The notes under the pieces were generated by a model that saw only the letters and a list, made by a program, of their open reading frames with translations, was not told the origin of the DNA and ran no database searches. DNA of 64,000 bases. Origin: an uncultured Cohaesibacter sp. (GTDB lineage Bacteria; Pseudomonadota; Alphaproteobacteria; Rhizobiales; Cohaesibacteraceae). The position numbers and the translations under genes were made by a program. This document shows positions 1-64,000 of the stretch, piece by piece (the stretch's first letter is position 1; the number at the start of each line of letters is the position of its first letter). Location of the stretch: the NCBI RefSeq assembly GCF_963676275.1, contig NZ_OY781091.1:3822775-3886774 (forward strand). Reading direction: 5' to 3'.

Positions 1-308
1 AACAGCATCAGCCCATAGACGACGCCGGTAAGCGCTCCCAGAACAGCCAGAATGCGGAAAATCCTGTTGGGTAGCGCCGAGATGATCGCATCAACGCCCA
101 GATGCGCACCAATCTTGACCCCGTAGGACATGCCAAACAGGATCATCCAGGCATACATCAGCACCGTGGCTTCAAGCGCAGCCTGCCAGCCGGTATTGAA
201 CACATAGCGCGCAATCACCTGACTGAAGGTCAGAAGCACCATGCCAGCCATCAAAAGCGCAATGACTGTTTCCTCAAACCGGGTGATAATATGAGAAATT
301 CGGTCCAT
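1..308 (-). CDS. dctQ: TRAP transporter small permease, DctQ type (partial)
   Basis: This is the N-terminal part of a four-helix small membrane subunit of a TRAP (Na+-coupled, binding-protein-dependent) transporter; its 3' end lies beyond the window edge. The translation from the ATG at 306-308 begins MDRISHIITRFEETVIALL. It continues with a hydrophobic helix, the family pattern QVIARYVFNT, then a second segment (MYAWMILFGMSYGVKIGAHLGVD) in which the GAHLGVD turn is typical of DctQ. It lies about 90 bases downstream of the DctP gene on the same strand, so a dctP-dctQ-(dctM) operon is expected. DctM must be outside the window. The family assignment is firm; C4-dicarboxylate specificity is inferred from the neighbouring dctBD. 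Confidence 0.85.
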   Translation of the reverse strand, partial: MDRISHIITRFEETVIALLMAGMVLLTFSQVIARYVFNTGWQAALEATVLMYAWMILFGMSYGVKIGAHLGVDAIISALPNRIFRILAVLGALTGVVYGLML

Positions 309-397
309 GAAAGCCCCTCGCCCCGCATGCGCAGGGCATAGCCTTGGCGGTGAGCGACATCAGTCGCCCACCAATCTGTTGAATATGCTTGGAAAGT

Positions 398-1393
398 CTA
401 GTTGTTGGATGCCAGTGCAGCGTCAATCAGGTCTTGCCCGATATCTTCCTGGAACTGATCCCAGACCGGTTTCATCACATCGACCCAGGCCTTGCGCTGC
501 TCGGCGCTCAACTCGCGGATCACGCCACCCGCTTCCAGAATCTTGGCGCGGTTCTGATTGTTGATCTCGGTAGACAGGGCGTTGCGCGTCTGGGTCACGT
601 CATCCAGAATGGCCTTGAGCGGCTCGCGGATCTCCGCATCGAGGCCATCCCACCATTCCACGGATGTGACCACCAGATAGTCCAGAACCTGATGGTTGGT
701 CTCGGTGATACCATCCTGAACCTCGAAGAATTTCTTGGTATAGATATTCGACCAGCTATTCTCCTGCCCGTCGACAACCCCGGTCTGCAGCGCACCATAG
801 ACTTCGGCGAAGGCGAGCTTCTGCGGATTGGCTTTCAGTGCCTCAATCATCGCCACAGCAACCTCGGATGTCTGCACGCGGAACTTCAGACCCGCCGCAT
901 CTTCCGGCTTGACCAAAGGCTTGTTGGCCGAAAAATGCTTGATGCCATTATGCCAGTAACCCAGTCCCTGAAGGCCTTTGCGCTGCATGGAATCGAGCAG
1001 TTCCTGCCCTTTCTCCGAGGTCTGGAAGCGATCCACTGCATCAATATCATCAAACAGGAACGGCAGGTCGAACAGGCGGAATTTCTTGGTGAAGCGCTCG
1101 AACTTGGCCAGCGATGGCGCCGCCATCTGGACATCGCCGAGCAGCAGCGCTTCAAGCACCTTGTCATCATTGAAGAGCTGCGAATTGGGGAAGACCTCCA
1201 TGCAGGCCTTGCCATTCATCTCTTCATTGACGCGCTCGGCCAGCAGGCTCGCCGCTTCTCCCTTCGGATGGCCGGTGGCTGCGGTCACGTGACTGAACTT
1301 GATCACCACCTCGCCTTCATCGCAATTTGCATAAGCAGGAGCGGCAGCAAAGGTCAGCGTTGCAGCAGCGGCAGCCAGAAGCATTTTCTTCAT
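398..1393 (-). CDS. dctP: TRAP transporter substrate-binding protein, DctP type
   Basis: A periplasmic solute-binding protein of 331 residues, the usual length for DctP. It has a signal peptide (MKKMLLAAAAATLTFAAAPAYA) cut before the mature N-terminus. Family hallmarks are visible: the early FSHVTAATGHPKG strand-helix, LKFRVQTSEV around residues 165-175 with the arginine that normally salt-bridges the substrate carboxylate, and VVDGQENSWSNIYTKKF. It is the first gene of a minus-strand operon continuing into dctQ. A sigma-54 promoter sits about 65 bases upstream of its start codon and the dctBD regulatory genes lie upstream. Together these point to a C4-dicarboxylate such as succinate, malate or fumarate, but the ligand is an inference. 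Confidence 0.9.
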   Translation of the reverse strand: MKKMLLAAAAATLTFAAAPAYANCDEGEVVIKFSHVTAATGHPKGEAASLLAERVNEEMNGKACMEVFPNSQLFNDDKVLEALLLGDVQMAAPSLAKFERFTKKFRLFDLPFLFDDIDAVDRFQTSEKGQELLDSMQRKGLQGLGYWHNGIKHFSANKPLVKPEDAAGLKFRVQTSEVAVAMIEALKANPQKLAFAEVYGALQTGVVDGQENSWSNIYTKKFFEVQDGITETNHQVLDYLVVTSVEWWDGLDAEIREPLKAILDDVTQTRNALSTEINNQNRAKILEAGGVIRELSAEQRKAWVDVMKPVWDQFQEDIGQDLIDAALASNN

Positions 1394-1458
1394 CTAAAAT
1401 TTCCTCCCAGAGAATGGTTGACCCGGGTCCTCCCCCGAGTTCGACATGCTCCACTGGA

Positions 1459-1473
1459 GCAAGGGCCGTGCCA
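1459..1473 (-). promoter_or_regulatory. Sigma-54 (RpoN) promoter of dctP
   Basis: Read on the minus strand this is TGGCACGGCCCTTGC followed by T. It is an exact match to the -24/-12 consensus TGGCAC-N5-TTGCW, with correct GG...GC spacing. It lies about 65 bases before the dctP start codon and directly downstream of the gene for a DctD-type sigma-54 activator, so the regulatory logic is self-consistent. Confidence 0.88.
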
Positions 1474-1577
1474 ACAAGTAAAGAAAAGATTAAAGAAAAG
1501 GATTCATCAAGCAAGATCAGATGGTTATGAAATCATCCCCACATCACCTAGCTCGATCAAAAAAAGATCGGCGGGGC

Positions 1578-1615
1578 GATTTCCACCCACCGGACCGAGC
1601 CCATGGGTGGAAATC
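1578..1615. promoter_or_regulatory. Candidate DctD upstream activating site
   Basis: A perfect 12-base inverted repeat, GATTTCCACCCA (1578-1589) and TGGGTGGAAATC (1604-1615), is separated by 14 bases. It lies about 105-155 bases upstream of the sigma-54 promoter, the usual position for an NtrC-family enhancer, and just past the 3' end of dctD. A terminator role for dctBD is less likely because no T-tract follows on the minus strand. Confidence 0.65.
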
Positions 1616-1631
1616 CACCCATCCGGCACCA

Positions 1632-2963
1632 TCACTCGATGTCATATTTCTTCATTTTCTCGTAAAGCGTCTTGCGACCAACCCCCAGAGCGTCGGCAGT
1701 TTCGGTGCGGCTGCCATTATTGGCAGCCAGTGCCTCGACGATCAGCCGCCTTTCATAGGCCCCGACGCGATCGGCAAGGCTGCGACTTGCATCTCCCTTC
1801 GCCTCTTCGTGCCGGTCATTGAGGCCGAGCGACAGGCCAAGAACAAAGCGATCGGCCGCATTGCGCAATTCCCTGACATTGCCCGGCCAGTCATACTGCA
1901 TGAGGCGATCCATCAATGCGCTGGTCAGCTCGGGAATATCCTTGCGATAGCGGGAGCGGGCCCCACGCGCCAGAAAATTGAACAGATCGGGAATGTCCGC
2001 CTTGCGTTCTCGCAAGGGAGGAATCTCCAGCGTGACCACATTCAGCCGATAGTAAAGATCTGACCGGAAGCGCCCCTCCCGCCCCGCCTGTTCCAGATCC
2101 GTTTTCGTTGCGGCAATGAAGCGGATGTCGAGCGGAATCTGCTTGTTGGTTCCCAATGGTTCCACCAGCCTTTCCTCGATCACGCGCAAAAGCTTGACCT
2201 GAAGATCAAGCGGCATTGTCTCGATTTCATCGAGAAAGACCGTGCCGCCATTGGCATGTTCCAGCTTACCGATGCGCTTGGCTGACGCTCCGGTAAAGGC
2301 CCCCTGAATATGGCCGAACAACTCCGACTCGATGATTTCGGCAGGCAGCCCGCCGCAATTGAGCGCCACAAAGGGCTTGTCCGCCCGCCGACCTTCTTCA
2401 TGCAGAGCCCGCGCCACCATTTCCTTGCCCGCGCCTGTCTCCCCCTTGATCAGGATATCGGCATTGGTATCGGCCAGAGCCAGAATTTCGGCCCGCAGCC
2501 GCTGCATGGCGGGAGACTGCCCAACCAGCCGCCCTTCCAGCGCGCTTTCCTCGGCCAGTTCCTGCCGCAAGGCACGATTCTCAAGCACCAGCCGCCTTTT
2601 CTCCAGTGCCCTTGATGCGATGCTCACCAATTGCGAAACCGGAAAAGGCTTTTCAATGAAATCATAGGCACCGCGCCGCATCGCCTCGACCGCCAGCGGC
2701 ACATCGCCATGGCCCGTGATCAGGATCACCGGCAGCGCATCATCCAGTTCCTGCACCTGACGCATCAGCGACATGCCATCATCTGCCCCCAAACGGACAT
2801 CCGAAATCAGGATGCCTTCGAAATGGCGCGAGATGAATTCGCGTACATCGGAAGCATTATCGAAGGGGATCACCTCATGGCCGGCCAGTTCCAGCCCCTG
2901 TGCCAGAGCGAAGCGGACATCTTCCTCATCCTCGGCCAACAATATTCTGGTTTGTGTGGTCAT
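1632..2963 (-). CDS. dctD: C4-dicarboxylate response regulator, NtrC family
   Basis: A 443-residue transcription activator with three domains. The receiver domain (about 1-120) has acidic pocket residues E11-D12, a phospho-acceptor aspartate in ISDVRLG (D55) and the conserved lysine in EKPF. The central AAA+ domain has Walker A GETGAGKE, an intact GAFTGA loop that contacts sigma-54, and Walker B GTVFLDEIE. The C-terminal Fis-type helix-turn-helix ends NNGSRTETADALGVGRKTLYEKMKKYDIE. Its start overlaps the end of the sensor kinase gene by four bases (ATGA), showing translational coupling. It should activate the sigma-54 promoter in front of dctP. Length and domain order match DctD. Confidence 0.93.
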   Translation of the reverse strand: MTTQTRILLAEDEEDVRFALAQGLELAGHEVIPFDNASDVREFISRHFEGILISDVRLGADDGMSLMRQVQELDDALPVILITGHGDVPLAVEAMRRGAYDFIEKPFPVSQLVSIASRALEKRRLVLENRALRQELAEESALEGRLVGQSPAMQRLRAEILALADTNADILIKGETGAGKEMVARALHEEGRRADKPFVALNCGGLPAEIIESELFGHIQGAFTGASAKRIGKLEHANGGTVFLDEIETMPLDLQVKLLRVIEERLVEPLGTNKQIPLDIRFIAATKTDLEQAGREGRFRSDLYYRLNVVTLEIPPLRERKADIPDLFNFLARGARSRYRKDIPELTSALMDRLMQYDWPGNVRELRNAADRFVLGLSLGLNDRHEEAKGDASRSLADRVGAYERRLIVEALAANNGSRTETADALGVGRKTLYEKMKKYDIE

Positions 2964-4801
2964 ATCGGCTTCACTTCTTCGCTGCTATGGGCTCCGATCT
3001 CCATGCCCTGAGCGGCCAGCGGCAGGGAGATTTCAAAAGTCGTCGCCATGCCGTCTCCAGCCGGTTCGGCAAGACGCAAATGACCGCCAAATCCCTTGAT
3101 CAGATTATAGGCGATGGGCAATCCCAGCCCCAGCCCGACCCCGCGTGCCTTGCTGGTAACGAAGGGTTCAAAGATGCTCTGTTCGATGGCGCGATCAATC
3201 CCCGGCCCATTGTCCCGCACCTCAATGACCGCCTCCTGTTCCCCGCTCCAATAGCAAAGCTCGATGGCAAAGCCCTGCATATGGCGCGTTGACTGGCCAT
3301 CCTTGTCCGCCTGCGCTCTCTGCTCCTCGAATGCGTCCAGCGCATTGGCAATCAGATTCACCAGCACCTGTTCCAGTCGCGTGTGGCCGGCCATGACGCG
3401 CACCTCGCCATCCGGTTTGACTAGCCTGAGCGCAACACCGCATTTGCGGGCGCGCGGCGTCATGATCATGACGGATTCCTCCACCACAGCATTGACCGAC
3501 ACGGCGCAGATATCGACCCCCGGCCGCCTCGCAAAAGACTTCAGGCTCTTGGAGAGCTTCGACAATTTCTCAACCTGAGACACAATCCGGGTCAGATTTT
3601 CCTGCCCCTTGCTCTCCTGTCCCGATTGAAACAGCAGGCTGGCATTTTCCGAGAAAGAGCGAATGGCCATCAGCGGCTGATTATATTCATGACTGAGCAC
3701 CGTCGACATCTGGCCGATAGCGGCCAGCTTTGCCGAATGGATCAGTCCTGCCTGTGTTTTCTCAAGCTCACGGGTGCGGATCTGGATGCGGCGTTCAAGC
3801 CAAAGGGCGTTCGCCATATCCTTGCGCCGCTGGCGCAGGGCCTGAATTTGCCTGCTGAAGAAGATCCATAACGCCCCCAATACCAGCACGGAAATGGAAC
3901 AAGAAAACAACAAGGCAAGCAGGGCGGCATAAATGGAACGGGTTAGTGGCTCCATCGCATAGAAGGTCCAGCCGAGCACATAATCCCTTTTCTCTGCCGC
4001 AACATATTTGAGCCCCGCCTGCCGAAAGCGATCCGTGAAGGTGGGATGGACAAGCATTGGCCCGAAAATGCTGTGCTCGATGACAAGCCCCTTCTGGCCG
4101 CCCGCCTCGCCATGTCGAAACAGCCTCTGCTTCAACCAACCGGCCCGATTGCTCAATATGACGATATCATCCTGCACCGCAATGATCGGCTGAGGTGCCA
4201 ACGCCCACAATTGTTGCGAAGCGCTCAGATCCACAATGATGGAAACCACGCCCGCCACCTTCGCGTTGATTCTGGCAGCCGATGAAAAAATGAAAAACCG
4301 GTTCTGGCCATCATCGAGAAAATGGCGCCCGAGCTGCCCCTGCAATGCCTGCGCAATATCGGGCCTTGCAAGCGCCCCCTCCTTGGCTTCGGGGGCCGTT
4401 TGCGGCCTGTTGCCGAGCGTTGAAAGTCGGCCACCATCAAGGAAAGTCAACTGAATCTCAGCCGCATCACTCATGCCCGAAATCCGGACCATTTGGGAAA
4501 GCGCCGCTTCCAGATCTTCTTCATCCATGGCGCTGGAGAAAGCCGCCAGAATATCCGGTCTTCTGGCCAGAAGCGGCGCCAGCAGGCGATATTTGTCCAG
4601 CGCGCTGGCAAAGCTCTCCGCCTGCAAGGCAAGCCGCGCAGCAGCGATTTTCCGACCCGAATGCAATGCACTCCGATAGGTGAGGATCGTTGCTGCAATG
4701 ACAACAAAGAGGAGAAACAGGGCAAAAAGGGTCAGAATATACCGGTTTCTGCGTTGCAGCCCGGCCGGACGCTTGAAATCCTGTTGGGGTCTCGGGGGCA
4801 T
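2960..4801 (-). CDS. dctB: C4-dicarboxylate sensor histidine kinase
   Basis: A 613-residue membrane sensor kinase. The first transmembrane helix is at about 22-44 (ILTLFALFLLFVVIAATIL). It is followed by a periplasmic sensor region of about 240 residues consistent with a double Cache/PAS fold, then a second helix around 286-312. The dimerisation/phosphotransfer segment has the H-box SHEYNQPLMAIRSFSENA. The catalytic ATPase domain shows the N-box NLIANALDAFEE, G1 RDNGPGID and G2 GVGLGLGLPIAYNLIKGFGG. The layout and size match DctB. It is co-transcribed with dctD, with a four-base overlap. The signal sensed is presumably a C4-dicarboxylate outside the cell. Confidence 0.92.
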   Translation of the reverse strand: MPPRPQQDFKRPAGLQRRNRYILTLFALFLLFVVIAATILTYRSALHSGRKIAAARLALQAESFASALDKYRLLAPLLARRPDILAAFSSAMDEEDLEAALSQMVRISGMSDAAEIQLTFLDGGRLSTLGNRPQTAPEAKEGALARPDIAQALQGQLGRHFLDDGQNRFFIFSSAARINAKVAGVVSIIVDLSASQQLWALAPQPIIAVQDDIVILSNRAGWLKQRLFRHGEAGGQKGLVIEHSIFGPMLVHPTFTDRFRQAGLKYVAAEKRDYVLGWTFYAMEPLTRSIYAALLALLFSCSISVLVLGALWIFFSRQIQALRQRRKDMANALWLERRIQIRTRELEKTQAGLIHSAKLAAIGQMSTVLSHEYNQPLMAIRSFSENASLLFQSGQESKGQENLTRIVSQVEKLSKLSKSLKSFARRPGVDICAVSVNAVVEESVMIMTPRARKCGVALRLVKPDGEVRVMAGHTRLEQVLVNLIANALDAFEEQRAQADKDGQSTRHMQGFAIELCYWSGEQEAVIEVRDNGPGIDRAIEQSIFEPFVTSKARGVGLGLGLPIAYNLIKGFGGHLRLAEPAGDGMATTFEISLPLAAQGMEIGAHSSEEVKPI

Positions 4802-4984
4802 GGTCCTCGCAGCAGCTTTGTGAAAATTTCAAACTGCGCCCAGTCTCCCCCATAGACCGGCTGTGAGCAATATAGCCTCTAGTTTGAACGCTTCCAGACT
4901 GGATGCAGCATTGGCGACCAGCAAAGAATATTGAGCCTTGTGGCCTCAATCCGTCCATGCCCTCCCCATGCCATTTCTGCCCGA

Positions 4985-5539
4985 CTAGATATAGTCGCTG
5001 AACAGCTCTTGCGAAGCATTGGAAATGACGACGTGATTGACCAGAATGCCTGCGTCCCTGATTTCCTCGATGCCTGCCTTGATGGCAGCATTGGCCGCGC
5101 CGACATCGCCCGAGAGCAGCAAAAAGCCCTTGCCACCGACGGCCATGGCGATATGAACCCTGAGCAGAGAAACATTGGCCGCCTTGGCCGCAGCATCTCC
5201 GGCGCGCACGATGCTAGAGGAGGAAAAGGTCTCGATAATGCCAAGCGCCTTGCCTTTGGCAGCAGGTGTCTCGACGCTTCCGGTAAGGGCCGGAAACAGC
5301 TGGGGATCGACATTGGGCAGAAAGATCTGGTCCACCAGAAAGCCTGCCGCCAGCCCCTCCCCTGCCTTGAGCGCCGTTTGAACGGCAGAGACATTCCCAC
5401 CGATAACGACGATGAACTTCCCCGGGCAGATGGTTCTGGCAACCAGCAGCTTGACATCGGCCGCCTTGAGCATGCCGTCCTCGGCCTTGTATCCTGCCGC
5501 AATGCTGGAAAGTTCCAATATTCCGATGGCTAATGGCAT
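4985..5539 (-). CDS. pduT: Microcompartment shell protein, PduT-type double BMC domain
   Basis: A 184-residue protein of two tandem BMC domains: MPLAIGILELSSIAAGYKAE at the N-terminus and GKALGIIETFSSSSIVRAGD from about residue 94. Such proteins form pseudohexameric trimers in the protein shell of bacterial microcompartments. The length equals that recalled for Salmonella PduT, and the motif TICPGK places a cysteine at position 38. In PduT the cysteine there, one per subunit, coordinates a [4Fe-4S] cluster in the central pore. It is downstream of a pduS homologue on the same strand, and PduS and PduT are known partners in electron transfer across the shell. No hexameric (BMC-H) or pentameric (BMC-P) shell gene or diol dehydratase gene is in the window. 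Confidence 0.92.
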   Translation of the reverse strand: MPLAIGILELSSIAAGYKAEDGMLKAADVKLLVARTICPGKFIVVIGGNVSAVQTALKAGEGLAAGFLVDQIFLPNVDPQLFPALTGSVETPAAKGKALGIIETFSSSSIVRAGDAAAKAANVSLLRVHIAMAVGGKGFLLLSGDVGAANAAIKAGIEEIRDAGILVNHVVISNASQELFSDYI

Positions 5540-5563
5540 TATGATTATCCTTGCACTTCGTCC

Positions 5564-5602
5564 CAGTCTCTTGATTCAGTCTCTTGGTTCAGTCTCTTGT
5601 TT
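5564..5602. repeat. 13-base tandem repeat, three copies
   Basis: The copies CAGTCTCTTGATT (5564-5576), CAGTCTCTTGGTT (5577-5589) and CAGTCTCTTGTTT (5590-5602) are perfectly in register and differ only in one base near the end. They fill most of the spacer between the pduS stop and the pduT ribosome-binding region. I see no hairpin in them; they look like slippage-derived or spacing repeats. Confidence 0.9.
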
Positions 5603-5630
5603 CGGCCTAGCGATGCTGCTCTCTCAACGC

Positions 5631-6986
5631 TCAGGCAAAGGGCGCGATGACAATTTCACGCTCGCTGACCGCCGTTACCCGACCATTGACCGGAGAATGG
5701 ATCTCCGCGCCCAACTTGTCGCCCACCGAGGCGATCTTCTGATATTGCGCGACCTCATCCCCGACAGAAACCACAGGTGCTGCTGGCGCGCCAATATGCT
5801 GGCTGGTGCGAATGGTCAGATGGTCCGGATGCAGCTGCGCCCCTTGCAGCTCGCCCTTGTTCTGAAAATGATCAAGAGCCAGTCGCGCCATGATCTTTTT
5901 GACCGGCGTGCGGCGATAATCGATCATCGGATGCGCCTGATCGTGGATCGGCTCCCCAAAGCTGGCCTTGGCAGCCATCGCCTGCTTTTTGGCCGCGACA
6001 CTGACCTGGGTCGGATAGAGCCCTTCGGGGCAGGAAATCAGACTACAGAGATTGCATTCCGCGCAAGCCATGGTGTGGGCCTGCGGCGCAAGTGATGTCC
6101 CGCACGCCTCTTCAATGGATGAAAACATCAGCGAACGCATGGCCTTGTGCGGCTCGATCGGATGCCCCAGCAGATGGCGGGGGCAAAGCTCGGTGCAAAG
6201 GGAGCATTGATCACAGGCCGACTTGCCGATCCGCATCACCTTCTTGTCATCTCCGGCAGTCTCGAACCGCCGGATCAGAGGGTGATCCTTGGCAAAGACA
6301 AGCAATCCGCCGGTCGTCTTGGTCACCGGTTCATCAAGGCTCGTCGCCAGCTTGCCCATCATGGGGCCGCCAACGATCACGGAGAATTCCTCCTCCATGT
6401 GAGCCAGATCGGCACTCTTGAGATTGGGCCCGGCCAGAGCAATCACGTCCCTGAAGCTGCTTCCAATTGGCACCTCCACCGAAATGGGCTGCCGGACATC
6501 GCCCCCAACGGTGATAAATTTGGTCACAAGCGGCAAGCCGAGACCGATATTATAGATGGTCTCCACATTATTGACCACGACCCCTTGGGTGATGGGCAAG
6601 GCCCGCGGCGCGACGATGCGGCCGGTGGTCTCGTAAATGAGGGTGATTTCATCGCCAACAGGATAGAAATCGCGCAAGCCCATGATCTCGATGCGATCGG
6701 GTGCCGGATTGCTCTCTTCCAGATGCGCCACAAGATCTGCATATTTCGCCTTGAGGCCAATGATGCAGCGTCTGGATCGGGTCATCTCAAGGCAGGTCAG
6801 CAGCCCTTTGAAAAAGACCTCGCTGCGGAGCCGCAGCAATTCCTTGTCCTTGTGCAGCAGCGGCTCACACTCGGCTGCATTGACAATGAAAATGTCAGCC
6901 TCGCTGCCCAGTTTCACATAGGTGGGAAACCCGGCTCCGCCTGCGCCGACGATACCGAACTCCTTGATCTGTTCCGTTGTAACCAT
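5631..6986 (-). CDS. pduS: PduS-type cobalamin/quinone reductase (RnfC-like, SLBB and two 4Fe-4S motifs)
   Basis: A 451-residue flavo-iron-sulfur protein, the same length I recall for Salmonella PduS, and recognisably alike along its length. In order it shows: a nucleotide-binding start GIVGAGGAGFPTYVKL; NAAECEPLLHKD, as in RnfC/NuoF-like proteins; GGPMMG and KTTGGLLV of the SLBB region; ferredoxin motifs CDQCSLCTELCPRHL and CAECNLCSLISCP; and a C-terminal biotinyl-like hybrid motif GDKLGAEIHSPVNGRV. PduS reduces cob(III)alamin or passes electrons to or across the shell via PduT. I chose the ATG at 6984-6986 because GAGGAAGCCC precedes it; an upstream ATG would add nine residues. Being first in the pduS-pduT unit, it is probably transcribed from the spacer at 6987-7441. 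Confidence 0.92.
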   Translation of the reverse strand: MVTTEQIKEFGIVGAGGAGFPTYVKLGSEADIFIVNAAECEPLLHKDKELLRLRSEVFFKGLLTCLEMTRSRRCIIGLKAKYADLVAHLEESNPAPDRIEIMGLRDFYPVGDEITLIYETTGRIVAPRALPITQGVVVNNVETIYNIGLGLPLVTKFITVGGDVRQPISVEVPIGSSFRDVIALAGPNLKSADLAHMEEEFSVIVGGPMMGKLATSLDEPVTKTTGGLLVFAKDHPLIRRFETAGDDKKVMRIGKSACDQCSLCTELCPRHLLGHPIEPHKAMRSLMFSSIEEACGTSLAPQAHTMACAECNLCSLISCPEGLYPTQVSVAAKKQAMAAKASFGEPIHDQAHPMIDYRRTPVKKIMARLALDHFQNKGELQGAQLHPDHLTIRTSQHIGAPAAPVVSVGDEVAQYQKIASVGDKLGAEIHSPVNGRVTAVSEREIVIAPFA

Positions 6987-7441
6987 GGGCTTCCTCATCC
7001 ATTTCCGCTCCACTGCGCACTAAGCGCGCGGGCCTCCCCAACCCGGATCATTCCGCTGTCCTGAAGAAAAAGAATGGATGGTATGGGTCATTCAGAAAAC
7101 AGGAGAATTCCTCAACGCCACCCAATCCGAATATCAGGATTCAGGCCATTGCATGAAGAGGCTTGTCGCCCGTTTGGAGACAAGAGACTCCCGGCAAGGA
7201 AATGAACGGCTCCGGTAAGAGAAGCAGAAAAAGTCTGGCTCCCTTCCGGAAGGCCTGAGCTGAACAACCAGATTATGGAAATATATTTTTGCAATTAAAT
7301 TATTGATTTTATACAGGTTACGTCAACGCGAAGAATTTGCCATTGAGTAGTAAAATATTGCCCTTGATCAGCGCCTGGTGCCACATTGGGCCAAGCACTG
7401 GCAGAAAGTTCCCCCATCACTGCGAGCGAAAAACAAGCCCC
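6987..7441. other. Intergenic spacer upstream of pduS
   Basis: No coding sequence is convincing here. It should hold the pduS promoter and the 3' end of the GGDEF gene. I see a 12-base palindrome CCTTCCGGAAGG (7242-7253) and an AT-rich patch around 7277-7315. I searched for a sigma-54 signature on the minus strand and found none. Confidence 0.6.
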
Positions 7442-9004
7442 TCAGGCCGCCAGCTTCTTGCGTCTCTTGAACTCATACAGCGCGATATCCGCTCTCTTGA
7501 ACAGCTTGCTGAAGCTCTGGTCGGCATCAGAACCGGTTGCAACACCAAAACTGGCGGAAACGTTGGAACGGGGAAAATGTCGGGCAATATAGGCTTCAAA
7601 CTGCTGCTGGAGAAGCACGGCATAGTGATCAGAATTTTCGTAACTGGGCAGCAGAATGGCGAATTCATCACCACCAAGGCGAAACAGCCGCTCCTCGGAA
7701 AATGTCGCTCTTAGCAGCGCAGCAAAGGCCACAAGCACCCTGTCACCCTGATCATGGCCGAATCTGTCGTTTATTTCCTTGAAATTATCAAGATCAATCA
7801 GCATCAGCACCGTATCAGAGCCCAATGGCCGCTTGCTTAGAAACTCTTTCAGGCAGCGTCTGTTGTTGAGCTTGGTCAGATAGTCCGTATTGGCATCCGT
7901 GAGCAGCTTTTTCTTGATGTTATATTCATGGGTAATGTCCTCGAACAGATAGATATGCCCGGTGAAAGTGCCAAACACATCGAGCAATTTCTCATCATGC
8001 AATTCCAGAACCTGGTTATGAGATTGCATCAGGACTTTGCCATCCTCTTCAGAAAACGCCCATTTTCTCGTTCGAGAGAATTTTCCGCTTTCATCCATAA
8101 AGGCATCGGCGCATTGACCGATAAATTCACTGCGATCAAGAATGAAAATATCGACGAATTTCTGGTTTACATTGGTGATCACTTTCTCTGTGTCGGTCAC
8201 CATCACAGCAAAAGGCAACCCTTCAACCAGAATATCGAGCTCGACCATCAAATTCTGCTGATCCGTCACATCATGGGCAAATCCCACCGTGCCGATCACG
8301 CTGCCATCCTCATCAAATATCGGAGATTTGTGGGTCTTGAACTTTCTCAATTCATCGCCGCACTTGACGGTTTCATCGAAAAGGCAGGTCTCTTTTCTGG
8401 CGAGAACAATCTCTTCGGATTCAAGGCAGATATATTCCCCTTGCGCATACTCGTCCGGCTCCAGATCCCAGATATAATAATGCCCCCGCCCCTCGATCTG
8501 GCTCTTTGATTTATTGACAGTCTTGCTGAAGCTCTCATTGACCTTCAGGTGAGAGCCACGGGCATCCTTGAACCAGATCAGCTCCGGCAGGCCATCGATC
8601 AGGCTATCGAGATAGCCTTCTGTAAGGCGCGCATCTTCCCTGTCTCTGAACTGTTTCAGCATGGCGCAAAAGGACGGTCTGATCTTGTCGAGATCAAACG
8701 GCTTGGTCCAGACTTGCGCCAGCAGGTGATGTGTTTGCGTCAAAAGCGGAAAGTCGCCTTCTGCAAAACATCCGATCACGGCTGCCTTGCGGTTCTTCAA
8801 GTCGGACAATCTTGCAAGCTGCGCAGTCGTAACGACTTCGAAATCGACAATGATCAACGAATAGAGCGCCACGGAAGACCAGTCGATGGATTGGCTACAG
8901 CAAAGATGATTGGTGAAATTGGGCTCGGCAGGAAGCTTTTCCAGAACAGCTTCAAGTTCAGACGATTGCGCAACAATCAGAATATTAAGATCACGGTGAT
9001 ACAC
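7442..9004 (-). CDS. Diguanylate cyclase with PAS domains
   Basis: A 520-residue soluble signalling protein predicted to make c-di-GMP. Residues 1-120 resemble a receiver-like fold (NILIVAQSSELEAVL) without an obvious phosphorylation aspartate. Two PAS-like segments follow: about 130-250 (GLPELIWFKDARGSHLKVNE ... GTVGFAHDVTD) and about 255-365 (GLPFAVMVTDTEKVITNVNQ). The C-terminal GGDEF domain starts near DYLTKLNNRR and holds an intact active site (RLGGDEFAIL) and DLDNFKEINDRFGH. No RxxD inhibitory site was recognised directly ahead of GGDEF. There are no transmembrane segments, so it is likely cytoplasmic. It is divergent from the GGDEF-EAL gene on the other side of an AT-rich spacer, suggesting a paired c-di-GMP circuit. 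Confidence 0.9.
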   Translation of the reverse strand: MYHRDLNILIVAQSSELEAVLEKLPAEPNFTNHLCCSQSIDWSSVALYSLIIVDFEVVTTAQLARLSDLKNRKAAVIGCFAEGDFPLLTQTHHLLAQVWTKPFDLDKIRPSFCAMLKQFRDREDARLTEGYLDSLIDGLPELIWFKDARGSHLKVNESFSKTVNKSKSQIEGRGHYYIWDLEPDEYAQGEYICLESEEIVLARKETCLFDETVKCGDELRKFKTHKSPIFDEDGSVIGTVGFAHDVTDQQNLMVELDILVEGLPFAVMVTDTEKVITNVNQKFVDIFILDRSEFIGQCADAFMDESGKFSRTRKWAFSEEDGKVLMQSHNQVLELHDEKLLDVFGTFTGHIYLFEDITHEYNIKKKLLTDANTDYLTKLNNRRCLKEFLSKRPLGSDTVLMLIDLDNFKEINDRFGHDQGDRVLVAFAALLRATFSEERLFRLGGDEFAILLPSYENSDHYAVLLQQQFEAYIARHFPRSNVSASFGVATGSDADQSFSKLFKRADIALYEFKRRKKLAA

Positions 9005-9340
9005 GCTCGGCTCCCTAATCGTCTGTTTTTCTTATTCATTCAGCTTCATGAAGCACTCTGGGCGCAAAGCGGGCAGCGCTGAAGTACCACTCATCCTCCC
9101 CAGACATCGCCGGAGCTTTGCACATCAACGAACAATATCAAGATTACCGTAGAGTAAATATAACAGAAATAAACAGAAAATTTTTATTAGAATAAATTCG
9201 AATTCTGAAAAATTAACGATTTGTTATTGTAAATTTTACGAAGGAATCATCTTTATGTATTATTTGTCGAAAACTCCAAAGTTCTTTAATCACCTTAGTA
9301 TATTACGAAATTCATAGGCAGCGAAGTTTTGGGACGGAAT
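9005..9340. other. AT-rich divergent promoter region between two c-di-GMP genes
   Basis: The stretch 9140-9310 is strikingly AT-rich compared with the flanks. It must contain promoters for both the GGDEF gene (minus) and the GAF-GGDEF-EAL gene (plus). I see no clear operator palindrome or RNA gene. Confidence 0.55.
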
Positions 9341-11188
9341 ATGAAAACCAGTGCGATAACAACCTGGCCTCATCAGCCAGAGGGAACCGATGCACTTCTC
9401 TACAAAGGCCAGAAGCATCAGGAATCATTCTTTTCAAATGATGAGTCCTTCAGGCTTTCCGCGCTCAGAGACCTGAATATCTGCCCCTCTCGCAATGACG
9501 AACGCTTCAACAGAATCGTCAGAATTGCCGCCGCCCATTTCCAGATGCCGATCTGCAAGATCTCGATCATCGATCACGAGAAAAACTGGTACAAGGCCTC
9601 GATTGGAACAGAAGAAGAAGAATGCGCCAGAGCAACTTCCATTTGCCAATATGCCATTCATTCTGACAAACCGCTCATTGTTGCCGATCTCAGTCAGGAC
9701 ATGAGATTTTCTGGCCTCCCACAAGTCGTTGGCGGCAAGAAATTCCGCTTTTATGCTGGCGCTCCGATCATCCTCGACAATGGCGCGCGGGTTGGTTCCT
9801 TATGCCTGATGGACACGGTCCCGCACCGCCATATTTCTCATGATGACATCCAGTTTCTGGAAGATCTCTCCGACATCGTGTCGCGAGAATTGATGCAACA
9901 AAGAAATTCTGCGCAAAGAGTTCAGGAAATGATCGATTACGATCCCCTGACCAAACTCTACAGCCGCATGTTCATCCAGACGAAATTGCAGCTCGCGATC
10001 ATTCAGGCTAGAAAGACAAACAGCCAGATCGCTGCCATTTGCATCGATATTGACGATTTCACCCATATCAACGATTCACGCGGTCATTTCTTCGGCGACA
10101 AATTCATTCAGGCGATCGGTGAAAGATTGGCTCACATGGCCACTCCGACCCTTATTCCCGGCCGCCTGTCCGGTGACAAGTTTCTCATGATCGTGACCGA
10201 GTTCGCCTCGCAAGAAACGCTCGACGACATCGTTGAGTTCATTTTCAGCGAACTTGCACAGCCACTGGAAATCGACGAAGAACTGTTCCACCCAAGCTGC
10301 TGCCTTGGCGTGGCAATCGGTCCGCCCAAGGACGGCAATGCTGTGACCCTGCAGAAATATGCCGACTGGGCTTTGCATGAAGCCAAGGCAAATGGCAAGC
10401 AAACCATCCGATTCTTTACAAAGGAGCTCTACACCAAGGCCGTCAACCGGTTGCAGCTTGCAATCGATTTGAAGAGTGCCAATCTGGATCAGGAATTTGA
10501 GCTTTACTACCAGCCTTTCATGGATTTGCGCAGCAACAAGATTATTGGCTATGAAGCGCTGTTGCGTTGGCACCATCCCAAAAGAGGCCTCATTGCCCCT
10601 TGCGAGTTCATTCCCATCGCGGAAGAAACCCGCATGATTGGCAAAATCGGCGAATGGGTGCTCAGGCAGGCCTGCGAGGATGCCAGCCATTGGGAGAGCG
10701 ACCAGTTTGTGTCAATCAACCTGTCTCCCTCCCAGTTCAGAAACCAGAATATCGTCACGCTCATCAAAAGTGCGCTGGAGGATAGCGGTCTGGCACCGGA
10801 GCGCCTTGAAGTCGAAATCACCGAGAATGCGCTGATTTCCAACTTTGACATGGTCAATTGCAAGCTTCAAGAAATATCCGAACTGGGCGTATCCATTGCG
10901 CTGGACGATTTTGGCACCGGCTATTCGAGCTTGAGCTATCTGGCAGCGCTGAATTTTGACAAGCTCAAAATCGACAAGTTCTTCATTGATCGGATCAATG
11001 AGGATACCAAAATCAGGAAGATCATCACGATGATTACCCGCCTTGCAAGAAGCATCGATACGATCATCGTCGCAGAAGGTGTCGAACAGCAATGTCAGCA
11101 TGACCTGATCAAGAGCGTTGGATGTCAGGTTGGGCAGGGATATTACTATGGCAGGCCCGCCCCTGCCCACAAGCGACAGACCAACTGA
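9341..11188 (+). CDS. GAF-GGDEF-EAL c-di-GMP phosphodiesterase with degenerate GGDEF
   Basis: A 615-residue cytoplasmic protein. A GAF domain occupies about 45-185 (RNDERFNRIVRIAAAHFQMP ... GARVGSLCLMD). The GGDEF domain at about 195-365 has an altered signature, RLSGDKFLMI in place of GGDEF, so cyclase activity is unlikely though GTP binding may remain. The EAL domain keeps YEALLRWHHP, ITENALI, LDDFGTGYSSLSYL and the catalytic-lysine segment DKLKIDKFFI, so phosphodiesterase activity is expected. I chose the ATG at 9341 because GGGACGG stands just before it; a TTG twelve bases earlier is in frame but less likely. Opposite activity and divergent orientation relative to the neighbouring cyclase suggest joint control. 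Confidence 0.9.
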   Translation: MKTSAITTWPHQPEGTDALLYKGQKHQESFFSNDESFRLSALRDLNICPSRNDERFNRIVRIAAAHFQMPICKISIIDHEKNWYKASIGTEEEECARATSICQYAIHSDKPLIVADLSQDMRFSGLPQVVGGKKFRFYAGAPIILDNGARVGSLCLMDTVPHRHISHDDIQFLEDLSDIVSRELMQQRNSAQRVQEMIDYDPLTKLYSRMFIQTKLQLAIIQARKTNSQIAAICIDIDDFTHINDSRGHFFGDKFIQAIGERLAHMATPTLIPGRLSGDKFLMIVTEFASQETLDDIVEFIFSELAQPLEIDEELFHPSCCLGVAIGPPKDGNAVTLQKYADWALHEAKANGKQTIRFFTKELYTKAVNRLQLAIDLKSANLDQEFELYYQPFMDLRSNKIIGYEALLRWHHPKRGLIAPCEFIPIAEETRMIGKIGEWVLRQACEDASHWESDQFVSINLSPSQFRNQNIVTLIKSALEDSGLAPERLEVEITENALISNFDMVNCKLQEISELGVSIALDDFGTGYSSLSYLAALNFDKLKIDKFFIDRINEDTKIRKIITMITRLARSIDTIIVAEGVEQQCQHDLIKSVGCQVGQGYYYGRPAPAHKRQTN

Positions 11189-11289
11189 GCTCTCAAATCT
11201 CAGCACCACGCCGCTCTGTTGTCATCCGCTCGCCTGACGAATGACATCGAGGGCGGTTATGCACGATCTGGCCCAGCTGGCGAGGCCCG

Positions 11290-11331
11290 CCATTCATCAC
11301 GCGCCAGCCATCACGCGCCATTCATCACGCG
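11290..11331. repeat. 14-base tandem repeat, three copies
   Basis: CCATTCATCACGCG (11290-11303), CCAGCCATCACGCG (11304-11317) and CCATTCATCACGCG (11318-11331) are in exact register, followed by a decayed fourth unit TCAGGCATCGCTCG (11332-11345). It is not CRISPR-like because there are no spacers. Confidence 0.9.
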
Positions 11332-11648
11332 TCAGGCATCGCTCGTCTGCTGTTACCAGCTGACCATCCCACCGCCCATCCCCAATGACCGGCACTCGCC
11401 CCGCCACTCTCCCAACACCCTTCTTCCAACGCCCCTCTTCCAGCGCCCATCTCCCTTTCGCTCTCCCTCAAAAGTAACGGACCCGCAGGATCCACATCAG
11501 CCAGCCCCCCCAACTCCGGCCCCATCCGTATTTCAATCAATAGATGCCGCTCAAGCCGCCCATGAATTGCCCACCTCGGGCGAGATATCAACTTGAGATC
11601 ATAGCAAATAGTATTACGCGGACAGGAAAGTCCCGACGCCTGCTTGTA

Positions 11649-11662
11649 GAAAAACGTTTTTC
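11649..11662. promoter_or_regulatory. Candidate LacI-family operator
   Basis: GAAAAACGTTTTTC is a perfect 14-base palindrome with the central CG typical of LacI-family operators. It is 44 bases before the start of the first gene. A related sequence, GAAAATCGTTTT (12746-12757), precedes the binding-protein gene. The LacI-type regulator encoded at 16399-17460 is the obvious candidate to bind both. Confidence 0.6.
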
Positions 11663-11705
11663 TTGATAATCAGATTTCAGAGGAATTTAGATTTTGGGAG
11701 GTACC

Positions 11706-12731
11706 ATGAGCCGCAATATCGTGCTGGTCGACCCGCTGCCGCGGACCCTCGACCTGATTATGGAACCAGCCGTCCGGGCGCGTCTGGAAAAACTTGGCGA
11801 AGTTGTAATATCGGAAGAGCGGCAAATGCCGGACGATCAGGTAGAAGCCCTGCTGCCCGACACGGTGCTGATTTTCGGCCAGACCGACATGCCGAAGGAA
11901 CGCCTTGACCGCGCACCGAAGCTGAAGGCTATCATCAATGTCGAAACCAACTTTCAACCGAATGTCGACTATCAAGCCTGTCTGGAGCGCGGCATCTGGG
12001 TCATAACACCCGCCTCCGCCTTTGCATCCCCCGTAGCCGAAGCGTCTCTTGGCATGGCCATTGATCTCGCCCGTGGCATCACCAAGGGTGATCGGGACTT
12101 TCGTGCAGGCATAGAAAGCTATGAACTGGCAGGCAATTCAGACTCCTTCCGCTTTGCCGGTGCCCCCGTCGGCCTGATCGGCTTTGGCGATCTGGGCAAG
12201 CAATTGCGCGAACTCATCCGCCCCTTCAAGAATGAAGTGAGAGTATTTGACCCCTGGCTTCCAGACGAGATCATCACGCACCTCGACTGTATTCCGAGCA
12301 CGCTGGACGAGCTGCTCCAACAAAGCCGCGTTGTCTTTGTTTTTGCAACAGTAACCAGCGAAAATCAGGGCTTTCTCGGTGCACGTGAATTTGGCCTGAT
12401 GCCAAAGGGAGCCGCTTTCCTGCTGATGAGCCGCGCCGCAGTCGTCGATTTCCCCGCCATGCTGGAGGCTGCAAAATCAGGACATATCAAGGTCGCAACC
12501 GACGTCTTCCCCGCAGAACCTGTCGCATCTGACGATCCGGTCAGAGAGATTCCCGATCTCTTGCTCTCCGCCCACCGCACCGGCGGCACAAGAGACGCCT
12601 TCTATCAGATCGGCTCAATGGCCGTCGCCGATGCCGAACTGATCATGAAAGGCCTCCCCCCTCAGCTTTGCCGCAGGGCCGACCCCGCAACCGCAAGCAA
12701 GATGCGCTCAAAGCCGGTCTCTAAAGCCTAG
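11706..12731 (+). CDS. D-2-hydroxyacid dehydrogenase family protein
   Basis: A 341-residue NAD(P)-dependent oxidoreductase of the D-isomer-specific 2-hydroxyacid dehydrogenase (SerA/PdxB-like) fold. The split substrate domain surrounds a Rossmann domain with VGLIGFGDLGKQLRELI at about 155-170. The catalytic arginine sits in LMSRAAVVD, a glutamate near FPAEPV, and the acid-base histidine in LLSAHRTGG. The ATG at 11706 follows GGGAGGT, so the in-frame TTG twelve bases upstream is less likely. It is the first gene of a unit leading into an AlsB/A/C-like transporter, so it may oxidise or reduce an intermediate of that sugar. The substrate cannot be read from sequence. Confidence 0.85.
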   Translation: MSRNIVLVDPLPRTLDLIMEPAVRARLEKLGEVVISEERQMPDDQVEALLPDTVLIFGQTDMPKERLDRAPKLKAIINVETNFQPNVDYQACLERGIWVITPASAFASPVAEASLGMAIDLARGITKGDRDFRAGIESYELAGNSDSFRFAGAPVGLIGFGDLGKQLRELIRPFKNEVRVFDPWLPDEIITHLDCIPSTLDELLQQSRVVFVFATVTSENQGFLGAREFGLMPKGAAFLLMSRAAVVDFPAMLEAAKSGHIKVATDVFPAEPVASDDPVREIPDLLLSAHRTGGTRDAFYQIGSMAVADAELIMKGLPPQLCRRADPATASKMRSKPVSKA

Positions 12732-12745
12732 CATTTTGGAAGTTA

Positions 12746-12757
12746 GAAAATCGTTTT
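12746..12757. promoter_or_regulatory. Second, imperfect operator-like site before alsB
   Basis: GAAAATCGTTTT has AAAA and TTTT half-sites around TCG and resembles the perfect palindrome at 11649-11662. It lies in the 108-base spacer upstream of the binding-protein gene. This is weaker than the first site and may be chance. Confidence 0.4.
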
Positions 12758-12839
12758 ACAAATTTGGAGTTAATGCATCTCGAAACCGTAACGGCCAGCG
12801 AGGAGGCTGGTCGCTTATTTCATATGGAGGAAATGGAAT

Positions 12840-13781
12840 ATGAAAAACAGAAAAACCCTCATGGCCGCAGCAGCCTTTGCTGTTACCGCCATGTTCGGCG
12901 GTTTTCAGGCTCAGGCCGCAGACTATGCGGTAATCCTGAAAACGCTTGCCAATCCCTTCTGGCAAAGCGTCGAGAAAGGCGTGGAAGCCAAGGCCGCAGA
13001 ACTCGGCGTGGAAGTGGACATTTTCGCCTCCCCATCCGAGGGTGAAACCCAGGCCCAGTTGCAGCTTTTTGAAGACGTCCTGAACCGCGGCTACAAGGGC
13101 GTTGGCTTTGCGCCAATCTCACCGGTCAACCTCGTTCAGCCAGCAGCCCGCGCCTATAAGGCAGGCATTGCACTGGTCAATATCGATGAACAGATCGACG
13201 TCTCGGCCCTCAAACAGGCCGGCGGCAATATCGAAGCCTTCATCACCACCGACAATGTGGCGGTGGGCAAAAAGGGCGCCGGTTTCATCATCGACAAGCT
13301 TGGTGCAGATGGTGGCGAAGTGGCCATCATCGAAGGTCAGGCTGGCGCGGCTTCCGGTGAAGCCCGCAAGGCCGGAGCAACCGCAGCATTTGAAGCAGCC
13401 GCGAATGTAACCATCGTGGCAAGCCAGCCTGCCGACTGGGATCGCCTGAAGGCGCTTGATGTTGCCGCCAACATCATTCAGTCCTCGCCCAACCTCAAAG
13501 GCATCTATTGCGCCAATGACACCATGGCACTGGGCGCTCAGCAAGCGGTCCAGAATGCAGGCAAGAAAGACACGATTCTTGTGGTTGGCACCGATGGTCA
13601 GCCGGAAGCTCTGAAATCGGTTGAAGCCGGACGCCTGTCTGCAACGGTCGCACAGGACCCGGAAAAACTGGGTGCCGATGGCTTCCAGCTGCTCGTTGAT
13701 GCCGTCAAGAGCGGCAAGCTGATCGCTCCGGATGCCGATGCGAAACAGGTTGCCGTGGACTCCGTCCTGATTACCAAATGA
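12840..13781 (+). CDS. alsB: Sugar ABC transporter substrate-binding protein, AlsB-like
   Basis: A 313-residue periplasmic binding protein of the ribose/allose cluster with a signal peptide (MKNRKTLMAAAAFAVTAMFG ... AQA). The mature part closely follows E. coli D-allose-binding protein AlsB in my memory of that sequence: DYAVILKTLANPFWQSVEKG, DIFASPSEGETQAQLQLFED, GGNIEAFITTDNVAVG, EGQAGAASGEARK, SQPADWDRLKALDVA, YCANDTMALG and VVGTDGQPEA. A Shine-Dalgarno GGAGGAA precedes the ATG. It is followed by matching ATPase and permease genes. D-allose or a close hexose/hexulose is the best guess, but no allose kinase or epimerase gene is nearby. Confidence 0.9.
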   Translation: MKNRKTLMAAAAFAVTAMFGGFQAQAADYAVILKTLANPFWQSVEKGVEAKAAELGVEVDIFASPSEGETQAQLQLFEDVLNRGYKGVGFAPISPVNLVQPAARAYKAGIALVNIDEQIDVSALKQAGGNIEAFITTDNVAVGKKGAGFIIDKLGADGGEVAIIEGQAGAASGEARKAGATAAFEAAANVTIVASQPADWDRLKALDVAANIIQSSPNLKGIYCANDTMALGAQQAVQNAGKKDTILVVGTDGQPEALKSVEAGRLSATVAQDPEKLGADGFQLLVDAVKSGKLIAPDADAKQVAVDSVLITK

Positions 13782-13850
13782 CCTGTGGTTGGCGGGGAAC
13801 CCATGCGGGCTCCCCGTCCCGAATGTCTCGATCTGGAAAGACCACCAACC

Positions 13851-15401
13851 ATGACTGTCGAAGAAAAACGGGATGCAGCGCCGATTGTCCAGATGCGCGG
13901 CATCGAAAAATCCTTTGGAGGCATTCGCGCGCTGAAGGGCGTCGATCTGGATATTCATCCGGGGGAAGTTCATGTCATCCTGGGGGAAAATGGCGCGGGC
14001 AAAAGCACATTGATGAAAGTGCTTTCGGGCATTCATGCCCCCACCGCAGGTGAAATGATCATCGACGGAGAAAGCCACAGCCATCTGACGCCAACCCAAG
14101 CCTCCGCCGCCGGAATTTCCATTATCTATCAGGAGCTCAGTGTCATCAACGAGCTTTCCGCGCTTGAAAATCTGTTTGTCGGGCGCTTGCCTGTGCGGCG
14201 ACGCTTCATGATACCATCCATCGATTGGGCCCTGATGAAAAGGCAGGCCGATGCCATTCTGGACAAGCTGGGCCTGCATATCGATGTCAGCAGACCGGTC
14301 TCCCAGCTCCCCATCGCCCATCGCCAATTGCTTGAGATTGCCAAATCCCTCATGGGCAAGGTGCGCGTTCTGGTCATGGATGAACCAACCTCGTCCCTAA
14401 CCAAGGTGGAAGTGGACAGGCTGTTTACGCTGGTGCGGCAACTGCGTCAGGAAGGGATGGCCATTCTCTTCATCTCCCACAAGCTCGATGAGGTGCGTCT
14501 GATCGGCGACCGCTTCTCGGTCCTGAAAGACGGCAGCTCAAACGGCTCCGGCTTGATTGCCGACCATTCCAATGAAGATCTGATCCGCATGATGGTTGGC
14601 CGTGTCGTCAATCAGAAATTCCTGTCCGAAAAACCGGTTGATCGCTCGGGCGAGCCTGTACTCTCGGTCAAGCATGTCACCTCGGCCGACAGAATGCATG
14701 TCCGCGATGTCAGCTTTGAAGTGCATAATGGCGAAGTCTTCGGCTTCTCCGGATTGATCGGCTCAGGCCGTACCGAGTTGATGAACTGCCTGTTTGGCGC
14801 CGACCGGCGCGCGTCCGGCACCATCGTGCTCAATGGCAAGGACATAACCCCGAAATCGCCACTTCACGCTCTCAAAAGCGGCATGGCCTATATCACCGAA
14901 AGCCGCCGCCAGACCGGCTTCCTGCCCAATTTCACGATCCTTGACAACACGGTGCTCTCGGCCCGCATCAAGCAGACCCCATTCTTCGGCAGCTGGGGCA
15001 TCATCACCCCCAGAGCCGACCGCAAACTGGCAGAAACAGAGGGAAAACGCCTTTCGGTCAAGGCAAGTTCCGTCGACCAGCTTGTCTCCGAACTCTCGGG
15101 CGGCAATCAGCAGAAAGTGCTGATCGGCAAATGGATGGCAACCGAACCGGAATTGTTCATTTTCGACGAACCAACGCGCGGCATCGATGTCGGTGCCAAG
15201 GCGGAAATGTATGCAATCATTCGCAAGCTGGCCAATGAAGGCAAAGCCGTGATCGTCGTCTCTTCCGAACTTCCCGAAATCCTGTCGGTCTGCGACCGGA
15301 TCGCCGTCTTTCGCGAGGGCAGCATTGTCGGACAGGTCGATGGATCCTCGGCCAATGAAGAGACCCTTTTACAATACGCAATCGGAGGAATTGCCCAATG
15401 A
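13851..15401 (+). CDS. alsA: Sugar ABC transporter ATPase, AlsA/RbsA-like (two ABC domains)
   Basis: A 516-residue duplicated ABC ATPase energising sugar uptake. Domain one has Walker A GENGAGKST, the Q-loop region IIYQELSVINELSALENLFV and Walker B VLVMDEPTSSL. Domain two has the degenerate Walker A GSGRTEL usual for this family, signature ELSGGNQQKVLIGKW and FDEPTRGIDVGAKAE. Segments such as VSFEVHNGEVFGFSGLIGSG and MAYITESRRQTGFLPNF strongly recall AlsA. The start is uncertain: I prefer the ATG at 13851 (MTVEEKRDA), but an ATG at 13803 and a GTG at 13785 are in frame, and none has a strong ribosome site. Its stop overlaps the permease start by four bases. Confidence 0.92.
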   Translation: MTVEEKRDAAPIVQMRGIEKSFGGIRALKGVDLDIHPGEVHVILGENGAGKSTLMKVLSGIHAPTAGEMIIDGESHSHLTPTQASAAGISIIYQELSVINELSALENLFVGRLPVRRRFMIPSIDWALMKRQADAILDKLGLHIDVSRPVSQLPIAHRQLLEIAKSLMGKVRVLVMDEPTSSLTKVEVDRLFTLVRQLRQEGMAILFISHKLDEVRLIGDRFSVLKDGSSNGSGLIADHSNEDLIRMMVGRVVNQKFLSEKPVDRSGEPVLSVKHVTSADRMHVRDVSFEVHNGEVFGFSGLIGSGRTELMNCLFGADRRASGTIVLNGKDITPKSPLHALKSGMAYITESRRQTGFLPNFTILDNTVLSARIKQTPFFGSWGIITPRADRKLAETEGKRLSVKASSVDQLVSELSGGNQQKVLIGKWMATEPELFIFDEPTRGIDVGAKAEMYAIIRKLANEGKAVIVVSSELPEILSVCDRIAVFREGSIVGQVDGSSANEETLLQYAIGGIAQ

Positions 15402-16339
15402 GCCGCATAGAAAAATACTGGGAAAATTACGGAACTCTATGCATCCTGATCGTCATTCTGGTTCTCTTCAGCGCGCTGTCTCCCGAATATTTCCTGCGCG
15501 GAGAGAATTTCGTACAGATCATCCTGCAGAGTTCCATAACCATTCTGCAGGCCATCGGCGAATTCTTCCCGATCCTGATCGCCGGGATCGACTTATCGGT
15601 TGGCTCCATTCTGGCACTGACAGGCATCGTGACCGGCAAGCTGCTGGTCGCTGGCGTTGACCCTTTCCTCGCCGTGCTCATCGGCGGCATTCTGGTCGGG
15701 TTGGTTCTTGGTGCCATCAATGGCACATTGGTCAATTTCACCGGCCTGCATCCCTTCATCATCACGCTGGGCACCAACGCCATCTTCCGTGGCGTGACCC
15801 TGATCATATCGGGGGCCAGTCCCGTCTTCGGCTTTCCATATAGCTTCACCGACACGGTGGCGGGGTCGGTCTTCATGGTCCCGGTCCCCATTCTGGTGGC
15901 GCTGACAATGGCCCTGATCCTATGGTGGATGACAAGACAGACCAGACTGGGCCGCAACATCTATGCCGTTGGTGGCAACAAGGAAGCCGCCTACTTCTCC
16001 GGCATCAATGTCAAGTTTCACACGCTGGTGGTTTTCATGATTTCCGGCGTCTGCTCCGGACTGGCGGGCGTCCTGAGTACGGCACGTCTGGGCGCGGCAG
16101 AACCGGCCGCAGGCACCGGCTTTGAAACCTTTGCCATTGCCTCGGCGATCATTGGTGGCACCAGCTTCTTTGGCGGCAAGGGCCGCGTGCCTTCGGTCGT
16201 GATCGGAGGCCTCATCATCGGCACCATCAACAACGGCCTGAACCTGTTGCGCGTCCCCACCTTCTACCAGCTTGTTGTCATGGGTGGACTAATTATCGTA
16301 GCGGTTTCGCTTGACCGCCTGATCGGCTCCCATCGATAA
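15398..16339 (+). CDS. alsC: Sugar ABC transporter permease, AlsC/RbsC-like
   Basis: A 313-residue integral membrane protein of the RbsC/AlsC class with about eight to ten hydrophobic helices. Family landmarks are AGIDLSVGSILALTGI (about 65-80), TLGTNAIFRGVTLIISGASPV, YAVGGNKEAAYFSGINV (the cytoplasmic loop that meets the ATPase) and AIASAIIGGTSFFGGKGRV. The ATG overlaps the ATPase stop (ATGA), indicating coupled translation. With the preceding binding protein and ATPase it makes a complete importer. Confidence 0.92.
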   Translation: MSRIEKYWENYGTLCILIVILVLFSALSPEYFLRGENFVQIILQSSITILQAIGEFFPILIAGIDLSVGSILALTGIVTGKLLVAGVDPFLAVLIGGILVGLVLGAINGTLVNFTGLHPFIITLGTNAIFRGVTLIISGASPVFGFPYSFTDTVAGSVFMVPVPILVALTMALILWWMTRQTRLGRNIYAVGGNKEAAYFSGINVKFHTLVVFMISGVCSGLAGVLSTARLGAAEPAAGTGFETFAIASAIIGGTSFFGGKGRVPSVVIGGLIIGTINNGLNLLRVPTFYQLVVMGGLIIVAVSLDRLIGSHR

Positions 16340-16398
16340 TGACTTGCACTTGTGACTGAGGAGAAATATCGCTCTGCAGAGCAATTGAAAAGATCAAG

Positions 16399-17460
16399 AT
16401 GAAAGACAAGAGAGTGACAAAAAAGAAAGCCCCGGCCAACATCTCAAAGGTTCCCACGATCCGCGACGTCGCCGCTCTTGCGGGCGTCGCCCCCGGGACG
16501 GTGTCCAATGTCCTTACGGGCAAGAAGGCCGTGGCTGATCCTCTGAAAAAGTCGGTTCTGGAGGCCATTGCCACTCTTGATTACAGGCCGAATCTGCTGG
16601 CTTCAAGCCTGCGCTTCGGCAGCACGAAGTCGATTGGCATCGTGGTGCCGGATATCACCAACCCCTTCTTTTCCGGCCTTGTCAGAGAGCTTGAAAATCA
16701 GGCGGCAAAGGATGGTTTCCAGATTCTTCTGATGAGCAGCCGGGAGAAATCCGCCGAGGAAACCGAATTGATCCGATCGCTGGTCGCCCGACAGGTCGAT
16801 GGCCTGATCATTTCGCCAAGCGAGGATGCCGTCTCGGAATCGTCAAACTCGACAATCAGCGGCATCCCGACCGTTCTCATCGACCGCGCCTTCAATGTCG
16901 TCGGTTTTGACACGGTCTCTTCGGACAATGAGGCGGCGGCCTTCATGGGGGCCCAGCATCTGATTGATCTGGGCCACCAGAAGATCACCTTTCTGGCAAC
17001 CGAACCCGGTCTGGCCAATATCGAGGAACGCGCCGCAGGTTATCGCAAGGCCATGATCGAGGCCGGACTGGAAAAATCCATAAGCGTCGTCTTTGGCGGC
17101 CTGTCGATTGAAAGCTGCAGGGGGGCCATCGAGCAGGAATTGCGACGGGCCGACAGACCCACGGCAATTTTCGCCTCGGCCTATATCGCAACCCTCGGCG
17201 CAGCCAAGGCGATCAGGGCGGTTGATCTGGCTTTCCCCGATGATGTGTCGCTTCTCGGCTTTGATGAATCCGACTGGATGACGGTCCTCAGACCCTATAT
17301 CAGCACGGTCGAACAACCGCTTTACGAATTGGGTGAATCCTGCTGGACCCTGCTGATGAGGCGAATGAAGCAGAAGGATGCCACTTTGAAAAACCAGCGC
17401 GTCAAATGCGCGCTGCGGGCTCGGGAATCCACCTGCCGCCTGACGACAAGGCGGGAATGA
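16399..17460 (+). CDS. LacI-family transcriptional regulator of the AlsBAC-like operon
   Basis: A 353-residue repressor. The helix-turn-helix TIRDVAALAGVAPGTVSNVL and hinge YRPNLLASSLR lie within the first 70 residues. A ribose-binding-protein-like effector domain begins with KSIGIVVPDITNPFFSGLV and includes VDGLIISPSE, DNEAAAFMGAQHLIDLGHQK, TAIFASAYIATLGAAKAI and VSLLGFDESDWMTV. It sits 59 bases after the permease gene on the same strand and is probably co-transcribed. The AAAAACGTTTTT-type palindrome upstream of the first gene is the likely operator, with the transported sugar as inducer (inference). Confidence 0.9.
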   Translation: MKDKRVTKKKAPANISKVPTIRDVAALAGVAPGTVSNVLTGKKAVADPLKKSVLEAIATLDYRPNLLASSLRFGSTKSIGIVVPDITNPFFSGLVRELENQAAKDGFQILLMSSREKSAEETELIRSLVARQVDGLIISPSEDAVSESSNSTISGIPTVLIDRAFNVVGFDTVSSDNEAAAFMGAQHLIDLGHQKITFLATEPGLANIEERAAGYRKAMIEAGLEKSISVVFGGLSIESCRGAIEQELRRADRPTAIFASAYIATLGAAKAIRAVDLAFPDDVSLLGFDESDWMTVLRPYISTVEQPLYELGESCWTLLMRRMKQKDATLKNQRVKCALRARESTCRLTTRRE

Positions 17461-17577
17461 CACCCTCACGAACAATGCCGCGCCACGCTGCGCGACCTTG
17501 ATCCATCAATTCATACAGACCATGGCGGCAGGCTTTCCTAGCAACGGTCCCGCACGCCCATGGGAGGAGGAAAAAAC

Positions 17578-18705
17578 ATGGAACGGATTAGACTTGGTAT
17601 GGTCGGCGGCGGCCAGGGATCCTTTATCGGCGGAGTCCACAGGATTGCCGCCCGCATCGACGGATTATTCGAGTTGGTCGCCGGGAGCTTCTCTTCAAAT
17701 CATGAACGCAATCTGGCATCTGCTGCCGAAATCGGCGTCGCTCCGGATCGGGTTTATGACACGGTCGAGGCCATGCTCTGCGCAGAAAAAATGCGCAAGG
17801 ACCCGATTGATGCGGTGGTGATCGCCACTCCGAACCATCTCCATTTTCCGGCAGCCAAGGCGGCACTTGAAGCGGGCTTTCACGTCATCAGCGACAAGCC
17901 GCTGACCTCGACACTCGAAGATGCGATAACGCTCAAACGCTTGGCAGACGACAGCGGCAAATGCTTCATCCTGACACATAATTACACCGGCTACCCGATG
18001 GTCCGGCAAATGCGCGACATGGTGCTGGCCGGAGAAATCGGCGAACTGCGCGTTATTCACGCTGAATATGCACAGGACTGGCTAACCGAACCGGCAGAAC
18101 ATCAGGGAGCCAAGGGCGCAGAGTGGCGCACGGATCCGGCCCGCTCAGGCGCAGGCGGCTCGATCGGAGATATCGGAACCCATGCCTATAATCTTCTGGC
18201 CTTCGTGCTCGGGCAATATCCCGAACAGTTGCTCGCAGATCTCACAAGCTTCGTTCCGGGGCGCGCGCTGGATGACAATGCCTCCATTCTGCTGAAATTT
18301 CACGGTGGAGCAAAAGGCATCCTCTGGGCCAGTCAGGTTGCCGTCGGCAATGAGAACCATTTCACCCTGCGTATTTATGGCTCCAAAGGTGGCCTTGAAT
18401 GGGAACAGGAAGCGCCCAACAAGCTCTGGTTCACCCGCTATGGCCAACCCAAGCAATTGCTGACCAGAGGCGGCAACTGCGCCACACAAGGCAATCTGGG
18501 CTCCATTCGCATTCCGGCCGGACATCCGGAGGGCTTTCTGGAAGCCTTCGGCAACATCTATCAGGCCGCAGCGCAGGCCATCACCGGATCGGGCGACATC
18601 ACTGTTCCCTATCCGACCGTTACCGATGGTCTCAAGGGCCTTCAATTCATAGACGCCTGTGTCCGGTCCAGCAGCGCCGGCGCTATCTGGACCAGTCTGG
18701 ACTGA
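17578..18705 (+). CDS. Gfo/Idh/MocA-family oxidoreductase
   Basis: A 375-residue NAD(P)-dependent sugar or polyol dehydrogenase. The Rossmann start MVGGGQGSFIGGVHRIAA is characteristic of one Gfo/Idh/MocA subfamily. The conserved catalytic lysine lies in HVISDKPLT (normally EKP), and the C-terminal domain has GSIGDIGTHAYNLLAFVLG with the HxxD/H region that touches substrate. The start at 17578 directly follows GGGAGGAGG; an ATG 18 bases earlier would contain that ribosome site and is rejected. It ends the AlsBAC-like cluster, implying oxidation of the imported sugar or a derivative rather than, or before, phosphorylation. Confidence 0.88.
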   Translation: MERIRLGMVGGGQGSFIGGVHRIAARIDGLFELVAGSFSSNHERNLASAAEIGVAPDRVYDTVEAMLCAEKMRKDPIDAVVIATPNHLHFPAAKAALEAGFHVISDKPLTSTLEDAITLKRLADDSGKCFILTHNYTGYPMVRQMRDMVLAGEIGELRVIHAEYAQDWLTEPAEHQGAKGAEWRTDPARSGAGGSIGDIGTHAYNLLAFVLGQYPEQLLADLTSFVPGRALDDNASILLKFHGGAKGILWASQVAVGNENHFTLRIYGSKGGLEWEQEAPNKLWFTRYGQPKQLLTRGGNCATQGNLGSIRIPAGHPEGFLEAFGNIYQAAAQAITGSGDITVPYPTVTDGLKGLQFIDACVRSSSAGAIWTSLD

Positions 18706-18878
18706 TACCGACGCAAGCAGACTGAACCGCCTTATAGATCTTGCCTGCCCCGGTTCAGCTCAAATGCGTTACCCGACACCATATTCCATGCAGACGCACA
18801 AGTGCCCCGCCTGCATGGAGCACTCTTCAGCCCACGCCATTTCCGGCTAAATTTTGACAGGCATGCAGCAACGCTCGC

Positions 18879-19547
18879 CTAGCCTTCAAAGCTGTAATTG
18901 AACATGGCGAGATCACGCGCATGGCGTCTGGCAACGATATCAACGCCTTCAGGGCAATAGGCCGAGCGATAATCGCCCTCGAAAGACTGATTGAGACGCT
19001 TTTTCGGAATCTTCAGCAGAATGCCATGCTTCTTGCCGAAACTCGTCAGATCTTCCACCAGTCTTTCCTGCCGCACGACATCATCGATACGGACAGTCCC
19101 GTCCTCATCAATGATCCAGTCCGATATCTGCTTGAGATAATACTGGTTTGGCTTGCCGGTGATCATCGGATCCTCAAGCCAGCGCAGATAATCGATGAAA
19201 CTCATCGTCTGCAGCAGCTCATGCTCGTCCGGCATGCCCGAACGCAGCCCGTCCTTGTCCTTGCGAATATAATTATACCAGCTCAAATGCCATTGCCATG
19301 GGTCGCGAATGACGGTGAACTGGATGAAATCCCCGATATCATAGCCAATCGACTTGAGCGCATCACGATATTCAACCCATGTCAGATGCCCTTGCAGGGC
19401 AGGATGGCTGACACTGAGAGAATGGCGATAACGCCGCCCCAATGCCGTCCCGACAAATACTCCTCCACATTTCGGAGTATGTATAAACAGTAATTTCTTG
19501 CCTCTGTTCGGAAACAACAAGTCGATGTAAGATGTCGGAGCTAGCAT
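18879..19547 (-). CDS. Sulfotransferase-like P-loop protein
   Basis: A 222-residue soluble protein with the PAPS-binding fold of the sulfotransferase family. The 5'-phosphosulfate loop is LLFIHTPKCGGVFVGTAL at about 20-37 (canonical form HxPKTGGT). The 3'-phosphate motif is VIRDPWQWHLSWYNYI at about 80-95. It stands alone, convergent with the oxidoreductase gene and with no carrier or PAPS-synthesis gene nearby. It probably sulfates a surface glycan or small metabolite, but the acceptor is unknown. Its upstream spacer (19548-19707) is AT-rich, unlike its neighbours, which could mean lateral gain. Confidence 0.72.
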   Translation of the reverse strand: MLAPTSYIDLLFPNRGKKLLFIHTPKCGGVFVGTALGRRYRHSLSVSHPALQGHLTWVEYRDALKSIGYDIGDFIQFTVIRDPWQWHLSWYNYIRKDKDGLRSGMPDEHELLQTMSFIDYLRWLEDPMITGKPNQYYLKQISDWIIDEDGTVRIDDVVRQERLVEDLTSFGKKHGILLKIPKKRLNQSFEGDYRSAYCPEGVDIVARRHARDLAMFNYSFEG

Positions 19548-19707
19548 TATAGTTTTCTTTATGTTTCTACTTATTTACGTGGCGCGCGGGCTTTAATATA
19601 GCCACAAACTAAACATGGCCTATATCATAAATTGACCATAGAAGGACTCAAAAATCCGCAAGTAAAAACACAGAAGCCACCAAACACGACTTTTCTGGGA
19701 TGGCGAG

Positions 19708-20778
19708 TTAATCCTCCCCTGAAAAAAGATGAGCCTTAGCCGGATCGAAGCTCAGATCCAGCATTTCACCGACATTCAGAATCAGATCCTCGTCAAAAGA
19801 CGCAATCACCTTGCCGCCATTGATGAGCGACATGTCGACCACGGTTTCCGTACCAAGTCGCTCGGTCAGCGTCACCTTGCCATGCAACATACCGGCATCC
19901 GCATCAGCCAGCTTGAGATATTGTGGCCGGATTCCCAGAATGGCCTTCCCACCCTTTTCAAAATTACGCCCCCGCCTTTTCACCTGCGTCGGCTCGAGCG
20001 CGTCATTGCGGACCAGAACGGCATCCGCGCCCATCTCAAGCACATTCACCTCGAGAAAATTCATCGAGGGAGCCCCCAGAAAACCGGCAACAAACCTGTT
20101 GGCAGGTTCGTGATAAAGCTCCATCGGTTTGCCGACCTGCATCACCTTGCCGTCCTTCAAGACGACAATCTTGTCCGCAAGGGTCATGGCCTCCACCTGA
20201 TCATGGGTCACATAGATCATGGTGGCCCCCAATTGTTCATGCAGGCGTCCGATTTCCATGCGCATATCCATGCGCAACGCGGCATCCAGATTAGAAAGCG
20301 GTTCATCAAACAGGAAAACCGAAGGCTTGCGGGTGATTGCCCGACCGATGGCAACCCGCTGGCGCTGCCCGCCCGACAGCTGGCTTGGCTTGCGGTCGAG
20401 CAGATCCTCCATCTGCAAAATCCTCGCCGCCTCCTGCACCTTGCGCTCCTTCTCCTCCTTCGGAGCCTTGGCGATGGTCAGCCCGAAGGCCATATTCTCG
20501 CGCACGGTCATATGCGGAAAAATCGCATAGCTCTGAAACACCATCGCAATACCGCGCTCCTTGGGCGGTATGTCATTGACCACGGCTCCACCGATTTCCA
20601 GCCGGCCCGAAGTGATGTCTTCAAGCCCGGCGATCATGCGCAGAAGGGTCGACTTGCCACAGCCGGAAGGCCCGACAAAGACGACAAATTCTCCATCCTC
20701 GATGGTGATGTCGACACCCTTGATCACCTCGACCCGCCCAAAGCTCTTGCGGATATCATGAAGCACTATCTCAGCCAT
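19708..20778 (-). CDS. Carbohydrate ABC transporter ATPase, UgpC/MalK type
   Basis: A 356-residue ATPase with Walker [11 protein letters not shown]-loop VFQSYAIFPHMTVRENMAFG, signature [14 protein letters not shown] and Walker [12 protein letters not shown]. The H-loop region is YVTHDQVEAM. The C-terminal TOBE/regulatory domain (from about 240) includes [15 protein letters not shown]. Translation most likely starts at the ATG at 20776-20778 (MAEIVLHDIRK). Longer in-frame starts would run back into the glycosidase gene, which this start already overlaps by eight bases. It is the last gene of the LacI-controlled operon. Confidence 0.92.
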   Translation of the reverse strand: MAEIVLHDIRKSFGRVEVIKGVDITIEDGEFVVFVGPSGCGKSTLLRMIAGLEDITSGRLEIGGAVVNDIPPKERGIAMVFQSYAIFPHMTVRENMAFGLTIAKAPKEEKERKVQEAARILQMEDLLDRKPSQLSGGQRQRVAIGRAITRKPSVFLFDEPLSNLDAALRMDMRMEIGRLHEQLGATMIYVTHDQVEAMTLADKIVVLKDGKVMQVGKPMELYHEPANRFVAGFLGAPSMNFLEVNVLEMGADAVLVRNDALEPTQVKRRGRNFEKGGKAILGIRPQYLKLADADAGMLHGKVTLTERLGTETVVDMSLINGGKVIASFDEDLILNVGEMLDLSFDPAKAHLFSGED

Positions 20779-21769
20779 GATTGCCCCCTTGCCTGTCATC
20801 GCCACCCACATGCAGCAAGCCCTGCTCATCAACACCAACCGGCTCGGGATCCCTCACCTTGCCAACAAAATTATCGCGCCCATTGTCATCAAACCCGAGG
20901 ATGACCAACCCGTCATCCATCTTGAGAATGCGTGCCGCATAGCGCCGACACGGCAAGGCACCATCAAGGAAACCCGGAGCAATGCGCCATGGCCCGCGCG
21001 GATCATCCGCCATCAGATAATGATTGCCGGTAACCGCAGGCACACCCGCTGTTGCCCGCATCTCCTTGGACCAATGCTCTGCCGAGGTGCAGAAAAGGCA
21101 ATACCAGCGTGCGCCCACAGAGAAGACCTGCGGCACTTCCAACTGGCCGAATCCCCCCACAAAAACCGGCGGCTGAAGCGTCCAGTGATAGAGATCCGGC
21201 GAGGTTGCAAAACCGATCGCACCGGCGGCGTTGGCCTCTTTGACACCAGAAGCGCGGGCGGTGAAATACATCAACCAACCATTCCCGGCGGGATCAGCCA
21301 TGACCCACGGATCGCGCATCGCCCGGTCATGCCAGTGGCCAACCATATGCTCTGTTTCATAATGGCGGGCATTCGGCCCTTCCAGATCAAGGCATGGCCC
21401 ATCATCAACCCGTTGCCAGTGATGCATATCCGTGCAAGTGGCATGCCCGATGCGCTGAAAAAGGGCATTTTCAGCCTTGCTGGCACCGGTATAGAACAGA
21501 TGCCAGAGACCGTCCGGCCCTTGTAGAACCGAGCCCGTCCATGTTGTCTTGTCATCAAAGGCTGGGCCTTCAGAAGGCGCAAAACAGGTGCCAAGATGGG
21601 TCCAGTTGATGAGATCGGAACTGGTAGCATGCCCTTGCGAGACATTGAAATGGCGCAGGTCCGGATCCCCTAACGCCTTGTCGGCCTTGAGGAAATATCC
21701 ATGCCAGAGCTTGCCGTCATGGGCATACCAGCTGTCCCAGATCCATTGCTTTTCTAATTCTATGACCAT
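20771..21769 (-). CDS. Clan GH-J-like (GH32/GH68/GH43 fold) glycosidase
   Basis: A 332-residue single-domain protein that reads as a five-bladed beta-propeller glycosidase. The first acidic residue lies in WIWDSWYAHDGKLWHGYF (about 8-25, the position of the nucleophile). The RDP signature is present as AMRDPWVMAD, and a probable acid/base glutamate sits in GQLEVPQVF. It has no signal peptide, so it acts inside the cell on an imported oligosaccharide, plausibly a fructoside. It lacks the C-terminal beta-sandwich of typical GH32 enzymes. It lies between the permease gene (five-base gap) and the ATPase gene (eight-base overlap). The exact CAZy family needs a profile search. Confidence 0.72.
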   Translation of the reverse strand: MVIELEKQWIWDSWYAHDGKLWHGYFLKADKALGDPDLRHFNVSQGHATSSDLINWTHLGTCFAPSEGPAFDDKTTWTGSVLQGPDGLWHLFYTGASKAENALFQRIGHATCTDMHHWQRVDDGPCLDLEGPNARHYETEHMVGHWHDRAMRDPWVMADPAGNGWLMYFTARASGVKEANAAGAIGFATSPDLYHWTLQPPVFVGGFGQLEVPQVFSVGARWYCLFCTSAEHWSKEMRATAGVPAVTGNHYLMADDPRGPWRIAPGFLDGALPCRRYAARILKMDDGLVILGFDDNGRDNFVGKVRDPEPVGVDEQGLLHVGGDDRQGGNHG

Positions 21770-21774
21770 GTCTT

Positions 21775-22656
21775 TTAACCCTTGACCCCGGTGGAAGCGA
21801 TGGAGGCGATAAAGGCGCGCTGCATGAGCAGATAGAAGAGCAGCACAGGAATGGAGATCAGCGTGAGATAGGCCATCAATTCGCCCCAGGCGACATCCAG
21901 CTGGAAGAAATAGCCAAGCCCGACCATGATCGGCCTGTGCGCCTCATCCTGCACCACGATCAGCGGCCAGAGATATTGCTCGTTATACATTTTGAGCGCC
22001 TTGAGAATGGCCGCCGTTGCCAGTACCGGCCCGGACAGCGGCATCACCACCAGCCGATAGACAGCCAGCCAGCTCGCTCCTTCCGCCCGCGCCGCCTCGA
22101 TCAACTCGCGCGGCAGATCCTTGAAATATTGCACAAACAGGAAAACCGTAAGCGCGTCGACAATCCATGGAATGATCTGCACCTGATAGGTGTTGAGCCA
22201 CCCCCATTCCAGCCCCTCCGCCCCCAGCCATGGCAGGCGCGAGACCAACAGTAGCAGCGGCACCGCGATGGTCTCGAAGGGAATGATCAGCGTTGCCAGA
22301 ATGACCGAGAGCAACAGATTGCGCCCGCTCCATTCCAGATAGACGAAGGAGAAGGCGGCAACAGAGCAGATGACCAGCGACAACAGCACCGTGGTGACGG
22401 TGACAAATACCGAATTGAGCATGAAACGCCCGATCGGTGCCCGGTCAAAAGCCGCGAAATAATTGTCCAAACTCACGTCGCCTACAGGCAGGAAGGCACG
22501 AAAGGAGCTGGTATCGGCCAGCAATTGCGCATCCGGCTTGAGAGAAGACACCATCATGAAAATGAGCGGGAAGAGAAAGATCGCCGCCACAAGCCCCAGC
22601 ACCAGATAGCGAGAGACCAGCAGCAGCCCTTCATTTCTTGCAGAAACCTCAGCCAT
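21775..22656 (-). CDS. Carbohydrate ABC transporter permease, MalG type
   Basis: A 293-residue inner-membrane protein with six predicted helices. The binding-protein-dependent transport signature (EAA loop) is ELIEAARAEGASWLAVYRLVVMPLSGPVL, about residues 190-220. The N-terminal helix VSRYLVLGLVAAIFLFPLIFMMVSSLKPD is typical of MalG-like permeases. It begins at the last base of the MalF-type gene and pairs with it. Confidence 0.9.
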   Translation of the reverse strand: MAEVSARNEGLLLVSRYLVLGLVAAIFLFPLIFMMVSSLKPDAQLLADTSSFRAFLPVGDVSLDNYFAAFDRAPIGRFMLNSVFVTVTTVLLSLVICSVAAFSFVYLEWSGRNLLLSVILATLIIPFETIAVPLLLLVSRLPWLGAEGLEWGWLNTYQVQIIPWIVDALTVFLFVQYFKDLPRELIEAARAEGASWLAVYRLVVMPLSGPVLATAAILKALKMYNEQYLWPLIVVQDEAHRPIMVGLGYFFQLDVAWGELMAYLTLISIPVLLFYLLMQRAFIASIASTGVKG

Positions 22657-23729
22657 CAGCTTTTCTCCCTTGTCACATAGCGCTGGATGAGCGAGATCAG
22701 CAGCACGATGAAAAAGAGGATGACCGAAATGGTCGAGCCACCGGAAATATCCTGCTTGCCATAGCCCCGTTCCACCGCCTGAAAGACCAGCGTCTGGGTG
22801 GAATCCAGCGGACCACCATTGGTCATCACATCAATCTGGGAGAACAGCGCGAAGGCCTGCATGGTGATCACGATCAACACCAGCACCGCCGTATTGCGCA
22901 AGCCCGGCCATGTCACATAGCGGAAGGTCTGCCAGCTTGAGGAACCTTCAATGGCCGCCACTTCATAAAGGGTGGCCGGAATGGTCTGCAGCCCCGAAAG
23001 CCAGATCACCATGTGAAAGCCCATCGCCTGCCACGCTGACATGACGATAATCGAGCCAAGCGCCGTATCCGGATTGCCCAGCCAGTCAACCGGCTCGAAC
23101 GCGCCGAATGTGAGGGCCGCCAATATATTGTTCAGCAACCCGTCATCACCATCATAAATGAAGCGCCACAACAGCGAGATCACAACGATGGAAATCACCA
23201 CCGGCGTGAAATAGATCGCCCGAAAGGCATTGATGCCGCGCAGTTTCTGATTGATCAGCAGGGCAAGCCCAAGCGCCCCTCCCCCTTGCAGCGGTACAAT
23301 GATCAACACGAACAGCATGGTGTTGCTGAGCGCCTTCATGAAAACGACGTCTTTTGCCACCACCACATAGGCAGTCTCGCCGCTTTGCCAGCGGAACCAT
23401 TCCCGCATGCCCTGATATTGCGGAAAATCGGGATTGCGGGTAATCGTCCGCACCCGCGGATAGGCAATTGCCCCGTCCTCTTCGCGCTCAACTTGCCCCG
23501 CCGCATCACGCAATGGTTCCAGCGTGATCACCGAAACCCCGAGCAGCGTTTCATAGTTCGACAGGCCGACAAATTCGGTCGGATTGGGCGAGATCAGCCG
23601 CTGGTTGGTAAGCGAGAACCAGAAAGCGAAGAAGAAAGGCAGGATAATGAAGAAAAACAGCAAGATGAAGCCAGGAAGGGCGAAGGCCCATCCCGCCCCG
23701 TTCGAGCGCGTAAGCTTCGAGGCCATCAT
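22656..23729 (-). CDS. Carbohydrate ABC transporter permease, MalF type
   Basis: A 357-residue permease with an N-terminal helix (ALPGFILLFFFIILPFFFAFWFSL) and EAA loop YEVAAIEGSSSWQTFRYVTWPGL. Between the first and second helices is a hydrophilic insertion of about 75 residues (about 55-130), longer than in most MalF-like subunits, probably a periplasmic domain. Two ATGs stand in tandem (23729 and 23726). The second has the better spacing to GGAG, so the protein may start one residue later. It follows a stem-loop downstream of the binding-protein gene. Confidence 0.9.
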   Translation of the reverse strand: MMASKLTRSNGAGWAFALPGFILLFFFIILPFFFAFWFSLTNQRLISPNPTEFVGLSNYETLLGVSVITLEPLRDAAGQVEREEDGAIAYPRVRTITRNPDFPQYQGMREWFRWQSGETAYVVVAKDVVFMKALSNTMLFVLIIVPLQGGGALGLALLINQKLRGINAFRAIYFTPVVISIVVISLLWRFIYDGDDGLLNNILAALTFGAFEPVDWLGNPDTALGSIIVMSAWQAMGFHMVIWLSGLQTIPATLYEVAAIEGSSSWQTFRYVTWPGLRNTAVLVLIVITMQAFALFSQIDVMTNGGPLDSTQTLVFQAVERGYGKQDISGGSTISVILFFIVLLISLIQRYVTREKS

Positions 23730-23852
23730 AATCTCCGGTTCAACTGGGTAACAATGGGCGCCTGCCTTGCGAAACTGCGATGGCAGCCATCAGAGAGGCG
23801 CAGCTTTGTGAGAGGCGCGCCTCAAATGCTTCAGCACACAAACAATGCATGC

Positions 23853-23876
23853 CGGACCTGCCATTTGGCAGGCCCG
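23853..23876 (-). terminator. Stem-loop between binding-protein and permease genes
   Basis: CGGACCTGCC (23853-23862) pairs with GGCAGGCCCG (23867-23876), ten positions with one weak pair, around ATTT. No T-run follows on the minus strand. It more likely acts as an mRNA 3'-end stabiliser or partial terminator that lets the binding protein exceed the permeases. Confidence 0.55.
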
Positions 23877-23892
23877 AACCATGCGCAATCGA

Positions 23893-25152
23893 TCAATGCC
23901 CGTAGCCGTTATTCTTCTTGATGTCGGCATTGATTTCATCTGCGGCTGCATCAAGCGTATCTGCCACATCGGCCCCGTTGGCCAGATCGGCCATGGCCTT
24001 GGTGAAGACCTTGGACTGAACCACATAACCCGGCGTTACCGGACGCACCTTGGCTTGCGCGTTAGAGAGATCATAAAAGACCGCCAGAGGCCCGCCATCC
24101 TTGTAATTTGTCGTCATCTGGGCAGCGGTTGCCGTGGATGGAATAAGCCCGATGCCATCCGAGAAGGTCGCCAGATATTTATCCTGCAGGGCAAACTCGA
24201 TGAAAGCCGATGCCCCGTCCGGATGTTTGGATGTCTTGGCGACACCAAACTGCCAGGAACCGGCACCAATGGTCGGGCCATTGCCGAAATCAGGAGCAGG
24301 CAGGAAGACCACATCATCCACTTCGGCCATCGTGGCCACAGCGCGCCAGTTGCCGTTCCACTGGAAGGCAAAGCTGCCATCAATGAAACCGGTCTGCTGG
24401 TCTGCCGGGCTTTCAGAGGTTCCCGGCGCATAGCCTTCGGTAAACAGGCTCTGCCACCATTCACCGAATGCCAGACCGGCATCACCATTGAGCGCCCCTT
24501 CCGCTGTCTTATAGCTGGAGCGATCGACGATATCGCCACCAAAGCTCTGCAGGAATGGCGAATAGGCATAAGGATACCATTCGCCCTGATCATTCATGCC
24601 AAGATCCAGCGCATATTTATATTTGCCCGATTCCTTGGCTTTTTTCAAAGCCGCCATAAACTCGTCTTTCGTCCATGGCTTCTCCAGCGTCGGGATGCTG
24701 AGGCCCAGTTCCTCAAGGGTTGATGTGCGGGCATAGAGCGCAACTGCGGCATCCCACAGGCCAATGGAATAGAGCTTGCCATCCCAGATCCCCTTGGTAC
24801 CGGGCAGGAAGCTGGCTATTCTGGCCTCATCAATCTGCAAGGGTTGCATATAGCCGGACCATGCCCAGTTCGGCATGATCGGACCATCGACATCAATGAT
24901 GTCCGGCAGATTGCCAGCCAGCGCAGCAGCAACAACGGAATCATTATAGCTGGTCTGCGGGAAGCTCTCGATTGTCACTTTCCAGTCGCTCTGGCTGGCG
25001 TTGAAATCATCGACAATCTGGTTGATGATCTTGCTTTCAACCTCGTTCCCCGCACCGTGATACCACATGGTCAGATCGGTTTGCGCCAAAGCGGCCCCCG
25101 ACATGAAGGTCGAAGCGCATAAAGACGCCAATAACAGCTTCGTGAGTTTCAT
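23893..25152 (-). CDS. Carbohydrate ABC transporter substrate-binding protein
   Basis: A 419-residue extracellular solute-binding protein of family 1 (maltose/oligosaccharide type), with signal peptide MKLTKLLLASLCASTFMSGAALA. Family features include LTMWYHGAGNEVESKIINQIVDDFN, NLPDIIDVDGPIMPNWAWSG, the pocket region FQWNGNWRAV and GAGSWQFGVAKTSKHPDGASAFIEF. Its start overlaps the LacI gene stop by four bases. The size suggests an oligosaccharide or glycoside, in line with a cytoplasmic glycosidase in the same operon. Confidence 0.92.
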   Translation of the reverse strand: MKLTKLLLASLCASTFMSGAALAQTDLTMWYHGAGNEVESKIINQIVDDFNASQSDWKVTIESFPQTSYNDSVVAAALAGNLPDIIDVDGPIMPNWAWSGYMQPLQIDEARIASFLPGTKGIWDGKLYSIGLWDAAVALYARTSTLEELGLSIPTLEKPWTKDEFMAALKKAKESGKYKYALDLGMNDQGEWYPYAYSPFLQSFGGDIVDRSSYKTAEGALNGDAGLAFGEWWQSLFTEGYAPGTSESPADQQTGFIDGSFAFQWNGNWRAVATMAEVDDVVFLPAPDFGNGPTIGAGSWQFGVAKTSKHPDGASAFIEFALQDKYLATFSDGIGLIPSTATAAQMTTNYKDGGPLAVFYDLSNAQAKVRPVTPGYVVQSKVFTKAMADLANGADVADTLDAAADEINADIKKNNGYGH

Positions 25153-26231
25153 TGGTTATTCCTCCCTATAGAATTCAAAACACTGACAGAATTGAGTGCC
25201 GTAACAGACGAGCGCCAGCATACCGGGCTTGCGACCAGTCCCGGATCTTTCGGCTTTTCCTCCCCGTCCGATATCAGCGCCAGCAAATGTCTTGCCGCGA
25301 TCTGCCCCATGCTGAAATAGGGCAACTCAACCGTGGTAAGTGGTGGAAACAGCGTTTCGGCAATCACGCGATAATTGTCATATCCGGCCACGGAAATTTC
25401 TTCCGGCACCTGCAGCCCGCGCGAGCGCAAAAGGCCATAGAGCCGAAGCGCCATTTCATCATTGCCGCAACAAATGACCGTTGGCGGCTCAGCCAGTGCC
25501 AACAGCCGGTCAAGAGCCCGCATCAGGATCTGGCTTTCCCTTTCCTGCCCTTCCTCATAGCCCATGCTGACCAGTTCGTCGGCATAGGGAATATCGGCCT
25601 CGGCCAGCGCCTCGCGATAGCCGCGATAGCGCAGGCCTGTTGCAACAAGCGTGCGATCCAGCGTCAGAAAACCGATGCGCCGGTGACCACTCTGGATCAG
25701 CTTTTTTACCAGATCCTTCTGCCCCTGCCTGTCATCGGGCAGGATTGCCGGATGCCCTTGGGGATCAAAACAATTGGCCAGCACGATCGGGAAATCATCA
25801 GGCACCTTCGGCAGGGAGACTTCCTTGTGGTGGTCGGCGACATAGATGATCCCCTCCACCCGATGCTGCAGAAAGGTGCGGATCAGATGCGGCACCTGCT
25901 CGCTGACGCCGCCGGTATCGGCAATCATCAACGTCTTGCCGCTCGCTCCCATGATCTGCTGAATGCCCTGCACGATAAAAAGATCTGGCAAGCCCTCCGG
26001 CTCCGTCGGCTCGATACCATGGGAGATAGCACCGGTGATCAGACCGACAAGACCGGACCGGTTGGAGCGCATCATCCGCGCCGCATTGGAGGGCACATAA
26101 CCCAGCTCGGCCATCGCCGCATCCACGGCATCACGGGTCTGTTTCTTGACCGGAGCATCCCCGTTCAAAACCCTTGAAACGGTCTTTGGGGAAACTCCCG
26201 CCAGCTTTGCCACATCATAAATTGTCGCCAT
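25149..26231 (-). CDS. LacI-family repressor of the glycosidase/ABC operon
   Basis: A 360-residue repressor with helix-turn-helix ATIYDVAKLAGVSPKTVSRVL at the extreme N-terminus, hinge YVPSNAARMMRSNRSGLVGLI, and an effector domain containing VEGIIYVADHH, GHRRIGFLTLD, VICCGNDEMALRLYGLL and ISVAGYDNYRVIAETLFPPL. It is the first gene of its own operon and overlaps the binding-protein gene by four bases. Two operator-like sequences lie directly upstream, so autoregulation is expected. Confidence 0.93.
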   Translation of the reverse strand: MATIYDVAKLAGVSPKTVSRVLNGDAPVKKQTRDAVDAAMAELGYVPSNAARMMRSNRSGLVGLITGAISHGIEPTEPEGLPDLFIVQGIQQIMGASGKTLMIADTGGVSEQVPHLIRTFLQHRVEGIIYVADHHKEVSLPKVPDDFPIVLANCFDPQGHPAILPDDRQGQKDLVKKLIQSGHRRIGFLTLDRTLVATGLRYRGYREALAEADIPYADELVSMGYEEGQERESQILMRALDRLLALAEPPTVICCGNDEMALRLYGLLRSRGLQVPEEISVAGYDNYRVIAETLFPPLTTVELPYFSMGQIAARHLLALISDGEEKPKDPGLVASPVCWRSSVTALNSVSVLNSIGRNNQ

Positions 26232-26273
26232 GATCGCCCCGTTCTTCTTGCTTTCAGCCAGACATTACAAAAA

Positions 26274-26300
26274 TGACACCGATGTCTGACATCGATGTCA
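26274..26300. promoter_or_regulatory. Tandem LacI-type operators
   Basis: TGACATCGATGTCA (26287-26300) is a perfect 14-base palindrome with a central CG. Thirteen bases earlier, TGACACCGATGTC (26274-26286) is a near copy. They lie 43-69 bases upstream of the repressor start codon, overlapping the expected promoter, as for an autoregulated LacI-family operon. Confidence 0.75.
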
Positions 26301-26673
26301 TAAAATTTTTCAAGCCGACTGTCAAGACAACCTATCGCAACCTTTCGTATCGAACGGCAGCGCTAGAATGCGACGGAAATGAGCTAACAGGCTGAAAGAA
26401 TGGCCAGAAGGAAAACCGAAGAAGGCAAGAGGCTAAAGCCTGTGACATTTTGAATTGACAGACAGACGGTCGCTTGCCAGCCAACGCGCCCCAAAATGCA
26501 CTCTTCTACAAATGAAAAACAAAAGACGAAAGAAGACTGCAAGACCACAGGTCTGGCATGACCCCGGCCAATGCATGCAAATGCAGCTTGCCGACAGGGC
26601 CTTTCAGCTCCATCCAAGACAATATCAGGCAATAGCGCGCGCCTTGCCAGCTCTTTTCAAGCCGCCAGCCCCT

Positions 26674-26709
26674 CGTCCAGTCACTCGTCCTGTCACTAGT
26701 CCAGTCACG
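26674..26709. repeat. 12-base tandem repeat, three copies
   Basis: CGTCCAGTCACT (26674-26685), CGTCCTGTCACT (26686-26697) and AGTCCAGTCACG (26698-26709) are in register in the intergenic DNA just after the end of the ABC ATPase gene. Confidence 0.88.
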
Positions 26710-26724
26710 GGGCCAGCCTTCAGG

Positions 26725-27708
26725 CTAATTCTCGGTGTCGAAATAGAGCAGATTTTCCGCATCGAATCCCAGCTTCAACGCCTGCCCCGCAACAATGGCA
26801 TGCTGGCCGAACAGACGCACTGTCACCTGATGATCCCCCACCATGGCAATGACATTGGTATCCCCGCCAAGATGCTCCACATGCTGCACCCGAGCCGAAA
26901 ATGGGCCATCATCGGCCAGATAGAGATATTCAGGCCGCAACCCCATGATCCGATTATCTGAAGGATCGAGCAGCGAGGCGGGCAGGAAATTCATCGCCGG
27001 AGAACCGAGAAAACCGGCAACGAACCTGTTGGCTGGCTTGTTGTAAAGCTCCATCGGACTGCCGACCTGCTCCACCCGACCATCGCGCAAAACGACGATC
27101 TTGTCGGCCAGCGTCATCGCCTCGGTCTGGTCATGGGTCACATAGATCATCGTCGCATTCAACTGCTTGTGCAGATTGGCGATCTCCAGCCTTGTGCTGA
27201 CGCGCAAGGCCGCATCGAGGTTGGACAGAGGCTCATCAAGCAGGAACAGCTTGGGCTGGCGCACGATGGCCCGCCCGATGGCAACGCGCTGGCGCTGCCC
27301 GCCGGAAAGCTCGGACGGATAGCGCTTGAGATAATCATCAAGCTGCAACATGCGGCTGGCTTCCTGCACCCGCTCGGCAATCTCCGCCTTGGAAACCCCT
27401 TCCTGCTTCAGGGCCAGCGACATGTTGTTGGCCACATTGAGATGGGGATAGAGCGCATAGGATTGAAAAACCATGGCGATGCCGCGCTTGGAGGGCGGCA
27501 CCATATTGACCAGTTGCCCGTCAATATGGACCTCGCCACTTGTCGCATCTTCCAGTCCGGCAATAACGCGCAACAGGGTCGACTTGCCACAGCCAGACGG
27601 GCCGACAAAGACAACAAACTCGCCCTGCTCCACCTCGATATTGATATCCTTGAGCACCTCGGTATCACCAAAGGCCTTGTATATATTTTTCAGCGTTAAT
27701 GCGCTCAT
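26725..27708 (-). CDS. ABC transporter ATPase of the amino-sugar operon, UgpC type
   Basis: A 327-residue ATPase with Walker [30 protein letters not shown], signature [15 protein letters not shown] and Walker [18 protein letters not shown]-terminal TOBE-like region is shorter than in the paralogue at 19708-20778. It overlaps the preceding oxidoreductase gene by four bases and is the last gene of the operon headed by murQ. It supplies energy to the permeases at 28736-30505. Confidence 0.9.
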
Positions 27709-28739
27709 TGCGTATTTTCCTCAAGAATAACAGTCTTCCCGGTCCGGATGCTTTCATCAGCAGCAAGGCAAATGGCCAGCGACTGCACCGCATCGCCCAT
27801 ATGGCGCGTCAGATCGACATCATCACGAATGGCTCTCAGGATATAATCCTGCTCGGCAGCGCACAGCTCATTATGCCCCGGCTCACCCGTCAGATCGACA
27901 TGGCGATCCCCCTCGGGCCGATGCACCAGAATGCCGCCGACCTTGGTGTGTCCATCCACGTCGGCACTGGCCCCCTTGTTGCCATCGACAATGGAAACCG
28001 CCCCGTTTGGCGAGACGATATCCTTGACGAAAAAGGCTGTCTCGGACATCATCGGCCCCCATCCGGCCTCATACCAGCCGACAGAGCCATCGGCGAAAGT
28101 GACCTGAAGCTGGCCATAATTATACATGTCCGGTCCTATTTCATCGGAAAGCCGCAGGCCGATACCATTGACCCGCACCGGTTTGGCGTCTGTGATCTGG
28201 CACATCACGTCGACATAATGCACGCCACAATCAACGATCGGGCTGGTGGTCTGCATCAGCGCCTTGTGGGTTTCCCATTCATGGCCGCTCGATTGCTGAT
28301 TGAGATTGAGCCGGAAAACATAAGGCCCGCCAAGCGCCCGCGCTTCGGCAACGAAGCGGACCCATGACGGATGATGGCGCAGGATATAGCCAACCACCAG
28401 CTTGCGGCCAGTTCGTCTGGCGGTCTCCACCACCCGTCTCGCCCCCTCGACCGTCATGGCCAGCGGCTTTTCGACAAAAACATGAGCCCCCGCTTCCATC
28501 GCGGCGCAGGCAAAGTCGACATGGGTGTCGGTATAGGTGGCGATGACGACAAGATCGGGCTTTGCGGCCTCAAGCCCCTTGTAGAAATCATCATACAGCG
28601 GATAGGCCTCAAGCGGGCCTTCGGGAACCGTCGCTGTGCGATTGACCAGCGCCACAATCTCCGAGTCTGGATGGAAATGATGACCAAGCGCATGGGCATG
28701 GCCCATATTGCCCAGCCCTGCGATGAGTGTCCGGATCAT
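27705..28739 (-). CDS. Gfo/Idh/MocA-family oxidoreductase of the amino-sugar operon
   Basis: A 344-residue NAD(P)-dependent oxidoreductase. The Rossmann start is [20 protein letters not shown], the catalytic lysine lies in [20 protein letters not shown], and the C-terminal substrate domain includes [18 protein letters not shown] chose the ATG at 28737-28739 because it overlaps the permease stop by four bases and begins the Rossmann strand; an upstream extension would be non-homologous. Inside a murQ/ABC operon it may convert a modified or anhydro amino sugar, but the substrate is unknown. Confidence 0.87.
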
Positions 28740-29575
28740 TTGACTGCCCCCGACGTGATACCGCGGATCAATTGCCGCGAGAAAATGACATAAAGAATGA
28801 GCACCGGCAGAATGGCCATCGACAGGGCAGAGAGCACCGCATTCCAGTCGGTAACAAACTGGCCGATAAAGACCTGACTGCCAAGCGTCAGCGTCTTGGT
28901 TTCCTCTGCCGGAGCGAGGATCAGCGGGAACCACAGATCGTTCCAGATCGGGATCATGTTGAACACCGCAACTGTCGCCATGGCAGGGCGCACCAGCGGC
29001 ACGACGATGCGGGCGAAAATGGTATATTCGCTAAGCCCGTCCACCCGGCCCGCATCCTTCAGGTCATCGGACACCTGCCGCATGAATTCGCTGAGAATGA
29101 ACACCGCCAGTGGCAGGCCTTGCGCCGTATAGACAAGGATCAGTGACCATAGCGAATTGACCAGCCCGGTAGCGACCATCATTTCCAGAATGGCCACCGT
29201 GCCGATGCGGATCGGGATCATGATGCCGAGCGCCAGATAGAGCCCCATGATCAGATTGCCCCTGAAGCGATATTCACTGAGCGCAAAGGCAGCCATCGAA
29301 CCGAACAGCAGAATGAAGAATAGCGAGGCGACGGTGACAATCATCGAATTCTGGAAATAGAGGAAGAAATCCCCCTGCTTCATCACCGTTTCATAGCCGA
29401 TCAGTGAGAAGCTGTCGCCGTTGGGCAAAGACAAGGGCTCGCGAAAGATCGCCCGACGGGTCTTGAAGCTGTTGATCAGGATAACGAACACCGGGAACAG
29501 CGCGATTAACGTGTAGATGATCAGCGCACCATGCATCGCCACCGCGCTCACCGGATTGGAACGTGCCTTATTCAT
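28736..29575 (-). CDS. ABC transporter permease, MalG type (amino-sugar operon)
   Basis: A 279-residue six-helix permease. Its EAA loop is DDLKDAGRVDGLSEYTIFARIVVPLVRPAM, and the N-terminal helix ALIIYTLIALFPVFVILINSFKT is typical of the family. A strong ribosome site GGGGAGG precedes the ATG. It starts 15 bases after the end of the partner permease and overlaps the oxidoreductase gene by four bases. Confidence 0.9.
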   Translation of the reverse strand: MNKARSNPVSAVAMHGALIIYTLIALFPVFVILINSFKTRRAIFREPLSLPNGDSFSLIGYETVMKQGDFFLYFQNSMIVTVASLFFILLFGSMAAFALSEYRFRGNLIMGLYLALGIMIPIRIGTVAILEMMVATGLVNSLWSLILVYTAQGLPLAVFILSEFMRQVSDDLKDAGRVDGLSEYTIFARIVVPLVRPAMATVAVFNMIPIWNDLWFPLILAPAEETKTLTLGSQVFIGQFVTDWNAVLSALSMAILPVLILYVIFSRQLIRGITSGAVK

Positions 29576-29590
29576 GAAACCGCCTCCCCG

Positions 29591-30505
29591 CTAGAGCTGA
29601 TAGCGCCGCAGGCGCGTCTGAATGCCGAACAGATAGATGCAGACACCGATCAGAATGATCGCAAACATGGTCCCGGCAACCGCCGAGCCCATATAGGGAT
29701 CCCCCAGTTGCAACTGGAAGCCGAAGAAGGTGCGATAAAGGAAGGTGCCCAGAATATCGGTCGAGAAATCAGGCCCGGCCAGCGCACCCTGAGCCGCATA
29801 GATCAGGTCGAAGGCATTGAAATTGCCCACGAATGTGAGAATCGAAATGATGCCGATCGATGGTAGGATCAGCGGCAGCTTGATCTTCCAGAAGGCATTG
29901 ATGCCGGTAATGCCATCAATCTCGCCCGCCTCCAGAATTTCTTCCGGAATGGAGAGCAGCGCCGCATAGATCAGCATCATCGGAATGCCGACAAATTGCC
30001 AGACCGAGATCAGCGACAGCGTCACCAGCGCATAGGCCTCCTTGCCCAGCCACGGTGCAAACAGCGATTTGAGCCCGACCGCATCCAGCATCGAAGGCGC
30101 AATGCCCCAGATCGGCGACAGGATCAGCTTCCATGCAAAGCCGACGATCACGAAGCTGAGGATGGTCGGAATGAAGATGGCCGAACGATAGAGCGCAGCA
30201 AAGCGCAAGCGCGGATGACTGAGCATCGCCGCCAGCGCAATCCCGATCGGATTCTGCACCAGCATATGGATGAAGAAGAATTTGAAATTGTTACCCAGCG
30301 CATTCCAGAACTGTTCCGACCAGCGCGGATCACCGAACAGCCGGTTGAAATTGTCCAGCCCGACAAAACTGCGCACCTGATCAATATCGGTGTAAAGCGC
30401 CAGACGCATGGTATTGAACAGCGGAAAGATCATGACCGCCGTATAGACTATGACTGCCGGTGCCAGAAAAACAACGATATGCCATCTCAAGCGGGAAGCT
30501 TGCAT
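29591..30505 (-). CDS. ABC transporter permease, MalF type (amino-sugar operon)
   Basis: A 304-residue permease starting MQASRLRWHIVVFLAPAVIV. The EAA loop is EILEAGEIDGITGINAFWKIKLPLILPS. GGAG lies eight bases before the chosen ATG at 30503-30505, so longer in-frame starts are unlikely. It is separated from the binding-protein gene by a strong stem-loop. Confidence 0.9.
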   Translation of the reverse strand: MQASRLRWHIVVFLAPAVIVYTAVMIFPLFNTMRLALYTDIDQVRSFVGLDNFNRLFGDPRWSEQFWNALGNNFKFFFIHMLVQNPIGIALAAMLSHPRLRFAALYRSAIFIPTILSFVIVGFAWKLILSPIWGIAPSMLDAVGLKSLFAPWLGKEAYALVTLSLISVWQFVGIPMMLIYAALLSIPEEILEAGEIDGITGINAFWKIKLPLILPSIGIISILTFVGNFNAFDLIYAAQGALAGPDFSTDILGTFLYRTFFGFQLQLGDPYMGSAVAGTMFAIILIGVCIYLFGIQTRLRRYQL

Positions 30506-30633
30506 TGCATTCTCCAGTAGCAAAACCCGGTTTCCATGCCCCTTGAGGCTCGGCCAGTGGCGCATGGGCTCTGAAGGTGATCGAAAGGGAAAGCCGCCAC
30601 AGAGACAGCGCAGATTCCTCGCCTCGACAACAC

Positions 30634-30660
30634 GGATCAGACGGGAGCCCCGTCTGATCC
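30634..30660 (-). terminator. Strong stem-loop between binding-protein and permease genes
   Basis: GGATCAGACGGG (30634-30645) and CCCGTCTGATCC (30649-30660) form a perfect 12-base-pair stem with a three-base loop, 23 bases past the binding-protein stop. There is no T-tract on the minus strand, so I read it as a 3'-end stabiliser or attenuator within the operon. Confidence 0.7.
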
Positions 30661-30682
30661 TGATTGGTGGTCGGAATGGAGA

Positions 30683-31927
30683 TTATTGCGGTTTATACCA
30701 GCTATCCAGACCGTCCTGCAGCTTCTTGCCCAGCTCCTCTGGGGTTGCAGTCCCCTTGATGGCGGCAACCGAAGCACCCCAGGTTTCATTTTCAAGGTTC
30801 GGCGTGCCACGAGACAGGATCTGATAGGTCGAGCGAATCGTGGTTTCACACGCACCGCGCCAACTCACAAATTCCTCAGCCAGCGGATCGCTGATCTTGA
30901 CCGGAGCACTGGACAGCGGGAAGAAGCCCGGCAGGGCATTGCCGAAGATTTCAGCAAATTCCGGAGAGGCAACCCAAGCAAGGAAGGTCTTGGCAGCCTC
31001 GGGATTTGACGTCTTGGCATTCATGCCGATGCCGATATCGACATGGTCTGAAATATAGCAGCTGTCACCCTTGGCCTTGACCGGCGGCTTGAAGGCTCCC
31101 ATCTTGAAATCGGCCTGTTCGTTGAACATGGCAATTTCCCATGAACCGGCAGGATAGATCGCCGCGCGGCCCAGCGTGAACAGATTCTGGCTGTCCGGAT
31201 AAGTCTGGGCTTCATAGCCATCGCCCAGATAAGGCGCCCATTTATGCAGAACGGCATAGGGCTCGGTCCATTGTGGATCGGTCAGCTTCTGCGTACCCTT
31301 GATCAGGGCAAGGCGTCCCTCTTCACCCTTCCAGTAGGTCGGGCCGATATTCTGATAGCCCATGGTGGCAGCTTCCCACTGGTCATTGGTGCCCATAGCC
31401 ATCGGAATATAGGTGCCATCTTCCTTGATCTTGTCCAGAACGGCGAAGAATTCCTCTTCGGTTTCAGGCACAGCAAGGCCAAGCTCGTCAAAAGCATCCT
31501 TGTTATAGATGAAGCCATGAATGACCGATGCCATCGGCACACAGAAGGTGTGAGCGGCATCGTCGGTCTGCCATGCAGCCTTGGCAACATCAGAGAAGTT
31601 GCTCATGGCTTCCATACTGGTCAGATCTTCCAGATAACCGGCCTTGTAGAGCGCAAGGGAAGCATCAAACGGACGGCAGCTGATCAGATCGCCTGCCGTG
31701 CCGGCCCCCAGCTTGGAGTTGATGGCCGAGTTATATTCGGTCGGAGCCATCGGGGTGAATTTCAGCTTGATGCCAGGATTGCTGGCTTCAAAGGCAGGAA
31801 TGATCTTCTCCTGCCAGAGTTTCAGATCATCGTTGCGCCAGCTTTCGATGGTCAGGGTAACATCTTCCGCATAGGCGGCGCTGCTGAGCAATGTCGCAGC
31901 CAAAAGAGCAATAGGAGTAATTTTCAT
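30683..31927 (-). CDS. ABC transporter substrate-binding protein (amino-sugar operon)
   Basis: A 414-residue family-1 solute-binding protein. The signal peptide is MKITPIALLAATLLSSAAYA, followed by EDVTLTIESWRNDDLKLWQE. Pocket-type features include AIYPAGSWEIAMFNEQADF and GIGMNAKTSNPEAAKTFLAW. The ATG at 31925-31927 gives a normal signal peptide; an in-frame GTG 18 bases earlier would add six residues. It directly follows murQ, which suggests that the ligand is an N-acetylated amino sugar or a muropeptide-derived saccharide. This is inference from context only. Confidence 0.9.
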   Translation of the reverse strand: MKITPIALLAATLLSSAAYAEDVTLTIESWRNDDLKLWQEKIIPAFEASNPGIKLKFTPMAPTEYNSAINSKLGAGTAGDLISCRPFDASLALYKAGYLEDLTSMEAMSNFSDVAKAAWQTDDAAHTFCVPMASVIHGFIYNKDAFDELGLAVPETEEEFFAVLDKIKEDGTYIPMAMGTNDQWEAATMGYQNIGPTYWKGEEGRLALIKGTQKLTDPQWTEPYAVLHKWAPYLGDGYEAQTYPDSQNLFTLGRAAIYPAGSWEIAMFNEQADFKMGAFKPPVKAKGDSCYISDHVDIGIGMNAKTSNPEAAKTFLAWVASPEFAEIFGNALPGFFPLSSAPVKISDPLAEEFVSWRGACETTIRSTYQILSRGTPNLENETWGASVAAIKGTATPEELGKKLQDGLDSWYKPQ

Positions 31928-31983
31928 CTGTCCGTTGAACCTCACTGTTTAGGGTTGCCCGATCCTCGGTTGGTTCCGAATTG

Positions 31984-32889
31984 TTATCCTTGAAACTGAT
32001 TTATATGCACGAGCCGCCCCAGAGCGCCTCGCAAGTTGCCTTTTTCCTTATCAAGCAGAGATTGCGCCTCCTCGACACAAAGATTGCCAGCCGCAATCAG
32101 ACTGGCAAGTTTCACGTTGTCGCAGGCAAGTGACAACGCCTTTTTCGCTTGTTTCTCGGGCACATCGGCAATGACTTGCACGATCTGGCTCGCCCGGTTC
32201 CTAAGCTTGATATTGTCCGCCTTGAGATTGACCATCATCCCGTCATGCACATGACCAAGCTGGATCGCCATCAGGGTCGACATGGTATTCATGGCAATCT
32301 TCTGTGCGGTCGCCGCCCCCATGCGCGTCGACCCGGAAACAACCTCCGGCGCGGTAGGCAGAAAAATGGAACAATCCCCCAACGCCAGCAGCGGCGTATC
32401 CGGATTATGCGCAATGGCAATCACGCGCGCCCCTTTCAGCCGGGCGATGCGGGCTGCCTCCAATGTGTAGGGTGTATTGCCACTGGCAGAGACGGCAATC
32501 AGCGTGTCCCGTTCAGACACATCCGCAAGAGAGGCGAGAAGAGAACCCGTCTCGTCCTCGGTATCTCCGGGCATTTGGCAATCCTTGGGAATACCGCCTG
32601 CCATCAACATGCGCACGGAGCCGGAATCAATCCCGAAGGTGCCCCCCAGTTCCAGCGCATCGGCCAGCATCATCAAGGCAGAAGAGCCCGCAGCCGCATA
32701 GATCAGCGAGCCGCCCTTGCCCAGCGATGCCGCCATATAGTCGGCGCCGACGCACAATTCAGGCAACACACCAGCCACCACACGCGCCGCCTCGATCTGA
32801 CTTTCAACGAGCAACGCCGCAACCTCCAGCGGCGCACGCGCATCAAGACCAACAGCATTGGCATGCAGCTTTTCAGTCACCCCGACCAC
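31984..32889 (-). CDS. murQ: N-acetylmuramic acid 6-phosphate etherase
   Basis: A SIS-domain enzyme of about 301 residues that splits MurNAc-6-phosphate into GlcNAc-6-phosphate and D-lactate in the cytoplasm. Family signatures are LIYAAAGSSALMMLADALEL, AGGIPKDCQMPGDTEDETGS (the catalytic acidic patch ED), SASGNTPYTLEAARIA and the etherase signature EVVSGSTRMGAATAQKIAMN. The start is uncertain: I prefer the GTG at 32887-32889, seven bases after AGGGGG, while a GTG at 32908-32910 is also open. It heads the minus-strand ABC operon and is divergent from the nagA genes, whose products would use its product. Confidence 0.9.
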   Translation of the reverse strand: MVGVTEKLHANAVGLDARAPLEVAALLVESQIEAARVVAGVLPELCVGADYMAASLGKGGSLIYAAAGSSALMMLADALELGGTFGIDSGSVRMLMAGGIPKDCQMPGDTEDETGSLLASLADVSERDTLIAVSASGNTPYTLEAARIARLKGARVIAIAHNPDTPLLALGDCSIFLPTAPEVVSGSTRMGAATAQKIAMNTMSTLMAIQLGHVHDGMMVNLKADNIKLRNRASQIVQVIADVPEKQAKKALSLACDNVKLASLIAAGNLCVEEAQSLLDKEKGNLRGALGRLVHINQFQG

Positions 32890-32910
32890 GACCGTCCCCC
32901 TGTTTTTCAC

Positions 32911-33165
32911 ATCTCAATATAATACCTATTAAGTACCAAATGTCTATCGCAAAATATGGCTCAATTTCGAGCATTGTGGGCAAAAATTTTATGCAAATGC
33001 CAATTTGGTATTGTTTTGGTCTTTCTTTCTCACCAACATTGGAGTATGAAAATAAGGATTGTAAAGCGACACAGAATCTTGCCATGAAAAGGATGATTTT
33101 CTGTTTCAGGTGATGGTCCGAAACATGATCTGACAAGGCACCAACACGATATGGGGACCCCCCAA
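32911..33165. promoter_or_regulatory. Divergent regulatory region between murQ and the nag operon
   Basis: An AT-rich spacer carries promoters for both directions. AGTACCAAAT (32932-32941) and ATTTGGTATT (33003-33012) are an inverted pair differing at one position, about 60 bases apart. A related TTTTGGTCTT follows at 33014-33023. GGTAT/ACC-type half-sites suit a GntR/UTRA repressor such as the one encoded at 33166. No RNA element is recognised. Confidence 0.5.
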
Positions 33166-33921
33166 ATGACCGTAGAAGATTTCCTTCGACCCGGAGACTG
33201 GTTGAGCAAGAAGACGGGACCGCTTTATGCGGTATTGAGCCGTCGTATTGAAAAGGGAATCGAAAACGGGCTTCTCCTGCCGGGTCATTCGCTTCCCGCC
33301 GAGCGGGAATTAGCCGAACTGGCAGAACTATCCCGGGTCACCGTGCGCAAGGCCATTCAGGAACTTGTCAAGAAGGGCGTCATCGAACAGCGTCAGGGCT
33401 CAGGCTCCTTCGTGCGCGAGCCGACGGGCAAGGTGGAACAGTCGCTTTCACATCTGACATCCTTCACCGAGGACATGATGGCCCGTGGCCTGAAGACCTC
33501 GTCCAACTGGCTTGAGCGCGAAATCCGCCGCCCTTCACCGGAGGAAATCCTCACTCTTGGCCTTTCGGCAAGCGGTTCGGTTTCCTGCCTTCACCGCCTG
33601 CGTGAAGCCAATGGCCAACCGATGGCGCTGGAACGCGCCGTGCTGCCGGTGGACATCCTGCCCAATCCCGAAGATGTCAAAAGCTCTCTTTACGAAATTC
33701 TGGAAAAGAACAACAACCGCCCGGTTCGAGCGGTTCAGAAGATTTCCGCAGTCAATCTTCAAGCCCCACAGGCCGAACTGCTGGGCGTCGAGCCGGGCAT
33801 AGCAGGGCTCAGCATCCAGCGCATTTCCTATGTAAAGAGCGGGCGGGCCATCGAATTTACCAGATCCCTCTATCGCGGCGACACCTATGATTTTGTCGCG
33901 GAAATGAGTTTTTCAAGATAG
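33166..33921 (+). CDS. GntR/UTRA-family regulator of amino-sugar use
   Basis: A 251-residue regulator. The winged helix at about 15-85 has GPLYAVLSRRIEKGIENGLL, LPAERELAELAELSRVTVRKAI and KGVIEQRQGSGSFV. The C-terminal UTRA effector domain has LHRLREANGQPMALERAVLP and IEFTRSLYRGDTYDFVAEM. This architecture matches NagR/DasR-type sensors of phosphorylated amino sugars. I favour the ATG at 33166, which has GGGGA eight bases upstream, over the ATG at 33151. It is the first gene of the plus-strand nag operon and is suitably placed to control the divergent murQ/ABC operon as well. Confidence 0.9.
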   Translation: MTVEDFLRPGDWLSKKTGPLYAVLSRRIEKGIENGLLLPGHSLPAERELAELAELSRVTVRKAIQELVKKGVIEQRQGSGSFVREPTGKVEQSLSHLTSFTEDMMARGLKTSSNWLEREIRRPSPEEILTLGLSASGSVSCLHRLREANGQPMALERAVLPVDILPNPEDVKSSLYEILEKNNNRPVRAVQKISAVNLQAPQAELLGVEPGIAGLSIQRISYVKSGRAIEFTRSLYRGDTYDFVAEMSFSR

Positions 33922-33974
33922 GCCTGCCATTGTCCCGCAAGGATGGGCAGGCACATAAAAGAAAGCTGTTTGCC

Positions 33975-34994
33975 ATGACAAAAATGCGGCAAGAAACAGA
34001 AGAGATTCCGGCAGCGGCGGAACGCCTGCTGAAAAGCGCGCCGGAAACCATCGCTCCCATAGCCCGAGCCTTCCGGACATTTGACCCTCATGTGGTCGTG
34101 ACCATCGCCCGCGGCTCATCCGACCATGCTGCCTATTTCCTCAAATATGCCATAGAGCTGATGCTCGGCCTGCCCGTCGCCTCGCTGGGGCCATCAATTG
34201 CGTCCATCTATGGGGTTCGCATGAAAATGGGTGGCACGGCAAGCATTGCCATTTCCCAGTCAGGCGCCAGCGCCGACATTGTCGCCATGGCGCAGACGGC
34301 CCGCGAAGGTGGCGCATTGACAACCGCTCTGGTCAATACCCTGCCCTCGCCCCTATCTCTGGCCTGCGAGCATGCGCTCGACATCAAGGCCGGACCGGAA
34401 CAGGCCGTCGCGGCGACCAAATCCTATGTCAATTCCATTGTCGCCGGCCTTGCCCTGATCGCCTATTGGGCCGAAGACAGCAAGCTGAAACAGGCGCTCG
34501 AGCGCCTGCCAGAGCAGCTGGAAAAGGCCCAGACCCTTGACTGGTCGATCATGCTCGACACCGTGGCGAACGCCCAATCGCTCTATATGCTCGGACGCGG
34601 CCCGACGATGGCAATCGCCGCCGAGGCTGCGCTGAAATGCAAGGAAACCTGCGAACTGCACGCCGAAGCCTATTCATCGGCTGAGATGCTGCATGGCCCG
34701 GTTTCGCTGGTGGACAGGAATTTCCCCGTCATCGCCTTTGCCGCCCGCGACGCCGCCGAAAGCTCGATCAGCGAGATCATCAACGGCGTTGTTGCCAAAA
34801 ATCCCCATTGCTACATATCCTCGCAACAATCGGCAGACGCCATCCGCTTGCCCTTCATTGCAACAGGCCACCCGCTGACCGACGCGCTGGTACTGATCGT
34901 TCCCTTTTACCATTTTGTCGAACAGCTCTCCCGCAAGCGCGGGCTGGACCCTGACAAACCGGCAGCGCTCAAGAAAGTGACGGTGACGCGATGA
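33975..34994 (+). CDS. nagB-II: SIS-domain glucosamine-6-phosphate deaminase (NagB-II/AgaS type)
   Basis: A 339-residue protein with two SIS domains resembling the isomerase half of GlmS but without the glutaminase domain. Motifs are TIARGSSDHAAYFLKYAIEL, SISQSGASADIV-like (AISQSGASADIVAMAQTARE) and KCKETCELHAEAYSSAEMLHG. Such proteins replace NagB in many proteobacteria and convert GlcN-6-P to fructose-6-P and ammonia. The ATG at 33975 is preferred; a TTG at 33930 is open but lacks a ribosome site. Its stop overlaps nagA by four bases. Confidence 0.85.
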   Translation: MTKMRQETEEIPAAAERLLKSAPETIAPIARAFRTFDPHVVVTIARGSSDHAAYFLKYAIELMLGLPVASLGPSIASIYGVRMKMGGTASIAISQSGASADIVAMAQTAREGGALTTALVNTLPSPLSLACEHALDIKAGPEQAVAATKSYVNSIVAGLALIAYWAEDSKLKQALERLPEQLEKAQTLDWSIMLDTVANAQSLYMLGRGPTMAIAAEAALKCKETCELHAEAYSSAEMLHGPVSLVDRNFPVIAFAARDAAESSISEIINGVVAKNPHCYISSQQSADAIRLPFIATGHPLTDALVLIVPFYHFVEQLSRKRGLDPDKPAALKKVTVTR

Positions 34995-36181
34995 CCCGGC
35001 CGACCGCCTTCTCTGCCGCTCGCATTTTTGATGGCAACCGCTTTCACGACAATGCCAGCCTGCTGGTCGAGAACGGATCTGTTCTCGGCATTGTCTCGCA
35101 GGGGCAAATCCCGTCTCACTATGCATCCCATCCCTCGATCGGGGCCATGATCGTCCCCGGTTTTGTCGACCTTCAGGTGAATGGCGGCGGCGGTGCCCTG
35201 TTCAATGAAATGCCGACCATGGCGGGCATCAGAACCATTTGTGAAGCCCATGCCCGTTTCGGCACAACGGCCCTTCTGGCAACCCTCATCACCGATGCCC
35301 CCCAAGCCCGCGAAAAGGCACTCGCCGCAGGCAAGCAGGCCATTGAAGCCAGACTTCCCGGTTTTCTCGGCCTGCATCTGGAAGGCCCGCATCTGTCCAT
35401 CCCGCGTAAGGGCGTGCATGTGGCCGAATTCATCCGCCCGATGGAGGGGCCCGATCTGGCCTGCCTCATCGCCGCACAGGGAAGCTTTGGCAAAAGCCTT
35501 ACCACCATCGCGCCGGAAAATGTCACCCTTGAGCAGGTTCGCGCGCTGGTCGATGCCGGCTGGCATGTCAGCCTTGGCCATACCGATTGCGATGCCGATA
35601 CGGCCTTTGCCTATTTCGAGGCAGGAGCCTGCATGGCAACCCATCTGTTCAATGCCATGAGCCAGATGCGCAATCGCGAACCGGGGCTGGTGGGCGCGAC
35701 ATTGACCACAGACAAGGCCTATTGCGGCATGATCGCCGATGGTCATCATATCGCCAATGCCAATATGCGCGTCGCCCTCCATGCCAAGCAGGGGCCGGGC
35801 CGGATTTTCTTCGTCACCGACGCCATGTCGCCAACCGGCACCGATGTGACCGAATTCATTCTCGGCGGTCGGCAGACCTTCCGCCGCGATGGACGACTGG
35901 CCCTTGCCGACGGCACATTGGCAGGAGCTGACATCGACATGATCTCGATGATCCGCAAGGCCCTCGACAGCCTGCCCCTGTCGCTCGAAGAAGCCCTCAA
36001 GATGGCCTCCCGCTATCCATCAGAAGCCATTGGAGCCACGACAAAAGGCTGGCTGAAATCCGGCTTTGATGCAGACTTCCTCATTCTGGAGCAAGGACTG
36101 GCGTTGCAATCCACTTGGATTGGCGGCGCCTGCGTCCACCAGAACAGCGACACCGGAGCCGCCCATGATCGTATGCTTTGA
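34991..36181 (+). CDS. nagA: N-acetylglucosamine-6-phosphate deacetylase
   Basis: A 396-residue amidohydrolase, the usual length for NagA. Visible motifs are IVPGFVDLQVNGGGGALFNE near residue 60, the metal-binding glutamate in GLHLEGPHLS, histidines in VSLGHTDCDADTAF and ACMATHLFNAMSQM, DGHHIANANMRVALHAK, and the catalytic aspartate in FVTDAMSPTGT. The cytosolic enzyme makes GlcN-6-P and acetate from the GlcNAc-6-P released by MurQ or formed by the kinase. It is translationally coupled to the SIS gene before it and overlaps the kinase after it by 17 bases. Confidence 0.95.
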   Translation: MTRPTAFSAARIFDGNRFHDNASLLVENGSVLGIVSQGQIPSHYASHPSIGAMIVPGFVDLQVNGGGGALFNEMPTMAGIRTICEAHARFGTTALLATLITDAPQAREKALAAGKQAIEARLPGFLGLHLEGPHLSIPRKGVHVAEFIRPMEGPDLACLIAAQGSFGKSLTTIAPENVTLEQVRALVDAGWHVSLGHTDCDADTAFAYFEAGACMATHLFNAMSQMRNREPGLVGATLTTDKAYCGMIADGHHIANANMRVALHAKQGPGRIFFVTDAMSPTGTDVTEFILGGRQTFRRDGRLALADGTLAGADIDMISMIRKALDSLPLSLEEALKMASRYPSEAIGATTKGWLKSGFDADFLILEQGLALQSTWIGGACVHQNSDTGAAHDRML

Positions 36182-37073
36182 TATTGGCGGCAGCACGATC
36201 AAGGGCGCGTTGGTCGAAGACCCGCAACAGATCAACACCGTGCCGCGCCTCCCCACGCCCGGCAATGATTTCGAGGCCTTCGTGGCCGCACTAAAAAGTG
36301 TCATAAACCGCTCACCAAAGCAGGTCCGGGCCGTCTCCATTTCCATTGCCGGTCTGCAAGATCCCAAAACGGGCAAAGCAATCGTCGCCAACATTCCCTG
36401 CCTGCATGGTCGCCCGATGCAGAAGGATCTCGAACAGGCTCTTGGCCTGCCGGTCACCATCGCCAATGATGCCGACTGCTTCGCCATGGCCGAAGCCGAA
36501 TATGGCGCAGGGGCCGGACATCCTGTCGTCTTCGGGGTCATTCTGGGCACCGGCATTGGCGGCGGTCTGGTGATCAACGGGCAATTGATCAACGCCAGAG
36601 GAGGCTATGCCGGTGAATGGGGACACGGGCCGGTTGCCGCCACCCAGGCGGGCTCTCCTCCCCTCTCCATCCCCCGCTTTCCCTGCGGCTGCGGACTGGC
36701 GGGCTGCCTTGACGCAACCTGCGGCGCACGCGGCCTTGAGAAGCTGCACCATCATCTGCATCAAAGGGAAGCCTCTTCGCAGGCGATCCTTGCCCAATGG
36801 CTGAACAAGGATATTTCGGCCAGCCGGACACTGGATGTCTATCTGGATATTCTTTCCGCACCGCTGGCCATGATCATCAACACCATAGGCGCCAGCATTG
36901 TTCCTGTCGGCGGCGGCCTGTCCAACGTACCCGAGCTGATCTTTGCCATCGACAAGGCCGTGCGCAGGCGGATGCTGATCGATCCGGAAACAGCCCTGAT
37001 CGTTCCGGCGCAAAACAGGGTCGAGCCGGGGCTCATCGGCGCGGCCATTCTCAGCCTGCGGCAAAGGGCCTGA
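36165..37073 (+). CDS. nagK: ROK-family N-acetylhexosamine kinase, NagK-like
   Basis: A 302-residue ROK kinase. It has the phosphate-binding start MIVCFDIGGSTIKGALVE, the catalytic aspartate in ANDADCFAMAEAEYGAG, GTGIGGGLVINGQL, GYAGEWGHGPV, and the zinc-type motif CGCGLAGCLDATCGARGLE, in which the usual final glutamate is aspartate. The ATG at 36165, with GGAG nearby, begins at the phosphate-binding strand; it overlaps nagA by 17 bases. Context indicates GlcNAc, or possibly MurNAc, as the substrate phosphorylated after ABC uptake. Confidence 0.88.
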   Translation: MIVCFDIGGSTIKGALVEDPQQINTVPRLPTPGNDFEAFVAALKSVINRSPKQVRAVSISIAGLQDPKTGKAIVANIPCLHGRPMQKDLEQALGLPVTIANDADCFAMAEAEYGAGAGHPVVFGVILGTGIGGGLVINGQLINARGGYAGEWGHGPVAATQAGSPPLSIPRFPCGCGLAGCLDATCGARGLEKLHHHLHQREASSQAILAQWLNKDISASRTLDVYLDILSAPLAMIINTIGASIVPVGGGLSNVPELIFAIDKAVRRRMLIDPETALIVPAQNRVEPGLIGAAILSLRQRA

Positions 37074-37094
37074 AGGCATTATCATCGACGGGAG

Positions 37095-37850
37095 ATGAGT
37101 TCGGACATGACCGCAGTCAACCACGAACCCGATGGCGCGCTTCTGGAAGTCTGCGTTGACACGCTCTCCGGCCTGCAAAGCGCTATCATGGCCGGAGCAG
37201 ATCGCATTGAGCTATGCGCCTCTCTCGCCACGGGTGGACTAACACCATCCTGCGGTTTCATGACCGAGGCGGCCCAGACATGCCCCCTACCCGTCCACGC
37301 CCTCATTCGCCCCCGGGCCGGTGATTTCCACTATTCAAGCCGAGAAATCGCGCTGATGCAAAAGGATATCGCAGCAGCAAAAGAAGCCGGTCTGGCCGGA
37401 GTGGTCATCGGCGCAACGCTAGGAGACGGGCGGCTCGATGTTGCCAGCCTCGAAAGCCTGCTCGAGCAGGCGGGCGGGCTGGATGTCACCCTGCATCGGG
37501 CCTTTGACACGGTGCCGGATTTCACCGAAGCCTTGCAGCTGGCACGCGCACTGGGCATCAAACGCATTCTGACCTCGGGCGGCGCTGCGTCGGCAATGGC
37601 AGGACTTCCCATGTTGCAACAGCTGGCAGAGCAGGCCGAAGGTACCATCACCATCATGCCCGGTGGCGGCATTGATGCCGGCAATGTCACTCTCTTTCTC
37701 AAACTGGGCCTTCGGGAAATCCACGCATCCTGCTCCAGCCCGGCCCAGCTTTCAGAAAAGCTCACCAATCTGGGCTTTGCCCTGCCTTCGCAAAGGCAGA
37801 CCGATGCGGAAAAGATCAGGGCACTGAAAGCGGCAATCAGGGCCTATTGA
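37095..37850 (+). CDS. cutC: CutC-family protein
   Basis: A 251-residue TIM-barrel protein of the CutC family: LEVCVDTLSGLQSAIMAGAD, RIELCASLATGGLTPSCG, VHALIRPRAGDFHYS, DVTLHRAFDTVPD, RILTSGGAASAMAG and IMPGGGID are all family landmarks. CutC was named for copper homeostasis, but that role is doubtful. Here it is the last gene of the nagA operon, 21 bases after the kinase. Its placement suggests a metabolic role in amino-sugar or lactate-ether breakdown. That is an inference. Confidence 0.9.
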   Translation: MSSDMTAVNHEPDGALLEVCVDTLSGLQSAIMAGADRIELCASLATGGLTPSCGFMTEAAQTCPLPVHALIRPRAGDFHYSSREIALMQKDIAAAKEAGLAGVVIGATLGDGRLDVASLESLLEQAGGLDVTLHRAFDTVPDFTEALQLARALGIKRILTSGGAASAMAGLPMLQQLAEQAEGTITIMPGGGIDAGNVTLFLKLGLREIHASCSSPAQLSEKLTNLGFALPSQRQTDAEKIRALKAAIRAY

Positions 37851-37855
37851 ACAAA

Positions 37856-37883
37856 AGCGCGAGGCAATCCACTGCCCCGCGCT
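37856..37883. terminator. Bidirectional terminator between cutC and the PLP-enzyme gene
   Basis: AGCGCGAGGCA (37856-37866) pairs with TGCCCCGCGCT (37873-37883) around six bases. A pyrimidine tract (CATCTCTTCTCTT) follows on the plus strand, and TTTTG follows on the minus strand. It lies between two convergent operons. Confidence 0.8.
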
Positions 37884-37915
37884 CATCTCTTCTCTTGGCT
37901 CGCCTGTTGGTACCA

Positions 37916-39385
37916 TCAGGCCATGAAGGCCGTGATAAGATCGTCCCATGCGGGCAGATCATCCACCAACTGGTCCCAGAAGGCCTGATCGCGACGGCTG
38001 TCGAAATCCTTCAGCTCGACACCCTGCTGCTCGACCCAGGTATAATAGCCCAGATTGAAGATCCGCTCGCGATCAATGCGGGAAAGCTCCAGCACATGAT
38101 CCACCGATGCGCCTATGATCTGCGCCCCGAAGGCCTGCGCCGCAACCGTCTTGTCGAAGCGGTTGCCGAAATATTTCTGCAAGGCTTTCGGCTGCTCGGT
38201 GCTATACATTTCCGCCCCGTCGGTTGCCACCGTCATGATGACGTCATTGGCACCCAGCTTCTGATATTTGGCCAGCTTGATCGCACCAAGAATGTTGGCA
38301 ATTGAGGATAGACCAAGGGCTGACAGCCGTTCGATCAGGTCCGGCTCGACGCCGCGATAATCCTTGAGATAATCCTGCCCGTCCGGACGGTTGAACACCA
38401 GATTGAGCATGTCGGACCCAGCCTCGGACAGACCGATGACATAGTCCGAATTCATCACGTTATGGATGAGCGGCACATGCTTGTCGCCGATGCCCTGAAT
38501 ATTGTGGTCGCCATAGCCATTATAAAGCAGGGTCGGGCATTCCAGCGCCTCGACCACGGCAATGTCCGCGCCATAATGCTGTTTGAGATGATCCCCGGCG
38601 GCCAGCGTACCGGACGATCCGGAAGCCGAGACAAACCCGGCCATGGTGAGATCTCCCTCGCCGTTGAGCGCATCGAAGATCCGCCCCAAAGCCGCGCCGG
38701 TCACCGCACGATGAGCCGCATAATTGCCAAACTCGGCAAACTGGTTGAGGATCACATTGTCCCGATCCAGCGCAAGCTGGTTGCAGGCATCATAGATTTC
38801 CTTGACATTGCTCTCACAGCCCGGGGTACGGATGATGTCATCATTGCTCAGCGTCCAGCTTTCCAGCCAGTTGAAGCGCTCCTGACTCATCCCCTCGGGC
38901 AGAACAGCAACCCCGTGGCATTCCAGTATGCGTGAGATCGCCACCCCGCCACGGCAATAGTTGCCAGTGGAAGGCCAGACCGCGCGCTGGGAATAGGGAT
39001 CGAAATTGCCCGATACCAGCCGCTGCACAAGGCAGGCATAGGCAGGCAACACCTTGTGCGCCTTGATCATCGGGAAGCGGTTGCCCAGAGCGATGACGAT
39101 CTTGGCATCAACCCCCGTGAGCTCCTTTGGCAGCACGATGTGATCGGGCACATCGACCAGCCCCTTGCGTTCGGCATCATTATGCCAATGGACGCGGAAC
39201 AGGTTGCGCGAATCCGCAGCATCGGGGTCAACGCTTGCCAGATCTGCCGCCATGTTCCCCAGATGGGCAACCGGATCGATCAGTTCGGCAAACAGCGGCA
39301 GGCGAATGTCATATCGGCGAAAAGACTGCGCAACCTTCTTGAGGGCTTTCTCGTCGGCGACTTCAGGTTTGAACACAAATGTCAT
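37916..39385 (-). CDS. Fold-type-II PLP-dependent enzyme of unknown specificity
   Basis: A 489-residue protein of the cysteine synthase/threonine dehydratase superfamily, about 100 residues longer than typical members. The probable Schiff-base lysine lies in MIKAHKVLPAYACLVQRL (about 105-122). The substrate asparagine loop is WPSTGNYCRGGVAISRI, and the phosphate-binding glycine loop is VSASGSSGTLAAGD. The N-terminal 90 residues match no domain I recognise. It overlaps the carbamoylase gene by four bases and ends the TRAP/ureide operon. It probably performs a beta-elimination or lyase step on an amino acid released by the carbamoylases, separate from the diaminopropionate lyase homologue. The substrate is unknown. 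Confidence 0.8.
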   Translation of the reverse strand: MTFVFKPEVADEKALKKVAQSFRRYDIRLPLFAELIDPVAHLGNMAADLASVDPDAADSRNLFRVHWHNDAERKGLVDVPDHIVLPKELTGVDAKIVIALGNRFPMIKAHKVLPAYACLVQRLVSGNFDPYSQRAVWPSTGNYCRGGVAISRILECHGVAVLPEGMSQERFNWLESWTLSNDDIIRTPGCESNVKEIYDACNQLALDRDNVILNQFAEFGNYAAHRAVTGAALGRIFDALNGEGDLTMAGFVSASGSSGTLAAGDHLKQHYGADIAVVEALECPTLLYNGYGDHNIQGIGDKHVPLIHNVMNSDYVIGLSEAGSDMLNLVFNRPDGQDYLKDYRGVEPDLIERLSALGLSSIANILGAIKLAKYQKLGANDVIMTVATDGAEMYSTEQPKALQKYFGNRFDKTVAAQAFGAQIIGASVDHVLELSRIDRERIFNLGYYTWVEQQGVELKDFDSRRDQAFWDQLVDDLPAWDDLITAFMA

Positions 39386-40305
39386 GATTTTTTCGGTTCG
39401 GTAATCGGGGTGTAATTTTCGGGTTCACGGTAGCGCTGGAAATTGAACACATTCTTGCGGATCTCATCGCAGCGATCCAGATCACATTCAAAGAACACGA
39501 TCTCGTCGCCAAGCGTCTTGGCCTGCGCCACGATCTGGCCGGTTGGCGCAATGATGCAGGAGCCGCCAATCAGATCGCAGCCCTCTTCCTTGCCAGCCTT
39601 GGCCACGCCAACAACCCATGTGCCATTCTGATAGGCTCCGGCCTGCATCGACAGCTCATTATGGAAGTCCTGCAGATGATCATGTTCGGGAGCCTGCGGA
39701 TAATGCACCGGCGTATTATAGCCGATCATGATCAGTTCGGCCCCGCGCAGACCAAGCACACGGAAGCTTTCCGGCCAGCGGCGGTCGTTGCAGATGCACA
39801 TACCGAGCTTGCCGCCCAGCGCATCAAAGGTCTGGAAACCGAGATTGCCGGTTTCGAAATAGCGACGCTCCAGATGCTGGAACGGACGCCAGTCTTCATA
39901 TTCACTATGGCCGGGCAGATGGACCTTGCGATATTTGCCGACAATCTCGCCGGACTTGTCGACGATGATCGTGGTGTTGAAATGACGTGTCTTGCCATCC
40001 TCGATGGTCAGTTCAGCATAGCCCAGATAGAAGCCCATCTGGTATTTTCTGGCCGCGTCAAACAAGGGCTGTGTTTCGGCGCTTGGCATCTCTGTTTCAA
40101 AGAAGGCATCGATATCGGCCTGATCCTCGAAATACCAGCGCGGAAAGAAGGTGGTCAGCGCCAGCTCGGGAAAGACGATAAGATCGGTCCCCAGCGCGTG
40201 CGCCTCTTCCATCAGCTTGAGACAACGGGCAACGACTTCAGTGCGTGTTTCTTCACGCGCAATTGGCCCCAATTGGGCAGCGGCAATTTTCAATGGACGG
40301 GACAT
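39382..40305 (-). CDS. N-carbamoyl-D-amino acid hydrolase (nitrilase superfamily)
   Basis: A 307-residue cytosolic amidohydrolase with the nitrilase triad: glutamate in FPELALTTFFPRW, lysine in KYRKVHLPGH and cysteine in MCICNDRRWPE. Flanking segments (QLGPIAREETR, RPFQHLERRYFETG, RGAELIMIGYNTPVH, MQAGAYQNGTWVV) follow the Agrobacterium D-carbamoylase closely, as I recall it, including length (304). It removes CO2 and NH3 from N-carbamoyl-D-amino acids; beta-ureidopropionase-like use is possible. It lies ten bases after the M20 gene and overlaps the PLP-enzyme gene by four bases. Confidence 0.88.
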   Translation of the reverse strand: MSRPLKIAAAQLGPIAREETRTEVVARCLKLMEEAHALGTDLIVFPELALTTFFPRWYFEDQADIDAFFETEMPSAETQPLFDAARKYQMGFYLGYAELTIEDGKTRHFNTTIIVDKSGEIVGKYRKVHLPGHSEYEDWRPFQHLERRYFETGNLGFQTFDALGGKLGMCICNDRRWPESFRVLGLRGAELIMIGYNTPVHYPQAPEHDHLQDFHNELSMQAGAYQNGTWVVGVAKAGKEEGCDLIGGSCIIAPTGQIVAQAKTLGDEIVFFECDLDRCDEIRKNVFNFQRYREPENYTPITEPKKS

Positions 40306-40315
40306 GGCCGTATCC

Positions 40316-41563
40316 TTATTTTTCTTCAGCTTTGGTCAATGCTGCCTGCAGCAGCACATTGGCTCCTGCCTGCAATTCTTCAGGTGCAGTATATTCTTCG
40401 ATATTGTGGCTAATCCCGCCCTGCGAGGGCACGAAGACCATCGCGGTCGGGCAATTGGGCGCAAACATCTGCGCATCATGTCCGGCACCGGACGGCATCT
40501 TGCGCACCGCATAGCCCTGATCCTTGGCGGTCTCGGCAATCAGATCAACCATCGACGCATCAAACATCACCGGCTCGAAGCGGGCCAGCTTGCGCGCCTT
40601 GCAGCTGACGCCTTCCGCCTTGCAGATCGCCTCGATTTCTGCCGCAAGCATGCCTTCCGCCTGTTGCAGCTTGTCCTCGTCGATATTGCGCATATCGACG
40701 GTCATGCGGGCGCGACGTGCGATCACATTGACCAGATTGGGATCAAGCTCATTGACCCCGACGGTGACAACCTGCCCGCCCCCGATCTCCGTGGCCACCT
40801 TGCGGGCGGCAACAGCTATGGCAGCGGCGGTAAATCCGGCATCATGGCGCAAACGCATCGGCGTTGTACCGGCATGGTTGGATTCCCCCTCGATCACATA
40901 TTCGGTCCAGGAAATGCCCTGCACGCCGGTTACCGCGCCGATCAGATCGCCTTCCTCTTCCAGAACCGGCCCCTGTTCCACATGCATTTCAAAGAAGCAG
41001 TAGGGATCAATAGCCCCCGGCTCGGTCTCGCCGGCATAGCCGATGCGGGCCAGCTCTTCGCCAACCACGAAACCATCCGCATCCTTGATCGCCAGCGCTT
41101 CGTCCAAAGCAAGGGAGCCGCGATCCACCGCGCTGCCCATCATGTCGGGCGCAAAGCGCGAGCCTTCCTCATTGGTGAAGGCCCCGACCACGATCGGGCG
41201 CAGCGGCACATAGCCGCTATCCTTGAGCACGGAAATCACTTCAAGCCCCGCCAGAACCCCCAGATTGCCATCATAGAGACCACCGGTGGCCACGGTATCG
41301 ATATGGGAGCCGATCATCACCGGCGGCAGATCTTCCCGCCCCGGCAACAGCCCCTTGAGATTGCCGATGCTGTCAACGGTGACAGTGAGCCCCAGCTCCT
41401 TCATCCAGCCAACGACGCGATCACGCCCCAGCTTGTCCGTATCACTGAGGGCCAATCGACACACGCCGCCGCCCTCAAGCGCCCCATCCTGCCCCAAGGC
41501 CATAAGGCGCCCGAGCAATCGATCAATATCGATGCGCAGATTGCTGAAAGTCGGGTGTGTCAT
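40316..41563 (-). CDS. M20-type N-carbamoyl-L-amino acid hydrolase / allantoate amidohydrolase family
   Basis: A 415-residue metal-dependent amidohydrolase of the hydantoinase/carbamoylase (AmaB/AllC-like) family. Metal and catalytic motifs in order are MIGSHIDTVATGGLYDGNLG, AFTNEEGSRFAPDMMGS, CFFEMHVEQGPVLE, the dimer/lid region SNHAGTTPMRLRHDAG, RNIDEDKL, and PSGAGHDAQMFAP with a C-terminal ISHNIEEY. The family hydrolyses N-carbamoyl-L-amino acids or ureido acids. It overlaps the diaminopropionate-lyase gene by four bases, so the two are translated together. Confidence 0.9.
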   Translation of the reverse strand: MTHPTFSNLRIDIDRLLGRLMALGQDGALEGGGVCRLALSDTDKLGRDRVVGWMKELGLTVTVDSIGNLKGLLPGREDLPPVMIGSHIDTVATGGLYDGNLGVLAGLEVISVLKDSGYVPLRPIVVGAFTNEEGSRFAPDMMGSAVDRGSLALDEALAIKDADGFVVGEELARIGYAGETEPGAIDPYCFFEMHVEQGPVLEEEGDLIGAVTGVQGISWTEYVIEGESNHAGTTPMRLRHDAGFTAAAIAVAARKVATEIGGGQVVTVGVNELDPNLVNVIARRARMTVDMRNIDEDKLQQAEGMLAAEIEAICKAEGVSCKARKLARFEPVMFDASMVDLIAETAKDQGYAVRKMPSGAGHDAQMFAPNCPTAMVFVPSQGGISHNIEEYTAPEELQAGANVLLQAALTKAEEK

Positions 41564-42756
41564 TGTCCAAGTACCTCACTTGCTGATTTGCCAACAATTG
41601 TCTTATAGGCATCCGGATCCGTGTCTCCTTCGCTGTTGACTACGAAGACATGACTGTCTGGACCGAGCCCCATTTCTTTTCTCAAGGCCTCATCCTGCGC
41701 AGCAGCAACAAGACCGGCTAGCCCGGAAATTCCGGTTTCGCCAGCCACCACCGGGCGATCATCGCTGCCCCGTTCGGCCAGATAGCGCATCATCAAAGGC
41801 ACGGCATCGTCATTGAGCGTTACCATGAAATCGGCACCGGTCTCCAGCACCGGCCATGCAATCAGCGAAACCTCGCCACAGGACAATCCGGCCATGGCCG
41901 AGTCGATATCCCCTGTCACGGCAACCGGTTTGCCCGCCACAAGGCTTTCATACCAGCAGGCGCATTTTTCGGGCTCGACGATGGTTGTCACGGGGCGTTT
42001 GTCGCCATAAGCCTGCCAGAAGCGGGCCGCGCTGGCAGACGCCATGCCGCCAACGCCAGCCTGCAGGAATATATGAGTGACGGGAGGCTCACCGTTGAGC
42101 TGCTCAAGCGCCTCATCGACCATCAGCATATAGCCCTGCGTCACATCGCGCGGTGCAATGACGGTTTCGCCATCAGAGGTATCGGGAATGACAAACCAGC
42201 CCTCTTTTCTTGCCGTCTGGTCGGCCATGCGCACCGCATCATCGAACGAGCCATCCACTTGCCGGATTTCCGCGCCATAGGAGGCAATCGCATCCTTGCG
42301 CTGCTGGCTGACCGAAGAACAGACAAAAATGACGCAACGACAGCCAATCATGCGCGCGCCCCAGGCCACCGAGCGGCCATGATTGCCATCGGTCGCGGCT
42401 GTAACCGTCAGACCGGCAACCCGCGCCTTCATGTCAGGGGCCAAAAGATCTGGCGTCTCGATACCCGTCTCCCCGGCAAGATGGCGGCTCAACGCCCGAC
42501 TGACTGCATAGGCACCACCCAGCGGCTTGAAACTGCCCAGCCCGAAGCGCACGGATTCATCCTTGAACCAGATCTTGCCCAGACCAAGCTCGGCAGCAAG
42601 ATCGGATAGATCTCGTATGGGAGAAGGCGCATAGTCGGGCCAGTTGCTGATCGTGCGCCGCGCTATCTCCATGCCGTCAGCCTCAAAGGGAAGTTCAGGC
42701 AGAGAGAGGGAAGCTGCAGGATTTCTGGCCGCCCGCTCAAGAGAAATCTTTATCAT
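41560..42756 (-). CDS. ygeX: Diaminopropionate ammonia-lyase homologue
   Basis: A 398-residue fold-type-II PLP enzyme, the same length I recall for E. coli YgeX. The Schiff-base lysine is in GLGSFKPLGGAYAVSRAL, the asparagine loop in TAATDGNHGRSVAWGARMIG, and the glycine loop in FLQAGVGGMASASAA; YESLVAGKPV and GETGISGLAGL are also typical. The family converts 2,3-diaminopropionate, in both D and L forms, to pyruvate and two ammonia. In E. coli ygeX sits in a gene set with a hydrolase and a hydantoinase used in purine-derived ureide breakdown, a grouping echoed here. Identity of the true substrate is inferred. Confidence 0.88.
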   Translation of the reverse strand: MIKISLERAARNPAASLSLPELPFEADGMEIARRTISNWPDYAPSPIRDLSDLAAELGLGKIWFKDESVRFGLGSFKPLGGAYAVSRALSRHLAGETGIETPDLLAPDMKARVAGLTVTAATDGNHGRSVAWGARMIGCRCVIFVCSSVSQQRKDAIASYGAEIRQVDGSFDDAVRMADQTARKEGWFVIPDTSDGETVIAPRDVTQGYMLMVDEALEQLNGEPPVTHIFLQAGVGGMASASAARFWQAYGDKRPVTTIVEPEKCACWYESLVAGKPVAVTGDIDSAMAGLSCGEVSLIAWPVLETGADFMVTLNDDAVPLMMRYLAERGSDDRPVVAGETGISGLAGLVAAAQDEALRKEMGLGPDSHVFVVNSEGDTDPDAYKTIVGKSASEVLGQ

Positions 42757-42861
42757 TGTCTGTCATTTTCCGGTTTGATCGGCTCTTTTGATCCCTGCCC
42801 CTGATGACCATTGCACATAAGCGCCGGGCAGAAAGCAGGGATCAGAAAAGCCGTTCTGAGG

Positions 42862-42892
42862 GAGAAAATACGGCGGACAGACATGCCCGCCG
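42862..42892 (-). terminator. Intrinsic (attenuating) terminator after dctP
   Basis: On the minus strand CGGCGGGCA pairs with TGTCCGCCG (42871-42892), nine pairs with one wobble, followed at once by TATTTTCT. It lies just past the binding-protein stop and before the lyase gene, so it should lower expression of the downstream enzymes relative to the binding protein. Another pair, TGATCCCTGC (42789-42798) and GCAGGGATCA (42835-42844), lies further on. Confidence 0.72.
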
Positions 42893-42908
42893 CAAAGTTG
42901 GACTGCGA

Positions 42909-43949
42909 TTATTTATATTCTTCGATATTGGCCATCAGGGCATTCAGCATGTCGGTGCCTTCCGCGCCGAACTGCTCTTCGATCAGCTTGCGCACGGCAG
43001 GCTGGGCAATGGCGGCGAATTTGGCCGATTCTTCCGGGCTGACTGCGTTGATTTCCATTTTCTTGGCCAGCTTCGGCAGACCCTTGTCAGATGCTTCGAT
43101 GATGCGCGAAATACCACGACCGGCATTGGTTGCCACCTCGGAAGCCCAATCGACAATTGCCTTATGCTCTGGCTTGAGATTGTTGTAGAAATCGCCATTC
43201 ATGAACCAGACATATGGCGTGATGACATGGTTGGTGATGGAGAGATATTTCTGCACCTCATCGAACTTGGCGAAGGCAATGATCGGGATCGGGTTCATCT
43301 GGCCATCGGCAACACCGGTCTGCAGCGCCGTGTAGACTTCCGCCCATGGCAACGGCGTGGACTGGGCACCGAGCGAATTGACCATGGCCTGATGGGTTGG
43401 CAGGGTCATGGTGCGCAGGCGCAGCCCCTTCATGTCTTCAACCGTCTTGATCGGGCGCTTGGAGTTGGTGAAGGCAAAGAAGCCGCCACTATCCAGCAGG
43501 GCCAGCGTATGCAGGCCGGTCTTGGCATCCATGTCGGCAGCAAATTTCTTGCCGAAGTCGCTCTCCAGCGACATCACCTTGTCTGACACATAGATATTGG
43601 GGAAGGCAAAGGGAATGTCGAACACACCAACCAGCGGATAATGCTGGGCCACGCCGCCGGACGAGGAAATACAGGATTCCACGATGCCGTCACGCACCTG
43701 CTGGATGACTTCATTATCCTTGCCAAGCTGTCCGTTCGGGAAGAGTTTCACCTCGATTTCGCCATTTGACGCAGTTTCCACCAGCGACTTGAACACGGCG
43801 GTCATGGCGCCGGAATGGCTTTCAGTCGGATCGGCAGGGTTCAGATGGCCAATGCGGATGGTGACATCGGCAGCAAGCGCCGTCCCGGCCATCACAGTGG
43901 CTGCGAAGGCTCCCAACATCACAGACTTGACGGAATTCATAAGCTTCAT
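42909..43949 (-). CDS. TRAP transporter substrate-binding protein (ureide operon)
   Basis: A 346-residue DctP-family periplasmic binding protein. Its signal peptide is MKLMNSVKSVMLGAFAATVMAGTALAA, followed by DVTIRIGHLNPADPTESHSG. The substrate-carboxylate arginine region is MKGLRLRTMTLPTHQAM, with VADGQMNPIPIIAFAKFDEV. I chose the ATG at 43947-43949, which has GGAGC seven bases upstream; the frame stays open far upstream but overlaps nothing useful. It follows its DctM gene, giving the unusual order Q-M-P. It presumably binds a carboxylated ureide or amino acid. Confidence 0.92.
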   Translation of the reverse strand: MKLMNSVKSVMLGAFAATVMAGTALAADVTIRIGHLNPADPTESHSGAMTAVFKSLVETASNGEIEVKLFPNGQLGKDNEVIQQVRDGIVESCISSSGGVAQHYPLVGVFDIPFAFPNIYVSDKVMSLESDFGKKFAADMDAKTGLHTLALLDSGGFFAFTNSKRPIKTVEDMKGLRLRTMTLPTHQAMVNSLGAQSTPLPWAEVYTALQTGVADGQMNPIPIIAFAKFDEVQKYLSITNHVITPYVWFMNGDFYNNLKPEHKAIVDWASEVATNAGRGISRIIEASDKGLPKLAKKMEINAVSPEESAKFAAIAQPAVRKLIEEQFGAEGTDMLNALMANIEEYK

Positions 43950-43981
43950 GTGATTGCTCCAATTGTTCTTTTTACTCTGGA

Positions 43982-45262
43982 TTAAAATCCCAGCAGCCTT
44001 GGCACGAACAGGGTCATGTCCTCCCAGAATGCGACCAGAAACAGGACCGCAATTTCTGCCAGAAGGAAGGGCCATAGGGACTTGGTGATATTTTCTATTT
44101 TTTCTTTGGTGACCGATGCGAGCACAAACAGGCACGCACCGACCGGCGGTGTCATGAGGGAAATATTCAGAGCCAGAATGATCATGATCCCGGCATGAAC
44201 CGGGTTCATCCCGATGGTCTGGGTAAGAGGCACCAGAACCGGTGCCAGAATGATGAGCGTCGCATTGATGTCCATAAACAGGCCGATGAACAGCAGCAAC
44301 AGCACGATCATGCCGATGATCACTTGCGGATTATCGCTGACCGAGAGGAAAAAGCTGGCGATGGCTTGCGGGATCTGGTTGAAGGTAAGCCACCAGCCCA
44401 GAATCGAAGCCGAGGCGATGATCAGGAAAATGATGCCGGTGATGCGCGTCGTCCGGACGATCATTTCATAAAGATCCTTGAAGGTGAGCGCCCGATAGAT
44501 CACCCCGCCGACAAACAGCGCATAGGCCACGGCAATGGAGGCAGCCTCGGTCGGGGTTGCAATGCCGCCCAGAATCGAGCCGAGGATGAAGACCGGCAGC
44601 ACCAGCGCCAGAATGCTTTCGCGAAAGGCACTGAAGATGGCCATAAGGCTCGGTCGTTTCTTCGATTTCGGCAGATTGAGCTTTTCACCAAGCGCGGCGA
44701 TCACCGCCATGCAAATGAGGCAGATCAGCAGCCCGGGCAGGATTCCGGCAGCAAACAGACCGGCGATAGAAACCCCCATGATCGAGCCATAGATCACCGC
44801 CAGCGTCGAGGGCGGAATGGTCGGCCCGATGATCGAACCGGCAGCGGTAACAGCGCAGGCAAATGGCTTGGAATAGCCCTGCTTGACCATGGCCGGTACC
44901 AGCGTATTGCCAAAGGCGGCGGCGTCCGCGGTAGCCGCGCCGGTAAGACCGGCAAACATCACCGATGCGACCATGTTGGAATGAGCCATGCCGCCGCGCA
45001 TCCAGCCCACCAGCGCATCGGCAAACTTGACCAGATTGTTGGTGATGCCGGAACGGTTCATGATCTCGCCAGCCAGAATGAAGAATGGCATGGCCAGAAA
45101 GGGAAACAGATCCAGCCCGGCGAACATCCGGTCCGGTGCCATGGAGAGGAATTTGCCCCCGCCCATATCCATGATTCCAACCATTCCGGCAACGCCCAGC
45201 ACGAAGCCGACCGGCATTCCGATCGCCAACAGTCCGAAAAAGGTAACAGCAACCCAGATCAT
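43982..45262 (-). CDS. TRAP transporter large permease, DctM (ureide operon)
   Basis: A 426-residue integral membrane protein with about eleven or twelve hydrophobic segments. DctM-family features are MPFFILAGEIMNRSGITNNL, ATADAAAFGNTLVPAMVKQGY, TAAGSIIGPTIPPSTLAVIYGS and MTPPVGACLFVLASV. It lies two bases after the DctQ gene and carries the Na+-driven transport step. Confidence 0.93.
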   Translation of the reverse strand: MIWVAVTFFGLLAIGMPVGFVLGVAGMVGIMDMGGGKFLSMAPDRMFAGLDLFPFLAMPFFILAGEIMNRSGITNNLVKFADALVGWMRGGMAHSNMVASVMFAGLTGAATADAAAFGNTLVPAMVKQGYSKPFACAVTAAGSIIGPTIPPSTLAVIYGSIMGVSIAGLFAAGILPGLLICLICMAVIAALGEKLNLPKSKKRPSLMAIFSAFRESILALVLPVFILGSILGGIATPTEAASIAVAYALFVGGVIYRALTFKDLYEMIVRTTRITGIIFLIIASASILGWWLTFNQIPQAIASFFLSVSDNPQVIIGMIVLLLLFIGLFMDINATLIILAPVLVPLTQTIGMNPVHAGIMIILALNISLMTPPVGACLFVLASVTKEKIENITKSLWPFLLAEIAVLFLVAFWEDMTLFVPRLLGF

Positions 45263-45264
45263 GC

Positions 45265-45783
45265 TCAGATCTCCACCCTGTCGGCAGCGGCAACACCATC
45301 GCTTGCAATAAAGTCATGAATTGCGACCAGCATCAGCTGACAGCAGGCAAAAATGGCGGCAATCGGCACACCCATGAAGGGCCACCCTTTGGGGATCTGC
45401 GCGATCATCGTGTAGCGACCAAAACCGCGCTCCACGAAACCGATGCCGTAAAAGAAAACCAAAAAGAAAAAGGCGAAGGCGACAAGGTCGAACAACACCG
45501 CCAGCCATTTGCGCATTTGCGGGGGAAAGCGCTCGAACAGCACCAGCACCCCGATATGTTCGCGATGGGCAATGCCGCTGGAAACCGCCAGCAGCGCCAT
45601 CCAGATCATCAGATAACGGGCCAATTCTTCCATAAAGGTCCAGTCCAGCGGCAGCACATAACGCACAAGAACCCCCAGCCAGACATCAAGAACCAGCAAT
45701 ATCATCAGGCCAACGCAGAAGCGCTCAACAAACCAGTTGACCCGTCTGCTCATCAGAGATGCTCTTCTTGCGAGAATTTCCAT
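45265..45783 (-). CDS. TRAP transporter small permease, DctQ (ureide operon)
   Basis: A 172-residue four-helix protein with FCVGLMILLVLDVWLGVLVRYV, WTFMEELARYLMIWMALLAVSSGIAHREHIGV and a C-terminal pair of helices. These match the DctQ layout. It is the first gene of the minus-strand operon, with its promoter in the 100-base gap shared with the divergent RpiR gene. A start at an internal ATG (residue 11) is possible. Confidence 0.88.
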   Translation of the reverse strand: MEILARRASLMSRRVNWFVERFCVGLMILLVLDVWLGVLVRYVLPLDWTFMEELARYLMIWMALLAVSSGIAHREHIGVLVLFERFPPQMRKWLAVLFDLVAFAFFFLVFFYGIGFVERGFGRYTMIAQIPKGWPFMGVPIAAIFACCQLMLVAIHDFIASDGVAAADRVEI

Positions 45784-45883
45784 GCAACCACTCCAGAAAG
45801 CCTGCCCACAGGGCGAGACTGAAACAGATGTAACAAAAAGTCAATATTGATTGATACTCTAGTTTCAAATATTGTAGGAGCAA
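45784..45883. promoter_or_regulatory. Divergent promoter between TRAP and RpiR genes
   Basis: This 100-base AT-rich spacer holds both promoters. CAATATT (45842-45848) and AATATTG (45868-45874) are inverted around an 19-base segment containing GTTTCA, and CTGAAACAG lies at 45818-45826. The TGAAA/TTTCA half-sites recur before the second RpiR gene and before the ABC operon, so they are candidate RpiR sites. Confidence 0.45.
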
Positions 45884-46753
45884 ATGAAAAACGCCGAGGC
45901 GAATATGAGTGACAAAAGAGCCAAGTCGATCGAGGTCCGCATTCATGAGGAATATGATCAGTTGCCCGAATCCGAGCGCAAGCTCGCGGACGCCATTCTT
46001 GATTCGCCCGGCGATCTCAGTTCCTACACGGCAACGGAGCTGACCGCGCTGGCAGGCGTATCGAAAGCGGCAGGAACCCGCCTTTTCCGCCGTCTCGGCT
46101 TTGCCAATTTCGAAGAGGCGAAATTGCTGGCCCGTGACCGGACGCACTGGGGTTCACCGCTCTATCTGGAGCGCAAGAGCCGCAAGAATGTCATTCCGAT
46201 CTCCGACTATCTCAAGGAAGAGATCAGCGTTCTGCAAAACAGTCTGATGCGACTCAACCCGGAAGATATCGACGCGGTCTGTGAAAAGATTCTCGCTGCC
46301 CGCCGCATCTATCTGCTTGGTTACAGAAACAGCAACATGCTCGCCAACTATCTGCGCTGGCAGTTGCTGCAATTTCGCGGTGATGTGCAACTGATGCCCA
46401 CCGGCGGAGAAACGGTTGGCGAATATATCGGAGATTTCCTGCCCGAAGATCTGCTGATCGTCTTTGCCCTGAGGCGACGCCCTGTCCGACTGGAAGCGAT
46501 CATGCGGGCCAGCAAGGAAAAGAATATCCCCATCCTGCTCTTCATCGACCCGACCGCCCGCGGCCAACCCGGACTGGCCGACTGGACCTTCATCACCCAT
46601 GTTGAAACCAGCACCACCTTCGACAGCCTGTCCGCCGCTCTCTCGGTGGCCCGCTATATCGCGATTGCCTCGCTCAACCGGGCTGGCGCGCGGGGGCGGG
46701 CGCATCTGGAACGGATCGAGCGCCAACATGAAGCACTGGGAGAATTCGAATAG
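45884..46753 (+). CDS. RpiR-family regulator 1
   Basis: A 289-residue regulator. The N-terminal RpiR helix-turn-helix (about 15-90) contains YDQLPESERKLADAILDSPG and ELTALAGVSKAAGTRLFRRLGF. The SIS sugar-phosphate-binding-like domain (about 125-270) includes RRIYLLGYRNSNMLANYLRW, LLIVFALRRRPVRL and FDSLSAALSVARYIAIASL. AGGAG precedes the ATG by five bases. Divergent from the ureide TRAP operon and followed by a paralogue. SIS domains in this subgroup need not bind sugars. Confidence 0.9.
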   Translation: MKNAEANMSDKRAKSIEVRIHEEYDQLPESERKLADAILDSPGDLSSYTATELTALAGVSKAAGTRLFRRLGFANFEEAKLLARDRTHWGSPLYLERKSRKNVIPISDYLKEEISVLQNSLMRLNPEDIDAVCEKILAARRIYLLGYRNSNMLANYLRWQLLQFRGDVQLMPTGGETVGEYIGDFLPEDLLIVFALRRRPVRLEAIMRASKEKNIPILLFIDPTARGQPGLADWTFITHVETSTTFDSLSAALSVARYIAIASLNRAGARGRAHLERIERQHEALGEFE

Positions 46754-46842
46754 CCGACAGCCACATCTGCCCGACGGGTTTTCCTGCCTGAATTTCAAGC
46801 TTTCAATGTCACCGGCAAAAGTGATAGAAATGAAGCTCTATA

Positions 46843-46868
46843 ATGAAATTTTGAAAATTTATTTTCAT
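46843..46868. promoter_or_regulatory. Candidate RpiR operator before regulator 2
   Basis: ATGAAA (46843-46848) and TTTCAT (46863-46868) are inverted half-sites with an AT-rich centre that contains another TGAAAA. The site lies 20-45 bases before the second RpiR start codon and resembles the palindrome at 47799-47816. Confidence 0.45.
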
Positions 46869-46887
46869 CGTCGGGTGGCACAAATCT

Positions 46888-47784
46888 ATGAGCGAGCAAG
46901 ACAAACCAAAAGCAATCGATGTCAGAATTTCGGAAATTTACGATCAGCTCACAAGTTCCGAACGCCGCTTGGCTGACGTTGTCATCGAGTCGCAAAGCAA
47001 TCTGGCCAGCTTCACAGCCGGTGAGCTGGCCGACAGGGCCCATATTTCAAAAGCCACCGCCGCACGCTTTTTCAAGCGGCTCGGCTATGCCAATTATAAC
47101 GAAGCCCGGATCATGAACCGGCAGGCAGAGGACTGGGGGTCGCCGCTCTATGAATTGACCGGCATCGGCACCAAACGCCTCTCACAGGGCGACTTCGGAC
47201 TGCATATCGCACAGGATCTACAAAATCTGACACGCACGGCCGAAATGCTCGATGCCGACAGTCTGGCAAAGGCCATCGACATGCTGTCCCGCGCCAGACG
47301 CATCTGGTCTCTCGGCTTTCGAAACTCCATGGCTTTGGCCACTTATGCCCGCGCCTTGCTGATCAATATCAAGCCCGATGTGCGCCTCATTCCAAGCGCA
47401 GGCATGTCCTTTGGTGAAGAGCTGGCAGGCATGAACAAGCAGGATGACACCTTCCTCATTTTCGGCTTTCGCCGCCGCCCCGCCCAATTGCGCGACGTAA
47501 TGGAAGCGATCCATGAGGCAGGCGCACCCAGCATATTGATCACCGACATGACAGCAGGCCGCACCTCGCAGCTGGCCACCTTGACCCTGCGCTGCCATTG
47601 CCGCGGCCACACCATGTTTGACAGCTACGCCACCCCCATGAGCCTGATCAATTATATCTGTTCGGGCGTCAGCCAGTCGCTTGGCGATGAATCCGTGGAG
47701 CGCCTCAAGGAGATCGAAAAACTGCATGGCAAGCTGGATCAGCTCGGCGCACCGCTGCTTGGAAAGGAAGTGCATAAAAGTTAG
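46888..47784 (+). CDS. RpiR-family regulator 2 (paralogue)
   Basis: A 298-residue paralogue of the preceding gene, alike in both domains: IYDQLTSSERRLADVVIESQ, ELADRAHISKATAARFFKRLGY, then the SIS segment RRIWSLGFRNSMALATYARALL, FGFRRRPAQLRDVMEAI and TMFDSYATPMSLINYI. Tandem duplication followed by divergence is the simplest history. One copy may control the TRAP operon and the other the ABC operon, or they may form a hetero-regulator. The ribosome site is weak (GGGTGG). Confidence 0.9.
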   Translation: MSEQDKPKAIDVRISEIYDQLTSSERRLADVVIESQSNLASFTAGELADRAHISKATAARFFKRLGYANYNEARIMNRQAEDWGSPLYELTGIGTKRLSQGDFGLHIAQDLQNLTRTAEMLDADSLAKAIDMLSRARRIWSLGFRNSMALATYARALLINIKPDVRLIPSAGMSFGEELAGMNKQDDTFLIFGFRRRPAQLRDVMEAIHEAGAPSILITDMTAGRTSQLATLTLRCHCRGHTMFDSYATPMSLINYICSGVSQSLGDESVERLKEIEKLHGKLDQLGAPLLGKEVHKS

Positions 47785-47798
47785 TCAATTGCTCAAAA

Positions 47799-47816
47799 AT
47801 GAAACAATTTTTTCAT
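47799..47816. promoter_or_regulatory. Near-perfect palindrome upstream of the ABC operon
   Basis: ATGAAACAATTTTTTCAT is an 18-base palindrome with a single mismatched pair, lying in AT-rich DNA before the binding-protein gene. A second inverted repeat, GAGGTGATCG (47849-47858) and CGATCATCCTC (47869-47879), follows. Either could be the operator for an RpiR protein. Confidence 0.55.
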
Positions 47817-47930
47817 ATTGATCTTTTTTTGAAAAAGTATTTTAATCAGAGGTGATCGCAATCAACGACGATCATCCTCACCAGAGCAAGCGACACTCAC
47901 CCTGAGAGTGACTTGAAAGGGAACTTTTTT

Positions 47931-49013
47931 ATGGCTTTTCACATCAATCGCCGCGATCTGCTCAAGAGCGTGGCTGCCGGCGCCGCATTGGGCGCGCTAT
48001 CACCCATCAACCGCGCCATGGCCGCAACCGAGATTTCCTGGATGACCTGGGAAAATCTGGCCAAGCCGGACTATCTCAAGGCATTTCTGGACGCCAACAG
48101 CAGCATCGACATTGCCAAAACCTTCATCGGCACCGATGACGAACAGTTCGCCAAGCTGCGCGCTGGCGGCGCCGATTCCGTCGACCTGATCACACCGGGT
48201 CTCGACAAGGTTGAATATTATGTCGAATCCGGCCTGTTGCAGCCGATCGACTTCGACAAGGTCACCAACGGCAAGCTGCTCTATGACGCCTTTAAATCCT
48301 CGCCTCTGGGCAAGAAAGACGGCAAGACCTACGGCATTCCCTTCTATTGGGGCATCAACCCGGTTGTCTATCGCGCCGACCTGATGGACGGCGAGCCCGA
48401 TTGGTCCGTCTTCTTTGAAGGCGACAAATACAAGGGCAAGCTGGCCATGCGCGACTATGCGCTGGAAGGCATCATGATCGCCGCCATGTATCTGGGCATT
48501 CCGCGCGAGGAAATGTTCGTCATGGACGACAAGCAGCTTGCGGAAATCAAGAAAGCCCTGATGGCGCAGAAGAAACTGCTGCGCACCTACTGGAATTCCA
48601 TCTCCGACCTGACCAACCTGTTCGCGTCCGGCGAAGTGGTCTGCGCCTTCTCATGGGTCCCCCCCTATTATGATCTGAAGGCCCGTGGTCTCGACATGGG
48701 CATGGCAAAACCGAAACAGGGCGTCATCGGCTGGTGCGATACTCTGGCAGTGCCTGCTGGCGTGGAAGGCGAAAAGCTTGATGCCGTCTTCAAGCTGGTC
48801 AACTATCTGCTCGGCCCCGATTACGGCAAGGAACTGGCTGTTGGCGGCCCATATGCACAGAGCACCTCTTCGGCTCGTGACCTCATCACCGATGAACAGA
48901 AAGACAAGATCTTCATCAGTGATCTGAGCATCATGGACTCCTTCGTCTGGAAGCAAAATCCACCGCGCTACAATGAGTGGGTTGCTCTCTGGAACGAAGT
49001 CAAGGCCAGCTAA
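47931..49013 (+). CDS. PotD-like ABC substrate-binding protein with Tat signal
   Basis: A 360-residue extracellular binding protein of the spermidine/putrescine (PotD) type. The N-terminus NRRDLLKSVAAGAALGAL carries a twin-arginine motif, so export of a folded protein via Tat is likely. The mature part has ISWMTWENLAKPDYLKAFLD, SVDLITPGLDKVEYYVESGLLQP, IPFYWGINPVVYR and GWCDTLAVPAGVEGEK. The ATG at 47931 follows AAAGGGA; a TTG 18 bases earlier is unlikely. It heads an ABC operon that ends with the hydantoinase. The ligand may be a cationic or zwitterionic ureide or diamine rather than spermidine. Confidence 0.9.
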   Translation: MAFHINRRDLLKSVAAGAALGALSPINRAMAATEISWMTWENLAKPDYLKAFLDANSSIDIAKTFIGTDDEQFAKLRAGGADSVDLITPGLDKVEYYVESGLLQPIDFDKVTNGKLLYDAFKSSPLGKKDGKTYGIPFYWGINPVVYRADLMDGEPDWSVFFEGDKYKGKLAMRDYALEGIMIAAMYLGIPREEMFVMDDKQLAEIKKALMAQKKLLRTYWNSISDLTNLFASGEVVCAFSWVPPYYDLKARGLDMGMAKPKQGVIGWCDTLAVPAGVEGEKLDAVFKLVNYLLGPDYGKELAVGGPYAQSTSSARDLITDEQKDKIFISDLSIMDSFVWKQNPPRYNEWVALWNEVKAS

Positions 49014-49047
49014 ACCGACACTTTCCGCATCCTGCAAGGCATCTGAA

Positions 49048-50130
49048 ATGAACAAGAAAACCCCTCCTCTGTTAACGGGGATCGCGGTTCACAAGGAATA
49101 TGGTCCCGTGCACGCCGTTCGCGGCATCGATTTCACGATTGCATCAAACACCTATGTGACACTTCTGGGACCTTCGGGATGCGGAAAGACATCCCTTCTG
49201 CGCATGATCGGAGGATTTGAAGACATCTCCTCCGGTGTCATCGAACTGGATGGAAAATCGCTGGCTGGCACCCCGGCCAACCAGCGCCCCATCAACACCG
49301 TTTTTCAAAGTTACGCGCTTTTCCCGCACCTGTCGGTGAAGGAAAATGTCGCCTTCGGCCTTGCCTATCGCAACATGTCCGGCAGCGCGATGAATGAGAA
49401 AGCCGAAGCGGCCCTCGCCATGGTGCAGATGGGCGAAATGGCAGACAGACGCCCGCGCCAGCTTTCCGGCGGGCAACAACAGCGCGTCGCGTTGGCTCGC
49501 GCCATCGCCAATGAACCGCGTATCCTGCTGCTCGACGAACCGCTCTCCGCGCTTGACCGGCGCATGCGCAAGGATATGCAGATTGAACTCAAGGATCTGC
49601 AGCGCCGTCTGGGCACCACCTTCCTGCATGTGACCCATGATCAGGAAGAGGCCTTCGCCCTTTCGGACCATATCATCGTCATGAATGACGGGGCCATCGA
49701 ACAACAGGGAAGCCCAACTGAAATCTATCGCCATCCGGCCAGCGCCTATGTCGCTGATTTCATCGGCGGTGCCAATCTCATCGAAGGCAAGATCTCCGCT
49801 CTCGCCCAAGATGGCAAGGCCAGCATCGAGACTGCGGTCGGCAGCTTCACCGCTCCGGCAGCGCCCCATCTGACAGCTGGCGACAGGGCCGCCCTCGTGC
49901 TTCGTCCCGAACTGATGTCGCTTTCCTCCAGCGAGGGTATTCCGGCAAAGGTTACCCACACCGTGTTTCGCGGTGCCGAATGGCTGGTCGAAACAAGCCT
50001 TGCCGATGGCACCGCGCTGGACATGATGGTTCAGGATATCACCCCGCCGGAAACGGGCAGTGACGTTAGCCTCGCCTTTGATCTTGAGCGCGCATGGATC
50101 ACCGCCTCGAAGGGAACGCAGCAGCCATGA
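49048..50130 (+). CDS. PotA-like ABC ATPase
   Basis: A 360-residue ATPase with Walker [32 protein letters not shown], signature [15 protein letters not shown], Walker [12 protein letters not shown] and H-loop [17 protein letters not shown]-terminal TOBE domain begins near residue 285. The ATG at 49048 is preferred because an upstream extension would overlap the binding-protein gene. Its stop overlaps the next permease start (ATGA). Confidence 0.92.
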
Positions 50131-50996
50131 AACGCATCTCCATCGGCAATGCGCTTTCGGTTCCGGTCTTTGCCGCCGTGGCAGCGCTGTGCCTTGCGCC
50201 GCTGGCGATCCTGTTTGCCTATTCCTTCTTTTCCGTCAGCTTCGTGGCCATCATCAAGGACCCAAGCTTCAAGAACTATATCCGCATCGCGGGTAGCGGC
50301 ACCTACCGCTGGCTGATTTTCAAGGCCTTCCTCTCGGGCGCGGGCATCGCAGCCATTACTGCTATCATCGGCTATCCGGTGGCATGGTTCATCGCCAAGC
50401 GCGTCACCATCTATAAGTCCGCGCTGCTGACCCTGCTGCTTGTCCCGCTCTATACCGGCGATCTGGTACGCATCTTTGCTTGGCGCGTGCTGCTTGGTGC
50501 GGAAGGCGTGCTCAACAGTCTGTTGATCTGGATCGGGCTGGTCGACAAACCCATCGACGCCCTGCTCTTCTCGCCTTTGGCAACCCATATCGTGCTCGCC
50601 TATAATTATCTGCCCTTCATGGTCATTGGCCTCTGGCTGGCCTTCGAGGCGCTGGATGATCGCCTGCTGGAAGCCGCCCAAGATCTTGGCGCAAGCTCTG
50701 CCAGCGCCTTCCTGCGCGTCACCATGCCGCTCACCATGCCCGGCCTCATTGCCGGAGCCCTGATGGTCTTTGTCATGGTCGTGGGTGACTATCTCACCCC
50801 GCAACTGGTCGGCGGTGCCTCCGGCATCACCATCATCAGCGCCATCAACGACCTGTTCGGCACCGCCTTCGACTGGCCGCTCGGCTCGGCGATTGCCTGG
50901 ACCATGCTGGCCATACTGGCCCTGTTCTTTGCCCTTGCCGCCATCGTTATCAGCCGCTCAACGCTGGGCAAGGCGCTTGTGGGAGGGGAAGCATGA
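50127..50996 (+). CDS. PotB-like ABC permease
   Basis: A 289-residue permease with six helices. The N-terminus (VPVFAAVAALCLAPLAILFAYSFF) and EAA loop RLLEAAQDLGASSASAFLRVTMPLTMPGL mark the PotB type. It overlaps the ATPase and the second permease by four bases each, so the three are tightly coupled. Confidence 0.92.
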   Translation: MKRISIGNALSVPVFAAVAALCLAPLAILFAYSFFSVSFVAIIKDPSFKNYIRIAGSGTYRWLIFKAFLSGAGIAAITAIIGYPVAWFIAKRVTIYKSALLTLLLVPLYTGDLVRIFAWRVLLGAEGVLNSLLIWIGLVDKPIDALLFSPLATHIVLAYNYLPFMVIGLWLAFEALDDRLLEAAQDLGASSASAFLRVTMPLTMPGLIAGALMVFVMVVGDYLTPQLVGGASGITIISAINDLFGTAFDWPLGSAIAWTMLAILALFFALAAIVISRSTLGKALVGGEA

Positions 50997-51775
50997 TCTC
51001 TCGCAGGCAATCCGCTCTCGCCTACAGCTGGATATGGCTTGTCTATATCCTGATGTATCTGCCCATCGCAGTGATCGCGATCTTCTCCTTCAATTCATCG
51101 CAGATCATCGCCTTTCCGCTACAGGGCTTCACCACCGACTGGTATGCGCAGGCCCTCACCGACGGGCGATTGCTGGGTGGCCTGAAGCTGACATTTTATG
51201 TCGCCATTCCGACCGCGCTCTTCTCCACCATATTGGGCGCCATGGCGGCCCTTGCCCTGACGCGCTATCCAATGCGCTTTCGCTTCCTGTTGCTGATTTT
51301 CGTTCTGATGCCCTTTCTCATTCCGAAGGTCATTCTGGCAGTTGCCCAATTGATCCTGCTGGCAGACCTCGGCATCGGCCGCAGCCTTTGGACCATCATT
51401 GCCGGCCAGACCATCGTCATTCTGCCCTTCACCACGCTGGTCAATGCCTCGGTCCTGATGCGTATCGACAAGCGCCTTGAGGAAGCCGCCTTTGACCTTG
51501 GTGCAAGCCATTTCTCCACCTTCAAGCGGGTAACCCTGCCGCTGATGAAAAATGGCCTGATGGCCTCCTGGTTCATCGCTTTCGTGCTGTCATCCTCGGA
51601 ATATGTGCTGACATCCTTCCTTTCAGGGCGAGAACAGCCGCTTTCCATCCTGGTCGCATCGGATTTTCGTTTCAACGTCTCTCCAGCGCTTGATTCCATC
51701 GCGCTCATGCTGGTCCTTGCCAATATCGCCCTCATCGGCCTTGGTGAATTCATCCGCAGGAGATCCCAGAAGTAA
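50993..51775 (+). CDS. PotC-like ABC permease
   Basis: A 260-residue permease beginning MISRRQSALAYSWIWLVYIL with EAA loop KRLEEAAFDLGASHFSTFKRVTLPLM and PotC-like start features YLPIAVIAIFSFNSSQ. It completes the ABC importer and lies 18 bases before the hydantoinase gene. Confidence 0.92.
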   Translation: MISRRQSALAYSWIWLVYILMYLPIAVIAIFSFNSSQIIAFPLQGFTTDWYAQALTDGRLLGGLKLTFYVAIPTALFSTILGAMAALALTRYPMRFRFLLLIFVLMPFLIPKVILAVAQLILLADLGIGRSLWTIIAGQTIVILPFTTLVNASVLMRIDKRLEEAAFDLGASHFSTFKRVTLPLMKNGLMASWFIAFVLSSSEYVLTSFLSGREQPLSILVASDFRFNVSPALDSIALMLVLANIALIGLGEFIRRRSQK

Positions 51776-51793
51776 ATTGGAAAGGACAATCTC

Positions 51794-53209
51794 ATGGCTG
51801 ATTTTGACGTGCTGATCCGTGGCGGCACATGCGTTACGGCGGCAGACACCTTTTCCGCCGATATCGCCATCAAGGATGGCACCATCATCGCAACGGGCAA
51901 GGATCTGGGCTCCGCCGACAAGGAGATCGACGCATCCGGCCTGCTGGTCATGCCCGGTGGCATCGACAGCCACGTCCATCTGGCCCAGCCCTCCGCCCCC
52001 GGCACCCCGCAAATGGTGGACGGTTTTGAAACCGGCACCCGCTCGGCCATTGCCGGAGGCACGACCACGGTCATTCCTTTTGCCCAGCAGCCGCGCGGTG
52101 CGGGCTTGAGGGAAACCGTCGAGGATTACCATTCCCGCGCGCGCGGACAGGCCTATTGCGACTATGGCTTTCACCTGATCATCACCGACCCGACCCCGCA
52201 GGTTCTGGGGCAGGAACTGCCAGCCCTCGTCGCCGACGGCTACACCTCCTTCAAGGTCTTCATGACCTATGACGACATGGTGCTCAATGATCGCCAGCTG
52301 CTGGAAGTGTTCGATTGTGCCAAGGATTGCAAGGCCCTCGTCATGGTCCATGCCGAAGGCTATGACGCCATCCGCTACATGACCGAAAAGCTGGAACGCG
52401 AAGGCAAGACCGCCCCCTATTATCACGGCGTCTCGCGCCCGCAGATCGTAGAGCGGGAAGCCGCCCATCGCGCCATCAGCCACGCCCAGCTCATCGATGT
52501 GCCGATCATGATCGTCCATGTCTCAGGCCGCGAGGCCATGGAGCAGATCCGCTGGGCCCAGAAGAAGGGCATCAGGATCTTTGGCGAAACCTGCACCCAA
52601 TATATCGCCCTCACAGCCGACGACATGAAGGGCTTCAACATGGATGACAGCGGCAGCAAATATGTCTGCTCGCCACCGCCCCGCGATCACGACAGCTGGG
52701 ACGCCATCTGGGAAGGCATCCGCGGCGGTGTCTTCCAGACCTTCTCCTCCGATCACTGCCCCTTCTTCTATGAAGGCCCTCAAGGCAAGATGACCGGCAA
52801 GGCCAAAAGCTCCTTCCGCTGGGTTCCGAACGGTTTGCCGGGCGTGGAGAACCGCATGCAGATTTTCTTCTCCGAAGGCGTTGGCAAGGGCCGCATCACG
52901 CTGAATGAATTTGTCGCCCTCACCTCGACCAACCACGCCAAGATGTATGGCCTCTATCCCAAGAAAGGCTCCATCGCTCCGGGCTTTGACGCTGACATCG
53001 TCATCTGGGATCCGAACCGGGAAGAGACCATCACCCAGGCCGGCATGCACCATGCCGCCGACTACACCCCCTATGAGGGCCACAGGGTCAAGGGCTGGCC
53101 CGTGATGACACTGGTGCGCGGCAAGATCGCCTGCGAAGAAGGCAAGATCACCGGCTCAGTCGGCGATGGTCAGTTCCTCAAGCGCGGCTATTCGGCCTTC
53201 GTAAAATAG
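51794..53209 (+). CDS. hydA: Hydantoinase / dihydropyrimidinase
   Basis: A 471-residue amidohydrolase with the binuclear-metal site of cyclic-amide hydrolases: HxH in MPGGIDSHVHLAQPSAPGTP, the carboxylated lysine in TSFKVFMTYDDMVL, histidines in MVHAEGYDAIRY and IMIVHVSGREAM, and the catalytic aspartate in TFSSDHCPF. It opens hydantoin or dihydropyrimidine rings to N-carbamoyl amino acids. A GGAAAGG ribosome site precedes the ATG. Its products are the natural substrates of the two carbamoylases encoded at 39382-41563. The unusual CTQYIALTADDMKGFNMD region is normal for the D-hydantoinase branch. Confidence 0.93.
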   Translation: MADFDVLIRGGTCVTAADTFSADIAIKDGTIIATGKDLGSADKEIDASGLLVMPGGIDSHVHLAQPSAPGTPQMVDGFETGTRSAIAGGTTTVIPFAQQPRGAGLRETVEDYHSRARGQAYCDYGFHLIITDPTPQVLGQELPALVADGYTSFKVFMTYDDMVLNDRQLLEVFDCAKDCKALVMVHAEGYDAIRYMTEKLEREGKTAPYYHGVSRPQIVEREAAHRAISHAQLIDVPIMIVHVSGREAMEQIRWAQKKGIRIFGETCTQYIALTADDMKGFNMDDSGSKYVCSPPPRDHDSWDAIWEGIRGGVFQTFSSDHCPFFYEGPQGKMTGKAKSSFRWVPNGLPGVENRMQIFFSEGVGKGRITLNEFVALTSTNHAKMYGLYPKKGSIAPGFDADIVIWDPNREETITQAGMHHAADYTPYEGHRVKGWPVMTLVRGKIACEEGKITGSVGDGQFLKRGYSAFVK

Positions 53210-53230
53210 AGCATAAAATAGAGACATAGA

Positions 53231-53269
53231 AAAAGGGCGACCCAGCAGATCGGGCCGCCCTTGCTTTTT
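53231..53269 (+). terminator. Intrinsic terminator after the hydantoinase gene
   Basis: GGGCGACCC and GGGCCGCCC form a stem with one mismatch around AGCAGATC, followed by TTGCTTTTT. AAAA precedes the stem. It closes the RpiR-ABC-hydantoinase transcription unit and separates it from the cyclase gene. Confidence 0.82.
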
Positions 53270-53553
53270 CTTCGCGATACAGTTCACGGCCAATTCCACT
53301 GCGCCCGTGATACAGCAAAAGCCATTTTGCATCTGAAATCACCAACCAGAGCCCTGATCAGGCAGCTTCGAAGCGGTTGAGAGGCGCAGTTCTCAACATG
53401 CCTTTCCTCTCGATCCAAATCCGCGTTCGAAGCCAAAACGGGCAGATTTCCGCCATTTCCCTCGCCAGACCCAACATCTGCGCGATAGACACAAATCCCA
53501 TTCCCACAAGAATTTTCTCACAAATCAAAGAAGTGTATCGCCATGCGAGTGAG

Positions 53554-53570
53554 ATAGGGGTTTCCCCTAT
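53554..53570. promoter_or_regulatory. Short perfect palindrome upstream of the cyclase gene
   Basis: ATAGGGG-TTT-CCCCTAT is a seven-base perfect inverted repeat with a three-base loop. It may be an operator or a small hairpin in the leader; no further support is visible. Confidence 0.4.
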
Positions 53571-53924
53571 TGCCTAATTAACCACGATACGGTACGACTA
53601 TCTCGCAAAGTGGGATAGGCTCGGTTTTGACAGCCGACCGTAGTGGAGGAACCCAAGGTGATTGAAGTCGCGTGCGACGCGGTATTCCAGGCCAATTTCA
53701 TCAAGTGAATGGAGTGCCCGATCACCTGTCACCAACGTTCCCTGCGCCCTTTAACAAGGCGCATGGTACGGACTGTTGATGAGGCCCGTCAGGTGTCTCT
53801 TTGGCTTTTGCTCACGTCCCCAGGCTTTTGCCCGCGCCTTGTTCGAGCAATCGGATCGAGGCCCGAAGGGCGCGTAATCGTTAAGAATGCTCTCATGTGA
53901 AGAGCGATAATGATGGAGTTAAAA

Positions 53925-54857
53925 ATGGGAAAAAAAGTCTTCGTTGATCTGAGCCATCCGTTTTTCGGTGACATGCCACTGTGGCCATACTTTTCCAAAC
54001 CGGAAATTGCCCCCATGCACAGCATGGCAAAGGCAGGTGTTTTGACTCAGTCGATCAAATGCACCATGCATACCGGCACCCACTGCGACGCACCGCGTCA
54101 CGTCATGGAACGCATGTTCGACGGCAGCCGCGCTCTTTACACCCACGAACTGCCGGTTGACGCCTATTGCGGCGACGCTGTCTGCCTTGACGTTCGCGTT
54201 GATCGCTGGAAGCTGATCATGCCGGAAGATCTGGAAGCTGCGGTAGAACGCGCAGGCATGAAACCGGCTGATCTGGAAGGCATGGTTGTCTGCCTCAACA
54301 CCGGCATGCACCGCAAATTTGACGATTCCAAAGACTATTATCACTATTCTCTGGGCACCGGCATCGACGCTGGCAAATGGTTCGTCAAGCACAAGGTCAA
54401 AGTGGTCGCTCTCGACCAGCAGGCTCTCGACCATCCGCTGCATACATCCATGGGCAATAACGGCACATGCATGAATCTGCCCGGTTATTCCGGCCGCACC
54501 ATCGTTGAGGAATTCATCGACGAATTCGGCGAAGAAGCCTATGCAGAATTTGACCGCGCAACCTACATCAAGGTTCATGGTCAGGCCAAATATGACGAGA
54601 AATTCGGCGAGCTGGAAGCAACCGGCAACTGCGGCACCTGGGAACCTTGCCACAAATATCTGCTGGGCAACGGCATCGTCGGCGTGGAAAATCTGGGCGG
54701 CGATCTCGACAAGGTCAAGAACAAGAAATTCCGCTTCTTCGCTCTGCCAATCCGCTGGCACATGGGCGATGGCTCGATGGTTCGCTGCGTAGCAGAAATC
54801 GACGAGGACGATCTCGTCGAAGCAGAACCACGCCTCTACAAATATGGTGCAATGTAA
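53925..54857 (+). CDS. Cyclase-family (kynurenine formamidase/isatin hydrolase-like) amidohydrolase
   Basis: A 310-residue metal-dependent hydrolase. It starts KKVFVDLSHPFFGDMPLWPY, and the metal-binding signature is MHTGTHCDAPRHVMERMFDG (HxGTHxDxPxH). Further conserved parts are VALDQQALDHPLH and NGTCMNLPG. The family hydrolyses cyclic or N-formyl amides, and it is somewhat longer than typical kynurenine formamidases (about 210-260). GGAG lies seven bases before the ATG at 53925. It stands after the hydantoinase but behind a terminator, so it has its own promoter. A second ring-opening or deformylating step in ureide breakdown is plausible. Confidence 0.85.
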   Translation: MGKKVFVDLSHPFFGDMPLWPYFSKPEIAPMHSMAKAGVLTQSIKCTMHTGTHCDAPRHVMERMFDGSRALYTHELPVDAYCGDAVCLDVRVDRWKLIMPEDLEAAVERAGMKPADLEGMVVCLNTGMHRKFDDSKDYYHYSLGTGIDAGKWFVKHKVKVVALDQQALDHPLHTSMGNNGTCMNLPGYSGRTIVEEFIDEFGEEAYAEFDRATYIKVHGQAKYDEKFGELEATGNCGTWEPCHKYLLGNGIVGVENLGGDLDKVKNKKFRFFALPIRWHMGDGSMVRCVAEIDEDDLVEAEPRLYKYGAM

Positions 54858-55212
54858 GCGCCAAATAAGAGCTTCCCTACCATAAGCGCCAATTCTGATG
54901 ACCGCCATTGCGGCGGCCATCAGTCTCATGATGAGAGCTGGAACCACCTAACGGGTTCATTGGCTCTGATCATGAAAAGCCCCGTGGATATTGCAATGGT
55001 CTGTTCAGTCACAGTCCGCCAAGCAGTGCCACAGGCTTTTGTCATCGAACCATGCGCAGGCAAGATTTGATGATACATCACCCCAACCAAGGTGATGACC
55101 TTTTCGGTCCAATACAGTAATGACTCCCTTGCAGCAACCAGCCTCCCTGCGGTTGCTGCATTTCTTTTTCTTCTCCCGGACACTCAAAAAGCAAAGCTGC
55201 CGCCGAGCAGCC
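54858..55212. other. Convergent intergenic region with hairpins
   Basis: This lies between the convergent cyclase and lactonase genes. CTGATGACCGCC (54895-54906) pairs with GGCGGCCATCAG (54912-54923) with one mismatch and no T-run. CATCACC (55076-55082) pairs with GGTGATG (55091-55097). These may end transcription from either side. No gene is seen. Confidence 0.55.
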
Positions 55213-56199
55213 TCAGTCAAGGCCAAGCACCCAGCTAGGGCCATCGCCAGTGTCAAAATCCGCCTTGTGCGTCAGTCTTCCGGCATCATCAATGGCATAG
55301 ATGCTGCCCCGCGCACCGAAATTCCCCATGGCAACGAGCCAACCGTCATCAGGGGAAAGATGCATTGAACGCACATGCTCGGGCGAAGCAATAGTGTCGA
55401 TTACAAACAAGCCCCCCTCACCCGGCTTGCGCCCCAGCGCAACCAGTCGATCAGCCGCCCGCTCCGAGGCAAACAGTCTCGAACCATCCCCACTGATCAC
55501 CAGATCACCCGCCCACATCTTGCCCTCAGACGACCCAAGCGCGATTGCGCCATTTTCCCTCAAGGCCATTTGACCCGCAGCAATGCCGACAGGGACAACA
55601 GTGCCGCCATTTTCAGTGATGACAAACAGGCAATCGCCCTCCGGCGCGGCAACGATATGGCGCGGCCCGCTGCCCGCAGCAAAGGCAAGGCAGGCAACCT
55701 CCTCAAGACGCCCGGAAACATCGTCAAGGCGATATTGGCGCAACAGATCATCGCGACAAGCCGTGCCGTAAACCATGCCATGGCATTGCCTCAGGCAATG
55801 GGCAAGCGCACCAAGCGGCTCGCGTGCGGTCACTTCAGACAGAATGCCATTGGCCCCGATCCGCACGGCAAGCGAATTGCTCCCCCCGGCAGCCAGCAAA
55901 AAGCGGCCATTGGCGCTGATCGAGAGATAGGGGCAGCTTTCCGCAATATCCAGCTTGCCCACCATCTCAAGACCGGTCCGCTCCTCATTGAGCCGCAAGC
56001 TCAGTAAGGCCGGATTTTCGCCGCGAAAGGCCAGATAGACCATGTCACCGGCAAGGACGGCAGGCATCGCTGCCGATTTGCCCGCTACCGCCTCCAGCGG
56101 TTGGCGCTCCAACGCCTTCACGCTCCATTGCTCACAATCAATTTCAAAGATGCGCACATCAAGCGCGCCAGACTGACAAGTCAGGATCTTTCTTTTCAT
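55213..56199 (-). CDS. Lactonase family (6-phosphogluconolactonase-like beta-propeller)
   Basis: A 328-residue protein reading as a seven-bladed propeller of the YbhE/Pgl lactonase family: repeated strands such as CPYLSISANGRFLLAAGGSN, GSGPRHIVAAPEGDCLFVIT, AGDLVISGDGSRLFASERA and VRSMHLSPDDGWLVAMGNFG. The start is taken at the ATG at 56197-56199 (MKRKILTCQSG), directly after the preceding gene; longer frames run back through that gene. It would hydrolyse a sugar lactone, fitting the uronate dehydrogenase-like gene before it, whose product is an aldarolactone. Confidence 0.82.
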   Translation of the reverse strand: MKRKILTCQSGALDVRIFEIDCEQWSVKALERQPLEAVAGKSAAMPAVLAGDMVYLAFRGENPALLSLRLNEERTGLEMVGKLDIAESCPYLSISANGRFLLAAGGSNSLAVRIGANGILSEVTAREPLGALAHCLRQCHGMVYGTACRDDLLRQYRLDDVSGRLEEVACLAFAAGSGPRHIVAAPEGDCLFVITENGGTVVPVGIAAGQMALRENGAIALGSSEGKMWAGDLVISGDGSRLFASERAADRLVALGRKPGEGGLFVIDTIASPEHVRSMHLSPDDGWLVAMGNFGARGSIYAIDDAGRLTHKADFDTGDGPSWVLGLD

Positions 56200-56200
56200 A

Positions 56201-57031
56201 TCAGCGTCCAACAATCCCTTTGCCATCAACAAGATAGGCCAAGTTCCCAAGAAATTCGCGTCCACAGGTAGAACCGCCCTGAAGCCGGTAGCCCGGGCTG
56301 TCAGGCTCTGCCGCCTCTTCAGTGACATCGCCAGCATAGATCTCGGCATCATCCTGAGGGCAATAGCCAAGCGCATAGGCACGGCGATTGTCATAGCAGG
56401 CGCGTCTGTTGTCGGAAATGCCGAAGACCGTCTCGCAATGGTAATCGGCTTCCAGCCCGAGCCGGACCAACGCACACATGTCCCGATGGGAGATCCACAT
56501 GATCAAATGCCGCTGCAAGGTCGGCCTTTCCAGAAAGGCTCCGATGCGAATGACAAAGCCACGGACCCCGCTCTTGTCGGCATAGAGCTGGGCCAGAGCT
56601 TCACCGAACAGCTTGCTTGCCCCATAGCGTGAATCCGGGCGCATGGGCGATGACAAATCGAGCCTCTGCCCCACGGGATACATACCCAGAACATGGTTCG
56701 TACTGCCAAAGATGAACCGCTCCACGCGTTGATCGGCGGCAGCCTGCCAGAGATTGGCCGTGCCTTGAATATTGGGGCCGATCAGCTCTTCCCAGCCTTT
56801 TTCATGCGACTGGCCTGCCATGTGAATGATGGCATCCACATCAGAGCAGATTTCGCTGACAAAGCCCGGATCCGTCAAGTCCCCGGCCATTCGCTCGAAC
56901 GGCTTGCCTTCCGGCATCCCCTCAAGCGTGAGATCTGTCAGCCGCCAGATCTCGCCGGCCCGCGGCATCATTCTGGCCAGAATCTGACCAATCTTTCCCG
57001 CCGCGCCGGTCAACAAAATATGTCGCACCAT
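56201..57031 (-). CDS. udh: NAD-dependent epimerase-fold dehydrogenase, uronate dehydrogenase-like
   Basis: A 276-residue short-chain (extended) dehydrogenase: HILLTGAAGKIGQILARMM (NAD motif), IIHMAGQSHEKGWEELIGPN, FIFGSTNHVLGMYP, RPDSRYGASKLFGEALAQLY (catalytic YxxxK) and VIRIGAF. The STNHVLGMYP and YGASKLFGE segments and the length follow Agrobacterium-type uronate dehydrogenase, which oxidises glucuronate or galacturonate to the aldaro-lactone. The downstream lactonase supports this role. The exact uronate is unknown. Confidence 0.78.
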   Translation of the reverse strand: MVRHILLTGAAGKIGQILARMMPRAGEIWRLTDLTLEGMPEGKPFERMAGDLTDPGFVSEICSDVDAIIHMAGQSHEKGWEELIGPNIQGTANLWQAAADQRVERFIFGSTNHVLGMYPVGQRLDLSSPMRPDSRYGASKLFGEALAQLYADKSGVRGFVIRIGAFLERPTLQRHLIMWISHRDMCALVRLGLEADYHCETVFGISDNRRACYDNRRAYALGYCPQDDAEIYAGDVTEEAAEPDSPGYRLQGGSTCGREFLGNLAYLVDGKGIVGR

Positions 57032-57109
57032 AGCCCCTCCCGCACAGGCTCATTCTGCTCGCTCTTGCTTCAGGAGCAATCCCTGATGCCTTAAAATCCT
57101 TGCCGGAAA

Positions 57110-58174
57110 TCAAATGCTCTCCGGCATGACAAGACCGAGCGATATGGCCCATTCATACAGCCCCGCCAGAATGCTTTCGGAAAGTGGTATTCCCTGCGCA
57201 AGACGCGCTTCTCTGAGCGCCTGCGCCCGATCACCGGCAACGCGCGGCGGCGCGCCCTGATCATCAGCCGGTTTGCTCTGGCGGATCGCTTCGCCAAGAA
57301 AGCCGGTTTCAAGAGCAAAGCTCTCTCCGCCACCAAAGGCCGCCGGATCCAGAACCTGAATGAAAATGTTATTCACCCAGCCCGTTGGCTGGCGCTTGCG
57401 ACCATAGCCGGATAAACCGTGGGTCAAGGCCTCGACCGTCATGCCGAGCCCTGTTCCCTTGTGACCGGAGGAAAAGCCGCCAAGCGGCATGATGGCACCG
57501 GGCTCCGCAGCGAAGCGAACCGAGGGATCGCGGCTCGGCTTTCCATCCGCATCAATCAGCCAGTCATGGTCGAATGAACGTTTCTCCCTGTGCAGACGAT
57601 TGACCATGCCGTTGGTTGTCTCGGCCGTGCTCATATCGAGCATCACCGCCCCGCCCGCCGCCGGATAGCCAATGGCGAAAGGATTGGTCGAAAGCACCGG
57701 CTGACAGCCGCCAAAGGGGGCAACGCTGCGCTCGGTTGGATCGGAAACCATGACAAGGCCGAAAAGCCCGCGATCAATGACCGGTTTGAGATAGGATACC
57801 AGTCCCGCCGTATGATGGGCATTGCGAATAGAAAGGCTATAGCAGCCGCAATATTCGGCCTTGTCCATGGCAAACTGGAGCCCAGTTGTGATCAGCCACG
57901 GCCCGGCAAGCCTGCCACCATCCCACAAGGCGGCAGCCGGGCGCTCATTGAGCACCTTGTAGGAACCATCCAGCGCCATGTCTCCAGCCTTTGCAGATGC
58001 CAGATAGGCAGGCAGCAGGGCCAGTCCATGGGTGTCGTGGCCGAGCAGATCACCCTCGACAAGACTCTGTGCCACATTCCTTGCTATATGCGCTGAAATC
58101 CCAACAGCTTCCAACGCCTTGCTGGCGAAGCCAACAAGTGCATCGGCCTCGTAAAGGCCTGATTGTCCAAACAT
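57110..58174 (-). CDS. Malate/L-lactate dehydrogenase family oxidoreductase
   Basis: A 354-residue NAD(P)-dependent enzyme of the YlbC/ComC/AllD family, a fold unrelated to classical malate dehydrogenase. Landmarks are LVEGDLLGHDTHGLALLPAY, the catalytic SIRNAHHTAGLVSYLKPVIDRGL, VAPFGGCQPVLSTNPFAIGYP and PLGGFSSGHKGTGLGMTVEALTHGLSGYG. The ATG at 58172-58174 follows GAAGGGGG; longer frames are rejected. It precedes the uronate dehydrogenase gene by 78 bases and probably oxidises a 2-hydroxy acid in the same pathway. Ureidoglycolate dehydrogenases also belong to this family, so a link to ureide metabolism cannot be excluded. Confidence 0.87.
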   Translation of the reverse strand: MFGQSGLYEADALVGFASKALEAVGISAHIARNVAQSLVEGDLLGHDTHGLALLPAYLASAKAGDMALDGSYKVLNERPAAALWDGGRLAGPWLITTGLQFAMDKAEYCGCYSLSIRNAHHTAGLVSYLKPVIDRGLFGLVMVSDPTERSVAPFGGCQPVLSTNPFAIGYPAAGGAVMLDMSTAETTNGMVNRLHREKRSFDHDWLIDADGKPSRDPSVRFAAEPGAIMPLGGFSSGHKGTGLGMTVEALTHGLSGYGRKRQPTGWVNNIFIQVLDPAAFGGGESFALETGFLGEAIRQSKPADDQGAPPRVAGDRAQALREARLAQGIPLSESILAGLYEWAISLGLVMPESI

Positions 58175-58687
58175 TGATCCCCCTTCACTGAAAATCTGGC
58201 GGTGCCCGACCCGATTGATCCGGCCCGCCATTCATGCTCCCCCATCATTTGCTCTTCCCGCCCCCATGCGAGAGAAAAATCATCCCCTTTGATCTTTCAG
58301 AGCAATGCCTTGATCGCAAATTGAAAATATCTGTCGCGCAAATTCGTCAGTCAAAACTGAGATGAAATTATGGGAATGCCTTGCAAGGCCAGTTCCCAAA
58401 GGCATGAAACATGCCGGCAAGACCTCCAGTATAGTCTTTTTGCCTCATAATGACAAATTGACAAAAACACCGGTCAGAGTGTCAATCTGCCGGTGCAACA
58501 ACACAGGATTTAGGCCAGAGCATCATACCGGTCTTCTGATCGGAACCAGAAGACAGCCAGCGCAACGAGGATGTATCGCAATGCCAATATCCATCGCCAG
58601 AAGATGATATGGGCAAGGATTGGTCTCTCTGGCCGCAGGGAAATTTCTCCCTGCGGCCTCGCTCACCACATTATTTCTTAGGCGTCC
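58175..58687. other. Intergenic region with several hairpins
   Basis: No gene is supported. It should contain the promoter of the dehydrogenase-udh-lactonase unit (minus) and the end of the TRAP operon. GTCTTCTG (58531-58538) and CAGAAGAC (58547-58554), CACCGG and CCGGTG around 58470-58497, and a strong hairpin at 58631-58658 are visible. Confidence 0.6.
58631..58658 (-). terminator. Hairpin at the end of the TRAP operon
   Basis: GGCCGCAGGGA (58631-58641) and TCCCTGCGGCC (58648-58658) form a perfect 11-base-pair stem 30 bases beyond the DctM stop. No T-run follows on the minus strand, so termination may be Rho-assisted, but the position fits an operon end. Confidence 0.7.
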
Positions 58688-59980
58688 CTATTGGGCTGGC
58701 CCCATCACCAGATCAGGCAGCCAGAGAGTGATCTCCGGCACTGCGGCAATCAGTATCAGCACGATAATCGGCGGGATCAGCAAGGGCAGAATGGATATCG
58801 CCAGCTTTTCGAAGCGCACGCCGGATACGGCGGACATCAGATAGAGCCCAACCCCGAGCGGCGGAGTGGCAATCCCCAACAGCAACGACAGGGTGATGAC
58901 CATGCCGAACTGCACCCGATCGATGCCGAACATGTCGGCGATCGGCAGCAACAGCGGCAACAGGATGATCTTGGCAGGCGTTGCCTCCATGAAGCATCCG
59001 ATCAGCACCAGCAGGGCAATGGTAAAGGCCAGAAAGACCCCCTTGCTCGAAATGGTCGCAAGGATGCCCGAAGCAAAGGCCTGCGGTACCTGCTCAAAGG
59101 CAAACAGCCAGCCCATGATCTGGGAAACCCCGATGATCATCATGATCAGAGCCGCCAGCGACGCACTCTGCTCAAGCGCGTCCCACAGGGCACTGAGCTT
59201 GAGCTTGCGATAGAACAATCCGATCAGGATTGAATAACCACAGGCGATCACGCCAGCCTCAGTTGCCGTCGCAAAGCCGAACACGATTGCTCCCAGAATG
59301 ATGCCCGGTGCAATCAGCGCAGGAATGCCTTCCACCGTTGCCTTGCCCAATTCGCACAGGGTTGCGCGCTTCTCGCGCGGCATGGGGACCCAAATGGCCA
59401 ATGTGCGAATATACAGGATGAAGGAGATCGCCACCAGAATTCCGGGCACGATCCCGGCGAGGAACAGTCGGGCGACAGACTCGCTTGCAAGCCATGCATA
59501 AACAATCAGGCTGATGGATGGCGGCACAATGGGCCCGACAAGAGAGGTGGCCACCGTCAATGCGGCGGAAAATTCCGGCGTATAGCCACGTGAACGCATG
59601 GCCTTGACTTCGAGCTGGCCAAGCCCGGCAATATCGGCTGTGGCAGCGCCTGACACCCCGGCGAAAAGCAGCGAGGCAAGCACGTTGACATAGGCAAGTC
59701 CGGCGCGGAAATGACCGACAAGCGCCAGCGCGAAATTGAAGATCCTGTCGGTCAGCCCGATGGCATTCATCAGATTGCCCGCCAGAATGAAGAAGGGGAT
59801 GGCCAACAGGCCGGGCTTTGCCGCCCCATCTATGATCTGCTGCGGCACAACCAGACTCTGATCGCCGAAACCGGCATAATAGAGCCCGGCCACCGAAGCG
59901 GCACCAATGGCGACGATGACCGGAACCCCGATCATCATCAGGCAGACAAAGCCACCAATAACGAGAAATCCGAGTGTCAT
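58688..59980 (-). CDS. TRAP transporter large permease, DctM (third system)
   Basis: A 430-residue, roughly twelve-helix TRAP large subunit: AIPFFILAGNLMNAIGLTDR, GVSGAATADIAGLGQLEVKAM, TSLVGPIVPPSISLIVYAWL and IATPPLGVGLYLMSAVSG. It overlaps its DctQ gene by four bases. It is the last gene of a P-Q-M operon that could serve either the uronate genes downstream or the divergent M19/methyltransferase genes. Confidence 0.93.
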   Translation of the reverse strand: MTLGFLVIGGFVCLMMIGVPVIVAIGAASVAGLYYAGFGDQSLVVPQQIIDGAAKPGLLAIPFFILAGNLMNAIGLTDRIFNFALALVGHFRAGLAYVNVLASLLFAGVSGAATADIAGLGQLEVKAMRSRGYTPEFSAALTVATSLVGPIVPPSISLIVYAWLASESVARLFLAGIVPGILVAISFILYIRTLAIWVPMPREKRATLCELGKATVEGIPALIAPGIILGAIVFGFATATEAGVIACGYSILIGLFYRKLKLSALWDALEQSASLAALIMMIIGVSQIMGWLFAFEQVPQAFASGILATISSKGVFLAFTIALLVLIGCFMEATPAKIILLPLLLPIADMFGIDRVQFGMVITLSLLLGIATPPLGVGLYLMSAVSGVRFEKLAISILPLLIPPIIVLILIAAVPEITLWLPDLVMGPAQ

Positions 59981-60501
59981 GAGGCCTCATCCATCGCTTC
60001 AAGTGCGGGCGCTTTCACGAAAGGAACCACCTGTCCCAACGCGATAAGAATGAAATTGAGCAGCATATGCAGGAAAACCATGATGGCCGAAAGAAAGAGC
60101 GGCGCAGAACGGGTCCAGATCGGCAGATCGATCATGTCCATATTCGCATTCTGAAGGGCGATAAGGTCGGGAGCAGCCCTGAGGATGGCGATCATGAACA
60201 GCATGCCGATGGCACAGGCAAAAAGGCCACCGGCAATCCGCAGCGGTTTGGGCAACCGCACCATGAGAATATCCACCACGACATCCCGCTTCTGCCGGAC
60301 AATCGCAAAGAAGCCGAAGAAAAGCATCCAGGCGAACAACAGAAGCGTCCATGGAAAGACCCAGTCCAGGGCATGATCCAACGTCGCTCGCAAGATCACA
60401 TTGACCATATTGAGAGCGACCATGACCAACAGACAGACTGTAGCCAGCCATTTGAACAGCAGGCCCAATCTGTCAAGCAGCTTGTCGAGCGACGTCAGCA
60501 T
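59977..60501 (-). CDS. TRAP transporter small permease, DctQ (third system)
   Basis: A 174-residue four-helix subunit: FKWLATVCLLVMVALNMVNVILR, WVFPWTLLLFAWMLFFGFFAIVRQKRDVVVDIL and two further helices. It begins three bases after the binding-protein stop and overlaps DctM. Confidence 0.9.
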   Translation of the reverse strand: MLTSLDKLLDRLGLLFKWLATVCLLVMVALNMVNVILRATLDHALDWVFPWTLLLFAWMLFFGFFAIVRQKRDVVVDILMVRLPKPLRIAGGLFACAIGMLFMIAILRAAPDLIALQNANMDMIDLPIWTRSAPLFLSAIMVFLHMLLNFILIALGQVVPFVKAPALEAMDEAS

Positions 60502-60504
60502 CAG

Positions 60505-61503
60505 TTACTTGCTCCTTGCCGCTTCAACAGCTTCAAGCAACCCTTCGGGAAGCTCGCCCGCTGCATTTCTCTCCTTGTAGAACTGGGCCATCTTCTCTAC
60601 CAGTGGAGCGGTATCGAATTGGAAATCGACCTTGACGTCCTTCTGCTTGGACAGATCGCTTTCGATGGTGTCGGCCGATTTCTTGAGCAGGTCACGGCTG
60701 AAAGCTGCTGCATCCTTGTGTGCTCGCAACAGCGCGTCCTTATTCTCATCGGACAGCTTGTCCCACGCCTTCTTGTTCATCATCCATGCAACGGCCTGCG
60801 GATATTCGTCGGTGCGAACGATATAGGGAGCCACTTCGTAAAAGCGCATGGACTGGATCTGCTCGACCGGAGCGGTTACGGATTCCACGATGCCGCGGTT
60901 GATACCATCATAGACTTCAGCCCATGGCAAAACGCGAACCTCGGCGCCCAGATAGCCCCAGGCATCGATGACCAGCTCGTTCTGATACTGGCGGATTTTC
61001 AGCCCGTTGATGTCGTCTGCACTATTAATCGGCTTGCTGGAGACCAGCGTGCGGAAGGAGCCGCGCGGCATATCGGGAATGCTTCCGAGCACGGAAATAC
61101 CGGCCTTGTCTTCAACGTCCTTCAGCCATGACTGGTAGAGATCCCCTTCAATGAAGCTGCTCCAGTGCGCGTAATCGTCAAACAGGAATGGCGCTGCCGC
61201 ATAGCGGATACCATCTTCCCAACGCGCCATGAAGGCCGAAGCGGAAGGCGCAAGCTGGATCAGTCCCTGACTGAGCTGCTCGGTAACAGAGTTGCTGCTG
61301 CCGATCTGCTCATTGGGATAGATTCGGATGGACATGTCGCCATTTGTATATTCATTCACCAGATCGGCGAATTTCTGATAGGTCTGTCCCTCGATGCTCT
61401 CGGGGGTCATCTGGGAACTTAAGCGCCAGGTTTCGGCGTTGGCATCGACTGCAAAAAGACTTAGAGCGGCCACGCAGAAGGCACGTACAGGCAGGGATGT
61501 CAT
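60505..61503 (-). CDS. TRAP transporter substrate-binding protein, DctP (third system)
   Basis: A 332-residue periplasmic binding protein with signal peptide MTSLPVRAFCVAALSLFAVDANA. It shows ETWRLSSQMTPESIEGQTYQ, the carboxylate-binding arginine region INGLKIRQYQNELVIDAWG, VLPWAEVYDGINRGIVESVTAPVEQI and a C-terminal helix pair. It is the first gene of its operon; its promoter is in the AT-rich spacer shared with the divergent M19-family gene. Ligand unknown; an acidic solute is expected from the family. Confidence 0.92.
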   Translation of the reverse strand: MTSLPVRAFCVAALSLFAVDANAETWRLSSQMTPESIEGQTYQKFADLVNEYTNGDMSIRIYPNEQIGSSNSVTEQLSQGLIQLAPSASAFMARWEDGIRYAAAPFLFDDYAHWSSFIEGDLYQSWLKDVEDKAGISVLGSIPDMPRGSFRTLVSSKPINSADDINGLKIRQYQNELVIDAWGYLGAEVRVLPWAEVYDGINRGIVESVTAPVEQIQSMRFYEVAPYIVRTDEYPQAVAWMMNKKAWDKLSDENKDALLRAHKDAAAFSRDLLKKSADTIESDLSKQKDVKVDFQFDTAPLVEKMAQFYKERNAAGELPEGLLEAVEAARSK

Positions 61504-61897
61504 ATCAAACTCCTCTTGGAACGGCTTGACATTATTGTCAGGGCATCAGGTGATTATTATATTTATTCAATATTTTGATGATAAAACATTCATTATGTCA
61601 ATAGAGAATGATAATTCCTTTGCGTCAAAAGTCTTAGAAATGCATTCTAGAATAACCATTTTGCGCAGTTATTCCATTCTACTCATCTTAATTTTATTAA
61701 ATAAATTCAATAGCTAAAAGCATATAGAAAGCACTCTCATTCTCCCAAATCAACAGAATGAGCAAAGATTCCCTATTGCCATTATTATTCAATATATGCA
61801 TCATTAGGATCAAATAATGCATTTATCAAATTGGCAAATTCGACGGTGTCTGGATAGCGCCCCCATTTTGCCGAGCACATATCTGGAGTTTTTTGAA
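61504..61897. other. AT-rich divergent promoter region
   Basis: About 390 bases, very AT-rich between 61550 and 61830, carry promoters for the TRAP operon (minus) and the M19/URO-D pair (plus). No regulator gene is adjacent. I see no clear palindrome longer than six bases and no RNA structure I recognise. Confidence 0.55.
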
Positions 61898-62899
61898 ATG
61901 ACAGAGGCCCAAGCCCTCCACGAAGAAGCCATCCTGATTGACGGTCTGAATATCTGCAATTGGGACCGAGAGATTTTCGAGGAATATCGAAAGGGTGGCG
62001 TAACTGCGGTTTCCTGCACGGCCGCAGTCTGGGAGAATTTCCGCGACGGCATGCTCGAAGTTTCAAAATGGCTGAACTGGTATGAGGAACACAGCGATAT
62101 CATCATGCCGGTACACAGCACGGCCGATATTCTGGAAGCCAAGAAGCAGAACAAGACGGGCATCATTCTCAACTGGCAGAACACCTCTCCCCTCGAAGAC
62201 CGTCTGCAATTCGTGCCTCTGTTCAAGAAACTGGGTGTCGGCGTCATGCAGCTGACCTACAACACCCAGAATTATGCCGGTTCGGGTTATCTCGAATCCA
62301 ACGATTCCGGCCTCAGCGACTGGGGCAAGGAGCTGATCGACGCCATGGGCGAATGGGGCGTTCTGTGTGATCTGTCCCACGTCGGCGACAAGACCTCCGC
62401 CGATGTCGTTGCCTATTCCAAGAAGCCGGTGGCCTTTACCCATGTGCTGCCGCGCGGCCTGCTCGACAAGCCACGCAACAAATCCGACGAGCTGATGCAG
62501 GCCGTTGCCGGAACCGGCGGCATTGTCGGTTTCTCGCTGTTTGCCCCGGGCATGAAGAATGGCAACGATTCGACCATCGACGATGTCGTGGAAGCCATTT
62601 GCTACATGGTCGACCTGCTCGGTGAAGATCACGTCACGGTCGGCACCGACTTCAGCCTCAAGCATCCCCGTCCGGGCCCCTTCCTTGAATGGTGCAACAT
62701 GGACAAGGGCGATGCCCGCTGGCTCACCCAGTTTGGCTCCAAGCCGGTCAACAAGCCCAAGGGCATTGAACGCATCAAGGAATTCCCCAACCTGACCGAA
62801 GCCCTGCTCAAGGTCGGCTTCTCCCACGAGCGGATCAAGAAGATCTATGGCGAGAACTGGCTCCGCGTGTTGCGTCAGGTCTGGGAAGGAGAAAAATAA
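61898..62899 (+). CDS. M19 (renal dipeptidase) family protein lacking first metal ligands
   Basis: A 333-residue TIM-barrel protein of the membrane-dipeptidase family. The second half is canonical: LCDLSHVGDKTSADVV, VAFTHVLPRGLLDKPRNKSDELMQAV, VTVGTDFSLKHP and NLTEALLKVGFSHERIKKIYGENWLRVL. The N-terminal motif that should read DGHND is DGLNICN, so the first zinc-binding His and Asp are gone, and the bridging glutamate region reads LNWQNTSPLED. A dinuclear peptidase centre is therefore unlikely. The ATG at 61898 has CTGGAG nine bases upstream; an ATG at 61817 is open but extends into non-homologous sequence. It is joined to the URO-D gene by a one-base overlap. Confidence 0.82.
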   Translation: MTEAQALHEEAILIDGLNICNWDREIFEEYRKGGVTAVSCTAAVWENFRDGMLEVSKWLNWYEEHSDIIMPVHSTADILEAKKQNKTGIILNWQNTSPLEDRLQFVPLFKKLGVGVMQLTYNTQNYAGSGYLESNDSGLSDWGKELIDAMGEWGVLCDLSHVGDKTSADVVAYSKKPVAFTHVLPRGLLDKPRNKSDELMQAVAGTGGIVGFSLFAPGMKNGNDSTIDDVVEAICYMVDLLGEDHVTVGTDFSLKHPRPGPFLEWCNMDKGDARWLTQFGSKPVNKPKGIERIKEFPNLTEALLKVGFSHERIKKIYGENWLRVLRQVWEGEK

Positions 62900-63918
62900 T
62901 GAACCGTATGGAACGACTTCAGGCTGTCGTCGAGGGCAAGCCGACAGATCGCGTACCGGTCTCTGCATGGGGCCACTGGTATCTGGAAGAACAGAAGGCG
63001 GAGAGCTTTGCCGACAAGATGCTGTCCTTCCGCGAGGAATATGACTGGGATCTGATCAAGGTTCATTCGCGGGCCAGCTATCATGTTGAACCCTTCGGTT
63101 TCAAGATCGATCCATCCAATGATCCTGCCATCGGCCATGGCCTGTTCCACAGCCCGGTCAGGACTGTAGAAGACTGGTACAAGCTGCGCCCGCAGCCACT
63201 TGAGAATGAAGCTTTCGACGAGCAGCTCAAGGTGCTTGAGCTGATCCGCGAGGGCATGCCCAAGGATTGCCCGCTGATCTTCACCGTCTTCACCCCGCTC
63301 GACATTGCCGACAAGATGCTCGACCGTCACGCCGATATCCTGTTCGATCATATCAGGGAAGCCCCCGAAGCGGTGGCCTATGGTCTTTCGGTCTTCTCCG
63401 AAACCCTCTCCCGTTTCGTTCGCAAGGTAACCGAAGTGGGCGTTGACGGTTTCTTCTTCTCGACCAAATGGGTCAATGGCTCCAAGCTCAGTGTCGCGCA
63501 ATATCGCGATCTCTGCCTTGCACCCGATCTCAACATGATGGCCGCCGCCAAGGGCCTGCCCTTCAACATCATGCATGTTTGCCAGAATGAGGTATTCCTC
63601 AATGGCTTCCATGACTATCCGGTGTCGATCATGCATTGGGATGACAATGGCAAGCACAATCCGAGCCTGCGCATGGGACGTCAGCTGACCGGTCATTGCG
63701 CAGGTGGTGGGGTGGCCTCCGCCACTCTTGCCCGCGGAACCGCTGATGAGGTGAGCCAAAAGGCCGTCAATGCCATCCTAGAAAATAACGGCACCGGCAT
63801 GATCCTCGCATCGGGTTGTTCCATTGCCACCGCAAAAACCCCCGCAGAAAATCTGAAAGCCTTGCGCGAGGCTCCGCAAAAAGCGGCTGAGTTGCTGGAA
63901 CAGGGAAAAGCAGCCTGA
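62899..63918 (+). CDS. URO-D-superfamily protein of MtaA-like methyltransferase type
   Basis: A 339-residue TIM-barrel protein of the uroporphyrinogen decarboxylase superfamily, starting MNRMERLQAVVEGKPTDRVPVSAWGHW. It carries His226-x-Cys228 (FNIMHVCQNE) and Cys307 (MILASGCSI), the H-x-C...C zinc signature of MtaA/MtbA/CmuA-type methylcobamide methyltransferases. Its length also equals the one I recall for MtaA. Thus a thiol or cofactor methyl-transfer role is more likely than heme synthesis. It overlaps the M19-family gene by one base and has AAGGAG upstream. No corrinoid protein or partner methyltransferase is in view. The methyl donor is unknown. Confidence 0.85.
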   Translation: MNRMERLQAVVEGKPTDRVPVSAWGHWYLEEQKAESFADKMLSFREEYDWDLIKVHSRASYHVEPFGFKIDPSNDPAIGHGLFHSPVRTVEDWYKLRPQPLENEAFDEQLKVLELIREGMPKDCPLIFTVFTPLDIADKMLDRHADILFDHIREAPEAVAYGLSVFSETLSRFVRKVTEVGVDGFFFSTKWVNGSKLSVAQYRDLCLAPDLNMMAAAKGLPFNIMHVCQNEVFLNGFHDYPVSIMHWDDNGKHNPSLRMGRQLTGHCAGGGVASATLARGTADEVSQKAVNAILENNGTGMILASGCSIATAKTPAENLKALREAPQKAAELLEQGKAA

Positions 63919-63942
63919 CCGTTCCGGCACCCCAATCGCAAA

Positions 63943-63980
63943 GAAGAGAGACCGGCCTCCCCTCTTTACGGCCTCTCTTC
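63943..63980 (+). terminator. Hairpin after the URO-D-family gene
   Basis: GAAGAGAGACCG (63943-63954) and CGGCCTCTCTTC (63969-63980) pair with one mismatch, 25 bases after the stop. The following ATTCTCT is only partly T-rich. Confidence 0.6.
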
Positions 63981-64000
63981 ATTCTCTGGCGACATTGAAA

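Follow-up and report, generated by a model that had tools for sequence, protein, structure and literature searches.

Genes and enzyme families of the locus

The window, a stretch of 64,000 nucleotides from an uncultured Cohaesibacter sp., holds between positions 37916 and 54857 two transcription units on opposite strands, as read from open reading frames and protein families. The minus-strand unit (the TRAP arm) encodes a DctQMP importer, a diaminopropionate ammonia-lyase (DAL), an M20 carbamoylase, a D-carbamoylase, and PLP2, a second PLP enzyme, and the plus-strand unit (the Pot arm) encodes a PotDABC importer and a D-hydantoinase. One RpiR regulator gene lies beside each arm. All genes named in a preliminary description of this DNA are present as open frames at those positions, with matching families. 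The "complete divergon" announced there stands as regards the two opposite-strand units but not as regards the cyclase-family hydrolase (53910..54857, plus strand, PF04199), which lies separately, about 700 bp past the hydantoinase stop. The cyclase had also been listed as part of the locus, yet its gene is missing from the stretches read of Cohaesibacter genome G015 and of Rhizobium daejeonense, and it is probably peripheral.

The four enzyme genes of the TRAP arm lie at its distal end, all on the minus strand. The DAL (41560..42756) scores 435 bits against a cut-off of 276 for NF006058 and 320 against 532 for TIGR03528, the YgeX equivalog; the Lys, Asp, and Asp of its FK.LGG, ATDGNHGR, and DT motifs align with 5ygr, and a profile search finds no other DAL over the cut-off in the window genome. 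The M20 hydantoinase/carbamoylase-family amidase (40316..41563) matches TIGR01879 with 400 bits (cut-off, 204), and L-carbamoylases and an N-carbamoyl-beta-alanine amidohydrolase are among the solved structures closest to it; the YgeY family, TIGR03526, is not among its profile matches. The nitrilase-fold enzyme (39382..40305, CN_hydrolase) is 59% identical to the D-carbamoylase 1fo6 and is predicted to belong to the D-carbamoylase (N-carbamoyl-D-amino acid amidohydrolase) family. Alignment with 1fo6 shows conservation of Glu47, Lys127, Cys172, Asn173, Arg175, and Arg176, of which Glu47/Lys127/Cys172 are presumably the triad and the Arg pair presumably binds substrate. PLP2 (37916..39385, 489 amino acids) is a fold-type II PLP enzyme with a weak PALP match (30 bits against a cut-off of 35), and its PDB sequence matches are limited to cysteine synthase, O-acetylserine sulfhydrylase, and cystathionine beta-synthase chains.

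The TRAP importer comprises the substrate-binding protein DctP (42909..43949, PF03480, E 1.6e-77), the large permease DctM (43982..45262, PF06808, E 1.5e-113), and the small permease DctQ (45265..45783, PF04290, E 1.7e-25), all on the minus strand. Two plus-strand regulator genes with HTH_6 and SIS domains follow: RpiR1 (45884..46753), divergent from the TRAP arm, and RpiR2 (46888..47784), which heads the Pot arm. TRAP arms from other genera likewise have a divergent RpiR gene upstream (e.g., L059, L061, L065, L070, and L077). A search for an operator common to both arms gave only AT-rich matches, and the conserved upstream sequences differ between the arms, so that co-regulation of the arms is unsupported.

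The Pot arm continues on the plus strand with a PotD-type binding protein (47931..49013, SBP_bac_8), whose Tat-like signal scores 22 bits, just below the TAT_signal cut-off of 22.7, a PotA-type ATPase (49048..50130, ABC_tran and TOBE_2), and PotB- and PotC-type permeases (50130..50996 and 50993..51775, both BPD_transp_1). The D-hydantoinase (51794..53209, plus strand) scores 541 bits against a cut-off of 393 for TIGR02033, and its closest solved structure by sequence is the D-hydantoinase 1nfg. The hydantoin racemase domain (Asp_Glu_race) has no match among the window proteins scanned with Pfam, and dihydropyrimidine dehydrogenase PydA, of the reductive pyrimidine (Pyd) pathway, is absent from the annotated genes of the stretch.

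Linkage of the two arms across genomes

The whole gene order is repeated in four other Cohaesibacter genomes (G001, G003, G004, and G010) and, given this recurrence, is more than chance. DctP, DctM, and DctQ are all present in seven of the nine PLP2-bearing Cohaesibacter loci, the window counted. The two arms are nevertheless separable. G015 has the arm without DctQMP but retains the enzymes and the Pot-hydantoinase genes, while G008 and G016 retain the TRAP importer but lack PotD throughout the genome and the Pot-hydantoinase genes in the stretch read, a pattern consistent with two alternative supplies of one enzyme set. These two Cohaesibacter genomes and nine further loci, from alpha- or gammaproteobacterial metagenome-assembled genomes (MAGs), have the TRAP-type enzymes and lack a hydantoinase in the stretch read.

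Linkage of the arms only in Cohaesibacter is ruled out by two Rhizobium plasmids, from soil and Agave rhizosphere isolates, on which RpiR-PotDABC-HydA is divergent from DAL-M20-D-carbamoylase. Their Pot-hydantoinase genes are 67 to 83% identical to those of the window, and an RpiR2 ortholog (67 to 69% identical) heads the Pot arm on both. In the trees of DAL (one short DAL, L094, omitted) and of M20 enzymes, the window falls among TRAP arms from other genera and away from Rhizobium (support, 0.99 in both trees), so the Rhizobium operon is a second, phylogenetically separate one. This recurrent pairing of the Pot arm with separate DAL-M20-D-carbamoylase operons argues for one pathway. The co-occurrence in relatives that the preliminary description had proposed as a check is found on the two Rhizobium plasmids and not in G008 and G016, where the TRAP arm stands alone.

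Probable relation to reductive uric acid breakdown

Ureidomethyl-hydantoin (UMH) is an intermediate of the reductive uric acid pathway of Escherichia coli, and its conversion to 2,3-diureidopropionate (DUPA) by HyuA, to albizziin by YgeW or UacY, and to pyruvate by YgeY and YgeX has been demonstrated biochemically (Li et al. 2025, PMC12507026). A contig from a MAG of an uncultured Afifella (L076) links this pathway to the TRAP arm: its DctQ-DctM-DctP-DAL-M20-D-carbamoylase-PLP2 genes are convergent with upper-pathway genes. The latter encode YgfK (910 bits; cut-off, 835), SsnA (482 against 444 for NF005540 and 452, just below 455.5, for TIGR03314), an XdhD-like protein (769 bits, under the 830 cut-off), and an XdhB-like FAD subunit, and a purine permease gene (Xan_ur_permease) lies shortly before YgfK. 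In this MAG, the DAL of the arm is the only one over the cut-off, and YgeW is not detected. Nor does YgeW give a match at E 1e-60 in any of the six TRAP-arm genomes searched, that of the window among them; a "YgeW" label that clustering had given to L114 proved loose, as the L114 genome has no match at that threshold. (L043, from G010, was excluded from this clustering of loci; L051 represents the same contig.)

A second tie comes from PLP2, whose family is widespread. Its relatives share operons with XdhD, SsnA-like, HyuA, YgfK, YgeW, and YgeY genes, most clearly in L126, where the SsnA-like frame is short and below the cut-off. The family adjoins urate-pathway genes in 11 MAGs without a DAL over the cut-off, and nine of these 11 loci hold another PALP protein, PALP15. 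PLP2 is paired with DAL in the TRAP arms, whereas the reductive-urate clusters pair it with another PALP protein, and the family points to a missing enzyme of the reductive route. (The PLP2 of L059 was omitted from the alignment for an internal stop.) The second PLP enzyme, earlier listed as part of the locus, belongs with the TRAP arm and lies outside the minimal pathway. The hydantoinase of the window shares 40 to 41% identity with HyuA of L126 and with that of a Kiloniellaceae genome (G065). In G065, PotDABC orthologs (64 to 78% identical) adjoin a hydantoinase 72% identical to L126 HyuA, which also favors a route through UMH and DUPA, and a TRAP arm (L065) lies elsewhere in the genome.

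Other searches weigh against this link. SsnA is over the cut-off in none of 61 genomes, and YgfK has no match at E 1e-150 in any of 385 genomes (two candidates scored per genome), both sets including the window genome. Among 13 genomes with TRAP-type loci, which are MAGs of unstated completeness, YgfK exceeds the cut-off in one, so that the urate link is carried by one MAG contig and the wider family of PLP2.

A proposed import-and-degrade route and its rivals

We consider the locus, with a probability of roughly 55%, to be a system that imports and degrades ureido derivatives of 2,3-diaminopropionate, with UMH and DUPA the likeliest. It is best read as a modified form of the lower half of reductive uric acid breakdown, and its reactions match those demonstrated biochemically (PMC12507026). 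The sequences show the gene content, its conservation, the repeated pairing of the arms, and, in one MAG, neighboring upper-pathway genes; the substrates, step order, stereochemistry, transporter ligands, and regulation are inferred as follows. The Pot importer would take up the ring form, UMH, which the D-hydantoinase would open to (R)-DUPA, while the TRAP importer would take up the ring-opened acid directly. The D-carbamoylase would hydrolyze the 2-ureido group, replacing YgeW of E. coli or UacY of Clostridioides difficile, the M20 amidase would do the job of YgeY on the 3-ureido group, and DAL, in the role of YgeX, would yield pyruvate and ammonia. The whole system would end in pyruvate, ammonia, and CO2, with each arm governed by its own RpiR regulator. 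None of the proposed steps requires oxygen.

The preliminary description was largely right in its inference: a cyclic ureide built on the skeleton of 2,3-diaminopropionate that is opened, decarbamoylated, and cleaved to pyruvate remains the best reading of the sequences, and the "diureidopropionate-yielding ring" it mentioned fits UMH (PMC12507026). Its authors knew of no described aerobic alphaproteobacterial system of this composition, which now appears as a variant of a described pathway (PMC12507026). Against the UMH/DUPA reading are an M20 enzyme outside the YgeY family, a DAL below the YgeX equivalog cut-off, and a TRAP-arm locus (L195) that the DAL tree places outside the TRAP clade. 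Other than urate-degrading bacteria, we know of nothing in nature that supplies UMH or DUPA.

It is rather unlikely that the two carbamoylases serve the two enantiomers of one alpha-ureido acid, formed from a racemizing hydantoin such as 5-(aminomethyl)hydantoin, with DAL degrading both D- and L-diaminopropionate and no beta-ureido group involved. L-carbamoylases among the nearest structures of the M20 enzyme would suit this explanation, as would DAL and D-carbamoylase genes without an adjacent M20 gene at several loci (L193, L207, L208, L210, and L266), the first four of which also count against UMH and DUPA. (An apparent DAL/D-carbamoylase fusion in L208 and L210, a frame of >700 amino acids, was discarded; DAL lies in another, overlapping frame.) It requires, however, two stereo-complementary enzymes downstream of a D-type hydantoinase, and it leaves unexplained both the TRAP arms that have no hydantoinase nearby in the stretch and the YgfK and SsnA link in L076. 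The two carbamoylases, earlier assigned to opposite enantiomers, probably act on two different ureido groups instead.

General hydantoin or dihydropyrimidine utilization, with DAL and PLP2 as broad amino acid lyases having no special diaminopropionate substrate, appears improbable. Among 40 alphaproteobacterial D-carbamoylase genes with surroundings read, nine have a DAL nearby, as UMH and DUPA would predict; six have a hydantoinase without DAL, as general utilization would, a pairing also seen on a Sulfitobacter plasmid; and 25 have neither. The last two groups count against UMH and DUPA. The D-carbamoylase tree (66 sequences, 67 with 1fo6, including the near duplicates L042/L043/L051 and L076/L184) places the window and 1fo6 in a clade of 30 (support 0.916), of which 23 have DAL and none a hydantoinase within 7 kb. 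A clade of 17 (0.978) has seven hydantoinase neighbors and no DAL, and a third, of 19 (0.95), has five DAL neighbors and one hydantoinase neighbor. A clean split by context is weakened by a support of 0.146 for the deep split in the tree with 1fo6, although the clades hold. Also at odds with general utilization, unrelated genera have DAL-M20-D-carbamoylase operons that begin with DAL. Least probable is that ureido amino acids of plant or microbial origin, such as albizziin, are scavenged with no purine tie and that the hydantoinase opens their cyclized hydantoins, for although DAL homologs (42 to 46% identity) occur on plasmids of rhizobia from Leucaena, Calliandra, and Prosopis and the complete minimal version on the soil and Agave rhizosphere plasmids, albizziin has a free alpha-amino group that would leave the D-carbamoylase idle, and all nine full TRAP-type loci found outside Cohaesibacter are MAG contigs, with no plant isolate by title.

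The D-carbamoylase family, including the Agrobacterium-type enzyme, is used in industry. We suggest, tentatively, that a large branch of it including that enzyme evolved for removing the 2-ureido group from fragments of reductive purine breakdown, that soil and marine bacteria live on the UMH and DUPA that urate-reducing bacteria leak, taking them up by TRAP and Pot importers dedicated to this, and that they use an additional PLP enzyme, PLP2, common to urate operons whose genomes lack YgeX. The import-and-degrade reading itself would give the family a natural job and carry the reductive uric acid route, as an import-and-finish module, into organisms that lack its upper half, and it predicts two new transporter specificities. 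The locus offers a concrete, testable physiological substrate for the pair of hydantoinase and D-carbamoylase.

In E. coli and C. difficile, the reductive uric acid pathway brings together at one locus a D-type hydantoinase, a 2-ureido enzyme, an M20 hydrolase, and a diaminopropionate lyase, as does the window, and pyruvate, its end product, is the proposed end product here (PMC12507026). The window differs in that the 2-ureido step is assigned to a D-carbamoylase, the M20 amidase is of the carbamoylase family rather than YgeY, TRAP and Pot importers are proposed for intermediates, and YgfK and SsnA over the cut-off were not found in its genome. The main text of PMC12507026 contains none of the words carbamoylase, nitrilase, TRAP, and Alphaproteobacteria. 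Classical hydantoin utilization operons share the D-hydantoinase and D-carbamoylase; the window adds the M20 amidase and DAL and has no racemase domain among the proteins scanned. The plasmids of Rhizobium daejeonense and Rhizobium sp. ACO-34A have the same Pot arm and enzyme set but, unlike the window, a single RpiR gene, and the TRAP importer, PLP2, and the cyclase are missing from the stretches read. The database records of these plasmid loci give annotations for single genes only.

Organization of the hydantoinase locus and its proposed pathway

The locus lies in a genome of 5.03 Mb assembled as one contig (G000:C1, with the window at 3822775-3886774). The genes named in the preliminary description are all open frames at the coordinates reported there, and family profile matches place them in the families it had assigned. 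The TRAP arm (37916 to 45783, minus strand) is divergent from the regulator RpiR1 and encodes DctQ, DctM, DctP, a diaminopropionate ammonia-lyase (DAL), an M20 amidase, a D-carbamoylase, and a fold-type II PLP enzyme (PLP2). The Pot arm (46888 to 53209, plus strand) encodes RpiR2, PotD, PotA, PotB, PotC, and a D-hydantoinase, and is followed after approximately 700 bp by a cyclase-family gene. RpiR1 and RpiR2 are paralogs with approximately 35% identity. The upstream sequence of each arm is kept among Cohaesibacter genomes, and comparison of the two arms with each other revealed AT-rich matches only. A Cohaesibacter marisflavi contig (L051) presents the gene order of the window up to the end of the locus, at 64 to 98% amino acid identity. 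Genes for an N-acetylglucosamine-6-phosphate deacetylase, a ROK-type sugar kinase, and CutC directly adjoin the TRAP arm (window 34991 to 37850), and the latter two also adjoin the locus in genomes G001, G003, G004, G010, and G012.

For the reductive uric acid pathway, Li et al. (2025, PMC12507026) showed that HyuA converts ureidomethyl-hydantoin to 2,3-diureidopropionate, that YgeW or UacY forms albizziin, and that YgeY and YgeX produce pyruvate. Each of these steps can be matched to one enzyme of the window, the D-carbamoylase being assigned to the 2-ureido group and the M20 amidase to the 3-ureido group. According to a commentary (PMC12990295), the order of ureido cleavage is unsettled and an R configuration has been proposed, which would suit the D-carbamoylase. 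No YgfK or SsnA, enzymes of the upper pathway, scores over the cut-off in the window genome, and the organism would therefore need imported intermediates; the presence of two importers suggests such uptake. The locus is a real and conserved catabolic system and probably a functional one. The reading that suits it best is a variant of the lower half of the reductive uric acid pathway, fed by import, in which the D-carbamoylase would carry out the 2-ureido step. The gene-level evidence is strong, and the substrate is one that we infer. The words carbamoylase, nitrilase, TRAP, Alphaproteobacteria, and Rhizob are absent from the main text of PMC12507026. A literature search that left subscription papers mostly outside its reach retrieved no paper joining N-carbamoyl-D-amino acids to diaminopropionate or to uric acid and hydantoinase, none on hydantoin with a TRAP transporter and a carbamoylase, and none linking Cohaesibacter to hydantoin.

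Linkage of the two arms in relatives

A strong PLP2 match is present in 11 of 61 relatives (window genome counted), 9 of them among the 18 Cohaesibacter genomes, and its surroundings were read in the 10 genomes other than the window's own. Both arms are complete and adjacent in G001, G003, G004, and G010, and both occur in G015, with DctQMP and the cyclase gene absent from the stretch read. In G008 and G016, the TRAP arm stands alone. The locus of G012 is a remnant (L039, 15126 to 17961), reduced to M20 and PLP2 over the stretch read, and the whole genome contains no PotD or DAL over the cut-off. In the distant relatives G056 and G058, PLP2 has different surroundings. PotD was found at an E value of 1e-90 in 7 of the 61 genomes; six are Cohaesibacter, all with the DAL-M20-D-carbamoylase operon, and the seventh (G029, 47% identity) is without it. 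The TRAP arm can thus occur without the Pot arm, as in G008 and G016.

PotD is rare: at this threshold, a single genome among 385 from the class has a match, as do 22 among 397 from the order, and in 9 of these 22 the identity is 76% or more. Twelve places with a PotD of at least 75% identity were read, namely, six in Cohaesibacter (window counted), two on Rhizobium plasmids, and one each in G686, G725, G671, and G065. Hydantoinase is present at 11 of these, D-carbamoylase at 9, and DAL at 8; the contigs of G686 and G725 stop just past RpiR2. On the plasmids of Rhizobium daejeonense and Rhizobium sp. ACO-34A, D-carbamoylase, M20, and DAL genes are divergent from RpiR2-PotDABC-hydantoinase, and the stretch read on either plasmid contains no TRAP genes. 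The Pot-arm proteins of these plasmids are 67 to 83% identical to those of the window, and the identities for DAL, M20, and D-carbamoylase are 51%, 58 to 59%, and 67 to 68%, respectively.

Midpoint-rooted FastTree phylogenies of DAL (29 sequences) and M20 (25 sequences) place the window together with TRAP arms from other genera, away from the Rhizobium pair (support of 0.99 each); in the DAL tree, L195 is a TRAP-arm locus that lies outside this clade. In the D-carbamoylase tree, whose backbone is weak, L263 and L195 join the Rhizobium pair (0.98), separate from the Cohaesibacter clade (1.00). The same Pot arm thus adjoins two different enzyme operons, an arrangement that argues for a functional tie between the arms, and the case for linkage is as strong as the case for separability.

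In a sister PotD group (46 to 48% identity, L264 to L270), DAL and D-carbamoylase adjoin the PotD gene in one of the seven loci read (L266). A further sister PotD (approximately 47%), on a plasmid of R. ruizarguesonis (L271:1-9501), shares its operon with genes for a creatininase-family protein, a nucleoside deaminase, and an amidohydrolase; this system may import another small nitrogen heterocycle.

The D-carbamoylase family

Of 385 alphaproteobacterial genomes, 67 encode relatives of the D-carbamoylase at an E value of 1e-80. Surroundings were read for 40 loci in 35 genomes, which cover most of the top matches; DAL is present in 9 of these loci, hydantoinase in 6, and both in none, leaving out a hydantoinase of 31% identity in L225. 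A tree of 66 sequences, near duplicates included, plus the structurally characterized D-carbamoylase 1fo6 from Agrobacterium, was scored for neighbors within 7 kb. The window falls in a clade of 30 members (0.916), of which 23 have DAL and none has hydantoinase, near duplicates being counted; inside this clade, 1fo6 groups with L208 and L210, which have DAL neighbors (0.932). A 17-member clade (0.978) has seven hydantoinase neighbors and no DAL, and a third, of 19 members (0.95), has five DAL neighbors and one hydantoinase neighbor. The deeper split of the tree is unsupported (0.146).

PLP2 and its association with urate genes

At least 504 named loci have PLP2 relatives, and the best 80 of them were compared. 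DAL, M20, D-carbamoylase, and PLP2 occur together in 10 of the 80, comprising L051 from Cohaesibacter and nine MAG loci (L052, L059, L061, L065, L070, L076, L077, L088, and L094). In four further loci (L058, L062, L084, and L085), D-carbamoylase adjoins PLP2 where the contig ends. Hydantoinase is present in none of these 14 loci in the available stretch, L051 ending before its position.

One of these contigs, L076 from an uncultured Afifella MAG, carries DctQ-DctM-DctP-DAL-M20-D-carbamoylase-PLP2 at 55 to 86% identity to the window. Convergent with this arm are genes for an XdhD-like protein (769 bits, below the cut-off of 830), an XdhB-like FAD subunit, SsnA (482 bits, over the 444 of NF005540; 452, just below the 455.5 of TIGR03314), and YgfK (910 bits, over 835). 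A Xan_ur_permease gene precedes YgfK by approximately 1 kb, and a gene for an IS240-type transposase is close by. The G+C content of the contig is 0.55 to 0.64, and at third positions it is 0.63 to 0.71 in the arm and 0.71 to 0.78 in the urate genes. The sole DAL over the cut-off in this MAG is that of the arm, and YgeW was not found in it. On this one MAG contig, the gene arrangement would directly link the TRAP arm to urate genes. Of 15 genomes tested, 2 have YgfK over the cut-off, and of the 13 with a TRAP-type locus 1 does (the L076 MAG), four of the 13 being partial loci at contig ends; at an E value of 1e-150, with two candidates scored per genome, it was found in none of the 385 genomes of the class.

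The PLP2 family also occurs in operons with XdhD, SsnA-like, HyuA, YgfK, YgeW, YgeY, and carbamate kinase genes, the best case being L126, where the SsnA-like frame is short (251 bits versus 444). In urate-type operons, PLP2 adjoins a second PALP protein, PALP15, which is present in 10 loci of the clustering. None of 11 MAGs with PLP2 beside urate-clustered genes has a DAL over the cut-off, and 9 of the 11 have PALP15 in the locus; the partner of PLP2 is therefore DAL or, mostly, PALP15. YgeW is over the cut-off in 6 of the 11. Candidates for the PLP2 step are diaminopropionate lyase, albizziin lyase, and racemase. In the reductive-urate-type operons of L126 (938 to 16080) and L113 (9971 to 15261), PLP2 and PALP15 hold the place of YgeX; their genomes, like nine further MAGs of this kind, have no DAL over the cut-off.

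PLP2 was observed in other surroundings as well. In L080, L086, L098, L105, L108, L109, and L110, it is clustered with an M20 amidohydrolase, a DAL homolog, a protein of the DMSO/TMAO-reductase family, and M24 proteins of creatinase/ectoine-hydrolase-like type, either one or two per locus, and in part of this group with an arylmalonate-decarboxylase-family protein; these clusters are a candidate further catabolic pathway. In L099, L103, L121, and L129 (Aminobacter, Mesorhizobium, and Pseudohoeflea), it is found with a TPP-dependent enzyme, a molybdenum-hydroxylase-type large subunit (annotated in L099), and a DAL homolog, which adjoins PLP2 in L099, L103, and L129 and lies approximately 6 kb off in L121. 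In L047 (7326 to 17922), a gamma-glutamyltranspeptidase gene is followed by a DAL homolog and PLP2, and the stretch also carries a gene for a peptide-type binding protein (SBP_bac_5).
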